A stretch of 64,000 bases of DNA from Gautieria morchelliformis (lineage: Eukaryota; Basidiomycota; Agaricomycetes; Gomphales; Gomphaceae): NCBI GenBank assembly GCA_015179125.1, contig WHVA01000222.1, positions 62,001-126,000 on the forward strand, written 5' to 3'. Below the pieces are notes generated by a model. That model did not search any database. It was not told the DNA's origin and saw only the letters and a list, made by a program, of their open reading frames with translations. Shown piece after piece: positions 1-64,000 of the stretch. The translations under genes and the position numbers were made by a program. Positions within the stretch are counted from its first letter, which is position 1. Each line of letters opens with the position of its first letter.

Positions 1-1709
1 TGAATCTTCTACAAACTCGTCAGACTTCGTGTCACTGTTGGAGTTTGAGGGCGCCACGCCTCGATCAACGGTGACCTGATGAGAGACGTTTATGTTCAGC
101 TTTTGAAGGGGAAAAGAACCCATGGTCGGATGCGTTGAAGGGGCAACGCGACCGCCAGATGGGCTTTGCGACAACCCGAGGCCAACCTGTTCGATCAAAT
201 GAGTATGTCATAATCCTAGGAAAAGTGTAATGCTCGTACCCTGACGATAATCAAGGTAAAGGTAATGCCCTGCAGAATGATGAAGACGAGTCAGAGTCAA
301 TATTATGCAGGCATGGTCCAAAACACACAATGATGGGAACTAGCATATCAAGCGCTGGAATAATCATCGTCAGACAATGGAAGCAGTAGGGGATGGTAGC
401 TGTCCATACCAACGTATTGCACGAAGCTGTTAGACACATACGCAGCCAATAATACCAGGAGTGTGCTGGAATATATAGCACCACTCTCGAGAATAACCGC
501 CATCACTGGCCACAGTGATCGATTCCCGAGCCCGCGGGCAACGTTCATGTTCACCCTCCATATCCTGTAACTATACCCAATGGTTTTTAAGACAGGTCGA
601 GCGAATGCTGAACACCACCACTTACACGATAAGGAAGGTAGTGATAACATTCTGGACCAGGGATATGCTGAAAAACGAAGTAGCCCACCCCGCCAGACTG
701 GATGCAAAAAGCTGTAGGGAGTTAATAGAGCTCTCAAATAAGTTAGTGCTGATGTCAAGCTCACCCCTGAGGTAGTGGTACCGATGACGACCTCAATTCC
801 AACACCTGATGCTATACCAGCCATAAAAGATGTGAGCATAGGAAACAGGTACCAAGCCAATACGTACTGATACTGCCGCATAACAGGAGAATTGGTAGAA
901 CAACGATAAGCTTGCTACGTCCTGAGGAGAATGAGCAAACGACTGGTCAATTGATGAATGAATATGTACCCCAGACGATGTACAGTCGGTAAATCTGCAC
1001 GGCCATTGAGTTTCTGTTACACTCAAAGAATCATGCAACTCACGAATAATGAGTCGGCAACAGCCGTCAAAGCAACGTAGACTCCAGTTCGTGTTACCTG
1101 TAATTCAGATTGGCTGACTGTCTCTGATTTGGGTCAGGAGGTCATCTTACTTCTTTCCTGTGAGAGTACATGAATGCACGAACTCCGGCTTGAGGCGACG
1201 ATAACATACCATTGATTCAAGGACGCAAAGTACGCAATTATCGCACCTGGATCCTCTCTAAATGCTGGCTGCAGGGCGATAAAGCCATCTGAGAGACGCA
1301 TGGCGGTGAGCTAGGAGCAGGGGGGTGGGGACGGTAGGTAACGTACCCATGATCCTGCTCCAGCTCAGGGCGAAGTTAACCCCAATTAGGATCCACTGCG
1401 ATAAAGTAAGTGCCATATTACTGCATGACATTGAAGGCATACCATAAGAATCGCCGTGATGAGGAAATGCCAATTGACCCGTTCAGAGGTGCGCCTAAGG
1501 ACAGAGTTAGGAATACCTGATTAAGAGAGGGATACGCTTACCCATTGTATAGAAGCACATAGACGCATGCTATGAAAAGCACCTGGCATTGGTTCAGTTA
1601 TCAGCATGATTCAACAGATGAGGAGTAGTTTGCTTGCCTGAAAAACGCCATAGAAAAAAGATTGCAAAATCAATCCGACGAGTACAGCTACATCCAGTCT
1701 CAGTGGCAT
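1..1709 (-). CDS. Basidiomycete 7-TM membrane protein (3' partial)
   Basis: Fifteen exons can be spliced in phase on the minus strand: 1709-1638, 1582-1542, 1494-1443, 1395-1347, 1288-1210, 1157-1151, 1097-1044, 994-970, 921-874, 811-765, 711-626, 570-410, 354-329, 269-240 and 186-1. They give 321 codons before the window edge. All 14 introns are 47-62 nt. Thirteen are GT-AG; the first is read as GC-AG (CAG|gcaagc). Exon 6 is only 7 nt. Seen directly: an N-terminus starting MPLRLDVAVLVGLILQ, hydrophobic segments spaced like seven helices, IYRLYIVWGRSKL before helix 4, ESGAIYSSTLL, and IIGITFTLIIVRVGLGL at the end of the last helix, followed by a Ser/Thr-rich cytoplasmic-type tail. These are hallmarks of a large, functionally uncharacterised membrane-protein family in Agaricomycetes (recalled, not searched). 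No stop codon lies inside the model, so it looks intact. The C-terminal end is outside the window. The function is unknown. Confidence 0.85.
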
Positions 1710-3689
1710 GGCAGGCAAATAGAGGAGCAATGGGGCGAATCTGTCGCGTGCTAGATTCTCATCTACTTATAGCATTACAGCAGCCATAGGTGCATAAGGG
1801 ATTCGGTTGTCCGGTGTCGCCTTGGCTTCCTTCGGTTGGCTATGCGGTGATACATTTTGTTTGTTGGTACAGGTCACTTAGCCGCGCCGCGGCACCCAAG
1901 GGACGAGGAACGGCCCCGGCCCGAGCAAGGTAGTCTGTGCGGCAGCAAACATGGCGGCGAAGAAAGACAGCCTCAGACCAGAGCCAGTGCAGGTGGCCTA
2001 GAATATCAGACTCTGCAGTGCTAATATGCTAGAGTAAACTTGAAGCCGTGCCAAACCTTAGTCTTGACGTGCAGTACAAGCAAGAAAGCCTTGCCAAACA
2101 TGTAATGGCGCTCGGGAAGCGCCCAGCGCTCTTCTTCGAATATTGCGCGGCAAAGCATCAGACTCGCTTGGGCACATATTACCCCGACGCTATCGCAGTG
2201 AAACCATACCGGTAGACTCTATGCAGTGCAGGACTGCCGAGCCCGAAGACCGTAGACCATGGCAATTTTAATTCGGGACTTTTCTTCTCTTCTGACTTCA
2301 GGGCCATGACGATGGCAACAAATATCTGATTTCCTTTGACGATGCCCTGTTCGATGAGATGGTGGTGTGAGAGTTGGTGTGTACTTGGAGCAATTGAAGC
2401 ACTGTCTCCGCCACGTCCGGAGCCGGTCATAGTCCTGTAATTACTGGCGTTTTCTCCCACGTATTCAACCTATAGAACGCAGTTTAAACGAAATCGTCGC
2501 GGATCATTCAAATCAGGGTTGTTGCTAGGTGATCCGTGAAATTCGGGACAAGAATATCGATACTAATATTGATCCATTGCTGCCAGTGGAATTTGCTGCT
2601 CAGTCTTGGAGCATTGCAAGGCAAGCAAGCCGGCGGGAAGCTGATGCATTGGCAGTCGGCGTGGCCTGTTGAACATGACCCAGTGGTTTCACTATCAACC
2701 CCTCGGACATGTTAAATATCATACATCATCCAATTCTTTTTCTGATTCATTGTTTGCCGGTGGCTGCTGCGACATTTTAAAATAGACCCCTAGTTTAATC
2801 CTATGAAGGCGAAGCTGAATTAACGGACCTTGGCAGGTAGACGTAGCCGACCACCTAAGTACTAGGAAGAGTACAAGAGCATGGTATATAATGCACGTCG
2901 ATCATAACCTCATCATAGACCCGCGGGTGATCTACTTGTGTTAAATGTTGCAACCAAAATCCTAGCTCGCCGTGTTTCAACTTGCATCTTCATACCGGTT
3001 ACGCTCCTTATATCAATGATGGGCCTGGTCCGGTGCTCGATACTGCCAGTCGCTTATGCTGAGCGAGTCTGTTAGACTTACCAGCCTTCTAATGGTTCCG
3101 CGCGTGGTGCATTGACTATACGTAACGATTCTCTAGAAGGTGAAGCGTTTTATCTTGATATTTGATCACCTCTCTGGTATCAGGTCGATAAAAAATAGCC
3201 GACGAGAGGCCCTGTCATGCAGGGAAAAGTATCAAGCGATTCTGTAAATGTTCCATCAACAAATCACTACGATACCGCACATTCTATTGCCACAAGTGGC
3301 TTGTGTGCACGTGGCAGGCCATGCACGGTTTCAGATTCAGAAATAGTGGTGGACTGACCAAACTATTGGCCTATCTCCACGACTCCACTGTTGGTGGCAT
3401 GAAGGTGAGTGAACTGGGGTAGCAATGCTTCTGAGACCCTCGTAGGTGCTCGTGTTGGTTGTATCGAGGGGCAGCTCAACCGCGCTATATTTCAGAGACG
3501 AGCCGAACCCAATCGCTTACAGTAATCACGATAACCACCTTCGATAACCCTAACCTGAGTATGCTTAGTGTGAACGTGATCCCCTGACAAGGTGGTCAAA
3601 ATCAGATGAGAGGAATAAAGTAAACCGAAAAGTGACAGTTATGAGGACCTAGAGATGATATCCGTGATTATTAGCTAGAAGATTGGAAA
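1710..3689. other. Intergenic, no recognisable gene
   Basis: About 2 kb upstream of the 7-TM gene. It contains only short open frames on both strands. The one on the minus strand at 2179-2460 shows no familiar motif. Part of it presumably carries the promoter of the 7-TM gene, but I see no clear TATA or CAAT arrangement that I would defend. Confidence 0.5.
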
Positions 3690-4200
3690 TAGAAATATTA
3701 CGGCCCCACCGTGGGGATTTACTATACAATGCTATTGGCCACATAGGTGGATTAATGTGCTGGAGTCTAATGCGCCACTCCCAAGCAAACCGCCGGATTA
3801 CTGGTCAATGTTTGGCTGCCCTGCTTCCAAGACGTGCTCTTTTTTTACACGCTAGATGCCGTGTATATATCTGCGTCCCGTTTGTTACTCAGAACATTCA
3901 TGACGTCACCACACGATGAAAAGGCGACGATGAAACAGGAGAGCGAGGTAGCCCACGTGTGCTATGAGCATGAAAGTTGCTGGGGGTTCCAATGCAGGGG
4001 CACCCCGGACGACATACATTGTGTCGACGAATCTACAGCAATGTAGGTCCCTAACGCCGTCGTAAAACGAAGTCGCCTGTTAATAGGGAGTCAGGCACAG
4101 CAGTCAAGCAGCATAGGCCACCGGGCATGCGAGGACGACGGGTTAACTTGCTTACAGTAAGTAGAACGTAGGGTTGACCTATCACCGTACCGTTAGCAAA
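3690..4200 (-). pseudogene. Decayed paralogue of the 7-TM gene
   Basis: Reverse-strand reading of about 3700-3830 aligns by eye with exon 12 of the 7-TM gene. It shows a YRIW-RVN-like stretch (read here as a broken RVKKEHVLEAG), then a PVI segment and a STYVANSIV segment matching the AAYVSNSFV helix. DNA identity is roughly two thirds over 100 bp. Traces of exon 11 (WATS followed by a hydrophobic run) lie around 3900-3960. Several in-frame stops and shifts break every frame, so this is a host-gene fossil. It lies in the same orientation as the intact gene and is probably an old tandem duplicate. Confidence 0.5.
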
Positions 4201-4561
4201 TTGTCAGCTATCGTCAAATTGGGCATGGCTAGTCTCGTACGAGGTGCATCCCTTCAATAACGTTTTGGCTGCGAGATCAGCTAGGTTTTCTAAGGTACTT
4301 GAAGGGGGTGAGGATTTGTGTGGCACCATGACTCGGACTTGAGTGCCGCATGAAATCGGGGACGGGAATCCATCCTATGCATCCAGCGAAGCGACGCCAG
4401 AGCCTCAGCCTATTGAAGGAGCAAAGAGCAGGGCCATCTCAACATTTCTTTGATAATGCAGGGGAACCCCGGACACTGATTTTCGTAAAGAAAGAGAATG
4501 AAGCGTTGCTCACGAACGTTGGAGTTTCTCGAAGCTCTGCAGTGTAGGGGTATCGACGGCA
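4201..4561. other. Unassigned sequence with faint pseudogene traces
   Basis: No coherent gene. The minus strand near 4440-4460 repeats a short stretch also found near 3985-4005 (a GTCCGGGG-TGCCCCTGCATT-like block). This suggests a further decayed duplicate, but it is too eroded to name. Confidence 0.3.
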
Positions 4562-4640
4562 GAGGATATAATATTTTCAGGGGTGTAACCGATTCCGTGG
4601 CTGTAGTCCATGTGGAAACGTTGGGCTTTATGTGAGTAGT
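4562..4640 (-). mobile_element. LINE fragment (ORF2 near C-terminus)
   Basis: About 70 bp here is a diverged copy of 5335-5405, roughly 75% identical by eye. The shared reverse-strand reading contains a PRNR motif resembling the segment that precedes the terminal Cys-rich motif in fungal Tad-like LINE reverse transcriptases. It is too short for a firm family call on its own. Confidence 0.35.
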
Positions 4641-5097
4641 GTACCAAGAATTTTAAGCAGAAGCGAAAGATGGCCATGAATGAGTTGTGGGCACCAGCAG
4701 ATGCACTTGGTCCCATGACGGGCTGGAGATATAGATCTACAGCTATCGCGCTTATGAAGATGGTTGCGTCTCCGGACAGTTGTCTCTTGCCGCGTATGGA
4801 TCCCACCATTGGTCCCCCAGTGGTGGTCAAAACTCACTGTATCTCGGGTGCATGTTGCCAGCGGGTGCAGGTGACTACAGGGAGGAGGGCATGACGGTGT
4901 GGCTATGTGGTAGAAAGGGGGAAGATATCAGTAAGACTGGGGTGTAAATATTGGCCGGAGAGGCACGAGAGGGCCAATCCATCATGCATCATGATGAAAG
5001 CTCGGCGTAATGGAGAGCCGGGTTTGATGTGTGGTATGCTCTGCGATAGGGTCTGCGTTATTCAATTGTAGTGTGGTCAAGTCATGGAGAAGGGCTT

Positions 5098-5410
5098 AGG
5101 ATGGGGGGTCTCTACATCCGTATATCTTTCGAGGCATTCGGTGTCTTGTATGTATCGAAAGGTCTCAGGGATAAATTTCGCGTCTCCCAGCAGACGTGGG
5201 TTTGAGTTGCCAACCTTGCGGCGAAGTCGATCTCGCTGGTCAGCAAAGCGCTTACAAGTTTCAGGTAATGCGCTACTGTTTCAGGCTGCCGGCAATGCTT
5301 GCATAGGGTTGAGTCTGCTGCTTTGATATTTTCTAGGAAACATCTGCAGGAGTGTAGCCGATTCCGTGGTAATCCATGGGGAACCGTTAGGCTCTTAACG
5401 CCGCGCAGAT
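5098..5410 (-). mobile_element. LINE (Tad-like) ORF2 C-terminal fragment
   Basis: Reverse-strand translation gives IKAADSTLCKHCRQPETVAH, then (after a one-base frameshift near 5247) CKRFADQRDRLRRKVG, and then LLGDAKFIPETFRYIQDTE. This is the C-terminal CxxC...H...C motif, followed by the arginine-rich and LLG...F..I segments, that ends the reverse transcriptase ORF of Tad1-clade non-LTR retrotransposons in fungi. Only this 3' end is present, as expected for a 5'-truncated LINE insertion. The polypeptide is also damaged just upstream of the CxxC motif. There is no RT catalytic domain in the window. Confidence 0.7.
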
Positions 5411-5698
5411 CTATATATAAAATTTTGGTTATGTAATATGATCACATCGAGATTGAGATTAAACATTCCTAAAACGTCAATTTGGCGAGGTTTAGCGCTT
5501 ATACTATACCTGCGAACAATGGAAGGTTGAATTCCTCGGTACCTATGTAGACTCACCCAGGGACTTAAGTGGCAGCTAGCTTACGAAGCTCCCGGTTGGA
5601 ATGGGGCATACGCATACCACGGACCCTGCATTCAATATCGGTACTTAATAGCTTTGCTGCTCGTCGTTCACCCCCGCAACTGCCTCTATCTCTGCGCA
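5411..5698. other. Spacer upstream of the methyltransferase gene
   Basis: No coding signal. By position it would contain the methyltransferase promoter. AT-rich stretches are present, but no motif is distinctive. Confidence 0.4.
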
Positions 5699-6919
5699 AT
5701 GGGAAGTCGTTCCTTCCACAAAACTGAAGAGCCCTACCCTCTTGCTGTAGGTTTTGACTTTATGCAGCTCCGAGCTATAGAACTCTATCTAAAGACTAAC
5801 ACCGGCATCTATAGAACGACACACCTGAATGGCAAAGGTGAATAGCGGGATTGAGCATCAACTCCAAGGGCTTTGTCTCACTTTCCCCATATTATAGGCT
5901 AGATGACATGCATAATGGCATTAACGATTTTCTTGGGAAGAAGTTATCCTTCGCACAGATCGCGACTCCTCCCAAGAGAATACTCGAGATAGGGTAGATA
6001 ACTCCATGGCAATTCGGTTGTATGTTATTTTTGGCTCACTCACCTCTTCAGCGCAGGTAGTGGCGCATGGTATACCGAGCACCTCCCCGTGCGATTTCTG
6101 AATACGATGCTAATTATTGTGCTGCAGGGCTATCCAAGCAGCTCAGACGTACCCAGACGCTGAAGTTTTGGCCATTGATATTTCTCCGTTGCCTCCACGG
6201 TAAGCAGCCAATATCTGCGCTGGTGGACACGTCTCATCTGTCATGCAGGCCGCTTCCCGAGAACATCAAGTTTCAGAACGTCAATGTGACCCAGTCTCTC
6301 CCTTTCGAGCCTGAATCTTTCGATATCGTGCATGCTCGCTTTCTGCTGGTCCATGTACGTCCATTCTGGTGTATTGTCAACTTTTGCGTTCAACTTGGTT
6401 GTCTACGGTCTAGCTTCCCAACTTTCGTGAGGTGTTGGGCCGGTTCATCGAACTTGTCAGACCTGGTGGTTGGCTTTTAATCGACGACATCGAGCACAAT
6501 TTGTCGGGTGATTTTGGTCCCGGTATCAAGAAGTTCTACGAGGTTTATCACGGCTATATGAAGCCACGCAAAGTGGACCCGATGGCCGGCCCGTTGATTG
6601 AACCCATCCTAAAGGAGTCCGGCAAATTCAGCGAGGTGCACATGCGGAAGGCGGTCGCTTCATTTTGGGGGAAGACTGGCGGCATGTCCGATCATCTGCT
6701 TGCTATATTAACGACACTGACAGATTTGTAGACCCAACGTTGGATCACTTGGGCGAAGTGATGAGGATTTCCTTCGCTCGCGCTTACCAGGCCTTCGATC
6801 CCAAGTTGGTTGCGTACGGAATGACGGACGAAGTGAAAGATGGATGGTTTCAGGAAGCGTCTGACGTTAAGAGGAACGTTGCTTGCGATACCTATTTTAC
6901 ATGGGCTCGCAAAGCATAG
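5699..6919 (+). CDS. SAM-dependent methyltransferase (class I)
   Basis: Seven exons join in frame: 5699-5837, 5903-5993, 6061-6069, 6128-6199, 6249-6354, 6414-6685 and 6724-6919. They give 294 residues plus a TAG stop. Splicing across a 9-nt exon builds motif I, ILEIGGGAWAIQAAQTYPDA, followed by the acidic loop VLAIDISPLPPR. Further on come FDIVHARFLLVH (motif II region), VRPGGWLLIDDIEH (motif III region) and a C-terminal YFTWARK, the usual ending of fungal LaeA-like/secondary-metabolism methyltransferases. The GxGxG of motif I reads GGGAW, which this family tolerates. The substrate cannot be told. The first exon and the last, 38-nt intron (6686-6723) are the least certain parts. An AATAAA at 7036-7041 could be the poly(A) signal. 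No stop interrupts the model, so the gene is probably functional. Confidence 0.8.
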
Positions 6920-7333
6920 ATCTAGACGCTGCATATCGATCTCAGAACAGGCTGTATAATGTCTCTACAACGTAATTCAATGTGCCTTGCTTTTCACTGT
7001 GTGTACCTCATTGATCGTGTTGACTATACTATTACAATAAAAGCAGGACTGATATTTGCTCCATGCTGAGGCCTCTTAGCTCTGATATAGGCATGTGCCA
7101 TATTTGAAAACCTTGACAATAATTATGGAAAAACAAAGAATGTCTCACCGAACTGCATTTTTGCCTCGGTCAACCGGCCTGATGTCACAACGTGTCAGGG
7201 GGCCATTCAGTTTCAACGCGGAAGCATTTTGGTCCCGACTCAGCCACATTTTTGTCTCATCCACAATAAATTAACTAGATGTATGGCCGCGGTGCCTGCA
7301 GTACCCCTTGCTTGCCCTTGCACATTAATCTGA
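6920..7333. other. 3' intergenic region
   Basis: Lies between convergent units (methyltransferase on + and a hypothetical gene on -). It contains AATAAA at 7036 and otherwise no recognisable feature. Confidence 0.5.
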
Positions 7334-8299
7334 TCAAGCAAGCAAGGGTCCTAAATTGATAGTGTATACGCATGTACAATTGGTAGTGTTACTTAGGTGC
7401 AGTAGACAAGTGTTGTTTTTCAGTGTCATAGATGATGGCCCAGGTATTAAACTCCTTTTAGTTGGACTCTGGGGCAGTCTGTGAGGTGCACACAGCACTA
7501 TCATTTCCTGCAGATCAGCTACTAATGTAGATCCTTTCCTTCCAATTAGGTAGTGAATCAGCGTCAGGTGCACTTCTACCATCGCGCCGAGCAGACACTG
7601 TTCGTAGTCTTTAGGGGCGATCATAGAGTAGTCGACATCATAAGCAGGGAGCGGGTTGATGTCATGTGTGGCCTTGACTTCGTCGAGCTCATCACACCAC
7701 AGTTGCCTGACTGGCCAACCGTCAAACAATAGTGCATCATTTTGGCTTTTGCCAATGTTGTCAGCGAGGTAAGTGAACACCTTCACAATGAGCACACACC
7801 ATTGTCTTGTTCAGTGAGATCATCTCCATTATTGCTCTCTGTTCTCTCCTGGATGCCAGGGAGTCAGATCTAGTACTTGCATGTATTTTATTTGACTCAC
7901 AATGATGAGTGGATGTCTGATCGTCAGGCGAATGGGTCTGTTCTGCACAGGATCCCAGCAGTTGGAATGTTGGCCTTTATCTTTGAGTGCTGCCTCATGG
8001 ATAGCGCGGATGTTCGCCATATACATCTCCCAGTCATGTCTGAAGACTGTGAGCTTGGGGTCGGATTGTGCGATCAGCTCGAACTTGGCCTTCGCGCCGG
8101 TAATATTATTGCCAGGGTTGAGTTTCAAGCCAGGACGGTATGCCCCTTCTGCCAAGAGCCATGTGCCATCATGGGAAACCTCACCCACTAGAGTCAATTG
8201 AACTTCTTCTGGCTGAGGGTCATTGACTGTGTCATGAGGCACCAAACAGTCACCTGCATGTCCACCTGCTACAAACGCTACATTCCTTGCAATGTCCAC
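7334..8299 (-). pseudogene. Hypothetical protein, broken or incompletely spliced
   Basis: Two long minus-strand open frames (8299-7829 and 7795-7334) read as one hydrophilic protein of about 300 residues. The first contains VAGGHAGDCLVP, EVQLTLVGEVSHDGTWLLAE and an IRAIHEAALKDKG helix. The second contains ADNIGKSQNDALLFDGWPV and THDINPLPAYDV. A good donor (ATT|gtgagt near 7895) and acceptor (ccag near 7845) explain most of the gap, but the downstream exon then remains one base out of phase. Either my model is wrong or the gene has a frameshift. No in-frame ATG precedes 8299, so the N-terminus is missing or on another exon. The composition looks like a conserved Agaricomycete protein, but I cannot name a domain. 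Confidence 0.5.
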
Positions 8300-8435
8300 A
8301 CCAGAACAGATTCAAATGTGATGTTTATACTGTCGAAGGTAGCAGACAGGCAAGGCTATGAATAAGAACACCAAGGCAACGTGACATGAAAGAAAGACAT
8401 TGAAGAAAGACCAACTGACCACTAACAGGTTGATT

Positions 8436-8712
8436 AAGGAAAGGTGTTGATGAAAGACCCTGAGCACCAAGCACTAGGACGAGCATGGAAAGACACGGAC
8501 AGGATATGCAAAAGCAGGCGGCAGGCGTGCAAGGCTTGACCAAACACAAAAGCTGTAACCTTGGTAAGGAATTGCCCAGGCTGCGGAGGCCAAGAGTCTA
8601 AAAGGCAAGACAAAGAACAAAAAGATGTTGATCACTAATGACTAGGACTAATCGTGAAAGACATGGACAGGATAAGGGAAAGCAGGTGGCTACAAAGACA
8701 AATGCCATTATA
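8436..8712. repeat. Imperfect direct duplication (about 80 bp)
   Basis: Two stretches, about 8438-8525 and 8622-8705, share the order GTTGATnnn...CTAGGAC...GAAAGACA(C/T)GGACAGGATA...AAAGCAGG. They look like an old local duplication about 185 bp apart. No gene is evident between them. Confidence 0.5.
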
Positions 8713-8830
8713 AGGGTGGCAAGGAATAGCGTGAGAGGGCACGAATTGCATAATACACAGAGAAACCTTGGCAAAAGGTGTCAGATTTCCCATGGTATTC
8801 TCACATCCCAGTGCCCTTGACAAGCAAGGG

Positions 8831-9215
8831 GATGTCCCACCCAGATGTCATTTTCTGTCCCAACATTCTGTAGCTCTCCCTTCTACCAAAAATCATGAGT
8901 GGGGCTCATTCTGTTGCCAGAATTGAGCACTATACGGCAAAATTACCAGTCTGTTGATCCAGGCACAATGTCAGTCAAGATATACCAGATATGGCACAGG
9001 TTCAGCCTACTTTCTTGGCCTTGATATGATGTCCGTACACAGCACCACATATATCAATCGGCTCTAAATGTATGTTATTATGGTAAGAGAAATCCTATAA
9101 AGTATGCCCACATCCCAGTGACCATTTTAATCATTATCATACCGTGAGTTTGTACAATTAGGACTATATCAAGGTGGTTCCCCCTTCATCTAACCAGTGC
9201 ATCACCCACCCATCA
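8831..9215. other. No recognisable feature
   Basis: AT-rich stretch with neither open frames nor repeats matching the rest of the window. Confidence 0.5.
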
Positions 9216-9218
9216 CAT

Positions 9219-9409
9219 TGAACTTGTCCTAGGTGGAAAAATTTGGTTATCTGGATATGTCAACTCGGATTGTACACAAGAAGTGCAGAAGGAGCGTGAG
9301 AAAGCATTGGAAGAGCTCAGAATCACTGTCAAGAAGAACAACGTGGGCGTACACATGCCTAAGAAGGTGCGGTCTTCATTGATGACAGCCTTGTTCTTGA
9401 TCTTCACCT
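9219..9409 (+). other. Unassigned open frame just left of the nested block
   Basis: A 63-codon open stretch without its own ATG (contains GKIWLSGYVNSDCTQEVQKE, then an EREKALEELRITVKKNN helix-like segment). It ends in TAG close to the insertion point of the R1 element at 9429. It may be an exon fragment of a gene interrupted by the nest, whose other flank resumes at 32969. No family is recognised. Confidence 0.25.
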
Positions 9410-9931
9410 AGAGTGGCATTGAGCTAGGTGTCAAGATTGGTTTTTCAGGCATTAATAACGTGTATTAATGAACACAGTGAATGCCCGAATAGCTTGTGCG
9501 AAGAGTGTGCCGTTCGGCAAATAAGGTGAACCAATAAATGTTCAGACGATAAGAGGGCTGCCCGAACGGAGCTCGCCCTATCTACAGTCATAGCGAAGTA
9601 GCCCGTGATACTTGATGATGTAACGTGCATGGTGTCACGGAAAGGTTGTTTAAGTAGCAAAAATCCTTTCGCTGGCTAAGGCGCTCCTTCAGAGCCCTTC
9701 GCTGACAGCGCAGATAATAATAGGAAGACTAGGGTAACGAAGGTAAAGTACAAAAACTACCAGTGGTTCTTAAGTCCTCCTCTGCTCTAAGATAGAAATC
9801 TATAGGAGAGGGCTCAAGAAGATGGTCACAGTGAGGTCAAGTTTCACACAAGATAGACGTATGATAATTGAACTGGTGAATATACTTGTGAATGGAAACT
9901 ACTTATATTGAATGCTCTGTCATGACACATT

Positions 9932-11003
9932 TGTTGTGATAAACGCAATTATCTTACTCAAATCATTTATATAAAAAGAAACTAATAAAAAAGAAGAGAA
10001 AATCAAAACAAAAAAAAATCAAAAGAAACACAAACTACATTCACGATAGACGTCGGCGCAAACGACGATCACACGAATCTTACGACACGCTATATTACCC
10101 ATAGATCAGGTAGTATACAGGAGTTCGAGCGTCGGCCACGTGCGGCCGATCAGGGACGGCGCGCCTATCGGGTGATGGTATCAGCCATGACGTCGACAGG
10201 CGCCAGGCCATAGGTACCGAGGGGTACGGGCACCAAACGCCGCAGAGAATAGTAGACTGCGCAGGGGTACAGGGTGTTGTGGAATGACCTGAGAAAGTCA
10301 TCTGCAACACATATACTCAATCAGCTGCCACACAAGAGAGGCACAGAGACAGCGGCCCCATCTCCAAGCCTAGCATTTATGCTAGGCAGGGCAAATATAG
10401 TATCATTCTCTATTCTAGCTCCATGACACGTCTCACTGGCTATTATCTCAGTATTATGTTGACAGGGGCTTTGTATACTAGGTATAGACCCTTGCTCCAA
10501 AGCCCAGAGAATCCTAACATCATCCCCATCACCCCATGACATTATGACTATTAATTAGTCACTCCCTAGTTACAAACAGCCTTCCCGACCCATTTATCTA
10601 GTATCTTGAGTACTAGTACTTACTACTAAAATAGTATAAATAGCTAGCACGAATGTATGAACAAAATTATCCAGAATCGATTTTTTCTGCCTCCTGAAAT
10701 TGCTGTAATCTTGTTTGATAGTTACAGAGCTCAGTTCTTAACAGTTTATTCCAAATCTTCGTTGAGAGTCTACTATCACTGTTTACTCTATACTACCTTA
10801 AAAGCGAACACTTTTGATTTGACTATCCCTTGGATCGACACTGTTCTTCTGACGACACGGTCACGTGACCCTCATTCATCAGTGTTGTATGCACCCTGAA
10901 GAGCTTAGTCAGCACACAGAGGGGAGGCGAATATAGTGGTTTCAACCACTAAGCAACAGATTTCATTTGATAAAAAGGCACTAATTAACATTTTAATCTA
11001 AAA
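9932..11003 (+). repeat. Copia-1 5' LTR
   Basis: Starts TGTTGTGATAAACG and ends TCTAAAA, where identity with the 3' copy stops. The last bases are not the usual CA. Open frames inside it on either strand recur in the 3' LTR and are not genes. Confidence 0.93.
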
Positions 11004-11027
11004 GATTAAAAGTCTCATCGTCTTTCC

Positions 11028-12020
11028 ATGGCTCAAACGACTTCTATTGCCACATCTCACCCGAAACATGACATTCACAAATTTCGTGATGTTAAACCCA
11101 GACTCGGACGGGATAACTGGACCTCTTGGAAGAGGGAACTAATGGCCACTTCCAGAGACAGGGGCCTGTATGACACGATCATCGGCAACGATCTTACCCC
11201 CACCATCACAGATGCCGCAGTTATTATAACAGCTGGTGTACCCCACATCGGGAGCATACCACTCGCACAATTAATTGCTGAGTGGAACGATAGAAACAAT
11301 TCTGCATATAACCAGATCTTATTATGCATCTCACCAGAATTACAGACGGCAATTGATGATACAGATCAGGCGAAAGCCGCCTGGGATATCATCATCAGGA
11401 AATTTGAGTCTACTGATCCGAGCAAAATTAACGTTGTTCGGACCAGATACGAATCTTTCCACATGGTCGAGGGGCACTCTGTCATCACATATCTCACGAC
11501 TATGAGAGAGTTCAGAAGTCAGCTTAAAAAGATGGGTGAAATCATCGCTGATTCCACTCATGCTGCGACGATACTCAGAAACCTTCCGGAATCATGGAGG
11601 GCTATTTCACAGACGATCAGAATGATCACCAGAGTCCCAGACGAGATAGAAGAACGTCTCGAGGCTCATGAAGCCGATCTGAGCTCACTGGAACTGTCAG
11701 ATCAGATGACGACTGCATTTATTGCACGAGCAAAACCGAATCGACCCCCACAGGACAGACACCAAAGTAACTACCAACCTACTGTACGTGCTAACGATCC
11801 TACCCCATCGAACTCATCAAAAGCACCATTCGTGTGTAACAACTGTGGGAGAAAGGGACATTCCGTCGCTCGATGCTATGCGCCGGGTGGAGGAGCAGAG
11901 GGTCAGGCACCTTGGATGAAGAACAGGGAACAGAATAACCCTACCTTCTCAAAGCCAGGAAATGCCTTCGCTACCAAAGTGACAACGACCCCAGAGCGAC
12001 ACCTGATACAGCACAGCTAG
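11028..12020 (+). CDS. Copia-1 gag region
   Basis: A 330-residue frame. It starts 25 bp after the 5' LTR and carries the UBN2/Retrotran_gag-like helical domain typical of copia Gag (GRDNWTSWKRELMATSR near the start). A CCHC zinc knuckle, CNNCGRKGHSVARC, lies near residue 270. Capsid-like structural protein of a Ty1/copia element. Confidence 0.9.
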   Translation: MAQTTSIATSHPKHDIHKFRDVKPRLGRDNWTSWKRELMATSRDRGLYDTIIGNDLTPTITDAAVIITAGVPHIGSIPLAQLIAEWNDRNNSAYNQILLCISPELQTAIDDTDQAKAAWDIIIRKFESTDPSKINVVRTRYESFHMVEGHSVITYLTTMREFRSQLKKMGEIIADSTHAATILRNLPESWRAISQTIRMITRVPDEIEERLEAHEADLSSLELSDQMTTAFIARAKPNRPPQDRHQSNYQPTVRANDPTPSNSSKAPFVCNNCGRKGHSVARCYAPGGGAEGQAPWMKNREQNNPTFSKPGNAFATKVTTTPERHLIQHS

Positions 12021-12046
12021 CCGAACAAACACCGACTAACCTCATC

Positions 12047-15000
12047 ATGATGGCAACCCTAGACGCACCCACACAAATTGAGTGTATCAACCACGTTATC
12101 ATGAAAACGGAAACAGTATCTTCACCTTCTGATGATACGTTCAAATGGTTGATCGACTCAGCAGCATCTAGCCACATCTCCGGAAACAAAGATTTGTTTC
12201 AGGACATGTATGCCATACCACCGATCAAGATTGACATAGCCAACGGGGAGTCCTTCACTGCAGACCAACAGGGGACCATTCGCATCAGAATCGTCTCTGA
12301 CCCTCACTGGGAACTCGAAGATGTACCCATAACCCTTGTCGACGTCATCTACGCCCCGAAACTCAGATCCAACCTACTCTCTGTAGGGAGAATGACCAAC
12401 TCCAATGTCAGCGTACATTTCGGGAAATACCTATCATGGCTAGTACTCGATGGAAGGAGATTAGCATATGGACCAAAGGAGAACAACCTCTACACTTACG
12501 TTGCATTCCCCATTAAATCCAAAGACGAAATTGCTGACCTCGTGTCAGAACCCTCCGGCCCTACTCTATGGCATCATAGACTAGGACACACGAGTTATCA
12601 CACCATCGAGAACATGAGAAAGTTACAGACCGTCAAGAATTTCGATCCAGGAGTTCATCACGGCTCTAATCCTCAGTGTGTCAACTGCCCTCACGGGAAA
12701 CAGACACGAGCTCCATTTCAAAAGGTCGAGAAATTGCCTGAAGAAATAGGAGATCTCATCGTCTCAGATCTATGTGGCCCATTCGAGGCATCGATCGGAA
12801 ATTTCAGATATTTCGTCACTTGGATCGATGCAAAGACTCGCCTCGCCAACATCGATTTTCTCAAAAACAAGGAATGTGCCACCGTAGCTGCCTCATTCAG
12901 ATTGTACACAGCCTGGTTATCAAGGCAAAAGAATGCCACTATCAAGAGGATCAGAAGTGATAACGGAGGAGAGTACATTGGGAAGGAATTCCAGGACATA
13001 TGCACTAAGTCTGGCATAATCCATGAAACCACTTCTCCACACACACCTGAACACAACGGTATCGCTGAGCGATACAACAGAACACTCCAAGAAGGAGCAC
13101 TCACGATCAGACATGATGCTGGCCTTACGGGGAGGTTTTGGGTGTCGGCCATGCATACGATCAATTTCGTCAGAAACCGAATCCTACACTCGCGACTTGG
13201 AATCTCACCTCATGAAGCATTCTGGGGCATGAAACCCAAATCGACTGGTTTAGGATTTATGGATCGAAATGTTGGGCTCTCATACCAAAAGCGACACGAC
13301 TGAAAAATCAATTCAAGTCAGTGGAAGGCATCTTCGTAGGATACTATGACAACTCGAAGGCGTACAAAGTGTGGATACCCCGAACCCATACCGTTCTAAA
13401 AGCAAGGGACGTTATATTCGATGAGTCCAATCATATCGAAAGAGTCACCATACATGCAACAGATAATGATGACTTACCCGATCTTTGGACAAAGAATCTG
13501 ACCACCACTTTCACTCGAGCCACGATACCATCACCAGACCCATCCGACACACCGAATCAAGATCCATGCATCACGTTCACACCATCAAGATACGCACCGA
13601 TCTCTATTGATGAATCTGAATCCGATCACACGCCAAGTGAGCTGACCACCGACGTCACTTCAAATGAAGAATCGGATGAAACAGAGCGTGCACCTAAGGA
13701 TTTTGATCAAGGTCCCTGGCTCGACCCCAATAATTCCACATACGGTCGGGGCAAACGCCTACAGACGATGCAAACGGAGATGGCCGCAATGGCCTTTGGA
13801 ATTGCAGATCTCGAATACACGGAGAGCGTATTCGTGACTCTAGCAGAAGATGAGCCAAACAATTACAGAGAAGCGATGAACTCATCAGAAGCAGAATACT
13901 GGAGACCCTCGTGTCAGGCGGAATATGATACCCTCATGGGTTACCATACCTGGACACTAGTAGAGAGACCTCCCAACACCAACATCGTTGGAAACAGATG
14001 GGTCTTCAGAATCAAACGAGACAACCTAGGAGCAGTCGACAAATTCAAGTCGAGATTCGTTGCACAAGGATTCACACAAATCGAAGGACTCGACTTCAAT
14101 GAGACATTCTCACCTACTATCAGATTCACGACCATCAGACTCATCCTCACCCTCACCTGCAGATATGATCTAGAGCTACGACATATTGACATCAAAGGTG
14201 CATACCTGAACGGAAAACTCGAGGACGACATATATATGCGCCAACCCGAGGGTTTTATCGTCAAGGGGCAAGAACACCTTGTGTGTAAATTACACAAAGG
14301 GATATACGGGCTCAAACAGTCAGGACGAGTCTGGCATCAAACTCTAAAGAGAGGGTTAGAGGCACTAGGTTTCACAGCAGGACATGCCGACTCCACCGTA
14401 TTCTTCCGGTTCAGGGACCATCACTCGATCGAACTGGCCGGATGGTACGTCGATGACGGCCTCCTCGCCGCTAATTCCACAGAATCAATGGATCAAATGA
14501 TCCGAGACATAGGTGGATCATTTGATATCCAAGACCTTGGGACCCCAGAACGATTGCTAGGAGTTAAGATCAAACGAGATCGAGAGGCAGGCACAATACA
14601 TATCTCACAACCAGCATTCATCAATACGGTTGCGAAACGATTCAATATAGTGGTTGGGAAACCCACCAAATCACCAATGGATAGCGCTGCTAAATTCCAA
14701 AAATCATCCATCAGTGACACATATATTGACATACCGTATGCCTCCCTCATAGGAAGCATCAATTATTGTGCCATCGCCACTCGACCAGACATCTCTTATG
14801 CTACGAACAAATGTGCTCAGTTCACATCGAAACCATCACTCCAGCACTGGGAAGCAGCAAAAAGAATCGTACAATACCTTCTACAAACCCGAGACCACGG
14901 AATCCTTTTCAAACAGGAGGGTAAGGGAGTAGAAGGGTACGCACACAACCTCACCGGCTTCACGGACGCAGATTTTGCAGGAGATTCGAACGACAGGAAG

Positions 15001-15347
15001 TCAACATCAGGATGGATCTTTACCTTCAACGGATCACCTGTCTCATGGGCTTCCAAGAAGCAGGGGCTTGTCACCCGATCGTCAATGGAATCAGAGCTGT
15101 TGCCGGCTCCTTCGCATCAGCCGAAGGGATCTGGTTGATACGACTTGCCAAGGATTTCAAAATCAATTTCATTCCAATCCCTTTATTCACCGATAATCAA
15201 TCCTTCATCGCACACTCCGAGAATGACGTCAGTAACACTCAACGAAGCACATCGACGTTCACTATCACTACACACGAGATCAGATTGCTAGTGGAAACAT
15301 TAAGCTCCATTATATCTCCACGCTCCATAACCTCGCTGATATCTTAA
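12047..15347 (+). pseudogene. Copia-1 pol region (PR-IN-RT-RH)
   Basis: Domains in order: aspartic protease with WLIDSAASSH (about 12150), GAG-pre-integrase HRLGHTSYHT (about 12580), integrase core with DLCGPFEASIGNF and SDNGGEY (about 12770-12980), reverse transcriptase with NRWVFRIKRD and YVDDGLL (about 13990-14460), and RNase H with TDADFAGDSNDRKSTSGW (about 14960-15015). The order IN before RT defines Ty1/copia. About two breaks; otherwise complete. Confidence 0.9.
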
Positions 15348-15419
15348 CGAAAGCTCTATCACCATGCAAACATACCTCTACCCTCGATCATCTCGGGATC
15401 ACACATGTTTGAGGGGGTG

Positions 15420-16492
15420 TGTTGTGATAAACGCAATTATCTTACTCAAATCATTTATATAAAAAGAAACTAATAAAAAAAGAAGAGAAAATCAAAACAA
15501 AAAAAAATCAAAAGAAACACAAACTACATTCACGATAGACGTCGGCGCAAACGACGATCACACGAATCTTACGACACGCTATATTACCCATAGATCAGGT
15601 AGTATACAGGAGTTCGAGCGTCGGCCACGTGCGGCCGATCAGGGACGGCGCGCCTATCGGGTGATGGTATCAGCCATGACGTCGACAGGCGCCAGGCCAT
15701 AGGTACCGAGGGGTACGGGCACCAAACGCCGCAGAGAATAGTAGACTGCGCAGGGGTACAGGGTGTTGTGGAATGACCTGAGAAAGTCATCTGCAACACA
15801 TATACTCAATCAGCTGCCACACAAGAGAGGCACAGAGACAGCGGCCCCATCTCCAAGCCTAGCATTTATGCTAGGCAGGGCAAATATAGTATCATTCTCT
15901 ATTCTAGCTCCATGACACGTCTCACTGGCTATTATCTCAGTATTATGTTGACAGGGGCTTTGTATACTAGGTATAGACCCTTGCTCCAAAGCCCAGAGAA
16001 TCCTAACATCATCCCCATCACCCCATGACATTATGACTATTAATTAGTCACTCCCTAGTTACAAACAGCCTTCCCAACCCATTTATCTAGTATCTTGAGT
16101 ACTAGTACTTACTACTAAAATAGTATAAATAGCTAGCACGAATGTATGAACAAAATTATCCAGAATCGATTTTTTCTGCCTCCTGAAATTGCTGTAATCT
16201 TGTTTGATAGTTACAGAGCTCAGTTCTTAACAGTTTATTCCAAATCTTCGTTGAGAGTCTACTATCACTGTTTACTCTATACTACCTTAAAAGCGAACAC
16301 TTTTGATTTGACTATCCCTTGGATCGACACTGTTCTTCTGACGACACGGTCACGTGACCCTCATTCATCAGTGTTGTACGCACCCCGAAGAGCTTAGTCA
16401 GCACACAGAGGGGAGGCGAATATAGTGGTTTCAACCACTAAGCAACAGATTTCATTTGATAAAAAGGCACTAATTAACATTTTAATCTAAAA
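15420..16492 (+). repeat. Copia-1 3' LTR
   Basis: Near-identical to 9932-11003. It is followed by the ACATT target duplication and the resumed R1 copy b. Confidence 0.93.
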
Positions 16493-17666
16493 ACATTTAT
16501 TTCCTATACCCAGTCGCTCTGTCCCCCCATTCCTCACTCCACCTGTATGTTCACTCCGATCGCCCTTCGCCGCATTCAGCGATCGATCTTTGCTGTTCGC
16601 GTCATTCACCATAGCCACACCATCAAAGCACGATCGATGTCCTTGGACCGGCTTGATGGTTCATCACTGGCCCTATCACCTCCTCTGCTCAAACCCCTTC
16701 CGATGTTCCTATGATTGGATTGTCACAACTCATGTATTTCCTGCACCCAGCTATCCCTGCTCCCCTTTCACCACTCCTCCTCCATGTTCGCTTGGCTTCA
16801 CCCCTCCCTTCGACCATGCCTCCTCTATGTTCTCTCCATTCACCCTTCACCGCATTCACCGAACGACCGTTTGCTGCTCGCATCATTTGCCAGCAGGCAC
16901 ACCATCAAACACGATCAACATCCTCTACCCGGTGTGATGGTCCATCACTGGCCCCATCATCTTCCCAATGCAACCCCTTCAGGCGTTCATATGGCTGGGA
17001 TGCATTCGTGGGACGTCCTACCCATAGGTCGTGTGGGATCAACCCAGTAGATGAAGAGTCCATGCAGGGTGGTGTATATGCAGGTCCCAAGGTGTGTTTT
17101 TGTACATAGCTGTCCTTGCCCCCTTTCCTCTCCATCGTTTCATGTTCGCACTCCTCTTCCATTCTATTGTATGTTTATTTCATCTATTTGTATCATGACT
17201 GCACACCCCTATCCAACCCTGACTCACGACGGCCTCTTTCCTGTTCGCTGTTACCATATGAGCATTCGATATAAGTAGTTTACATTCGCATGTATATTCC
17301 TCAGTTCAATTATCATACGTCTAGCTTGTGCAAACTTGACCTCACTGTGATCACTATCTTGAGCCCTCTCCTGTAGATTCCTATCTTTGACTAGACGAAG
17401 ACTTGAGCACCACTGGTAAGTTTTCGTATTTCACCTTCGTTACCTTAGCCTTCGAACTATTCCCTGTGCTGTCGGTGAAGGGCTCCGAAGGAGTGCCTTC
17501 GTCGGCGAAAGGATTGTTGCTACTTAGACAACCTTTTCGTGACACCTCACACGTTATATCGTCGAGTGCCATGGGCTATTTTGCTATGACTGTAGATAGG
17601 GCGAGCTCGGCTCGGGCAGCCCTCTTACCTTCTGAACATTTATTGGTTCACCTTATTCGCTGAACG

Positions 17667-17869
17667 TGTAAATATGTCTATCTTAAGCCTTAAGTCACAA
17701 GAGCACGACAGAACTTGACCAATGAGTGGTATTCTGATGCTATGTAGTGACAGTGTAAGGGTAAGATGTGATGGGAACCGCTGACCGGTTCCCATGCATA
17801 AACTACCTAAGGGGCCCACTGGGATTATGTAATAACTAGTATACATGTATGGTCTCTAGGTTATTTACA
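17667..17869 (-). repeat. Gypsy-1 3' LTR
   Basis: Minus-strand LTR beginning TGTAAATAACC and ending TTTACA. Directly inside lies a run of ten C on the plus strand (17870-17879), the polypurine tract of the minus-strand element. Confidence 0.88.
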
Positions 17870-19585
17870 CCCCCCCCCTCTATAGACAACTATAGGGGAC
17901 CAACTACGACTCATAGATGTCATCCATGATGGAGTCCTCTAAAGTTTCTGATACGATGACATCGTCGTCGTACGGGGCCGGTGGAGCAAGTGACACCTCC
18001 GGGGGCACCTCCGCGTCCGCAGGGGTGGTTGGGTGAGGCTGTTCTGCCTCACCACTAGCGGTGGTTTCCGCTTGGGTGATGGGGCCTGCATCCTCATGGA
18101 GCATAGCCTCGATGGCCGGATCCTCAGTCTGGGGAGGGGGCCGGAAGCGCGCCAGCTCCTGATCGAGCTGAGCGTGGGTGAGAGGTCGCGGCACTGCGGC
18201 CCTCATGTGGCTGGTCTCGAGGACCTTTTGTTGGTCCTCACGAGCGGCGGCACTAAATGCCGCACCGGTGAGGCTGCTGTCAAGATTGGTTTTCAGGTGT
18301 TAATATCGTGTATTAGTGAACAAAGCGAATGCCCGAATAACTTGTGCGAATAAGTATGCCGTTTGGCGAATAGGTGAAGCAACAAATGTCCACAAGATAA
18401 GAGGGTTACCGGAACGGGGCTCACCCTATCTACAGTCGTAGCGGAATAGCCCATGGCACTTGACGATGTAACGTACAAGGTGTCATGGAAGGGCTGTCTA
18501 AGTAGCGACAATCCCTTCGCCGGTGAAGGTGCTCCTTTGGAGCCCTTCACCATCGGCACAGAAAATAGTTTGAAGGGTAAGGTAACGAAGATGAAGTATG
18601 AGAACTCACCGGTGATGCCTAAGTCCTCTTCTGGTTGAAGATAGGAATCTCCTGGAGAAGGCTCAAGACGATGATCACAGCGAGGTCAAGTTTGCACAAG
18701 ATAGACGACGTATGATAATTGAACTGGGGAATATACATGCGAAATGCAACTACTTATATCGAATGCTCGTAAGGTATCAGCGAATAGGAAAGAGGCCGTC
18801 ACAAGTCAGGGTTGGATAGGGGTGCGCAGTCGTGATACAACATAGATGAAATAAACATACAATAGAGTGAGAGAAGAGGGAGAACATGAAACGATGGAGA
18901 GTGAAGGTGGCGAAGGCACCTATGTACGAAATCATGTCTTGGGCCCGCATATACACCGCCCTGCACGGGTTCTTCATCTGCTGGGTTGATCCCACATGAC
19001 CTACGGGTAGGACATCCCACAAACGCACCCTGCTCATATGAACACCAGAAGGGGGTTGGATCGAGAAGCTGATGGAGCTACTGATGAGCCATCATGCTGG
19101 GTAGGGATGTCGATTGTGATTTGATGGTGTGCCTGCTGGCGAATGATGTGAGCAGCGAATGGCTGTTTGGCGAAATGCGAGGAAGGGCGAACGGAGATGA
19201 CATAGGGGAGGAGTGGTCGAGGTGGAGGGCGAAGCTGAGCGAACATGGGGGAGGAGTGGCGAAAGGGGAAATGGGGATAACCAGGTGCAGGAAATACACA
19301 AGTCATGACAATCCGATCATAGGAACACCATCGAAAGAGGGTTGAGCAGAGGAGGTGATAGGCCCAGTGATGACTGCCAAGCAGGGCTGTCCACGAGTCC
19401 AGGTTCCTGCAGGTGACTCGCAGTTCAACCTGCGATTTTAACCTGCAGATCCAACTCCCACAAGTCCAGGTTACCCGGCGCCTAAATACCTGCCAAGTCC
19501 AGGTTTGGCCTTTGGAATTCCGCAGGTGACTCGCAGACCTGCAAGCCTTAAATGCCAAGAATTCATGTCATATGTCATTTACATG

Positions 19586-19894
19586 TCATTCAACTACTAT
19601 GACCTCCTTCTGCACAACAGCCTTCTTGACACGCTTACTCTTATCACGCAGCAACTCTACAACATGCTCCTCAGGAACAAGTCCTTCGTATGACAGCCAT
19701 GTGCTGAGTACAGTTCCGGCACGTGTCGACTCTTCCTTCAGAGAGTGACGCATCCGTGATACAGTCAGTCGGCCCCAACTGAATGCACGTTCAACCGGTA
19801 GAGAACTCGCAGATCTCAGGTGATCTGCGAGTATGCCCGTTCCTCCACAGTGTGGCAGTGGGCAGCAACGCCGCCACATCAGTGTGGAGTCCAC
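19586..19894 (-). pseudogene. hAT transposase dimerisation-domain remnant
   Basis: The minus frame contains SSLPVERAFSWGRLTVSRMR, then HSLKEESTRAGTVLSTWL and a basic tail. This matches the C-terminal hATC dimerisation domain, in which LPVERAFS and the following R-R-SL segment are the conserved core. The catalytic DDE part is absent, so the element depends on a transposase encoded elsewhere. Confidence 0.75.
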
Positions 19895-20010
19895 ACCGAT
19901 GTGGCGGCGTTGCTATCCACTGATTGACCTATGTAGGGCCATAAGCTGTGCAGATTGGAGGAGGGCCATCCCCGTGGGAGGAGGCACGTCATGTGACAAA
20001 CAGTGACATG

Positions 20011-20550
20011 TGTTGGGTGCATTGTTGCTCCTGCACCAAAATCAAGCCAAAAAGATTCCAGCATTCGTATTTCTTTTGATTTTGACTTGAAACCATGCTG
20101 ACATTCATTCTATGATTTGTCAAATTTTTCTTTGATTTTTCAAAGCTGTATTTCTACTTCTTTTCATGTTCTATCCAACCGACCCTTTGTGGGTGGTTGT
20201 GGACAAGTTTCCTTTTTGAGCCGTGGCTGTTCACTACCGTGCTACGTTCTACGGGCGCTTATCACGGCACACCAGTGCCTCACGGGCGCTAAAGTGTCGG
20301 CTAGTAGTACATGCACATGAGACACATTTCCCCCCTCTCTCAGTGACAACTAAATTCACTGAGAGAGGCAAGTAAATTAGTCTTGTTTCTTTTCAATTTG
20401 TTGACCTAGAAATCCTGTAGTGAATTAATTTCTTGGTAGTGTATACTATTAAGAGTGACAACTAAATTCACTGAGAGAGTGAATTAATTTCTAGTCCATT
20501 CTTTTGAGCACCAAGTCCGAACCTACTGCCTATAATTCCTGTCCTCTACA
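20011..20550 (+). repeat. S-family solo LTR in hAT-A
   Basis: 540 bp, starting TGTTGGGTGC and ending CTCTACA, flanked by the duplication ACATG (20006-20010 and 20551-20555). It contains a 12-bp stem hairpin (CTCTCTCAGTGA... at 20335-20367). The TAAATTCACTGAGAGAG motif recurs about 120 bp later. The same family is present at 21547-22034. No internal element sequence remains. Confidence 0.85.
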
Positions 20551-21324
20551 ACATGCACTCGCACGGGGTGAGTCAGCTCGGAATAATCCGGCGACTCATC
20601 GCGAGTCACCCGCAGGTTTAACCTGCAGGTCCAAGTTAACCTGCAGAAAAACTCAGGTCAAGTCCAGGTTTGGCTTCTGGAAGCTGTCAAACCTGCGAGT
20701 CCAAGTCCAGGTAACCTGCAGGTTGACTCGTGGACAGCCCTGCTGCCAAGTCAGTCCAAAGACGTCGATTGTGCTTTGACGGCATGGCTATGGTAAATGG
20801 CGCGAACAGCGAAGATCGGTTGCCGAACATGGCAAGGATGATTGGAACGAACACGGAGGTGGAGTGAGAAATGGGAGAACAGAGCATCTGAGTATGGGAA
20901 ATAAACGCGTCATGACAGCTGTGTTGAACATAGTGTTCAATGTGCGTTGCTCGCTTGCGAGTGACCCCAGCGTAGTGGGCCAGCCATCGCGCGATCTCGG
21001 CGAGCGGGATGTCGGGGCCAGCTCGGCCCCCCACAGGGTATGGGCCCATGATGGAGAGCCGCAGGCTGGTGCTCTGCGGTGTCAGGCATTCCCTGGCATC
21101 GACGAAGCTCGACCATTGGTCGGTCGAGCCGAACAAGTCGAGAAGTCTCGACTTGAGGGGTGATGTGACCCCTTTAACACGGGGCGCAAGGGCCTTCAAC
21201 CACATCCAGATGTCCATGCCATCTAGGTTGAAGGTTCCATCCATGTTATCACAGATGGCAGACGGGATTCCTTCGGGGTTGTGTACCCAACCCCTTAGGA
21301 TGGCGGCGATGTTGTGCAGGGTAC

Positions 21325-22786
21325 TGTCAAGATTGGTTTTTAGGCATTAATATCATGTATTAGTGAACACAGCGAATGCCCAAATAACTTGTGCGAATAA
21401 GTATGCCGTTCGGCGAATAGGTGAACCAATAATTGTTCACAAGATAAGAGGGTTGCCTGAATGGAGCTCACCCTATCTACAGTTGTGGTGAAATAGCCCA
21501 TGACACTTGATGATGTAACGTACAAGGCATCATGGAAGGGCTGTCTTGTTGGGTGCATTTATGCTCCTGCACCAAAATCAAGCATAATATATTTGATTTA
21601 TTGTGTGGTGTTTCAATCTCTTCTCATATTGTTCTTGTACCATGCACTCACTTCTCTGATTATTTTCGAAAATTTCCAGTCACTCCCTATTTCTCCATTT
21701 CACTCTGTTATCTCTATTTTCACAGGCGGCTGCACCCAGCGGAGTTTGAAATGACTTCGACGCGCGAGCTCTTGAGCGCTAAAGGGCCGGGTGCAAGTAT
21801 ATGCCTTCTGAGACAGGATAGTGCTCCTCTCTCAGTGACAATAAATTCACTAAGAGAGGTGAGTAGTATTCTTTGTATTTTCATAGCATGTTGACTGAAA
21901 ATCATGTAGTGCATTTGATTCTAGGTATTGTATTAATATAATAGTGACAATAAATTCACTGAGAGAGTGCATTTGATTCTAGCTTTCTAAGAACTCTACC
22001 GAACCTTCCCTGCCATAACCCCAAGTTGCTAACATGTCTAAGTAGCGACAATCCCTTCGCTGACAGCACAGAGAATAGTTCGAAGGCTAAGGTAATGAAG
22101 ATGAAGTATGAGAACTCAACAGTGATGCCTTAGTCCTCTTCTGGTCGAAGATAGGAATCTCCAGGAGAAGGCTCAAGACGATGATCACAGCGAGGTCAAG
22201 TTTGCACAAGATGGACGACGTATGATTTTTAAGATGGACGACATATGATAATTGAACTAAGGAATATACATGCGAATGTAAACTACTTATATTGAATGCT
22301 CGTAAGGTATCAGCGAATAGGAAAGAGGCCGTTGTGAGTCAGGGTTGGATAGGGGTGTGCAGCCATGATACAGCATAGATGAAATAAACATACAATAGAG
22401 GGAGGAGTGCGAACATGAAATGATGGAGAGTAAAGGTGGTGAAGGCACTTATGTACGAAACCATGTCTTGGGACCTACATACATGTGACCCTGCACGGAC
22501 TCTTCGTCTACTGGGTTGATCCCACACAACCTACGGAAGGTCATGACAATCCAATCATAGGAACACCATTGAAAGAGGGTTGAGCAGAGGAGGTGATAGG
22601 CCCAGTGATGACTACCAAGTCGGTCCAAAGACGTCGACCGTGCTTTGACAGCGTGGCTATGGTGAATGGCACAAACAGCGAAGATCAGTCGCCGAACACG
22701 GCAAGGGTGATCGGAGCGAACATGGAGATGGAGTGGGGAATGAGAGAACAGAGCATCTGAGTAGGGGAAATAAACACGTCATGACA
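21325..22786 (+). mobile_element. R1 copy d inside Gypsy-1
   Basis: Starts TGTCAAGATTGG and ends CACGTCATGACA, with perfect 5-bp flanks GGTAC (21320-21324 and 22787-22791). Without the solo LTR it holds, it is about 0.97 kb, shorter than copies b and c. Confidence 0.85.
21547..22034 (+). repeat. S-family solo LTR in R1 copy d
   Basis: 488 bp, starting TGTTGGGTGC and ending TTGCTAACA, with perfect duplication TGTCT (21542-21546 and 22035-22039). The uninterrupted site is visible in R1 copy c near 18490. It shares start, body and the CTCTCTCAGTGA hairpin with 20011-20550. Confidence 0.88.
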
Positions 22787-25700
22787 GGTACCACCCGCTA
22801 TCATGAGACAATCCCTTTTGGGATTGGGAGCGCATTGTTCGCGCTTGATGCGCTTGAACATGCCGATCATCTCGCGTGTGCACGTGAGTTGCAGCGTTTC
22901 TTTCGCCCGCGCTAGGAGCTCGACGAAGCGTGGGTCGTCGAGCGGGCAGACGTCGTACCATTGAGTACGACGCTGCTGGGCCTTCCCTACTGGTCATGGT
23001 AGGAGGGCTGTCTCAGAGATCAGTGGGTCTCCGAGTGGTATCATCTCCCCCGGGTAGGGAGGATGAACTGTCCCCGCCGGTGGTGGCAGGACCACGTGAA
23101 GCCCGATGTACTGGGCCTCGACCAGTGCTACTTGCCGTTGTAGGGCAGGGTCATTGATCGTGTGCGACGGTGACGCCACCAAGTATGCACCGATCACACT
23201 TTCCCTCGCCATGGATAACCCATTGATGGTGTTGGGGGTGCCGCGCAATTTCTTGCGCTTCTTTTTCGGCTGCTCTGCCAGCCGCTGTGCCCTCCCCGGG
23301 TCATACGTCTTCCAGACGGAGGAGTCGGACTCCCATCCATCTGGGACGCCGTACGCAGCGTCGGAAGGCGTGCTCTGCCCCTCTGTCGTCGTCGTCGTCG
23401 GGGTCGGCGCCGACAATCGGACGCTAGTCACGATGTTGCGCACACTGGCAAGGGTGCTGTCGTGCGAGGTGATGATGGCCCGGCCACTGGGTCCGTGGCC
23501 GGGTCATGGCGCACCCTTTTTGAGGCTGCGTGGGCGAATGTGAGCTGGAGCTGGGCTGCACTCAGCTGCTGCTCCAGTTCTTTTATTTTTGCGCGCTCGG
23601 CTTCGAGCACGTCGTCGTGGTCTTCGACTGCGCGTTCCAAATCCTTGACCTCCTTCTTGAGGTCATGGATGTCCCGGAGGGGCTCCTCCTGCATGTCACA
23701 CGCGACGCCTCTCGGGAGCCATCCCCAGGCCACGTCGACAGCGTCACCAATGTCCTCGTCCTGCAATTTGACCTTGCGGGTGCCTGTCGCGGCCCTTAGG
23801 TGCGCAGCGTAGTCTGCGCACGTGGCACAATCGTCAGGGTGAACGATCGCCAGACCGTCTTCCCATCCTACGATCATCCAGTGCTCTTGGTTGACTGGAG
23901 CTCGTAGGATGTCTGCGGCCCCCTGTCTTGGGGCTGTTGTGCGCATCGTGGACATTGATGGATCAATGTCCATCCCATCTTTGGGGGGCATCATCTTCGT
24001 GGGTAGATGACGGTGGTTGCTTCCATGAAGCGATGTGCCCTCAGAAAGATCCGAGGCGAAAATTTAACCGCGCCGTGGCTGGCACGTCACGTGGTATGCA
24101 CGTGACAGACGCATCTAGCGGCGTCTGGGGAGGTCCTGTGGTTTGCTCACCCCCCAAAGCTCTAGATAGCTATCTAGGGCTTCAAGGTCCTTGCATGATG
24201 ACATGGGTTCCCATGTCACGTCGCCTAGGGTCCAACGGACTTGGAACTCCAGGTCCGTCGAGTTTATCCATCAATGTGCGATAATCTCGTCGACGAGCCA
24301 CTCCTCGTCATCATTCGCTCCAAAGTCATAAAATGACTTGGCCTCACGACGAGGGAATAATTCGTTGTTGTTAGCCTCGTATCGTCATATGAGGCTTGAA
24401 TGAAAGACCAGTGAAATACGACGGCTTTTCAGCTCGTCGGGAAGTTCAAGGGTCACCGTCGAGGCGTTGTTGTGAGCCTCGACGACGTGGTACGGTCCGA
24501 TGTACCGCGGGACTAATTTTCTGGCTCTTCCTTTCGGGAGAGTTAGGTTCTGGGTTGAGAGGTAGACGCGGTCGTTGGCCGCATACCTGTCGCTCACCAT
24601 ACGTTTCTTGTTTGCATGAAATGTTTGCGTCACTCGATGCTCTATGATTGCATCGTGTGCCGCCATCAGGCTCCATCTTGCCTGATGTGCGAACCGGGCT
24701 CCCCCCTTGAACGGGGTGTCCATGGCTATGGGGAGGTCTATCCGTGGCATATAGCCGTGGTTCAGCTCGAAGGGCGTGAACCTGTGGTCGCGCTGACGTT
24801 GCTGTTGAGGGCGACCTCAACCATCGGGCACTTTAATGCCCAATCCCTTCTGATCGTCTCTGACGACCGTGCGCAATATCTGTCCTATCGAGCGGTTTGC
24901 CTGCTCGGCGGCTCCATCCATTTGGGGATGGAAGGCAGTTGACATGAGGATCTTAGTCCCCATGAGTCGCTGTAGTTCACGCCAAAAGATCGATGTGAAC
25001 TTCGAGTCTCTATCCGAGATGATGGAGTCGGGAACTCCATGGAGTCGAACGACCTCCTTCAGAAACAGCCAGGCTACTCCCTTGGCTGACACGCTCATCG
25101 TGGTTGGTACGAGGTGTACGAGTGACGTTAGTCGGTCGATGACTACCATCAGGTAGTCACAGTCATTGGATTTGGGCAGGGGCCCCATGAAGTCGATGCC
25201 AATCGACTGCCACGGCCTATCCGGAATGGGTAGGCTGTGTAGTAGGCCTTTGGGCTGTTGTGGCCTGGTTTTCGTCATCTGGCACTTCGCACATGATGTG
25301 CAGAACGACTCTATGTCTGGGCTCATGCCCGGCCACCAATATTACCTTCGAACATAGTTCGAAGTCTTCAGATGGCCGTAGTGACCGACTATCTGATGTG
25401 CTCGATCGATGATGATTTCGATCAGCCTCCTTCCCCCCTGAAGAACAGAGCGGGGAACGGCAATGACGTCTCTCTTGAGCTGGTTCTTTGTCAAGATCAG
25501 CCCATCCCGGAGCCCAAATCTCGGGTGTGCCTCCGGGTGCGCCATGATCTTTGCAAACATGGCGTCCCTATGGTACGCATCTCGTAAGACCTTGGACAGG
25601 TCTACGCCCTGCTCGACTATCCAGCGCAGGGGCGTGCCGTCATTTCCTGCGGCGATGACTATGACATCATCATCATCATCGCATGATGCGGCGACACTCG

Positions 25701-26570
25701 CGGGCTTTTGTGAGCCCTCGTTTAATGTGGTGGATTCCGTTATTCTCGCCTCTGTCTTCTCCACAAGGCGTTTAGACCCTCTCGTCGCCGCTGCTCGCAG
25801 CTCGATATATTGGTTGGTGGACAATAGCTCACCGTCCGGGTCTAACCGCATGTCTGCATTCACGAAGACGTGATCCGGGTGATTGTCATCACTCGTGTCA
25901 CTCTCATAGTAGCAGGACAGGCAGTCTGCTACCTTGTTCTCTACACCATCAACATGGACGGTGTTGAAGTTGGACCATGAGAGAAACTCCCACCATCTGA
26001 CCTGGCGGTCAGACAGGCTCTTCTGGGTCTCGAAGTATTTGAGCCCTTTGTGGTCTGTGACAAGGGTGAACCTTCGTCCCAGCAGCTTGTCCTCCCATTT
26101 CATGAGAGCCTTGAGCACCGCGATTGTCTCATGCTCGTGAGTCCGGTAGTGTTGCTGAGCAACACTGAACTTCTTTGACAAGAAGCCGGCAGGCCGACAG
26201 GTTTTCCAGTCAGGGCCTTGGCTGTAGACTGCACCGACACCGGCTTTTGACCTGTCGGTGATCACCCAGATCGGCTCTGGGCACTGTGCGTCTACTGGAT
26301 GCAGGATCGGGGCCTTACAGGCCAACGCCTTAATGCTTTGCCAGCATTTGTCCAGTAATGGGGTCCATTCGAATGGACGGTTGTTACGCGCACAGCCTGA
26401 TAGTGGGGTGGTATATGCACTGACATCTGGCATGTAATGTGCCAGGTACTGTACTAGCCCGAGGAAACGCTGGACGTCGTTGAATGTCCGCGGCCTATGC
26501 CACTCGCAGATGTATTGCATCTTATCCTTGTCGGCATGTACTCCTCGGCCATCGATGATGTGGCCGAGAC

Positions 26571-27258
26571 CAGGGCTGTCCACGAGTCCAGGTTCCTGCA
26601 GGTGACTCACAGTTCAACCTGTGATTTTAACCTGCAGATCCAACTCCCACAAGTCCAGGTGACCCGGCGCCTAAAAACCAGCCAAGTCCAGGTTTGGCCT
26701 TTGGAATTCCACAGGTGATTCGCAGACCTGCAAGCCTTACATTCCAAGAATTCATGTCATTTACATGTCATTCAACCACTATTACCTCCTTCTGCACAAC
26801 AGCCTTCTTGACATGCTTACTCTTATCATGCAGCAACTCTACAACACATTCCTCAGGAACAAGTCCTTCGTATGACAGCCATGTGCTGAGTATGGTTCCG
26901 GCACGTGTTGACTCTTCCTTCAGAGAGCGACGCATCCGTGATACAGTCAGTCGGCCCTGACTGAATGCATGTTCGACATCTGTGGATGTTGCTAGAGGAG
27001 CATGGTCAAAATAGGATGTAAGGATGTGTGAAATAGCTCACCCTCATCCCCACGGGAGGAGACGCGTCATGCACTTGCATGGGGTGAGTCAGCTCGGAAT
27101 AATCTAGCAAGTCACTGCAAGTCACCCGCAGGTTTAACCTGTGGGTCCAAGTCAACTTGCAGAAAAACTCAGGTCAAGTCCAGGTTCCACTTCTGGAAGC
27201 TGGCAAACCTGCGAGTCCAAGTCCAGGTAACCTGCAGGTTGACTCGTGGACAGCCCTG
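26571..27258 (-). mobile_element. hAT-B: non-autonomous hAT derivative in Gypsy-1 RT
   Basis: 688 bp with CAGGGCTGTCCACGAGT inverted termini. The 8-bp flanks GCCGAGAC (26563-26570) and GCTGAGAC (27259-27266) differ at one base. It is the same family as hAT-A, including traces of the transposase C-terminus at 26750-26960. It sits in the reverse-transcriptase segment of Gypsy-1. Confidence 0.88.
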
Positions 27259-28560
27259 GCTGAGACATTCCATTCGGATGGAATAGAGGTCAACCTTTTT
27301 CTTGCTCAGAAACAGGTGGTTCTTCCTCAGTCTGTCAAAGACAATATAGAGGTGCTCTTCATGCTCTTGTATCGAGAGTGAAAAAATGAAGATGTCGTCC
27401 ATGTATACATGGATGAAGCGACCTATGCAGTCGCGGAAAATGGCTGTCATCAGCTGTTGGAACGTTGATTGGGCGTTGCAGTCTCCCATCTGTATCACTT
27501 ATCACTTGGCTCCTAAACATGCCAAGGATCGTGGCAAAGGCTGTCTTTGCTACGTGATCCGGATGAATCTGGATCTGCTCGTATGCTTCCGACATATCGA
27601 GTTTTGTTCGATACCGGCAGCGAGCCATGTCGCTGCAGATGATATCTTGATCCGGGAAAGGTGTGATGTCCTTCACCGTGTTCTCGTTCTGCTGGCACAG
27701 ATTGAAGACAGTTCATAATGTACCGTTCTTTTTCAGCACACACAGCATGGGCACAGCCTACTGCGCGACTGCTTGAATCCACCACTTTGCAGTGGTGTAT
27801 CGTTCTATCTTAGCCGACAGTTCCTCTCGGAAATGTTCGGGGCACTTCAGTAGTTGATACCGCATGTGTTTGTTGGGATCGATGAGGTTGATCTCATGGT
27901 TGATCTCCCGTAGTGGCGGGAGTTCTAATGGAATTCCACTGACTAGGTCAGTGATTCGTTCCATCCATTCCTCGCGGAGGCGAGGAAGGTCATCATCCGT
28001 GAGGATGATGATGGTGGTTGGCTTAGAAGCCATTAGGCGCTGTGTGCGTCTATTGGGTCCCATGGCGCGTGGAACTGCTCTCCTTTTTCCCATCGCTTTC
28101 ACTGTTAGGTGAGAGCACCTCTCCCTACGATTGTAGGGCGAGTTCGAGGACGAGTCGTCCCGCGACTTGTCCTCCTGGCTTCAATGAGCCAGGCTAGGCT
28201 TCGGCGCCTGGGTGATCCTGCTCACCCGTGGCCCCTTGTCCTCATTCATCAATCCATCATCGTCGAACGAGACCTTGCCCGTGGGGATTACTTTGTTCCC
28301 CTTGCGGATTGTCCCTGGGCTTGAGAAGTCCAGGGTTATGCCAAATCTCCTTAGGAATGGCATCCCTAAGATCACATCGTAAATTCAACATTCACCACGT
28401 CGAAATATTCGTTGTATGTTTCATGACCAAATTTGATGGTCGTGTTCATTCCATAGTTGATCGTGGAACGGCTGCCTATGCATGCTAGCTGCAGCGCAAT
28501 TGGTTGCTCCAGGGAGAATGTCTTCATCCCTGTAGCTCGCGTGAATTCAGGGGATAGCAG

Positions 28561-29103
28561 TAGGGCTGCACACCGTCCGTATTAAGTCTACGGCCGTATA
28601 ATTTACGGCAAGTTGACGGATATGGCAGACCATATACCGTCCATATGATCGACACCTCACCCCCTCTGACAGTATGGTACGGGTACCGTACCGTCTGTAT
28701 TACGGTTGACGGATCATAGGGCTGATCTATTGGAGCTCGGCCTAAACTTAGATCACTTACCGGCTTCCTTACTGCACACGACCGGCAGCAAAACTAAAAT
28801 ATTGACCTGGCCGCTCGCTACGGTGCGTGCGCACGTAGCAGAATGTCAGCAGGGGTGAACCGGAGCGTGAGCGCCACGTAAATGGCCTGCCTACCCATGG
28901 TAGCGCCCGTCCGCCGATGTATTTTTGGGCTCAGCTACAAGGTTTTCGGGGTTTTCCGAATGCATGCCATATACGCTGTACACGGCCGTATTTTTACGGT
29001 ATCATACGGCGTCAACCCATACCGTATACCGTGCTGTCAGCAGCGCACCCAGACCCTTGACGGTACAGGTGCCGTGGCCGTAACATGGCACCGTACAGCC
29101 CTA
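28561..29103. mobile_element. hAT-like MITE in Gypsy-1 protease/RT region
   Basis: 543 bp. It starts TAGGGCTGCACACCG and ends with the complement of TAGGGCTGTACGGTG. A perfect 8-bp duplication, GATAGCAG, flanks it (28553-28560 and 29104-29111). The related Gypsy-2 keeps the empty site near 42618-42626. It is rich in CCGTA/TACGG motifs on both strands and has no coding capacity. The TIRs differ from hAT-A/B, so it is a separate family. Confidence 0.9.
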
Positions 29104-29135
29104 GATAGCAGTACCCCTTTGCTGCCGCTATCTAG

Positions 29136-31900
29136 CAGACAGTGGGATTTTACGCCGTTTATTTCCCAGTACCCCGACAGGGTACGGTTCTCACTGTGTG
29201 GGCACGTTGGCCGCATCCTATGCTTGCTTCGGTGGTGATACACTGGCTCGGCCGCCTTGTCTGGCGTGACCGACATGCGTGCCGCCATGACTTTCGTGGC
29301 GATGTCGTCTTCTGGTGCGAATCTGCTCGCGTTGGACCTGTAGGTGGTGTCCTCCACCTCTTCGTCCCATTCGTAATATTGGGACGGCTCAGGATCCCAC
29401 TCTTCAGCGGGTGCGTCTCCGTTGTCCGGAGAGTCGTTGGGTTGGGGATCACCCTCCCCCTCTTCATCAATTTGATGGAGAGAATTTTGACTGAGATCCG
29501 TCTCCAGATCCTCGGTCTCTTCTTCATGCCTCGTGGCCGCTGTCCTGATACTGGACTTAAGCCTGGGGCATTCAGCTCTGTTGTGGCCAGGTTCGCCGCA
29601 TTCAAAGCACGTGGTGCTGCTTTGGTTGCCGCTGGGCCGATCGTTACGCCGGCCCAACGCTTTCGCTGGTGGGGCAGGTCGCGGGGACGACCCTGACGCT
29701 TGAGGCTGTTTAGCTTCAGGTGGGTGTCCAGCTTGTGCTGGGCGTGGGGGCGGCGGCCGTTGCGTCGCTCCATTTCTCGAGAACAGGCTGGGCCTGGTCA
29801 GGCCCGTCTGTGTCAACGGCTTGCTCCCTGTAAGCCGGGCAGCACTCGCCGTTGCCGCTGCACTCTCTGCGCGGCGCATCCCATATTGTATCGGGATGCT
29901 TCCTCTATCATTCGGGCTGTCTCAAAGAGTTGCTCTATTGAGCTGCTGTCAGCGTTGTAGCCCTTTTTGAGGACTTTGTTGCGCAGCATTTCGCGCAGCG
30001 CCGACACGAACCGTCTCCGGAACGTGTAACTGTCTGGCGGCTGTATCATACGTGCGGCGTATTTCGTGAGCTCATTCAGCATCTCCTGAATGGTTTTCAT
30101 GCCCTGCATGACCGCGTCAAATTTATTCGATGTGTGATGGTACATCAGTGTGTGCAGGAGCCTTTTTTGAAGGCCCTGCATCACTGTTTCCAGAGTCCAG
30201 CTGTGGACCTGGCGATTGAAGCATTCTACGTTTCAAAGGAACCATTCCTGGGCTTCACCGGTTAGGCAAGTGCCCACGTAACCAACCTGCATGTCTATGC
30301 TGGTTGGCCCTAGGAGGCAGTTCATCTTCAGCCATCTTAAGATGGCTGCGACGAAGATCTCAAACTCTTCGAGGTCAGATCCCCCGGCGTATGGCTCGGG
30401 GTGAGCCAGTTTCACGCCGGCTTTCGCTAGCACAGACTTCTCTGGGTCTGTGTCCGCGGTGTCTGCTAACGCCACACGGATCATCCGTGTGATCCCGTCA
30501 TACGGCTCCAGCGATACGATGCCAGCCTGATCCGGGATTCCCTGCCCTTCCGTTGGGGCCATGGATCGTTCGGGCGGCTGTGACACCGCATGGGGCAGGC
30601 TGTTGTATGCCCTGACGGGCCCCGGGCCTGGATCGGGCTCGGAATCGGGAGCATTTTGTGCTCTCGAGTCTGGGGGCGTTTTGTGCCTGGTGTCCCCAGT
30701 CAGTCCCGCGTTGCGGATCTGCAGCCTGCTGTGCGTCCTGCACGGCTCGCGTGAGCTGCTCGTCCAGCTGCTGAGCGGTGTGGCTTTGGGCCACCGCTTC
30801 CTCAGCGTTCTTTGCTAGCAGCTCGAGGGCCTGCGTATGGCGGCGTGCAGCTGCGGCCTCTTTACGCTGCCAGTGCGCGACTTTGAGCTCTAGGCTCTCG
30901 GTTGTTGTTTCAGAATCAGGCTCTGAGGCGACCTGTTCCCTGACGATCTGTTTGATCGTCTTGTGGCTGTCAGTTGGGGCAGCCGGTTGCTCCTGAGGTT
31001 AATTCCTGAACCTCACATCCTGTTTGACCGGGATGGCTGGCGGCGGCATTCGCTGCTTGTCCCACTCCTTTTGTCGCAGGTCTTCCGCGTCGTGACCACG
31101 TTCGTTAGCTGCAGACTATCGTGAGCTCGGACATGTTGTGTCCCATTCCCTGTGTGGGCAGAGGGCCATCTGGATGTTCTCCAGCATAGCTGCGTCCTGC
31201 AGCCTGATCGCCTCCACCTGGTGGAGTTCCTTGCTGATTGCCATTATGGCGGAGGCAGCATTGTCAAGCTGCGATGCTAGCTGATCGTGCTTGTGGTGTG
31301 TGAGCACGCTCCAGTGCAGCGCAGCCTGCACCTGCTTGTTCAGTACCTCTGCCGTCTCGTGATCGATGGCATGAGCTCTCGAGCTCTTGCAACTTGAGCT
31401 TGAGTATTCCGAGCCCTGACCATCGTCTGGGGCTCGCCTTTTTTGCCGCCGTCCCCCTTCGGGGACAATCGTCGTCGCTCTACTGCGTGAGTGGCGGTTC
31501 GAGTCGTGGCTTTGTGCCCGCCTCGATGTTGATGCTCTGCTGTCTGACGACGGCGAGACTTCTCTGCCCTTTCCTTTGTCTCTGGGCAGAGGGGATTGGG
31601 GGGCAGCGCCGGCTTGTTGCCCGGCGTCGTCTCTTCCTCGACCACGCTCGACGAGACATGGTTGGGATTTTCCTCGTCCTCCATTGGGGGGACAAGGGCG
31701 GTGAGATCTACGATCTCTCCATCTTCTAGCGTCATGGACTCTTGGTCCAGGGTAGCATCCGCTGTCGTGTCGCTGGGCTGCGCCAGTGGTGTGGACCGCG
31801 AGCTCGTCGCTCATGTCCGTCTTTGACTGCGTGGAATCATCACGCTCGCAGCTGACAGTAGAAGGTCTACTGGAGGGCCTCAACAATGTTTAGTCGTCGA
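29136..31900 (-). pseudogene. Gypsy-1 gag region
   Basis: Long polar Gag with an Arg/Ser-rich N-terminus, a gypsy Gag core (EIFVAAILRWLKMNCLLG, about 30330) and a CCHC knuckle, CFECGEPGHNRAECP (about 29600). It corresponds part for part to the better-preserved Gag of Gypsy-2 (45352-42640). Fossil with several breaks. Confidence 0.85.
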
Positions 31901-31981
31901 CACAGCGATCTTTTTCAAGATTGCTTCGAATCCACAATCAGTTGGCCGCGTGGCGATCAACCGCAGGATAGTTCAAAAAGG

Positions 31982-32194
31982 TGTAAAGATGTCTATCTTA
32001 AGCCTTAAGTCACAAGAGCACAACAGAACTTGACCAATGATGGTATTCTGATGCTACGTAGTGACAGTGTAAGGGTAAGATGCGATGGGAGCTGCTGACC
32101 GGTTCCCACGCATAAACTATACAGTGGGTCCCTAAGGGGCCCACTGGGATTATGTAATAACTAGTATACATGTATGGTATCTAGGTTATTTACA
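31982..32194 (-). repeat. Gypsy-1 5' LTR
   Basis: 213 bp, TGTAAATAACC...TTTACA on the minus strand, directly followed inside by CCTTTTTGAACTATCC, the probable primer-binding region, which is also conserved in Gypsy-2. Confidence 0.88.
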
Positions 32195-32673
32195 GAACGG
32201 CATACCTCTTTGCACAAGTTATTCGGGCATTTGCTGTGTTCACTAATACACGATATTAATGCCTAAAAACCAATCTTGACATGCTCGTATGATATCAGCG
32301 AATAGGAAAGAGGCCGTCTGGAGCCAGGGTTGGATAGGGGTGTGCCGTCAGGATACAAATAGATGAAACACATATACAATAGAATGAAAGAGGAGTGTGA
32401 ATATGAAATGGCGGGGAGGAAAGGGGGTGAAGGCACCTATGTACTAAAACATGCCTTGAGAACTGCATACATGTTACCCTGCATGGACTCTTTGTCTACT
32501 GGGTTGATCCCACACGATCTATGGGTAGGATGTCCCGCGAATGCATTCTGGCCATAGGAACACCCAAAGGGGGTTGGGTCGAGAAGATGATGGGACCAGT
32601 GATGAACAATCAAGCCGGGTAAAGGATGTCAATCGTGTTTGATGGCGTGCCTGCTGGCAAATGATGCGAGTAG

Positions 32674-32849
32674 TGTAAGGGAGTGCCACTCCCTACATGG
32701 TGATTCCTTATTTTGAGCATACTAGCACCCATAGCCTTTGGTGGCACATATATAAGCTTGTATCTAACTTACAAAGAACCAGAGAAATCGCTCTTGCGCA
32801 CCTCTCATTAGGTCTAGTGTCTGCGTCTGTGGCACAAAGCCTTCTTACA
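32674..32849. mobile_element. Small insertion in R1 copy a
   Basis: About 176 bp present only in this R1 copy, with AGTAGTG repeated at both borders (32669-32675 and 32849-32855). It reads TGTAAGGGAGTG...CTTCTTACA. It could be a tiny solo LTR with a 4-bp duplication or a TIR element with an 8-bp duplication carrying one mismatch. The palindrome GGGAGTGCCACTCCC lies near its start. Confidence 0.55.
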
Positions 32850-33049
32850 GTAGTGAATAACCGTTCGGTGAATTCGGCGAACAGCAAATGGAGTGAACAT
32901 AGAAGCGGGGTGACGAAAGGGAGGGTGGAGTTACTGGACACAAGAAATAAACGAGTCATGACACTAGGGCGGTACAACTACGGAAGCGCACCTGATCAGC
33001 ATAACACAATGTACTCAATCTCTCCTAGCAATAGGCTGGTTGATTGATG

Positions 33050-33660
33050 AACATAGTAAGATCATGCATGTGTGGATCCATCTCAAGAGCACTGAGGAAT
33101 GTGTCCCGGTGCACAAAGGCCGTCGCATCAGGGGAAACCACGCTGATCACATTTTTGCTGCCACTGTACACTGCACATCGTCAGTGCATGCTCAATTTTG
33201 ACTTCCTGCATGCCTACTCATGGTCAACCTGTGCAAATTCCCCCAGTCTGCTTCCCATCTGCACAACCACTGCTTCATCAGCATTGAGCATGAGGCGCTT
33301 CATGTAGTTCGGATTGATGACCACATGTCCCACAATAGGCCATACACAGCATACAAATGTCCTCATTTGCATAGTTGACAGGCATAAGTGGTGCAGGCAC
33401 AGTCAATGCTGTCATGGGACCAAATGAGGGCCCGCCACCTTGCAGCAGCTATGAGAGACTTTAGATCAGCTGTTGCCTTTCACATTAGTTTGGCGACATA
33501 CCCTGAAGAGATCTGTGTGAGAGGTGTTGGAGGCTGGCACGAGCATTTCGTTCGCAAGAACGAGCATTCAGTTGACAGCATTGATAGTCTTAGTCTTGTA
33601 TGTCTGACATACAAGGCCAAGACCTCCAATGCCATCAGGCATAGAGCAAGCAGTGTGAAT
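33050..33660 (-). pseudogene. FAD-linked (BBE-type) oxidoreductase remnants
   Basis: Minus-strand pieces in the right order resemble a berberine-bridge-type FAD oxidase: DGIGGLGLV (about 33620), then NYMKRLMLNADEAVVVQMGS with RLGEF (about 33310-33240), then SPDATAFVHRDTFLSALEMD (about 33140). In that family these are the GGHSYxxxGxGG loop, the (V)xTGxRLG segment of the FAD domain, and the PxxATAFxHRD motif near the C-terminus. Roughly 250 residues are missing in between and stops interrupt the rest, so it is a fragmentary host pseudogene. The outermost R1 element ends close to it, which may have contributed to its loss. Confidence 0.42.
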
Positions 33661-33746
33661 ACAGAATGATGAGCATGTTTACCATGGCAAGTGCTCTGGT
33701 GCTGGATTGAAATGTGAGAGCTGTGGTGCCGAAGGTGGGTAGGAAG

Positions 33747-33804
33747 GCTAGTTGAAGGGTAAGCAAGCTCAAATGTCTTTGAGCTTGCTTACCCTTCAGC
33801 TAGC
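33747..33804. repeat. Strong 27-bp hairpin
   Basis: Arms 33747-33773 and 33778-33804 are reverse complements with one mismatch, separated by a 4-base loop (TGTC). The surrounding sequence is not repetitive. Confidence 0.85.
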
Positions 33805-33957
33805 TTTGCTACCCCCAGGTAGGTAGTGCTGGATGGGCATGGAAGTTGTACAAACTTTCCATTCAGTGTACTGCAAGCGCTAGAAACTACTAGAACATTA
33901 GTAAGCTTGCTCACGGGAGATGATGAAGCTCGAACAAGATTCTTGGTCAGCTGTGGA

Positions 33958-34400
33958 TTACGCCGGGGGCACACTATGCATGGGCGACACCCTACACATG
34001 GGGGATATGCTACACATGGGGACATGCTATGCACACTATACTTGGGAGACATGCTACACTCAGGGAACACATGTCATACATGGGGACTCCTCCCCCAACC
34101 GGGACGGTCGCCCTAGAAGCCCTGAAAGTAACAAAATTTAAATGCTACACATGATTGGCACACAGACACGGGAGAAATGTGTGGAGACATTACCTACCCA
34201 GATGTGTTACTTAGAGCTACTTTCAATTGTGACAAGATGTGTTTTACCCAAGTTTCAGTTACCCAATGTATCTGACCTAACCCCTGGGCAAAGCACGGGT
34301 ATCATCCAGCCTGGCAGTGGTCCCAGCGCATCCAGGCTTATCCCACAGGTCCCTGGCAGTATCAGGTCATCCAGGCTCATCCCAGGTAATCATGTGAGAA
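33958..34400 (+). repeat. Dispersed repeat, also inverted at 48.7-49.3 kb
   Basis: Begins with irregular units resembling GGGACATGCTACACAT. It continues with a block (MCYLEL-, FHLPNV- and AYPGM-like frames) matching the reverse complement of about 48770-49010 at roughly 80%. It contains CCTGGGCAAAGCACGGGT, a degenerate version of the hairpin seen at Helitron-type ends (48528, 58239). Probably a decayed non-autonomous Helitron relative. Confidence 0.5.
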
Positions 34401-34477
34401 TTTGCTATGGATCCGGTGCAGGACCTCGTCGTTCTCGTCGCTTGGCCTGAGTATGTGACGTTCTCTTTAGAGGGTGT

Positions 34478-34990
34478 TTGTTGTGTTACTCGTTATGCAG
34501 GACTCTTGATGGACAGTGGCACACGTTTTCAATACATTTACGCGCTATGAGAACTGGGACATGTCATCCTTGTGCCGCTGAGCCCATGCTGTCTTGTGTC
34601 CCAACCCTGTTGGACACACAATATAGTTTTGATATTCAGATAATGGGCGACTTCCTTGCCGTACTTTACCGCACTCCTGCAGGTTATTTGAGGGACCTAC
34701 TATATATTTGGGACTGGAAAATTGGTCAACTTCTCATTGTGCGCTTTGCCTTTCCTTCTTGTGCTGAGGTGCTTAAAAACAGTATAGTTTTTAGAAGCTT
34801 CGTCTCTAGCCACCGACATCTAAGGCTTTTCATTTCTCTCTTCGCGACATCTTATCACAGTGAGGTGCACCTCAGAACCTGACAGGTGCTATCAACCTGA
34901 ACTCGTAGTGTACGACTTCGTCCAGAAGGATCCATGGAACCCCGGCTCGTCCACATATATCAACTCCTACGCCTACCTGCACACACACGT
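34478..34990 (+). pseudogene. F-box type host protein fragment
   Basis: The plus frame reads FDIQIMGDFLAVLYRTPAGY then LLYIWDWKIGQLL. After a probable intron it reads ELVVYDFVQKDPWNPG. The DIQIMGDxLAVL...YIWDWK motif is typical of the propeller-like C-terminal region of the large Agaricomycete F-box protein families. No F-box domain itself is present and no start is convincing, so this is a fragment left of Copia-2. Confidence 0.5.
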
Positions 34991-35260
34991 ACAAGTGTTG
35001 AAATCCAAGGATCGATTGACTCCTCACTAACACCCATTCTTTTACAATGACCGATCTTTCCTTTCTTGGTTACCTAGGGTAGATTACATAACTACTGTAC
35101 AGCGGCGCTACAGACCTTCTCTGACGCCGCACAGGTCTGTGAACTGCCAATAGAAGTTGCCTTCACAATAGGTTATGGGCCCCGCTCCCTGAAAACTTAA
35201 TTTAACCTAACCTTCGACGCAAAACGCACGAGAGTCTCACTACTACCCTACACCCATATC

Positions 35261-36080
35261 ATGGCCAACACAACGACCTCGAAACTCCTATCGACTATCA
35301 AGAAGTTCGATGGAACGAAGTGGGAAACATGGTCCTTCTCACTGAAGGCCACACTGATGTTCATCGACGCACTGCGTATCACTGAAGGGACTGAGACAGC
35401 CCCTTCACAGAGCATAATTCCCACCGATGAAGAACGCAGATGACTTGACGACTGGGAGAAACGTTCTCGCCAAGGTCTCTCACTGCTACTCGTCTCGGTC
35501 AAACCCTCAGTCCACCAGTCCCTCGACATGGTGAAAACCCTAGAGCAGAATTGGGGCAATCTCAAAACGACCTACGGGATGAGGACCGGTCTAAACTTAT
35601 GGGTCGACTACCGAAAGTACACTACCATGACATTCTCACACGACACCCAGCTCACTCAGCAGATCGACAAGATGTCTGAGCTAAAAAATCGCATCATCGC
35701 CGCTGGATTAGCAATTAGCGATCCCCTACACACCCTCAATGTTCTCCAAGCCCTACCCGCATCATATGAGATTGTACAACAGACGATCCTCGCTACCATT
35801 ACTGACTTCTCCAAGATCGATTGGGTGAGCACTCGAAGCTGCATTCTATCCGAAGAACTGCGACAGGGCTCACAATCGAATGTAAACGCGATCCATATGA
35901 AGTTGAAGTCCAGCAAGGACAAGTGCAATTACTGTGGGGGTACCGGGCATTGGTAAAAGGACTGCAGGCGCAAGATGCGTGGCTTGTCTCGAGAAGAGGC
36001 GCAGTCAGAGAGAAAAAGGGGGACAGGCGACAGGAAGGGAAAGGCGAAGGGAAAAGAGAAGAGTGACGCAAAAGAAGCAA
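35261..36080 (+). pseudogene. Copia-2 gag region
   Basis: Starts MANTTTSKLLSTIKKFDGTK, then WETWSFSLKA, the usual copia Gag opening. A CNYCGGTGH zinc-knuckle segment appears near 35920-35950. Broken. Confidence 0.75.
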
Positions 36081-36179
36081 CACCTACCGTGAGTGCCTCC
36101 ATCACGGGAGACTCTACAAACACGCCCGATAGCACTAACGATGTAACATCTGGCACCACAATTGACTCAATTTGCTTCT

Positions 36180-39100
36180 ATATCGTGAGAACAAATAAGT
36201 GGATGATCGACTCGGGATGCACTGACCACATAACGGATGACATCGCTGACTACTCCACGTATCAACTGCTCAAAACCCCTCACACCATGTTCCTAGCCAA
36301 CAAAAAGAAAGCAGTGTCTTACATCGGTAGCGGTACAGTCGCAACAAAAACATGGGTAAACGGAAGAGAGAAGAAAATAGAACTCCAAACGTGCTCCACT
36401 CACCGGACATTGGAGGCCACTTCATCTTGATACTCAGAATCGGAGAAAAAGGCATCTCCGTCACTTTTGAAGGCCCTAGAGTGATATTCAGCAAAGACAG
36501 AGTGGAATACATGGTATGACAACTCGACGGACGACATTATTGGCTTGCACTAAGCTCAGCATCGCCCTCCGTCCACTTGGAGCAAACAGGAATCCCCATC
36601 GACACTCTTCACGCTCTCCTCGGTCATCTATCATGGTCATCCCTTAAACAGGTAAACGATCAAATAGATCCGACGTTGCGATGCGCACTATCAACGTGCA
36701 AAGGATGTTTGCTAGGGAAATCCACACGACGGAAGTTCAAATCATCCACCCATAGATGCACTCGACCATTCGATCTCGTTCACATGGATCTTGCAGGCCC
36801 AATGCGCATGCGATCCATCCAAGGGCACAGCTACCACTACATACTTGTGGACGACTACACACGATACAAATGGGTTTTCTTCCTGCAAGCAAAGAGCGAT
36901 GCTTTCAACTGCTTCAAGAAATACCACGCACTCATGTCCACACACTACAAAGGTACCCTACGAGCGATACGCTCGGATCGCGGGGGGAATTCCTATCGAC
37001 GGAGTTCAACCAATACATCGAGGAGCAGGGGATAAAACACGAGCTTACCGTGCCACACACACCGCAACAAAATGGCGTTGCTGAAAGGGCAAACCGCACG
37101 ATTGCGGAAGCCACATGTGCCATGCTCCAGAGCGCAGGAATGTCTCATGGCTTCTGGGAAAGCGCTGTAGCCACAGCCACACACATGCGAAACTGTGCTC
37201 CATCGCACGCAACCAACTACGTCTCCCCACACGAATGCCTCCACGGTCACCCACCTGACCTGAGCTACCTCAGGACATTCAGATCCTTAGCCTACATGCA
37301 CACAAGGACCCAGAGTGTCAGGGGACACCCTGTTTTCCATTTCCAATTCCGACACCACACCCAGTTCCGACTCCATTTCCGACTCCGCTTCCAGTTCCGA
37401 TCTGATCTCTGCTTCCGCTTTCGGAAATGACTCCGCTTCTGGGAGAACTTCCACCAGTTCCGTTCGCCTTGCCAGTTCCACTCCAATTTCCAACTTCCGC
37501 TCTCGGAACCGTGTCAGAAATCAAGCGACTCGCGTAATAGGTGGCATCAAGGGTCGATCAAGGGTCAGGGAGGTCAGGAGGATGCAGGGTTGATGGCGGG
37601 TGCCAAGTGTTGTCCCTGGCTGCGCAGCATAGTATAATACGGGCTCGCTGACATTGGGGGTCCTTAGACTTTTCTCTTTGGATTTCCCCTTGTCAGGTGA
37701 GAATCCCCTCTCTTGCATACTCTGTTCATTTATACATACTTTGGATTTCCCCTTGTCAGTTGTGTGGTAGCGTGACCTCCACAACCAGCCAGGGTTGCCC
37801 TTACACAGAGAACAAAATTCAATCTGACATCAAAAAAGTTCATCTTCATTGGATACGATGGGTCAACGAAGGGGTACAAACTATGGGAACCGTCCTCACA
37901 CAAGATAATAATACCCACCGACGTAGTTTTTGAGGAAAATGAATACCCTCTCCGCACCCCGACAGCCAAAATCGAACAACCGAGCACCATTCCCCCACAT
38001 CAGCTGCAGCCGCCACCTGAGCTAATCGACCTATCCCTGCCAGAAAGCGATGATGAGGACGTAGGAACGAATCCAATGCAACCACCGCCACCTGGTCCAC
38101 CGCCACCTGGTCCACTGCCACCTGGTCCACCTCCACCACGTCCACAACTCCCTCCACACAGATCGGCATGAATCATCGGCCGGTCCTTACGCCCCGACCC
38201 AATGAATGCCAGCCCAGACAGGCAAACCGATGGGTCCCTCTGACATCATACAAAATTGCAATGTCCTCCCCAGAAGCTCAGATATGGCTGGGCGCCATGA
38301 AGGAAGAAATAAGATGCCTGATAGAAAACGGCACCTGGGAGCTAGCAGACCTACCGGAGGGCAGACACACGGTCAAATGCAAGTGGGTCTACCTGACAAA
38401 ACGTGACACACAGGGAAATGTCACCTGATATTGAGCACACCTAGTCGCCAAAGGGTTCCTACAGACCGCCGGCATCGATTACGACGAAACCTTCGCACCA
38501 GTCACAAGACTAGACTCGTTGAGACTGCTGCTATCGCTCGCAGTGAGATTCAACCTGGAAGTACACCAAATCAACATCAAATCCGCATATCTCAACGGTA
38601 ACCTGGATGAAGAGCTTTACATGGAACAGCCAGAGGGCTTCACAGTCCAAGGAAAGGAAGGAAAGGTGTGCAAATTAACGAAAGCTATCTATGGCCTGAA
38701 ACAGGCAGGACGACAATGGCACGCACATCTACAAGACACACTCAACACACTAGCATTCCAAAAGAATCTCGCCGGTGATGTGTCAATATTCATCAAGCAC
38801 GACGATGAGGGGGAGCACCCCACAATTGTGCTCGTATATGTAGACGACATTGCCATAATCGGTGTCCTCGCCGCAGTCAGCGACCTCAAAGCGAAGATCG
38901 GTACACACTACAAAATCACCGATCTGGGGGAGATAAACCAGTTCCTAGGCATCCACATCACACACGATCACTCAAAAAGGACGATAACGATAGACCAGTC
39001 CCATTATATCGATCGCATGATGACTCGCTACGAAATGATGCAATGCAGACCAGCGCACACGCCCTTTCCACCAGGTACAAAGCTCACACAGAACACGGAA

Positions 39101-39400
39101 AAAATTTCCGATTCATCCATCATTTCCCAATACCAACAAATCGTTGGTTCGCTCATGTATGCCATGCTTGGCTCCAGACCAGACATATGCTTCACCGTAA
39201 ACCGACTCTCACAATTCGGTTCAAATCCTGCGACAGAGCACCTCCTTACCGTGCAGCACGTCCTACGTTACTTGTCCACAACACGTAGCTACAGCGTGAC
39301 ATGCGGAAAAAATGACTCCACCAAAATTGTCAGCTATTCTGACTCAGACTGGGCTTCAAACGCTGAAGGCCGCCAGTCGACGAGTGGGTACGTCTTCATC
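36180..39400 (+). pseudogene. Copia-2 pol region
   Basis: Protease WMIDSGCTDHITDD (about 36200), integrase GHLSWSSLKQ, CKGCLLGKS and HMDLAGPM (about 36610-36800), an HTPQQNGVAERANRT segment (about 37060), RT with NIKSAYLNGNLDEELYMEQP (about 38575) and LVYVDDIAII (about 38830), then RNase H up to STSGYVFI. Interrupted by a solo LTR and truncated on the right. Many breaks. Confidence 0.82.
37316..37805 (+). repeat. D-family solo LTR in Copia-2
   Basis: 490 bp, starting TGTCAGGGGACACC and ending GCCCTTACA, with perfect 5-bp duplication CAGAG (37311-37315 and 37806-37810). It is rich in TTCCGA/TTCCAA hexamers (TCGGAA on the other strand). The same family is at 45705-46171 in opposite orientation. 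Confidence 0.88.
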
Positions 39401-39828
39401 CAGGGCTGTCCACGAGTCAACCTGCAGGTTACCTGGACTTGGACTCACAGGTTTGCCAGCTTCCAGAAGCAGAACCTGGACTTGACCTGAGTTTTTCTGC
39501 AGGTTGACTTGGACCCGCAGGTTAAACCTGCGGGTGACTTGCACTGACTTGCCAGATTATTCCAAGCTGACTCACCCAGTGCGAGTGCATGACACGTCTC
39601 CTCCCACAGGGACAGCCCTCCTCCATGGAAAGACACGGCCCGGGTCCCTGGCCAGGTGCAGATCATATGAACAGACAGCGAGTCACATGGTCTGTTTGGA
39701 CTTGCAAGTCTGTACAACTGATGGCCCTACATAGGTCAATCAGTGGGCAGCAATGCCACCACATCGATGTGGAGGAACAGGCATACTCGCAGATCACCTG
39801 AGATCTGCAAGTTCTCCACTGGTTCGTG
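39401..39828 (+). mobile_element. hAT-C: truncated hAT fragment
   Basis: Begins CAGGGCTGTCCACGAGTC. It is the reverse complement of the right part of hAT-A/B, continuing to the GCAGATCACCTGAGATCTGC palindrome. No second terminus or 8-bp duplication is found, so it was cut by rearrangement. It separates Copia-2 from Gypsy-2. Confidence 0.75.
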
Positions 39829-39839
39829 TTTTTTTTTTC

Positions 39840-40353
39840 TGTGTTTCAGGTCTCTATTCAACTGTCTAGTAGACCATTGCTTGCAGATATCTGAGATGAC
39901 CATCTGCTCTACCGGTGCGCTTTTTTTTCTTTCTTTCTTTTTGATCCTGGCGCGCTCGGTTACGAGCGCGTCGTTGCGGTCCTCGACCGCGCGTTCTAGC
40001 TCCTTGACCTCTTTCTTGAGGTCGTGGACGTCCCGGAGGGGCTCTTCTCGTGCGTCACGTGCGATGCCCCTTGGGAGCCATCCCCAAGCTGCATCGACGG
40101 CGTCGCCGATGTCTTCATCCCGCAACTTGACCTTGCGGGTGCCGGTCGCGGCCCTAAGGTGCACGGCGTAGTCCGTGCATGTTGCACAATCGTCCGGGTG
40201 GACGATGGCGAGGGCGTCCTCCCACCCCACGATCGTCCAGTGCTCCTGGTCTATCGGAGCACAGAGAATGTCTGCGGCCCGTTGTCTCGGGGACGTTGTT
40301 CGCGTTGTGGACGTTGACGGGTCAACGTCCATCCCATCTTTGGGGGGCATCAT
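39840..40353 (-). pseudogene. Gypsy-2 extra frame (truncated)
   Basis: Starts MMPPKDGMDVDPSTSTTR downstream of the chromodomain, just as in Gypsy-1. It has the same acidic domain and the EVKELERAVEDRNDALVTE coiled-coil helix. It is cut before the part corresponding to 23.4-17.9 kb of Gypsy-1. Confidence 0.7.
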
Positions 40354-40479
40354 CTTCGTGGGTAGATGATGGTGGTGGTTGCTTCCAAGAAGCGATGCGC
40401 CCTCGGAAAGATCCGAGGTGAAAATTTAACCGCGCCGTGCCAGCGCGTCACGTGGCCTGCACGTGACGGACGTGTCTAG

Positions 40480-42600
40480 CGGCGTCTGGGGAGGTCGCGT
40501 GGCTTGCCCACCCCCCGAGGCTCTAGGTAGCTATCCAGGGCTTCAAGGTCCTTGCAGGACGACATAGGTTCCCATGTCACGTCGCCTAGGGTCCAACGGA
40601 CCTGGAATTCCAGGTCCGTCGAGTTTATCCATCGATGTGCGATAATCTCGTCGACGAGCCACTCCTCCTCATCATTTGCTCCGAAGTCATAAAATGACTT
40701 GGCCTCACGACGAGGGAACAATTCGTCGTTGTTAGCCTCGTATTGCCGTACGAGGCTGGAATGGAAGACCGGTGAAATGCGACGGCTTTTCAGTTCGTCG
40801 GGAAGATCAAGGGTCACCGTCAAGGAGTCGTTGTGAGCCTCGACGATGCGGTACGGTCCGATGTACCGCGGGACTAGTTTTCTGGCTCTTCATTTCGGGA
40901 GAGTTAGGTTTTGTGTCGAAAGGTAGACGCGGTCGTTGGCCGCGTACCTGTCGCTCGCCATACGTTTCTTATTTGCGTGAAACGTTTGCGTCACTCGATG
41001 CTCTATGATTGCATCGTGTGCCACCATCAGGTTCCATTTTGCCTGATGTGCGAACCGGGCCACCCCCTTGAACGGGGTGTCCGCGGCTATGGGGAGGTCT
41101 ATCCGCGGCATACAGCCGTGGATCAGCTCGAAAGGTGCGAACCCTGTGGTCGCACTGACATTGCTGTTAAGGGCGACCTCAACCATTGGGCATTTCACTG
41201 CCCAATCCTTCTGATTGTCTCTGACGACTGCGTGCAATATCTGGCCGATCGAGCGGTTTGCCCGCTCGGTTGCTCCATCCGTTTGTGGATGGAAGGCAGT
41301 TGACATGAGGAGCTTAGTCCCCAGGAGTCGCTGGAGTTCACGCCAGAAGATTGACGTGAACTTTGAGTCTCTGTCCGAGACGATGGAGTTGGGAACTCCG
41401 TGTAGTCGGATGACCTCTTTCAGAAACAGCCAGGCTACTCCCTTGGCTGACATGCTCGTCGTGGTTGGCACGAGGTGTATGAGCGACGTTAGTCGGTCGA
41501 TGACTACCATCAGGTAGTCACAGTCGTTGGAATGTTGATGGGGCGTTACAGTCCCCCATCTGTATCACCTGGCTCCTGAAGGTGCCGAGGATCGTGGCAA
41601 AGGCTGTCTTTGCTACGTGATCTGGATGGATCCGGATCTGCTCGTATGCTTCTGACATATCGAGTTTAGTTCGATATTGGCAGCGAGCCATGTCGCTGTG
41701 TATGATATCCTGATCCGGGAAGGGCGTGACGTCCTTCACCGTGTTTTCATTCTGCTGGCGCAGATCGAAGACGGTTCTCAACGTACCGTTCTTCTTCGGC
41801 ACACACAGCATGGGTACTGCCTGCTGCGCTACTGCCGGAATCCACCACTTTGCAGTGGTGTATCGTTCTATTTTTGCCGACAGTTCCTCTCGGAAGTGTT
41901 CGGGGCATTTCGGTAGTCGATACCGCATGTGCTTGTTGGGATCGATGAGGTTGATCTCATGGTTGATCTCCCGCAGCGGCGGGAGTTCTAATGGGATTCC
42001 ACTGACTAGGTCAGTGATTCTTTCCATCCATTCCTCGCGGAGGCGAGGAAGGTCATCATCCGTGAGGATGATGGTAGTGGTTGGCTTAGAAGCCATTAGG
42101 CGCTGTTGGTGTCTATTAGGTCCCACGGCGCACGGGCCCGCTTTCCTCTTTCCCATCGCTTTCACCGTTAGGTGAGAGTGTCTCTCCCTACGACCGTAGG
42201 GTGAGTTTGAGGACGAGTCGTCTCGCGATTCGTCCTCCTGGCTTCAATGAGCCAGGTTCGGCGTCGGCGCTTGGGTGATTCTGCTCACCCGTGGCCCCTT
42301 GTCCTCGTTCTTCGATTCGTCGTCATCGAATTAGACCTTGCCCGTGGGGATCACCTCGTTTCCCTTGCGGATCGTCCCTGGGCTCGAGAAGTCCAGGGTT
42401 ATGCCGAATCTCCTTAGGAACGGTGTCCCTAAAATCGCGTCGTAATATTCGATGTTTGCTATGTCGAAGTATTCGTCGTATGTCCCACGACCAAACTTGA
42501 TGGTCGTGTTCATTCCATAGTTGATCGTGGAACGGCTGCCTATGCAGGCTAGCTGCAGCGCGATTGGTTGCTCCAGGGAGAATGTCTTCATCCCTGTAGC
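40480..42600 (-). pseudogene. Gypsy-2 pol region
   Basis: Minus strand: protease tail (about 42590-42330), RT N-terminal half (LDMSEAYEQIRIHPDH, about 41640), integrase core with SDRDSKFTSIFW (about 41370), integrase tail, and a chromodomain with EEWLVDEIIAHRWIN (about 40655) followed by FQVRWTLGDVTWEP. It is incomplete compared with Gypsy-1. Confidence 0.82.
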
Positions 42601-42639
42601 TCATGTGAATTCAGGGGACAGCAGTACCCCTTCGCTGCC

Positions 42640-45352
42640 GCTATCTAGCAGGCAGTGGGCTTTTACGCCGTTTATTTCCCAGTACCCCGATAGGGTATGG
42701 TTCTCACTACGCGGACGCATTGGCCGTGTTCTGTGTTTGCTTCAGTGGTGATACACCGGCTCGGCCGCCTTATCTGGTGTGACCGATGTGCGTGCCGCCA
42801 TGACTTTCGTGGCGGTTTCGTCTTCCAGCGCGAATCTGATCGCGCTGGACCTGTAGGCGGTGTCCTCCACCTCTTCGTCCCATTCATAGTATTGGGACGG
42901 CTCAGGGTCCCACTCTTCAGTGGGCATGTCTCCGTTATCCGGAGTGTCGTTGGGTTGTGGATCACCCTCCCCCTCTTCATCAATCTGTTGAAGAGAGCTT
43001 TGATCGGGATCTGTCTCCAGATCCTCGGCTTCACCGTCGTGCCTCACGGCCGCTGTCCTTATACCGGACCTAAGCCGGGGGCATTCTGCCTTCTTGTGGC
43101 CAGGTTGGCCACATTCAAAGCATGCGGTGTTGTTTTGGCTGCTGCTGGGCCTGTCATTGGGCCGGCCCGACGTTTTCGTCGGTGGGGCAGGTCGCGGGGA
43201 CGATCCTGATGCTTGAGGCTGTTTAGCTTCAGGCGGGCGTGAGGGCGGTATCCGTTGACCTGTTCCGCTTCTTGCGAACAGGCTGGGCCTGGTCAGGCCT
43301 GTTTGTGTCAACGGCTTGCTCCCTGTGAGCCGGGCGGCGCTAGCCGTTGCTGCTGCGCTTTCTGCGTGGCGCATCCCCATGTTATATTGGGATGCCTCCT
43401 CGATCATCTGGGCCGTCTCGAAGAGTTGCTCTATTGAGCTGCTCTCGGCATTATAGCCCTTTCTGAGGACCTCGTTGCGCAGCGTTTCGCGTAGCGCAGA
43501 TACGAACCGTCCCCCACGTGTACTCGTCTGGCGGCTGTATCATACGTGCCGCGTATTTCGTGAGCTCGTTCAGCACCTCCTGAATGGTTTTCATGCCTTG
43601 CATGACCGCGTCGAACTTATTCGAGGCGTGATGGTATGTCAGTGTGTGCAGGAACCTCTTTTGAAGGCCTTGCATCACTGATTCCAGCGTCCAGATGTGG
43701 ACCTGGCGATCAAAGTGTTCAACGTTTCGAAGGAACCATTCTTGGGCTTCGCCGGTGAGGCGAGTGCCCACATAGCCAACCTGCATGTCGATGCTGGTTG
43801 GTCCTAGGAGGCAATTCATTTTCAGCCATTGTAGGATGGCTGCCACGAAGATTTCAAACTCTTTGAGGTCCGATCCCCCTGCATATGGCTCGGGGTGGGC
43901 CAATTTTATGCCGGCCTTCACTAGCACAGACTTCTCCGGGTCTGTGTCCGCGGCGTCTGCCAACGCCACGCGGATCATCCGCGTGATCCCGTCGTACGGC
44001 TCCATTGGTACGACGTCGGCCTGGTCAGGGATTCCCTGGCCTTCCGTTGGGGCCATGGATCGCTCGCGCGGTTGTGACGCCGCGCAGGGTAAGCTGTTAT
44101 ATGCCCTGACGGGCCCCGGGCCCGGATCGGGCTCGGGATCGGGAGCATTTTGTGCTCTCGGTTCCGGGGGTGTTTTGTGCCTGGTGTCCCCGGTCAGTCC
44201 CACGTTGCGGATCCGTAGCCTGCTGTTGTAGGCAGCGCGCGCTTGCCGTGCGTCCTGTACGGCTTGTGTGAGCTGCTCGTCGGGCAGCTGAGCGGTGTGG
44301 CTGTGGGCCACCGTCTCTTCGGCGTTCCTGGCTAGTAGCTCGAGTGCCCGTGTGTGGCGGCGCGCGGCTGCGGCTTCCTTACGCTGCCAGTGTGCGACTT
44401 CGAGCTCTAAGCTCTCGGTCGTCGTTTCAGAGTCAGGCTCTGAGGCGACCTGCTCCCTAACGATCTGTTGGATCGTTTTACGGCTGTCCGTTGGGGCAGC
44501 CGGTTGCTCCTGAGGTTCGTTCCCAAACCTTACGTCCTGTTCGACCGGGACGGCTGGCGGCGGCATTCGCTGCTTGTCTCGCTCATTTCGGCGCGCATCG
44601 CGACTGCGTTCGTTAGCTGCGGACTGTCGCGAGCTCGGACGAGTTGCGTTGCGTTCCCCGCGTGGGCGGAGTGCTTTCTGGACGTCCTCCAGTGTGGCTG
44701 CGTCTTGCAGCCTGATCTCCTCCGCCTGGTGGAGTTCCTTGCCGATTGCCATTAGGGCGGTGGTGGCGTTGTCGAGCTGCGATGCCAGCTGATCGTGCTT
44801 GTGGCGCGTCAGCGTGCTTCGGTGCAGCGCAGCCTGCACCTGTTTGTTCAGGGCCTCTGCCGTCTCGTGGTCGATGGCGTGAGCCCTCGAGCTCTTACAA
44901 CTAGAGCTTGAGTATTCCGAGTCCTGACTATTGTCTGGGGCCCGTCTCTCTTGCCGTCGTCCTCCTTCAGGGACGATCGTCGTCGCTCTACTTCGAGAGC
45001 GTCGGTTTGAGTCGTGGCTTTGTGCCCGTCTCGACGTTGTTGCTCTACCGTCTGACGATGGCGAGACTTCTCTGCCCTTTCCTTTTTCCTCGGGCAGAGG
45101 GAGGTGGGGGGGCGGTGCCGGCTCGTCGCTTGGCGTCGTCTCTTCTTCGGCCACGCTCGACGAGACGTGGTCGGGGTTTTCCTCGTTCCCTACTGAGGGG
45201 ACGAGGGCGGTGAGATCTACGATCTCTCCGTCTTCTATCGTCCTGGTCCCTTGGTCCAGGATAGCGTCAGCCGTCGTGTCACTGGGCTGCGCCTGGGGTG
45301 TGGATCTCGAGCTCGTCGCTCGTGTCCGTCTTCGACTGTGTGGAATCATCAT
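42640..45352 (-). pseudogene. Gypsy-2 gag region
   Basis: A long open stretch of about 630 codons (45352-43451) with an acidic/Ser-Arg-rich N-terminus, predicted helices around LNKQVQAALHRSTLTRHKH, and the Gag core EIFVAAILQWLKMNCLLG. It is followed by a segment with the CCHC knuckle CFECGQPGHKKAECP (about 43110). One of the better-kept LTR-element frames in the window, but the gene as a whole is broken. Confidence 0.85.
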
Positions 45353-45490
45353 GCTCGCAGCCGACAGTAGAGGGTCTACTGGAGGGTCTCAACAATGTTT
45401 AGTCGTCGACGCAGCGATCTTTTTCAAGATTGCTTCGAATCCACTATCGGTTGGTCGCGTGGCGATCAACCGCAGGATAGTTCAAAAAGG

Positions 45491-45704
45491 TGTAAAGATG
45501 TCGATCTTAGGACCTTGTATCACAAGGGCACTGCAGAACTTGACCAATGAGTGGTATTCTGAATGCTACGTAGTGACAGGTAAGAGTAAGATGCGATGGG
45601 GACCGCTAGCCGGTTCCCATGCATAAACTATACAGTGGGTCCCTAAGGGGCCCACTGGGATTATGTAATAACTAATGTACATGTAGATACACGGGTTATT
45701 TACA
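45491..45704 (-). repeat. Gypsy-2 5' LTR
   Basis: 214 bp, TGTAAATAACC...TTTACA on the minus strand, clearly the same LTR family as 31982-32194 but with more differences. The same TTTTTGAACTATCC stretch follows inside. Confidence 0.85.
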
Positions 45705-46171
45705 CAACCCTGGCTGGTTGTGGAGATCACACTACCACACAACTGACAAGGGGAAATCCAAAGTATGTATAAATGAACAACAGAGTATACAAGAGAGGGG
45801 ATTCTCACCTGACAAGGGGAAATCCAAAGAGAAAAGTCTAAGGACCCCCAATGTCAGCGAGCCCGTATTATACTACGCTGCGCAGCCAGGGACAGCACTT
45901 GGCACTCGCCATCAACCCTGCATCCCCCTGACCTCCCTGACCCTTGATCGACCCTTGATGCCACCTATTACGTGAGTCGCCTGATTTCCGACACTGTTCC
46001 GAGAGCGGAAGTCGGAAATTGGAGTGGAACTGGAAAAGCGAACAGAACTGGTGGAAGTTCTCCCAGAAGCGGAATCATTTCCAAAAGCGGAGGTGGAGAA
46101 GGAATCGGAACCGGAAGCGGAGTCGGAAATGGAGTCGGAACTGGAAATGGAAAACAGGGTGTCCCCTGACA
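45705..46171 (-). repeat. D-family LTR copy (second)
   Basis: Reverse complement of 37316-37805 from CAACCCTGGCTGG to GTGTCCCCTGACA. The terminal eight bases at its Gypsy-2 side are missing, which fits Gypsy-2 having inserted near its end. It contains the same GGAAATCCAAAG direct repeats and TCGGAA-rich tract. Confidence 0.8.
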
Positions 46172-47020
46172 AACTTTCAGTGCTTAGAGATTATATTATT
46201 GCATGGCATTCCACAGCTATCGTATTTCACTTCCAAAAATTATATCCTAGTTTGGCAAGGCACTATAAAAAGAGAGTCTATTTAGTCTGGTTCACTGAAA
46301 TGCTGTCTCAACTAAGGCTTTTTTTTTTTTTTTTTTCACCAAATCGAAGATTTGGCACATCACGTGACATAGGCGCCCGCTTACATAAAGGTGTCGCATT
46401 TAAGTGACTTCTATCTTACTTTGAAAGTCATTTTGTTTACTACACATCAGTGCGCACCTTCCAACTTTGCCACAGCTTCATTGAAGCCACTGCAGACCAG
46501 TATCCGAGCACTGGTCCATAGTGGTTTCGACATTATCAGTCCCTCTGGAACTTATGACAAGTGCCTTTCTTCCTGCAGTGGTCTGAGGTTTCCTGGGTGC
46601 CACCGCTGGATTCCCTGGCATGGATTGTTTCCCCCTGTGAGGCATGATGGGTAGAAACGTGAACATGTACCGATATCCGCTGTTTATTAGCGGCGGGTAG
46701 TACTCACTACTGGCCACGTGTTGCGGGTCTGCCCTGTGTCGGTGTTCGAGGCCATGAGGTACAGGTTGGCCGTGGACAGCATCAGTCAGCACGGCCGAGT
46801 ACCATTGCGTGGTGGTGCATGCTGGTGGCCAGCACTGCGTACCAGCGATTACCACCGTTTAGCACCACGTGGCGCTAACCCCTGTGAACTGTGTATAACT
46901 CTCATCTACCAGGTGAAGTTGCAACTCAGGCTCCGCACCCCTTCCCGTCTGGAAGCCACGGATAGCCGCCAGACGCCCACGGTATCAAATGCGTACTGCC
47001 CGTTGTAAAATGGATGTACA
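46172..47020. other. No recognisable feature
   Basis: An AT-rich beginning with an 18-T run (46319-46336), then open frames on both strands without familiar motifs. Nothing can be assigned. Confidence 0.45.
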
Positions 47021-47090
47021 GCCCACCCAAGCAATTTCCTTTTTGAGCGACACCCCAAAATAGCAATTAGCGCCAGGATACTTCCGCAAT
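47021..47090 (+). repeat. Dispersed 70-bp repeat (with 60595-60670)
   Basis: CCCACCCAAGCAATTTCCTT... to CGCCAGGATACTTCCGC recurs as the reverse complement at 60595-60670, about 85% identical by eye. Possibly the end of a Helitron-2-like element. Confidence 0.6.
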
Positions 47091-48515
47091 TACTCTTCTA
47101 TTAAGCATACGACATGTGAAAGTTTGCCGCCATTTGTCCATGTTTCACACAGCTTTCTGTCCCTTTCAGGATGTTTGTGACTGTTTTTTGGCCATGAGAC
47201 AACCTTTGTCTCACTGTTGTTTCCTCCCATGTGTTCCGTTCTGCACTCTGTCCTCCTTGAAACATTCGTGTCGTTTTCCCATGCGTTCAGCTTTCCGTCC
47301 TTCACTTGAAACATTCGTATCGCTCCCCACTCCATCACTGAGGTGTATTGTTGCCATTTTCATTCATTTTACGCGTATCGGCGTTTATAAATTGACGCGT
47401 GAGTCAGACCGTTCTTTCCCCACGCCGGCAACGCAAGGTGTCGCTTATGTTGAAGATGAGCAAGTTGCGCGTTTATGCGCGACGTCACTTACCTACAGAT
47501 CCCAGGTCACTCATCCAGCCTGACACCTAGGACGGCTTGCAACCCGTCGAGATGTCCCAACCGACAATTCATGGACATCTTGAGCGGCAGGCGGGCCCAA
47601 CAGCACATGTATGAAAAAGTACAAAACATTCTAAGTGTCCTACCATGGGTCTGATCCCACATCCCTCTGACACACCTGTTGTTTCGCGTTTCTATAGTAC
47701 AGGACGTTGCCGAGTCCAGGGCCAGGCGGGACAAACTTACTGAGACCCCGAAGCGCAAGGCTCTTACCCAGGATGACAACGCAGACGACATGCCAAGCAG
47801 ACGTCGGACCCGGATACACAGGCTTCATTCTGACGATAGCAGGGCCGCCTATTGTGTGAGGCCTGGAAGCTCGCCTGCTCTGAACATGGCATGCAGGTCA
47901 GAGCCAGTGATGATGTGTTCAATATGGTATGCATGTCCTGACATCTCATACCCTACTCACCTGTTTTCACAGATCAAGCAGCGCGGCAGCCAGGTGTGGG
48001 GGGAGCTCAAGTGTACACCCGTCCTGTCATGACAAGTTTGACGCAAGGGAGGAGGAGACTATGGTGTGGAGTGTGCTGGGAAGAGCAAGCTACTAGGTGG
48101 GCTTTTTTCCGGAGATTACTCATCCGTTGATGATGTTTGTCTGATTAATCGCGATCGTCACACCCACTGTCGTATGGCATCATCCTGTAATCCTCGTCCA
48201 CGGAGACCGCTGTGAGTAATCCTGTCTGTCGCTGTCATTCCGTATGACTGGACTCGCAGTAAACAACGTCGAATGTTTTCCAGCCCCCTGGATAAGAAGT
48301 AAGCAGTGTTAAAATAATGAAGGGTGTTATTCAAAACAAGAAGTAATCTTTCGTTACCATTGTCTGGAAGGAAGGGCACAAGGCTCAGAAAGAGGACGGT
48401 CACGCGTAAAAACAGAAACTTCTCCCGTAGAATGCGAAGATTAGGCAGACCCGTCACCGGTTACTAATGCTGTGAGACAACAGGGTATAAGCAGCAACCC
48501 CTTCTTTAAGACATA
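47091..48515. other. Unassigned region
   Basis: Several overlapping open frames of 60-135 codons on both strands (for example 47116-47523 + and 47679-48032 +). None shows a domain I recognise. A spliced host gene is possible, but I could not build one. Confidence 0.35.
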
Positions 48516-48545
48516 CTAGCCAATAGACCCGTGCTTCGCACCGGG
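48516..48545 (-). repeat. Helitron-type terminus (left, minus strand)
   Basis: On the minus strand: hairpin CCCGGTGC-GAA-GCACGGG (one bulged base), then TCTATTGG, CTAG and T outside. It matches the form of the terminus at 58239-58266. Confidence 0.7.
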
Positions 48546-48689
48546 TGAGTTAAGGTTAACATTGCACATGAGTAGTTAATAGAATTAAAGAATTATTTGG
48601 TTAAATGAAACTACATATTTAATCAGGCTTTAGCAGCACCTCTTTGTATACAATATTAGATGTTGTATTCCCCTCCCCTAAAGCCTAAA

Positions 48690-49140
48690 GAACATGGACT
48701 CTGTTCCAATTAGTGCAATGCAAATCTGCCCATGGGAAAATACTGCATATCGCAAGTCTATTCCTGTGCTGCATACCAGGATATGCCTGGATGTGGCACA
48801 CCACTGGGTAAGGACCATCTGGGACCTGTGGTATAAGCCTGGATGCGCTGGGACCACTGCTAGGGTGGGGACCCGTGCTTTGCCCAGGGTTTAGGCCAAA
48901 CACATTGGGTAAATGAAACTTGGGATAAGTAAAATGCATCTTATCACAATTGAATGTAGCTCCAAGTAACACATCTGGGTAGGTAATGTCTCCACACATT
49001 TCTCCCATGTCTGCGTGCCCCTCATGTGTAGCATGTCCCCATGTATGGCATGCATTACCTGAGTGTAGTGTGTCTTGATATTGCATACCATTCTGCATAA
49101 GCACTCAAGTATTGTGTGCGCAGCATGTCCCCCAAAGTAT
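48690..49140 (-). repeat. Dispersed repeat, inverse partner of 33958-34400
   Basis: The reverse-strand sequence follows the order of 33958-34400, including CTGGGCAAAGCACGGGT (about 48880). Both copies are preceded by ACATG-CTACACAT type short units. Confidence 0.6.
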
Positions 49141-49170
49141 ATCACGTATAGCATGTCCCTTGTTTGTGGT

Positions 49171-49332
49171 GTGTCCCGGATGTGTAGTGTGTCCCGGATG
49201 TGTAGTGTGTCCCGGATGTGTAGTGTGTCCCGGATGTGTAGTGTGTCCCAGATGTGTAGTGTGTCCCGGATGTGTAGTGTGTCCCGGATGTGTAGTGTGT
49301 CCCGGATGTGTAGTGTGTCCCCATTGTAGCGT
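49171..49332 (+). repeat. 18-bp tandem repeat, 8 copies
   Basis: Eight units of GTGTCCCGGATGTGTAGT from 49171 to 49314 with a single base change in the fifth, then a degenerate ninth. Because 18 is a multiple of 3, every frame is open; the apparent proteins here (repeats of VCPGCV or RDTLHI) are artefacts. Confidence 0.95.
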
Positions 49333-49339
49333 GTCCCTG

Positions 49340-49935
49340 TTACGACCATGCAGTTCTGACTTCCGACACTCAGTTCCACTCACATTCCACCCCTCCAATA
49401 ATCCCAACATTCCCGCCCCTTGTGATATCCTTTGTTCTTTCGACTCTATTACTCCAACCCACCAGACTCGCCTCGCAGCACAGCAAGACCATATGTCCAG
49501 CCCCCTTTGGAGTCTTGTTGTTTTGTTATGTCAGATATACTTTCTAACCCCTTGTTCTTTTGCCATTGTTCTTTACCCTACCCTGCACCCCCTTGTAGTC
49601 CTTTGTTCCCAATTAGTTGTTTACCCTGTATGTCTATCCAACTGCCGCTCCCTCCGGAATTTGCTTAGTACTACCCTATTACATGTTGTCTCAGCTCTTT
49701 GTATAACAACCCCTCATGCATGCTCATTATTCTGCAATCAGATAATCGCCTTCAATATGTGATTTCCTTCGCTCTATCTCCTGTCCTTAGCACAGTGAGT
49801 TTTGCAAGACCTCTGTCTCTCCCCCTTCCGCCTTCCGACCCAACTTCTGACTCGCGATCCGAAATACCTAGGATAATAGTTCATTGGGGGCGCAACATAT
49901 AAGTTGAAGCCGTTGTCCTTTCTAGTTCTGACTTG
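49340..49935. other. Pyrimidine-rich unassigned stretch
   Basis: C/T-rich plus strand with open frames but no motif. No gene supported. Confidence 0.5.
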
Positions 49936-49939
49936 TGGA

Positions 49940-50130
49940 AATCTTGCTATGTAACAGTCCCTGTGTATAGCCTGCGTTCCCCAATGTGCAGTGTGTCCCC
50001 ATGAGTAGCATGCCCCTGTGTATAGCCTGCATTCCCCAATGTATAGTGTGTCCCTGTGTATAGCCTGCCTTGACCAAGTGTAGCATGTCCCTTGTCTGTA
50101 ATATGTCCTCATACATGGCATATCCCCAAG
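49940..50130 (+). repeat. Degenerate 20-bp units
   Basis: Irregular repeats of GTGTGTCCC(C/T)...GTGTATAGCCTGC...TTCCCCAATGT, related in style to the 18-bp array at 49171 and to 33958. Confidence 0.7.
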
Positions 50131-50310
50131 AGCCTAAAAGTGAAATTATTGTAGGGGCAAGAGGAAATAAATAAATGTCAGAGAGTTTACTGCAAGCAGC
50201 TGTTGTCATCAATTTTTAGCAAAGTCAAGGAAATTTTTCAATATTTGATTTTACAACTCTACAGTACACATATATACACAAAAATTTAAAAAATTAAATA
50301 ACAATTAAAA

Positions 50311-51030
50311 AAAGAGGCAGTGATCCTAATAATTATCACAACAACACAAATATGATAGAAGACATGCACCAGATGCAGCAATGGCAGACAGGCTGTGAGA
50401 CACTAAGAGGAGGAACCTGGGCAGAAAATAAAAATAAAAATAAACCAAAAGAGAATAAAAAAGAGAATATTATTGGAAATGATAAGGAAAAAACACATCA
50501 GAGCCAGTAATGATACCCATGAAAGGTGGGCGGCAATGAGAGGAGCAACATAGGCTGAAAAGCAGTCAAAAAGAGGGTAAAAAAGCGAAAATTAGTGCAA
50601 GAAATACCATGGATAGAAGCTGATCCTAATAAATATCAAAACAACATAAATATGATAGCAAGAAACACACCAGATGCAGCAATGGCAGACAGGCAAGGTG
50701 GGAGGCACTGAGAGGAAGCTGGGCTGAAAAGAAGGCCAAAAGAGAATAAAAAAGCGAAAATTATTGGAAGAAATGACAGATATGATAAGGAAAAAACACA
50801 CCAGAGGCAGTAATAGTGGCCAAGAAAGGTGGGAGGCAATGAGAGGAGCAACATAGGCAAAAAGAGATTAAAAAAGCGAAAATTATAGCAAGAAATAGCA
50901 ATACTTACCATGGAGAGAAGCTAATCCTAATAAATACCAAAACAACACAAATATGATAGCAACACACACCAGATGCAGCCATGACTGACAGGAATGGTGG
51001 GTGCACTGAGAGGAGGAACCTGGGCTGAAG

Positions 51031-51062
<32 letters not shown>

Positions 51063-51850
51063 AAAGAAAAGAGGATAAAAAAGCGAAAATTATTGCAGGA
51101 AATGACAGATATGAGATGTAGAAAACACACCAGAGGCATAAGGAAAGTTGTGAGGCAATGAAAGGAGCAACCTAGGTTGAAAAAAAGTCAAAAAGTGGTT
51201 AAAAAAGCGACAATGTTGGAAGAAATACCATGGAGAGAAGGTGATCCTAGTAAATATAAAAAAAAAACACAAAAATATGATAGCAAGACACACACCAGAT
51301 GCAGAAATAACAGACAGGAAAGGTGGGGGGCATAGAGAGGAGGAACCTGGGCTGAAAAGATGGCAAAAAGAGGATAAAAAAGCGAAAATTATTGGAAGAA
51401 ATGACAGAAAAAACACAACAGGGACTGTAATGATGGCCAAGAAAGGTGGGAGGCAATGAGAGGAGAAACATAGGCAAAAAGAGATTAAAAAAGCGAAAAT
51501 TATGGCAAGAAATAGCAATACTTACCATGGAGAGAAGCTGATCCTAATAAATATCAAAACAACACAAATATGGTAGCAACACACACACCAGATGCAGCCA
51601 TGACTGACAGGAAAAGTGGGAGCACTGAGAGGAGGAACCTGGGCTGAAGAAAAAAAAAAAAAAAAAAAAAAAAAGAAAAGAAAAGAGGATAAAAAAGCGA
51701 AAATTATTGCAGGAAATGACAGATATGAGAAGTAGAAAACACACCAGAGGCATCAGGAAAGATGGGAGGCAATGAGAGGAGCACCCTAGGCTGAAAAGAA
51801 GTAAAAAAAGAGTTAAAAAAGCGAAAATATTGGAAGAAATACCTGAGGGG
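50311..51850. repeat. Dimeric satellite, about 300-bp period
   Basis: Five dimers, with the phase mark CCATGGAGAGAAGCTGATCCTAATAAATAT at about 50608, 50909, 51229 and 51525 (split here by phase, not exact in each). Each dimer holds two related half-units of about 110-200 bp, ending in AAAAAAGCGAAAATTA (about 50581, 50752, 50872, 51076, 51201, 51376, 51488, 51691, 51814). Poly(A) runs at 51029-51060 and 51650-51674 expand two units. Hydrophobic open frames on the minus strand are artefacts. Confidence 0.9.
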
Positions 51851-51879
51851 ACTGTAGAGAAATAAAAGTTACCAGCAGT

Positions 51880-52040
51880 GACAGACAGACCCACCAGCAG
51901 AGAAAGAGAGAGCCAGAAACAGACACAGAGAGCCAGACACAGAGAGCCAGACAGAGATCCAGATGCAGAGAGCCAGCAGCAGACAGACAGATCCAGCGGG
52001 CACAGAGACAGTGGGCAGGAGAGCCAGAGGTTGCCAGTTG
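51880..52040 (+). repeat. CAGA-rich low-complexity tract
   Basis: Irregular CAGACAGA / AGAGAGCCAGA units following the satellite. Confidence 0.85.
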
Positions 52041-52213
52041 AACCAGAGGAAATGGCAGCAGGAGGGTTGAGGGAAGGTGGGTGCGCGCGCAGCAGCGTTG
52101 GACGCGAACTGGTCACGTGACCAGGAGCGCTCACTGCACCGCGCGTTGTCAGTAGAAAGTTGGATGCGTGGTTTGTTTGCGTCTTAGTCAGGATTACGTA
52201 AAACGCAAACACC

Positions 52214-52271
52214 CCCACAACCACCCACGCACCCATCTAAGAGTTAAACGCGGGGGGTGGGTGGTTGTGGG
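52214..52271. repeat. 15-bp perfect inverted repeat at a GC-rich block
   Basis: CCCACAACCACCCAC (52214-52228) and its exact complement (52257-52271), 28 nt apart. It introduces a GC-rich segment (to about 52490) with many GCGC palindromes, unlike the AT-rich satellite before it. It may include the promoter of the helicase gene. Confidence 0.75.
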
Positions 52272-52735
52272 CCCGCTGACCAATGCTTGGTCATTAGTTT
52301 GTCAGCGGAGCGCGCGAGCGGCGCAGCCGCGAGCCCTACGCCCTACCCGCGGTTCACGCCGGTCTGCCGGCTCCAGCGCTCGAGGCTGCGCAGCGTTCTG
52401 GTGGCTCAAGCGCTCAAAGCCGCGCTGCGCTGGCAGAACACTGCGCAGCCGCTTTTGCGCACTCCACCACCACCCTCCTCTCCTCTCTGCCCTCTAGATA
52501 GAATAAAATTGCGTGAGAGTGAATTAATAGATAGCCTATATAGTGTAGACTACAAAAGATCTCTTCCCAGGGAGATCTCTGCTGTGAACTATTGGGGTTG
52601 ACCCCTTCATTGGGGCAGCTTTTTCTCTGCTAAGGAGCCAGGTAATCATCCCAGGCTGCCTTAGAGGGAGCCACAATTGCATTGCAGTTCTTTCAGTGTT
52701 GACTTGCACTACTGGTGGCTGAAGAAGACATCTCC

Positions 52736-53048
52736 CCAGGACCAGGACCAGGACCAGGACCTTTTACTGGAATTATTCCAGTTGGATAGCCGAAGAAGAC
52801 TTGGATATTTTCATCAAAAAAATTCCCCATCCCTTCCTTGGTACATATATTTCTCTGTGGTCTGGTGTGAGCCATCTGACATTTTTTTTTTTTTTTTTTT
52901 AAATAGAAATTAATAAATTCCCTTGACTTTGCCTAACAAACAAACTCCCTGTCCCTTCCTTGGTATGTATGTATTTCTCTGTGGTCTGGTGTGAGCTGTC
53001 TGACTTTTATTTAATTAGAAATTAATAAATTCCCCTGACTTTGCCCAA
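52736..53048 (+). repeat. Hexamer run and tandem duplication before the helicase gene
   Basis: CCAGGA repeated about four times (52736-52761). Then two copies of a roughly 115-bp segment (about 52822-52940 and 52941-53048), each with TCCCTTCCTTGGTA, TTTCTCTGTGGTCTGGTGTG and AGAAATTAATAAATTCCC. The first copy contains a 20-T run. Probably the 5' untranslated region. Confidence 0.8.
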
Positions 53049-53122
53049 GGAAAATTAACAACAACAGCATCTGCTTGCAAATGTAAGTTGAAGTGGGGTA
53101 GCTTGATTGTTCCTCTAAGCTT

Positions 53123-56100
53123 ATGCCTACATTTCTCAGGGATCCTTCTACTCCAGAGAGAAATCGTCAGCAGGAGCGTGAAAGGGCAAGGGAGGAGCAA
53201 GAGGGTCATATGACGTCGCCCACTGATCGGAGAGCGCGTGCACTTGCTGCTGCTGCTGTCAGAGCTCAGGACCAGCCTCCCCCTCCACCACAGCCTTTTG
53301 CCATCCCTCGCCCTCCTCCTAGAAGCAATGTCGCTGATCCTTTTCAACAACCTGTGGCTGGGCCATCACGTCCTCCTATCCTTGCAGGGCCACCACGTCC
53401 TCCTATGCCTGCAGGGCCGTCACGTCCTCCGGATCCCAGTCCTGGACAGCAGGTGGCAGCCCTGCGTGCTCAGTTAGCAGCAATCCCAGCAGCACAGCCT
53501 GTGAGAAGATACAGGCAGGAGCCTATACGGCCACCTCCCAATCTTCCTGTGGTTGGTTCTGCAGGAATTGCACAGTTGCGTGCTCAGGCTGCTGAGCAGT
53601 CTGCTATATTGCAGCAATTGGGAAGAGGTAGACAGGCAGCTAATCCTTCTGTAGTAGGTTCTGCAGGAGTGGCAGCATTGCCGGCTCAGGCCAATGCAAT
53701 AAGACCAATGCCTCGGCTACTCCCTGCGCTTCTGCAGCCTCTTCAGCGACTCCCTGCACCTCCTCAGCCTCCTCAGCAACTCCCTGCACCTCCTCAGCCA
53801 CCTCAGCCACTCCCTGCACCTCCACAGCGTCTTCTGCCACTCCCTGCACCTCCTCAGCATCTTCTGCCACTCCCTGCACCTCCTCAGCCTCCTCAGCCAC
53901 TCCCTGCACCTCGGCAGCGTCCTCAGCAACCTCCTCCTCCTATTCCACTTGGTCGCTCTAGAATAATCGAGGCAGATGTGCAGCGTCATGATTTGGGTCC
54001 CATGGTTATTTCCTGCCCTGACTGTAAAGCATTGCACTGGATGGCAGAACGCCTGCAGAAATCCTCAAATGTGCGGCCCAGGTTTGGTGATTGCTGTATA
54101 CAAGGAAAGGTGCAGCTTCCAGAGCTGCCAGTGCTCCCTCAGCCATTGAGACGGCTCTTAGAGGGCCAGGACCCTGAGGCCAAACAGTTTCGCCAGAACA
54201 TCAGGCAGTACAATGCTGCATTTGCATTCACTTCCTTGGGAGCCGAGTTTGATCTAGATTTGCTTCGGGAGGGTCGTGGTCCATATGTCCTCAAGCTGCA
54301 GGGCGAACTGTATCATATTCATGGCTCTCTCATCCCTAACCCTGGGAGGCGGATACAGTATGCCCAACTTTATATATATGATCCAGCATTGGCTTTGGAA
54401 CAGAGGAACACGCGTAACCCAGGTCTGTCTCCAACTATCATGGGAGACTTGCAGGAAATGCTCCTCTTATGCAATCCTCATGTTCCCATATATAGACAAG
54501 CGGCTGAGAGGCTCAGAGCTCAGGGACAGAATGGTGAGATCCGGGCTAGGCTCACATACAGGGAACACAGGGATCCTAGGAGGTATAATATCCCTACTGC
54601 GGATGAGATTGCGGTGGTTCTTCCTGGAGATGGCATCAACCCTGAACCTAGGGATGTTATTGTCCAGCTCAAAGGTGGACGCTTTCAAAGGGTATCCGAT
54701 ATGAATCCAAACTATGCCTCTCTTCACTATGTCTTGCTCTTTCCCAGGGGAGAGTTGGGGTGGCAACCTGGTATTCGCTATCGCCAATTACCAGGCGGGC
54801 GTGAGCGAAGTGGGCATGTCACCCAAATTCAGTTCCATTCCTATCGTCTCTTCCAGAGAACAGAAGAACCTACAACACTCCTGCGCGCTGGCAAATTATT
54901 CCAGCAGTACATTGTAGACTCTTGGGCCGCTGCAGAGCAAAGCAGGCTGTGGTGGATCAGGACAAATCAACACACTCTCCGTGCTGAGATGTATAACCAG
55001 ATGATGGATGCCTTTCATCGCAATGACAATGACAGAGATCCAAACAACTTGGGTGCAAGATCCATTCTGCCTGCCACATTCCAGGGGGGGACACGGGACA
55101 TGCAGGAAAACCTGCAGAACTCTCTGGCCATTTCAAGGAAGCATGGTGTGGCTGATCTCTTTATTACCATGACTGCCAATCCCAACTGGCAGGAGGTATT
55201 GGATGCATTGTTGCCCGGACAAACTCCTCAGGACAGGCCTGACCTGGTGTCGCGGGTGTTCCAGCTCAAAAAGAAATACCTCATTGACTTGATCGTCAAG
55301 GAAAAGATTTTTGGGGAAACCGTCGCTCGCGTCCACACCATTGAATTCCAGAAAAGGGGACTCCCACACATGCATATTCTTATCTGGTTTGAAAGAGATT
55401 CCAAGATCAGACATCCACATGAGGTGGATTCAATGATTTCAGCAGAGTTCCCTGATCCAGAGACTCATCCTGTCCTCTACCGGTTGGTCTGTGAGCTGAT
55501 GACACATGGTCCCTGTGGACAAATGAAACCAAACGCACCCTGCATGGAAAATGGCAAGTGCAAGAAAGGCTTCCCAAAGCCTTTCTGTGAGGAAACCAGT
55601 CTGAATGAGGATGGCTATCCAAAATATCGTCGTCGCAATGATGGAAGGCTGCACAATGTCAGAGGTGACATGCTGGACAACAGATGGGTTGTGCCATACT
55701 CTGCCCTGCTCTTGCTCAAATTCTGGTGTCACATCAACCCTGAACTCACCATCAATGTGAGGTGTATCAAGTATATCCACAAGTATCTCTACAAGGGTCA
55801 TGATCGGACCACCATGGAGTTTGGTCGCACCCAGGATGAAATTAAGCAGTACCTGGACGCTCGCTATGTCAGTGCTCATGAGGCCTGTTGGAGGTTGCTG
55901 GAGCGGGAAATCCACACCCAGGTGCCTGCAGTCATGGCACTGCCAGTCCATGAAAAGGACCACCACACAATCATCTTTGATCCCAACCAGGATGTGGACA
56001 ACATCCTGGAAAGGGCTGAGGCGAAAAAGACACCGCTCATGGCTTACTTTGAGGCCAATGATATCTACCCTGAAGCACGTGATCTGCTCTATGTGGAGTT

Positions 56101-58117
56101 TCCTGAGCATTTTACCTGGCACTCACAGGACAAGGTATGGACACCACGCCAAGGAGGTTATAGCATCGGTCGCCTTCACTTTGCAAACCCTAGATCAGGA
56201 GAGAGGTTTTTTGTGCGCACTCTCCTCACAGTGGTCAAGGGGGCTAGATCCTTTGAGGAGCTTAGGTCGGTGGATGGCATACAATATGCTACTTACAAGG
56301 AGGCCTGTCGTGCAAGGGGACTTCTGGATGACGATCAGGAGCTGAGGTTGTGTCTCCAGGAAGCCAGTGGCATGAAAACAGGTGCTCAGCTCAGACATCT
56401 CTTTGCCACCATCCTTGGCCATTGCAATCCATCAGGTCCTGGCAGACTATGGGATGGCTTCAGGGAGCACATCTGTGATGATCTCAGACATCAGCTCCAA
56501 ATCAGACATGGTATGCAGGATCCACAGGACGATCAGGTTTATGATTTTGGCCTCTTTCTCTTGGAAAAAATCCTCCAGCAGGGTGGAATGTCCTTGAGCA
56601 GCTTTGATGATATGCCTCGGGTGGCAGGCGAGTGGGAGGCCCTCATTGGAAACAGGTTCATAGCTGAGCAGAGGGACTATGACCGTGTTGAAGAGAGGAA
56701 CATAGCTGATGAGGAGGTTCCCAGGCTGAATGAGGGGCAAAGGTCCACGCATGATCAGATATTACGGTCGGCACTGACCAGAGATGCTCATGGGAAACCT
56801 GATGGACAAATGTTTTTTGTCACTGGCTCAGGTGGCGCCGGGAAATCATTCACATGGAACACTCTAATCCACTCCTGTAGAGCGGAGAGCCTCATTGTGA
56901 TTGCAGTAGCCTCATCTGCAATGGCTGCACTTATCCTCACTAAGGGTACAACCTCTCATAGCATGCTTGGAATTCCCATTCCTGTCCATGAGCGCTCTTT
57001 CTCCTCCATCAAAAAGAACTCTGACAAGGCTGACATGCTGAGACAGGCCAGTCTCCTCATCTGGGATGAGGCTGCAATGCAGCATCGCCATGCCATAGAG
57101 GCCATTGACAGGACACTGAGGGATTTCCTTGACCAGCCTGACAGACCCTTTGGTGGCATCACGGTCGCCTTTGGAGGTGACTTTCAGCAGACTCTCCCAA
57201 TTGTCCCTAAAGGCTCCAAGGAGGATATCGTGGGAGCTACCCTTCAGAAGTCATATCTGTGGCCAAAGATCAATGTCCTCCATCTGACAGAGAACATGCG
57301 GGTGAGAAATGACCCTGACAGAGCCAGGTTTGCAGAATGGCTGCAGAATGTGGGCCAGGGAAAGGATCTCCCACTAGATCATACGTTCTCACTCCCTCCT
57401 CACATGGTTTGTGGCCCTGGAATTGAAGATCTGATCCAGGAAATATACCCTGGCATTGGCAATCATGTCCCTGCCCAGGACAATTACTTTTTGGAGCGTG
57501 CCATCCTCTGTGCCAGAAACACTGAGGTCAATGAGATCAATTCCATGGTGTTTAGGGAGTTTCCAGGTGATGCTCAGGTCTTGCACTGCGCAAATTCCAT
57601 TGAAGAATCCGATGATGCAGATCGGTATCCTGTGGAGTATCTGAATTCCATAGAGATGGGCTGTCTTCCTCCTGCTCGCTTGCAAGTCAAGCCTGGAGTG
57701 CCTCTGATGCTGTTGCGCAATTTGGATCAGAAGCAAGGACTATGCAATGGGACAAGGTTGCGGTTGGTGAGGATAAGCATTAGAGTGTTGGAGGTCAGGA
57801 TCATCTCAGGTCCATGTGCAGGCAATATTGCTTTCATCCCCAGGATCATCATTAAGCCATCAGAGGGAGAGTTGCCATTTGTGCTGCAAAGGAGGCAGTT
57901 TCCAGTGCGTTTGGCATTTGCAATGACTATCAACAAGTCTCAAGGACAGTCTTTGGGTACGGTTGGGCTGGACCTGAGATATCCAGTGTTTGGACATGGT
58001 CAGTTGTATGTTGGTGTATCAAGAGGGACCAATTGGAACAGAGTGAAGGTCTTGCTTGAGGAGGGTTTGGACACAACCAACATTGTATATAAAGATGTAT
58101 TACTTAGAGCTCCTTGA
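53123..58117 (+). CDS. Helitron Rep-helicase transposase
   Basis: Uninterrupted 1664-codon frame, no introns needed. Residues 1-280 are Arg/Pro-rich with tandem LPAPPQPPQ units. A CPDC...CC zinc-type segment lies near 297-330. The Rep part has LFITMTANPNW (about 677), the HUH motif GLPHMHILIWF (about 746) and the two-tyrosine motif YIHKYLYKGHD (about 883). The SF1 helicase (PIF1 type) follows with Walker A GSGGAGKSF (about 1236), Walker B LIWDEAAM (about 1313), GGDFQQTLPI (about 1352) and motif VI-like TINKSQGQSL...YVGVSRG (about 1602-1635). This nicks and unwinds DNA for rolling-circle transposition. The start ATG at 53123 is the first in frame. All catalytic residues I can check are present, so the gene may be functional. 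Confidence 0.95.
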   Translation: MPTFLRDPSTPERNRQQERERAREEQEGHMTSPTDRRARALAAAAVRAQDQPPPPPQPFAIPRPPPRSNVADPFQQPVAGPSRPPILAGPPRPPMPAGPSRPPDPSPGQQVAALRAQLAAIPAAQPVRRYRQEPIRPPPNLPVVGSAGIAQLRAQAAEQSAILQQLGRGRQAANPSVVGSAGVAALPAQANAIRPMPRLLPALLQPLQRLPAPPQPPQQLPAPPQPPQPLPAPPQRLLPLPAPPQHLLPLPAPPQPPQPLPAPRQRPQQPPPPIPLGRSRIIEADVQRHDLGPMVISCPDCKALHWMAERLQKSSNVRPRFGDCCIQGKVQLPELPVLPQPLRRLLEGQDPEAKQFRQNIRQYNAAFAFTSLGAEFDLDLLREGRGPYVLKLQGELYHIHGSLIPNPGRRIQYAQLYIYDPALALEQRNTRNPGLSPTIMGDLQEMLLLCNPHVPIYRQAAERLRAQGQNGEIRARLTYREHRDPRRYNIPTADEIAVVLPGDGINPEPRDVIVQLKGGRFQRVSDMNPNYASLHYVLLFPRGELGWQPGIRYRQLPGGRERSGHVTQIQFHSYRLFQRTEEPTTLLRAGKLFQQYIVDSWAAAEQSRLWWIRTNQHTLRAEMYNQMMDAFHRNDNDRDPNNLGARSILPATFQGGTRDMQENLQNSLAISRKHGVADLFITMTANPNWQEVLDALLPGQTPQDRPDLVSRVFQLKKKYLIDLIVKEKIFGETVARVHTIEFQKRGLPHMHILIWFERDSKIRHPHEVDSMISAEFPDPETHPVLYRLVCELMTHGPCGQMKPNAPCMENGKCKKGFPKPFCEETSLNEDGYPKYRRRNDGRLHNVRGDMLDNRWVVPYSALLLLKFWCHINPELTINVRCIKYIHKYLYKGHDRTTMEFGRTQDEIKQYLDARYVSAHEACWRLLEREIHTQVPAVMALPVHEKDHHTIIFDPNQDVDNILERAEAKKTPLMAYFEANDIYPEARDLLYVEFPEHFTWHSQDKVWTPRQGGYSIGRLHFANPRSGERFFVRTLLTVVKGARSFEELRSVDGIQYATYKEACRARGLLDDDQELRLCLQEASGMKTGAQLRHLFATILGHCNPSGPGRLWDGFREHICDDLRHQLQIRHGMQDPQDDQVYDFGLFLLEKILQQGGMSLSSFDDMPRVAGEWEALIGNRFIAEQRDYDRVEERNIADEEVPRLNEGQRSTHDQILRSALTRDAHGKPDGQMFFVTGSGGAGKSFTWNTLIHSCRAESLIVIAVASSAMAALILTKGTTSHSMLGIPIPVHERSFSSIKKNSDKADMLRQASLLIWDEAAMQHRHAIEAIDRTLRDFLDQPDRPFGGITVAFGGDFQQTLPIVPKGSKEDIVGATLQKSYLWPKINVLHLTENMRVRNDPDRARFAEWLQNVGQGKDLPLDHTFSLPPHMVCGPGIEDLIQEIYPGIGNHVPAQDNYFLERAILCARNTEVNEINSMVFREFPGDAQVLHCANSIEESDDADRYPVEYLNSIEMGCLPPARLQVKPGVPLMLLRNLDQKQGLCNGTRLRLVRISIRVLEVRIISGPCAGNIAFIPRIIIKPSEGELPFVLQRRQFPVRLAFAMTINKSQGQSLGTVGLDLRYPVFGHGQLYVGVSRGTNWNRVKVLLEEGLDTTNIVYKDVLLRAP

Positions 58118-58238
58118 TTTTATTATATCCACTTCTCTTGATATGGTTTATGTGTGTTACTTGATTTTACTTGATGCAAATTGGTTACTTTTATTTTCCC
58201 CAATGCACTTGACCTTACCGATGCGTTTGACCTACACC

Positions 58239-58266
58239 CCCGCGCGAAGCGCGGGTACCCACCTAG
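58239..58266 (+). repeat. Helitron-type 3' terminus (right)
   Basis: Seven-bp stem CCCGCGC / GCGCGGG with a GAA loop, then seven bases and CTAG, followed by T. It lies 122 bp after the helicase stop codon, as expected for a Helitron 3' end. Confidence 0.8.
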
Positions 58267-58639
58267 TCTTTATACTATTGATGATCCTTACCCTCGGACT
58301 TTATCGGAGAGTCGATGTTGTCCCATCCCAAGGTAGAGGCGCGACCTCTGGCAACTTTTAGTTGATGAACCTTATCTTTGACATCGTTTGCAGAGACATT
58401 TGTCTGTATGGCTTTGATAGATGAGTAATCGATATGGGGCCATGTCAACTGCCTGCAGATTTTATATAATGTTCGAGTTCCCATTAGCACTTCACAATCT
58501 TAAATACTTCATGACCATTGAAATACACACCGAATCCCAACGGAGAGGTTCCATTCATGTACGTGTTCTTCCAGCCAATGATGTTTACCTAACCTTCTCG
58601 TGTAGCTTCATGTGTTCTTCCTTGACCGGGGGAGATTCA

Positions 58640-59797
58640 TTACACATTTACTTCTATTCTCCACACACCCTGATGAAGATGGGGTCTTTGTCTATAACTA
58701 CAACAAAGAATCTCTTTACTCAGATTGCATCCAACTCCTACGTGCAATTTGTTATATGATGGCTTTCTAGTCTCTCAAGCCCCTCATCAAAATTGGTTTC
58801 ATTCCTTACCACTTGTCTGGACAATTGCAATGCGTGATGCATTGCTATGGGTTAATCCATTTGTTCATGCATTACACCAACTGTTGTCCATTCAACCATG
58901 TATTTATCCTGAAGCATCCATCATCCTGAAAGAATCATCGCCTTCAAATGAGGTGACTGCTTCTAAGACACATGTCATACTTATCCTTACAGGAGTTTAG
59001 ATTGCTGCTATTATGTCATTTTGCAATACTACCCAATCAGATGTACATACATGCTCTCTCACAGTTTCCAAGACCGATGGACACAATCTATCTATCCCCA
59101 CCAAAAACCCTTCTGGCAATGTTTCCTTGGACATGATTCAACATATCACATCTACTACAGATGCTGTTGATTTTGTATTTCCACCCCCAAGGTTTTCCCA
59201 GACCCCAGTCAATGGCTCACCCAATCAATTCTTGCACCAACAAACTCTCAATGTGACATGTATAACTCCATATGCCTTCACAGGCTGAATACTTTGCAAA
59301 AAACCTATGCTGCAGCAGACTCTATCAAAGAGACTGATGACGCTAACCTCCTCTCACCTCAAGGCATCCTTGACTATGTAGCCCGCCAAACACTGCCTGG
59401 ACTGCCTTCTCATACACTATCCATCAGACTTGGAGGAATTTATCGCTTAATGCGTAATTTGTCAATTGCCCATGGCTTGGTAAAACACTGCAGAGTTGTT
59501 GTCACACAATTGGGAACGAAGCTCATTACTGTTAACATCCTGCGTGTCCATGCTGGACTTAATTGTATTGATAAGGAGAGCATCCTCCTTCCCCATATCA
59601 CCTTCTCTTTTTTATTGCCCTCCACTGGCCACACACTTCTTCACAAGCAATTTCCTTTATGTGCAGCATATGAGACCACTTTCAACAGCTGTCAAGGTCT
59701 TACCCTGGATCGTGTTGCCATAGACCCTTTACATGAACTACAGACACAAAACATAGTCTACAAAGAAATTGTCCTCTCACTCTCACGCGTCCACTAA
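58640..59797 (+). pseudogene. Second Helitron family: Rep/helicase fragments
   Basis: Pieces in order: WVNPFVHALHQLLSIQP with SNEVTAS (about 58850-58970, the segment before the Rep domain), then TDAVDFVFPPPRFSQTP (about 59165, PIF1 C-terminal half), then RLGGIYRLMRNLSIAHGLVK and ETTFNSCQGLTLDRVAID (about 59430-59730), ending LSLSRVH. The large middle part (HUH motif and Walker A) is missing and stops split the rest. It differs from the 53123 gene at every comparable motif (FNSCQGLTLDRV against INKSQGQSLGTV), so it is another lineage. Confidence 0.8.
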
Positions 59798-59830
59798 AGA
59801 CTTGCCGAAGTGAAGCGCAGGCGAGGCTTG

Positions 59831-60600
59831 TTCCCCTTTAGGGTTTCGACGAGATATTTTCTCTAAGTCCTTCCATAGGAGTTGGGGTGGCATGGCGTGA
59901 GGTAAGAATCAAAACATGAAATATAGAACATAAAACATAAAATATAAAACATAACACATAACACATAACACATAACACATAAAACAAAAATAAGAAAAAA
60001 GAAAAAAAGGGTACTTTCACTTTGGTTGAGGTTTTATTGTGTCTGCCAGGCACATGAAGAGGGCCAACCATTCACCGACCCAACCCTCCCTTGCTGCGCT
60101 TGGGGGGTCCCCCAAACTGGGTCAGTTCAGGTTGGCACGCTAAAGCCTCGTTTATGCATTCCAAATAGTATGAGTGCTTTGTGAATTTAACCGCTCCATG
60201 ATATAATCAATGCAAAAGTGAATTAACTAGTGGCAAATTTTATTAATCAAAATCTGCAAAGCAAAAGCCTACTACAAGAATCAAACCAATGCCCACAAAT
60301 ACCCAGGCTACCATTCAAACCACTAAGCTACAATACACATCGTGCAGAGAAGGCAAACAATGGTATTCCTCTAGCACAGGCTTTCCTGGAAACATCTTTC
60401 ATAAGACGAAAGCCGCAAGCTTTGTGGTTTCATGGTCTTCAAAATATTTGACGCTCTTTAGAGTTCCATAGGTCGATCTTTCATGCACATTTGTAGTGAG
60501 CGTGGCTGCTGGGATTAATTAAGGCACAGTTGTCTGTATTGTCGTGGACAATGCCAAAGGAATCAGAGGGAAAATATCTTGTTGAAGCCCTAAAGGGGAA
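59831..60600. repeat. Inverted repeat of about 50 bp enclosing 670 bp
   Basis: TTCCCCTTTAGGGTTTCGAC...CCATAGG (59831-59879) matches the reverse complement of 60552-60600 at roughly 75%. It begins 34 bp after the second Helitron's coding end, so it may be that family's 3' end present twice in opposite orientation. Confidence 0.6.
59918..60006 (+). repeat. ACATAAAACATAACAC simple repeat
   Basis: Irregular repeats of ATAAAACATA and CATAACACATAA followed by an A-rich tract with GAAAAAAG. Confidence 0.85.
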
Positions 60601-60670
60601 TCGCCGAAGTATCCTGGCACTAATTGCTATTTTTGCATGTCTCTCGAAAAGGAAATCACTTGGGTGGGCC
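60595..60670 (-). repeat. Dispersed 70-bp repeat (with 47021-47090)
   Basis: Reverse complement of 47021-47090. It is directly joined to the inverted-repeat arm ending at 60600, so the two belong to one longer family. Confidence 0.6.
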
Positions 60671-60919
60671 TTAAATTCTTGTAAAATACATGTAGCAGCC
60701 CGTCGTAAATACACATACATGTATGTATATACAACTATACGGTTCACATGCACCGTAAGCCTACTCCAAGTACAGTGCACAAGAACCATATGTCCTCTCC
60801 ACATACACCACCATTTAAAATTGAGGTTTTGACGGCCTGTTACTGAGTGTCTTTGGAGGGAGTCAACACTGGTCTGTAGGAGCCGCATGTAGAACCTCTC
60901 AGTAAGGTTTGTAATAAAG

Positions 60920-61556
60920 TTAGCTGGGCCTTTTCAAATGCACTGCCTTTTTTAAACCTGTCGCACACAGTGTCTCAGGATGCTCCTCACCAAGGTCCCT
61001 CTTGCTTGCCTCCATGACTTGAACCTCCAGTTCTTCAGCATCCTTCCACTGGCCCAGACTCTGGTAGGTTCCAGCAAGGTTGGCCATGGCCCTCAGTGTG
61101 TCAGGATGCTCCTCACCACAGACCCTCTTCCTTGCCTCCATGACTTGAACCTCAGGCTCTTCAGCATCCTTCCACTTGCCCAGACTCCGATAGGTTGCAG
61201 GAAGGTCAGCAATGGCAGCCAGTGTGTCAGGATGCTCCTCACCACAGACCCTCTTCCTTGCCTCCATGACTTGAACTGCCAGCTCTTCAGCATCCTTCCA
61301 CCAGCCCAGACTCCAATAGGTTCCAGCAAGGTTGGCCATGGCAGTCAGTGTCTCGGGGTGCTCCTCACCAAGGTCCCTCTTGCTTGCCTCCATGACTTGA
61401 ACCTCCAGCTCTTCAGCATCCTTCCACTGGCCTAGACTCTGATAGGTTGTAGCAAGGTTGGCCATGGACCTCAGTGTGTCAGGATGCTCCTCACCAAGGA
61501 CCCTCTTGCTTGCCTCCATGACTTGAACCTCCAGCTCTTCAGCATCCTTCCACTTG
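60920..61556 (-). pseudogene. TPR-repeat protein C-terminal fragment
   Basis: Minus-strand frame with four to five tetratricopeptide repeats of 42 residues (126 bp), each reading close to WKDAEELEVQVMEASKR...GEEHPDTL.AMANLA.TY.SLG. This is the kinesin-light-chain type TPR common at the C-terminus of fungal NACHT/NB-ARC (NLR-like) proteins and others. The repeats are nearly identical at the DNA level (register marks near 61037, 61163, 61289, 61415 and 61541). The upstream end stops abruptly within a repeat at about 61556, and no nucleotide-binding domain is present, so it is a fragment. Confidence 0.75.
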
Positions 61557-62300
61557 ATGCTTTGAACGTTTGAACACTATGCGACCACAGTGTCTGTGAC
61601 GTCTGCGATTCATTCAGGTTGTGTATAATGCTGTGGTGCAAGGGACAGCGATGTATACACCTATCACGCCGCTTCTTGCAAGTACTACACTGTGATATAG
61701 AGAAATTGCTGGGAACAGCGCACAATGCATCTCTGGGAAAGATTGGACTGGGGCAGCGTGCAGCGAACAAACCAGAAACCTGAAAATGAGAAAACATAAG
61801 TCTCCACTTATCATCTTCGACGACAACTAGCATCCCCAGAATTGTACCACCCCGCCTCGTCTCCCGGAAGAACATGTAAGCTGACTCACATTCAAACCTA
61901 CCCTACGCCTCTTTGCATCCCAGTGTCATTCAAAGAAAAAATGCGACGCATACCGAATTCAAGTACCTTACCATCCATGTGAGTCATTCCACTGCTTGAA
62001 CTGGTTGAGTTTTGCTCCTTCCTTGGTTGTTTTGAACCCGCTTCACGCTCTGCAACTCCTTTCGTGCCATGGTAACTAGAATCTGAGACAGTGTTGATGT
62101 ATCGTTGTGTTTGGCATGATTTGTGGATCCAAACAAACATGATGCTTAGTCCCTTCACGACAGGACCTACACGGACCACTCCCATCCACGCCATAGACAT
62201 CACCAAGGTGCCTCGCCTCGGGGTGCGAGGCTTCAGATTATACTTGCTACGAAAGTTAAACTGTCCTTGGAAGAGGAGGAAATGATACGACATGATCCCA
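61557..62300 (-). other. Unassigned minus-strand frames
   Basis: Two open stretches: 61875-61560 containing MFFRETRRGGTILGMLVVVE and a CSTCKKRRDRC cysteine cluster, and 62293-61898, basic and Ser-rich. They could be exons of one gene upstream of the TPR fragment. I recognise no family, and the cysteine spacing does not fit a Zn2Cys6 cluster. Confidence 0.3.
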
Positions 62301-63421
62301 CATGGGTAATTGAAGGCCAGCTCTCACTTGAAACCGTGCACACTTGGCATAGGACCAGAACGATGTAACTGAAGCCCTAGGGCCCCACAACCCGCAGGTC
62401 AACACTACCACCATGCATCGCGGTCGCTAGGATAAGATACGTATCCGAAGTAGAGGCGAGATGAGGCCCGTCGATGATTGGTTCCTTTTAGGGACTACAT
62501 GCCATGCGATGCCATGGAGGTGTGGAGGCATGGAGACGGCAATGGTGGGGAAGGCGGAGAAGGAGCAGAGTGAGAAGTGAAGCAGAGTTAGGAGTCAGGC
62601 CGCCCTGTACTCGGACAATAGTGTCTGTGTCGTGAGCCTGCACGAGCTTGAATTAGTCTTTCTTGTCTTTGACTGCTCTTCTCACGACCTTGGGCTTCAA
62701 GGCTACGGGCGTCGTGTTTCCTTGGTACCTTATGATGGGGCTCGACTTAGGTATGCTGTATAGAACATGCAGGGTGGCAGACGTAAGTTTCAAGCAACAT
62801 CCTGTGAAAGGGCATCATCACCTCTAACCCCATTCTCAGCATTCCCCATGCCCGGACCGATTGACCCCCCTGTACGTCTTTCAAGGTGCCAAGGGTTGAC
62901 ACCTATACATGCGCTGTATCATTGTAACTCGAGTTTCTTTTATTTCTCACTTCTGTAAGGCCACCTGTTTATTCCTTCTCCCAGCATGTGTGTTCCCATG
63001 GGGTTTATTATCAATCCTTGGTCTTAACCATTTCACAGTAAAAATGGACCACTTTCCCCCATCGCCCTGGAACTAATTTATGATGCTTCCATAGTTGGCC
63101 TAATCATGGCCAAGAGTTGGAAAGACAGGTCTCTCAATGGAATGAGGGGTCGGGGCCAAAACTTGCGGACCATTACAGTAAGGACGGTAAGTCATCTACT
63201 TCAAGTCCTGTAAGTCATGGGCCAGTCTTCAATAATGTGCTGCGAACACATTTTAGTGTTATATTTTCCACTATGTTCACCTGGTTATGTCAGGGCCTTT
63301 TTGCACCGGTGAGTGTTAACGTATGGATGGGTGTAGAATTATAATATGAACTTTGAAGATCAGCTGGCACTCAAGCTGGTAAATGCCCAGTAAGTCCCTC
63401 TAGTCACTGTCTGGTCCAAGG
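62301..63421. other. No recognisable gene
   Basis: Short frames only; no repeats shared with the rest of the window. Confidence 0.5.
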
Positions 63422-64000
63422 TGTCATGACGTGTTTATTCCTCATACTCAGGTGCTCTGTCCTGCCATTTCTCACCCCATTTCCATGTTCGTTCCGATCG
63501 CGATTGTCATGTTCGGCAACCGATGTTCGCTGATTCACGCCCATTACCATCGCCACGCCGTTAAACGCATGACCGACGGCCTTGGACTGACTTGACAAGT
63601 CATCACTGGGTCTACCACCTCCTCTGCTCGACCCTCTCCTGATGGTGTTCTGATAGTTGGATTGTCATGACCTGTGTATTTCCTGCACCTTGGTATCCCC
63701 ATTTTCCCTTTCGCTACTCCTTCTCAGTATTCGCTCCACTTCGCCCTCGACCTCGACCCTATGTCACCTCTGTTCGCCCTTCCTTGCATTTCGCTGAACG
63801 GCTATTCGCTGCTCACATCATTCGCCAGCAGGCACACCATCAAATACGATCGATACCATTCACCCGGCATGATGGTTCATCATTAACCCCATCGTCTTCT
63901 TAATCCAACCCCATTGGGCGTTTGTATGGTCAAAGTGTGTTCGCAGGGCATCTCTTCCATAGGTCGTGCGGAATCAACCCAGTAGACCAAGAGTCTGTGC
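63422..64000 (-). mobile_element. R1 copy e, cut by the window end
   Basis: Starts TGTCATGACGTG, the same end as copy b (9918), and follows the R1 sequence for the remaining 579 bp in the inverted orientation. The other end and its target duplication are outside the window. Confidence 0.8.

What the first reader, a model, noticed from the sequence alone, without database searches (positions are those of the whole stretch)
9424..32968. Six-level nested transposon block readable from its target duplications
R1a (CTAGG) contains R1b (TGCTC), which contains Gypsy-1 (GAACG), which contains R1c (GCTGC/T), which contains hAT-A (CTGCCAAG), which contains an S solo LTR (ACATG). Copia-1 (ACATT) sits beside Gypsy-1 in R1b. 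R1d (GGTAC) with a second S LTR (TGTCT), hAT-B (GCCGAGAC) and a MITE (GATAGCAG) sit in Gypsy-1. About 1 kb of original element has become 23.5 kb. Every level was found by its own direct repeat, giving a strict order of events.
Basis: seen in the sequence. Interest (0 to 1): 0.85.

Follow-up and report, generated by a model that had tools for sequence, protein, structure and literature searches.

The report
Deeply nested transposons, probably fungal
A 23.5-kb stretch of a large, repeat-filled, probably fungal genome is a stack of jumping genes inserted into one another; the stack is real but of an ordinary kind, and one of its innermost layers may have arrived already packed inside another layer, so the stacking does not give a strict order of events.

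Summary
The nested block at 9424-32968 is real. All ten named insertions and the outermost one were compared with relatives that lack them; the S1 and R1a sites fit less cleanly. One insertion was missed: a 176-bp TGTAAG...CTTACA element at 32674-32849, with GTAG repeats, inside R1a.

R1 is best read as a solo LTR of a very abundant Ty3/gypsy-like family (3,505 5' ends found in 122 Mb, against 199 LTR-internal junctions). Its internal sequence starts with an 11-nt complement of its own LTR, which points to Tf1/sushi-type self-priming (inferred).

Gypsy-1 and Copia-1 are siblings inside R1b; only LTR divergence (K2P 0.041 against 0.003) ranks them. And hAT-A with S1 at the same base exists elsewhere (C193, 98.7% identical end to end, another target duplication, no R1 beside it). 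So S1 may have arrived inside hAT-A, and six layers need not be six successive local insertions.

Nested LTR blocks and solo LTRs are well known. Interest is modest.

The parts
9424..9428 (.). target duplication CTAGG of R1a (left)
   Evidence: paralogues C707 and C325 lack R1a
9429..32963 (-). R1a, level 1: solo LTR, interrupted by R1b and by a 176-bp element; outer pieces 9429-9917 and 32287-32963. Strand is the inferred LTR sense (gag-pol direction)
   Evidence: TGTCAAG...ATGACA ends; orientation
9918..32281 (+). R1b, level 2: solo LTR in R1a, TSD TGCTC 9913/32282; own pieces 9918-9931, 16498-17666, 32200-32281
9932..16492 (+). Copia-1, element with two LTRs in R1b, TSD ACATT 9927/16493; LTRs 9932-11003 and 15420-16492 differ by 3 transitions, all at CpG, and one gap
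17667..32194 (-). Gypsy-1, level 3: element with two LTRs in R1b, TSD GAACG 17662/32195; LTRs 17667-17869 and 31982-32194, K2P 0.041
18278..20917 (-). R1c, level 4: solo LTR in Gypsy-1, TSD GCTGC 18273 / GCTGT 20918
   Evidence: empty in 11 of 11 fetched Gypsy-1 copies
19382..20742 (+). hAT-A, level 5: hAT-like element in R1c, TSD CTGCCAAG 19374/20743
   Evidence: second copy with the same S1 at C193:211874-213231
20011..20550 (.). S1, level 6: S-family solo LTR in hAT-A, TSD ACATG 20006/20551; shared at the same base by the C193 hAT copy
21325..22786 (-). R1d: solo LTR in Gypsy-1, TSD GGTAC 21320/22787, with internal deletions
   Evidence: empty in 10 of 10 testable of 11 Gypsy-1 copies; C385 has an R1 3 bp away
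21547..22034 (.). S2: S-family solo LTR in R1d, TSD TGTCT 21542/22035
   Evidence: 99% identical to an S at a different site (C300)
26571..27258 (+). hAT-B: 688-bp hAT-like element in Gypsy-1, TSD GCCGAGAC 26563 / GCTGAGAC 27259
   Evidence: empty in 2 of 2 fetched copies; relatives
28561..29103 (.). MITE in Gypsy-1, TSD GATAGCAG 28553/29104, ends TAGGGCTG...CAGCCCTA
32674..32849 (.).
   Evidence: R1c, L016 and L070 lack it; R1a aligns through when one GTAG is kept
32964..32968 (.). target duplication CTAGG of R1a (right)

Best explanation
A solo LTR (R1a) in low-copy DNA became a landing pad, directly or through its guests, for eleven further elements. Shown: R1a holds R1b and a 176-bp element; R1b holds Gypsy-1 and Copia-1; Gypsy-1 holds R1c, R1d, hAT-B and a MITE; R1c holds hAT-A; R1d holds S2; hAT-A holds S1. 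Each has target repeats at its ends. Inferred: R1 and S copies are solo LTRs left when complete elements lost their middle by LTR-LTR recombination; the R1 family is a Ty3/gypsy-like retrotransposon that primes reverse transcription from its own RNA. hAT-A and S1 exist as one unit at two places, so this unit most likely moved as a whole; whether S1 entered before or after hAT-A reached R1c is not settled. Nesting gives a partial order, not a strict sequence.
For: TSDs; sites empty in relatives; missed insertion. R1: 5-bp TSD identical in 21 of 28 stretches; 3,505 5' ends, 0 in the reversed control; 199 LTR-internal junctions, 0 in the control; a pair on C69 with LTRs 95% alike, an 11-nt LTR complement beside the LTR and a purine tract; RT, RNase H and a weak protease match inside it; 7 of 100 listed junctions have one of the 150 listed RT matches within 5 kb on the internal side in the fitting direction, 5 of them at 1,744-1,782 bp, none on the LTR side or the wrong strand within 5 kb; the 11-mer is kept in 21 of 22 R1 copies looked at and in the four of the window. 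Shared hAT-A/S1 unit. LTR ages.
Against: The C69 pair has no matching TSD (ACCTG against GGCCG, read) and belongs to a subfamily with LTRs of about 1,033 bp, not the 1,272-bp one; no complete 1,272-bp element was seen. 93 of the 100 listed junctions had no listed RT match within 5 kb (only 150 of 4,604 RT candidates were scored). Gene conversion could also have shared S1 between two hAT copies. Self-priming rests on sequence alone. One genome, no sister strain. Only three junctions (hAT-A/S1, R1d/S2, Gypsy-1/R1d) were sought elsewhere in the genome; other layers could also have come as units.
Confidence: 0.92

Rival explanations
1. Strict local order: hAT-A entered R1c empty, S1 entered hAT-A there, and the C193 copy was later copied out of this place.
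For: Nesting and TSDs alone allow it; C193 could be the daughter copy.
Against: A cut-and-paste element needs repair from a sister copy to leave the donor filled (recalled); the unit at C193 has its own TSD and no R1 beside it. The 18 differing columns lie in hAT and S1 parts alike and do not say which copy is the parent.
Confidence: 0.3
2. S1 at C193 came by gene conversion between two hAT-A copies, not by movement of the unit.
For: Both copies are 98.7% alike, so conversion is possible.
Against: Likeness holds over the whole 1361 bp including both hAT ends; a conversion tract ending at both ends would be a coincidence.
Confidence: 0.1
3. The block is an assembly artefact.
For: Repeat-rich draft of 1113 contigs; no reads could be inspected.
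Against: Each junction has its own flush target duplication, and relatives without the insert align through.
Confidence: 0.02
4. R1 is a non-autonomous DNA transposon and not an LTR.
For: The 28 stretches examined are solitary, with short inverted ends TGTCA...TGACA.
Against: 5-bp TSD, TG...CA ends, 199 shared internal junctions at one end, paired LTRs on C69, RT at a near-fixed distance in 5 cases.
Confidence: 0.05

Closest known systems
Nested LTR retrotransposon blocks of plants (Jedlicka et al. 2019, PMC6911290; outline and abstract seen)
   Same: LTR elements inserted into LTR elements, also of the same family ('autoinsertions'), nesting common in genomes with many elements
   Different: Here several layers are solo LTRs and hAT/MITE elements, and insertions lie inside (solo) LTRs, which that abstract calls not commonly targeted in plants
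Tf1/sushi-type self-priming Ty3/gypsy elements (Tf1, Tj1; PMC4600332 and PMC6317226, passages seen)
   Same: The sequence beside the 5' LTR is complementary to a stretch of the same LTR
   Different: LTR of about 1.0-1.3 kb, found mostly as solo LTRs here; priming not tested; chromodomain not looked for; RT clade not placed on a tree
hAT elements and hAT-like MITEs (recalled)
   Same: 8-bp TSDs, short inverted ends
   Different: No transposase was sought; hAT-A carries an LTR at two genomic places

Membership tests
Nested transposon block | each inner element has its own TSD | tested here: met
   one-base mismatch at R1c and hAT-B
Nested transposon block | outer sequence continues through in uninterrupted relatives | tested here: met
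   S1 site differs by 17 bp, R1a site by about 9 bp
Nested transposon block | orthologous empty or intermediate states in sister strains | not testable with these tools
   the genome has no relatives held (note)
Solo LTR (R1) | TG...CA ends and 5-bp TSD | tested here: met
   21 of 28 identical TSD, 5 with 4 of 5, 2 with 0 or 1
Solo LTR (R1) | complete elements with two LTRs, internal region and matching TSD | tested here: inconclusive
   C69 pair with purine tract and internal RT, but TSD does not match; only this pair was looked at
Self-priming Tf1/sushi-like element (R1 family) | PBS complementary to own LTR | tested here: met
   11 nt
Self-priming Tf1/sushi-like element (R1 family) | RT clade and chromodomain | not tested
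   only RVT_1, RNase H and a weak protease match seen
Ty1/copia (Copia-1) | gag, integrase and RVT_2 in that order between LTRs | tested here: met
   in three open frames
Ty3/gypsy (Gypsy-1) | RT-RNase H followed by integrase between LTRs | tested here: inconclusive
   RT_RNaseH 25342-26610 over its cut-off; rve 24817-25326 at 28.8 bits, below its cut-off of 32.6; both minus strand; RT core not scanned
hAT (hAT-A, hAT-B) | 8-bp TSD with inverted ends | tested here: met
   relative at C193 with 7 of 8
hAT (hAT-A, hAT-B) | related autonomous hAT transposase | not tested
   not searched

The most novel reading that the evidence does not exclude
A cut-and-paste hAT element carries an LTR of an unrelated retrotransposon as cargo and has spread it as a unit to at least two places; deep 'nesting' is then partly prefabricated, and nesting depth overcounts local insertion events. 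In the same genome a self-priming LTR family survives almost wholly as solo LTRs (about 16 solo-like ends per internal junction by a crude count), supplying many of the landing pads, perhaps with preferred spots (S in R1 at 0, 7 and 19 bp from the S2 site; R1 in Gypsy-1 at 0 and 3 bp from the R1d site).
Probability: 0.6. Interest if true: 0.4.

Novelty: new member of a known kind. Interest (0 to 1): 0.3.

Why it matters
It is a clear worked example of how a repeat-rich genome grows by insertion into insertions, with comparable uninterrupted copies for the layers. Its useful lesson is a warning: inner elements can travel inside outer ones, so dating by nesting needs a search for the composite elsewhere. 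It also points to R1, a very abundant, probably self-priming solo LTR family in this genome.

Tried and rejected
Rejected: R1 as a DNA transposon. Not claimed: a preference of R1 for R1. In one search, 3 of the 29 loci L010-L038 (L019, L025, L027) show the R1 splitting another R1; among the 30 loci L039-L068 I saw no clean case, some unclear (L043, L050, L060, L061). The share of R1 in the genome is very roughly 3.7% (3,505 x 1,272 / 122 Mb, too high, since many copies are partial).

Rejected: S2 with R1d as a prefabricated unit. Four R1/S matches (C182, C870, C1092, C442) looked like it, but in the two that I fetched S sits 7 bp (C870) and 19 bp (C182) further on, so these are separate insertions. 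C1092 and C442 were not fetched. Open: C385 matches across the Gypsy-1/R1d junction. Fetched, it shows an R1 (84% to R1d) 3 bp short of the R1d site, same orientation, in a Gypsy-1 copy. These near-equal sites come from a search that could see only insertions there, so a hot spot is not claimed.

Caveats on my own calls: the Copia-1 join was 3 bases off, the S2 join 1, the S1 join 2 (redone); corrected by eye, Copia-1 reads TGTCATGACACATTTATTTCC against TGTCATGACGCGTTTATTTCC. In one search the Gypsy-1 right LTR began too late; redone. The distance for the right part of R1a (0.39 and more) is unreliable, because that part holds the 176-bp insert found later. The 22 R1 copies leave out 6 of the 28 (the minus-strand copy in L014, L024, L030, L031, L032, L037); L031 and L032 have nearly identical flanks and may be one event.
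Full report
WHERE IT IS. The window is C252:62001-126000 of an unnamed 122-Mb genome in 1113 contigs. LTR, hAT and helitron elements show a eukaryote; helitron relatives in Agaricomycetes, but also in plants, make 'probably fungal' a weak inference.

THE OBSERVATION. Copia-1 has matches for gag, integrase and reverse transcriptase in three open frames on the plus strand; Gypsy-1 has RNase H and an integrase match below its cut-off on the minus strand.

EMPTY SITES. The stronger test is whether relatives without the insert read straight through. In 11 of 11 other Gypsy-1 copies fetched (L072-L082, of 39 matches besides the window's own; 784 candidates, 40 scored) the sequence runs from 18276-18277 on to 20918-20919, the two alignments overlapping by 3 to 5 bases; in 10 of 10 testable ones it runs from 21324 to 22787. 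Two of two Gypsy-1 copies fetched lack hAT-B. Gypsy-2 in the same window lacks the MITE. An uninterrupted R1 (L016) reads through the sites of R1b, Copia-1, Gypsy-1, S2 and hAT-A, and 27 of 28 R1 stretches with both ends, from 27 of 29 loci, are 1270-1273 bp long without hAT-A, the other being 1044 bp. For the outermost R1a, the flanks meet in two paralogues, C707 and C325, with about 9 extra bases at the join. The flanks gave 29 and 30 matches from 27 and 16 candidates, so they are low-copy, and I see no high-copy seventh layer outside R1a.

A MISSED INSERTION. R1a holds a 176-bp element at 32674-32849, TGTAAGG...CTTCTTACA, flanked by GTAG; R1c, L016 and the LTR on C69 lack it, and R1a aligns through when one GTAG is kept.

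WHAT R1 IS. R1 is a 1,272-bp unit with TGTCA...TGACA ends; of 28 stretches 21 have identical 5-bp duplications, 5 have 4 of 5, and 2 have 0 or 1. 3,505 5' ends (up to 1 mismatch) occur in the genome, 0 in the reversed control. A pair of related LTRs (1,033 aligned bp, 95% alike) on C69 encloses sequence with RT and RNase H and a protease match below its cut-off (L005). Beside the LTR the internal sequence begins GTATAATTGAACT; its 11-mer ATAATTGAACT is the complement of a stretch inside the same LTR (position 438-439), kept in 21 of 22 R1 copies looked at and in the four of the window. There are 199 such LTR-internal junctions in the genome (up to 2 mismatches), 0 in the control. Of 100 listed junctions, 7 have one of the 150 listed RT matches within 5 kb on the internal side in the fitting direction, 5 of them at 1,744-1,782 bp; none lies on the LTR side or on the wrong strand within 5 kb, and 93 have none within 5 kb, only 150 of 4,604 RT candidates having been scored. 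So R1 is best read as an LTR, its sense opposite to the strand on which its TGTCAAG end comes first, of a Ty3/gypsy-like element with a Tf1/sushi-style self-primer. Self-priming of this kind is described for Tf1 and Tj1 (PMC4600332, passages) and for Tf1/sushi and Tcn1 (PMC6317226, passages). Against it: the C69 pair has no matching duplication, and no complete 1,272-bp element was seen. By a crude count, (3,505 - 2 x 199)/199, there are about 16 solo-like ends per junction.

ORDER OF EVENTS. Nesting gives a partial order: R1b before Gypsy-1 and Copia-1; Gypsy-1 before R1c, R1d, hAT-B and the MITE; R1d before S2; R1c before hAT-A, always on the condition that no pair came as a unit. LTR divergence adds that Gypsy-1 (K2P 0.041; 6 transitions and 2 transversions in 202 columns) is older than Copia-1 (0.0028; 3 transitions, all CpG, in 1072 columns). 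R1c stands 0.069 from its nearest of 22 R1 copies, R1d 0.095 and 0.109 (two parts), R1b 0.187, left R1a 0.144; this fits older outer layers, but subfamily differences are mixed in.

THE LAST LAYER. A 23-mer from hAT-A next to S1 has one other exact match, on C193. There the whole hAT-A with S1 at the same base lies at 211874-213231, 98.7% identical over 1361 bp, flanked by GGCTCACC and GGCTCAGC; in the 174 and 189 bp of flank held there is no R1 (the one R1 match in the stretch is 20 bp at E 0.27). The 18 differing columns lie in hAT and S1 parts. The unit therefore exists at two places. Either S1 was inside hAT-A before hAT-A came to R1c, or the unit was copied out of R1c; these data do not decide. 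Either way nesting depth need not count successive local insertions. S2 is local as far as seen: its 99% relative on C300 sits at another site, and of four R1/S neighbours the two fetched, C870 and C182, are separate insertions 7 and 19 bp away. For R1d the picture is less clean: C385 has an R1 3 bp from the same site in another Gypsy-1 copy, 84% alike, far end unseen. The other junctions were not sought elsewhere.

COMPARISON. Nesting is called common in LTR retrotransposons, with insertions into the same family in some (PMC6911290, abstract). The depth and legibility here are pleasing but not a new kind. What I would keep is the composite hAT/LTR unit and the solo-LTR-dominated, probably self-priming family.

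Noticed in passing
window 39401-45705: A second Gypsy-1 relative (Gypsy-2) with a large deletion relative to Gypsy-1, and a third hAT copy in inverse orientation beside it.
   Followed up: partly
window 37361-37726 and 45779-46144: Inverted repeats of 366 bp, 94% complementary, around Gypsy-2; perhaps ends of another element.
   Followed up: no
window 53123-58117: A 1664-aa open frame with Helitron_like_N and PIF1 domains (helitron).
   Followed up: partly
window 60963-61592 and 50485-51843: A 126-bp tandem repeat (four 252-bp matches in register) and a diverged repeat of about 120-200 bp.
   Followed up: no
L075, L076: A Gypsy-1 copy whose LTR end abuts R1 sequence (L075, other side not seen), and an R1 inserted in Gypsy-1 at another site (L076, 18004-18008 equivalent): the two families meet again.
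   Followed up: partly
L095 (C870), L096 (C182), L097 (C385): S insertions in R1 7 and 19 bp from the S2 site, and an R1 in Gypsy-1 3 bp from the R1d site; a possible hot spot, but the search was biased to these places.
   Followed up: partly
window 19994-20010: 17 bp beside S1 in hAT-A (and in C193) that hAT-B and hAT-3 lack; resembles a motif that often repeats every 17 bp elsewhere in the genome.
   Followed up: partly
window 9932-16492: Copia-1 LTRs end in ...CTAAAA and not in CA; the 3' end is not canonical.
   Followed up: no
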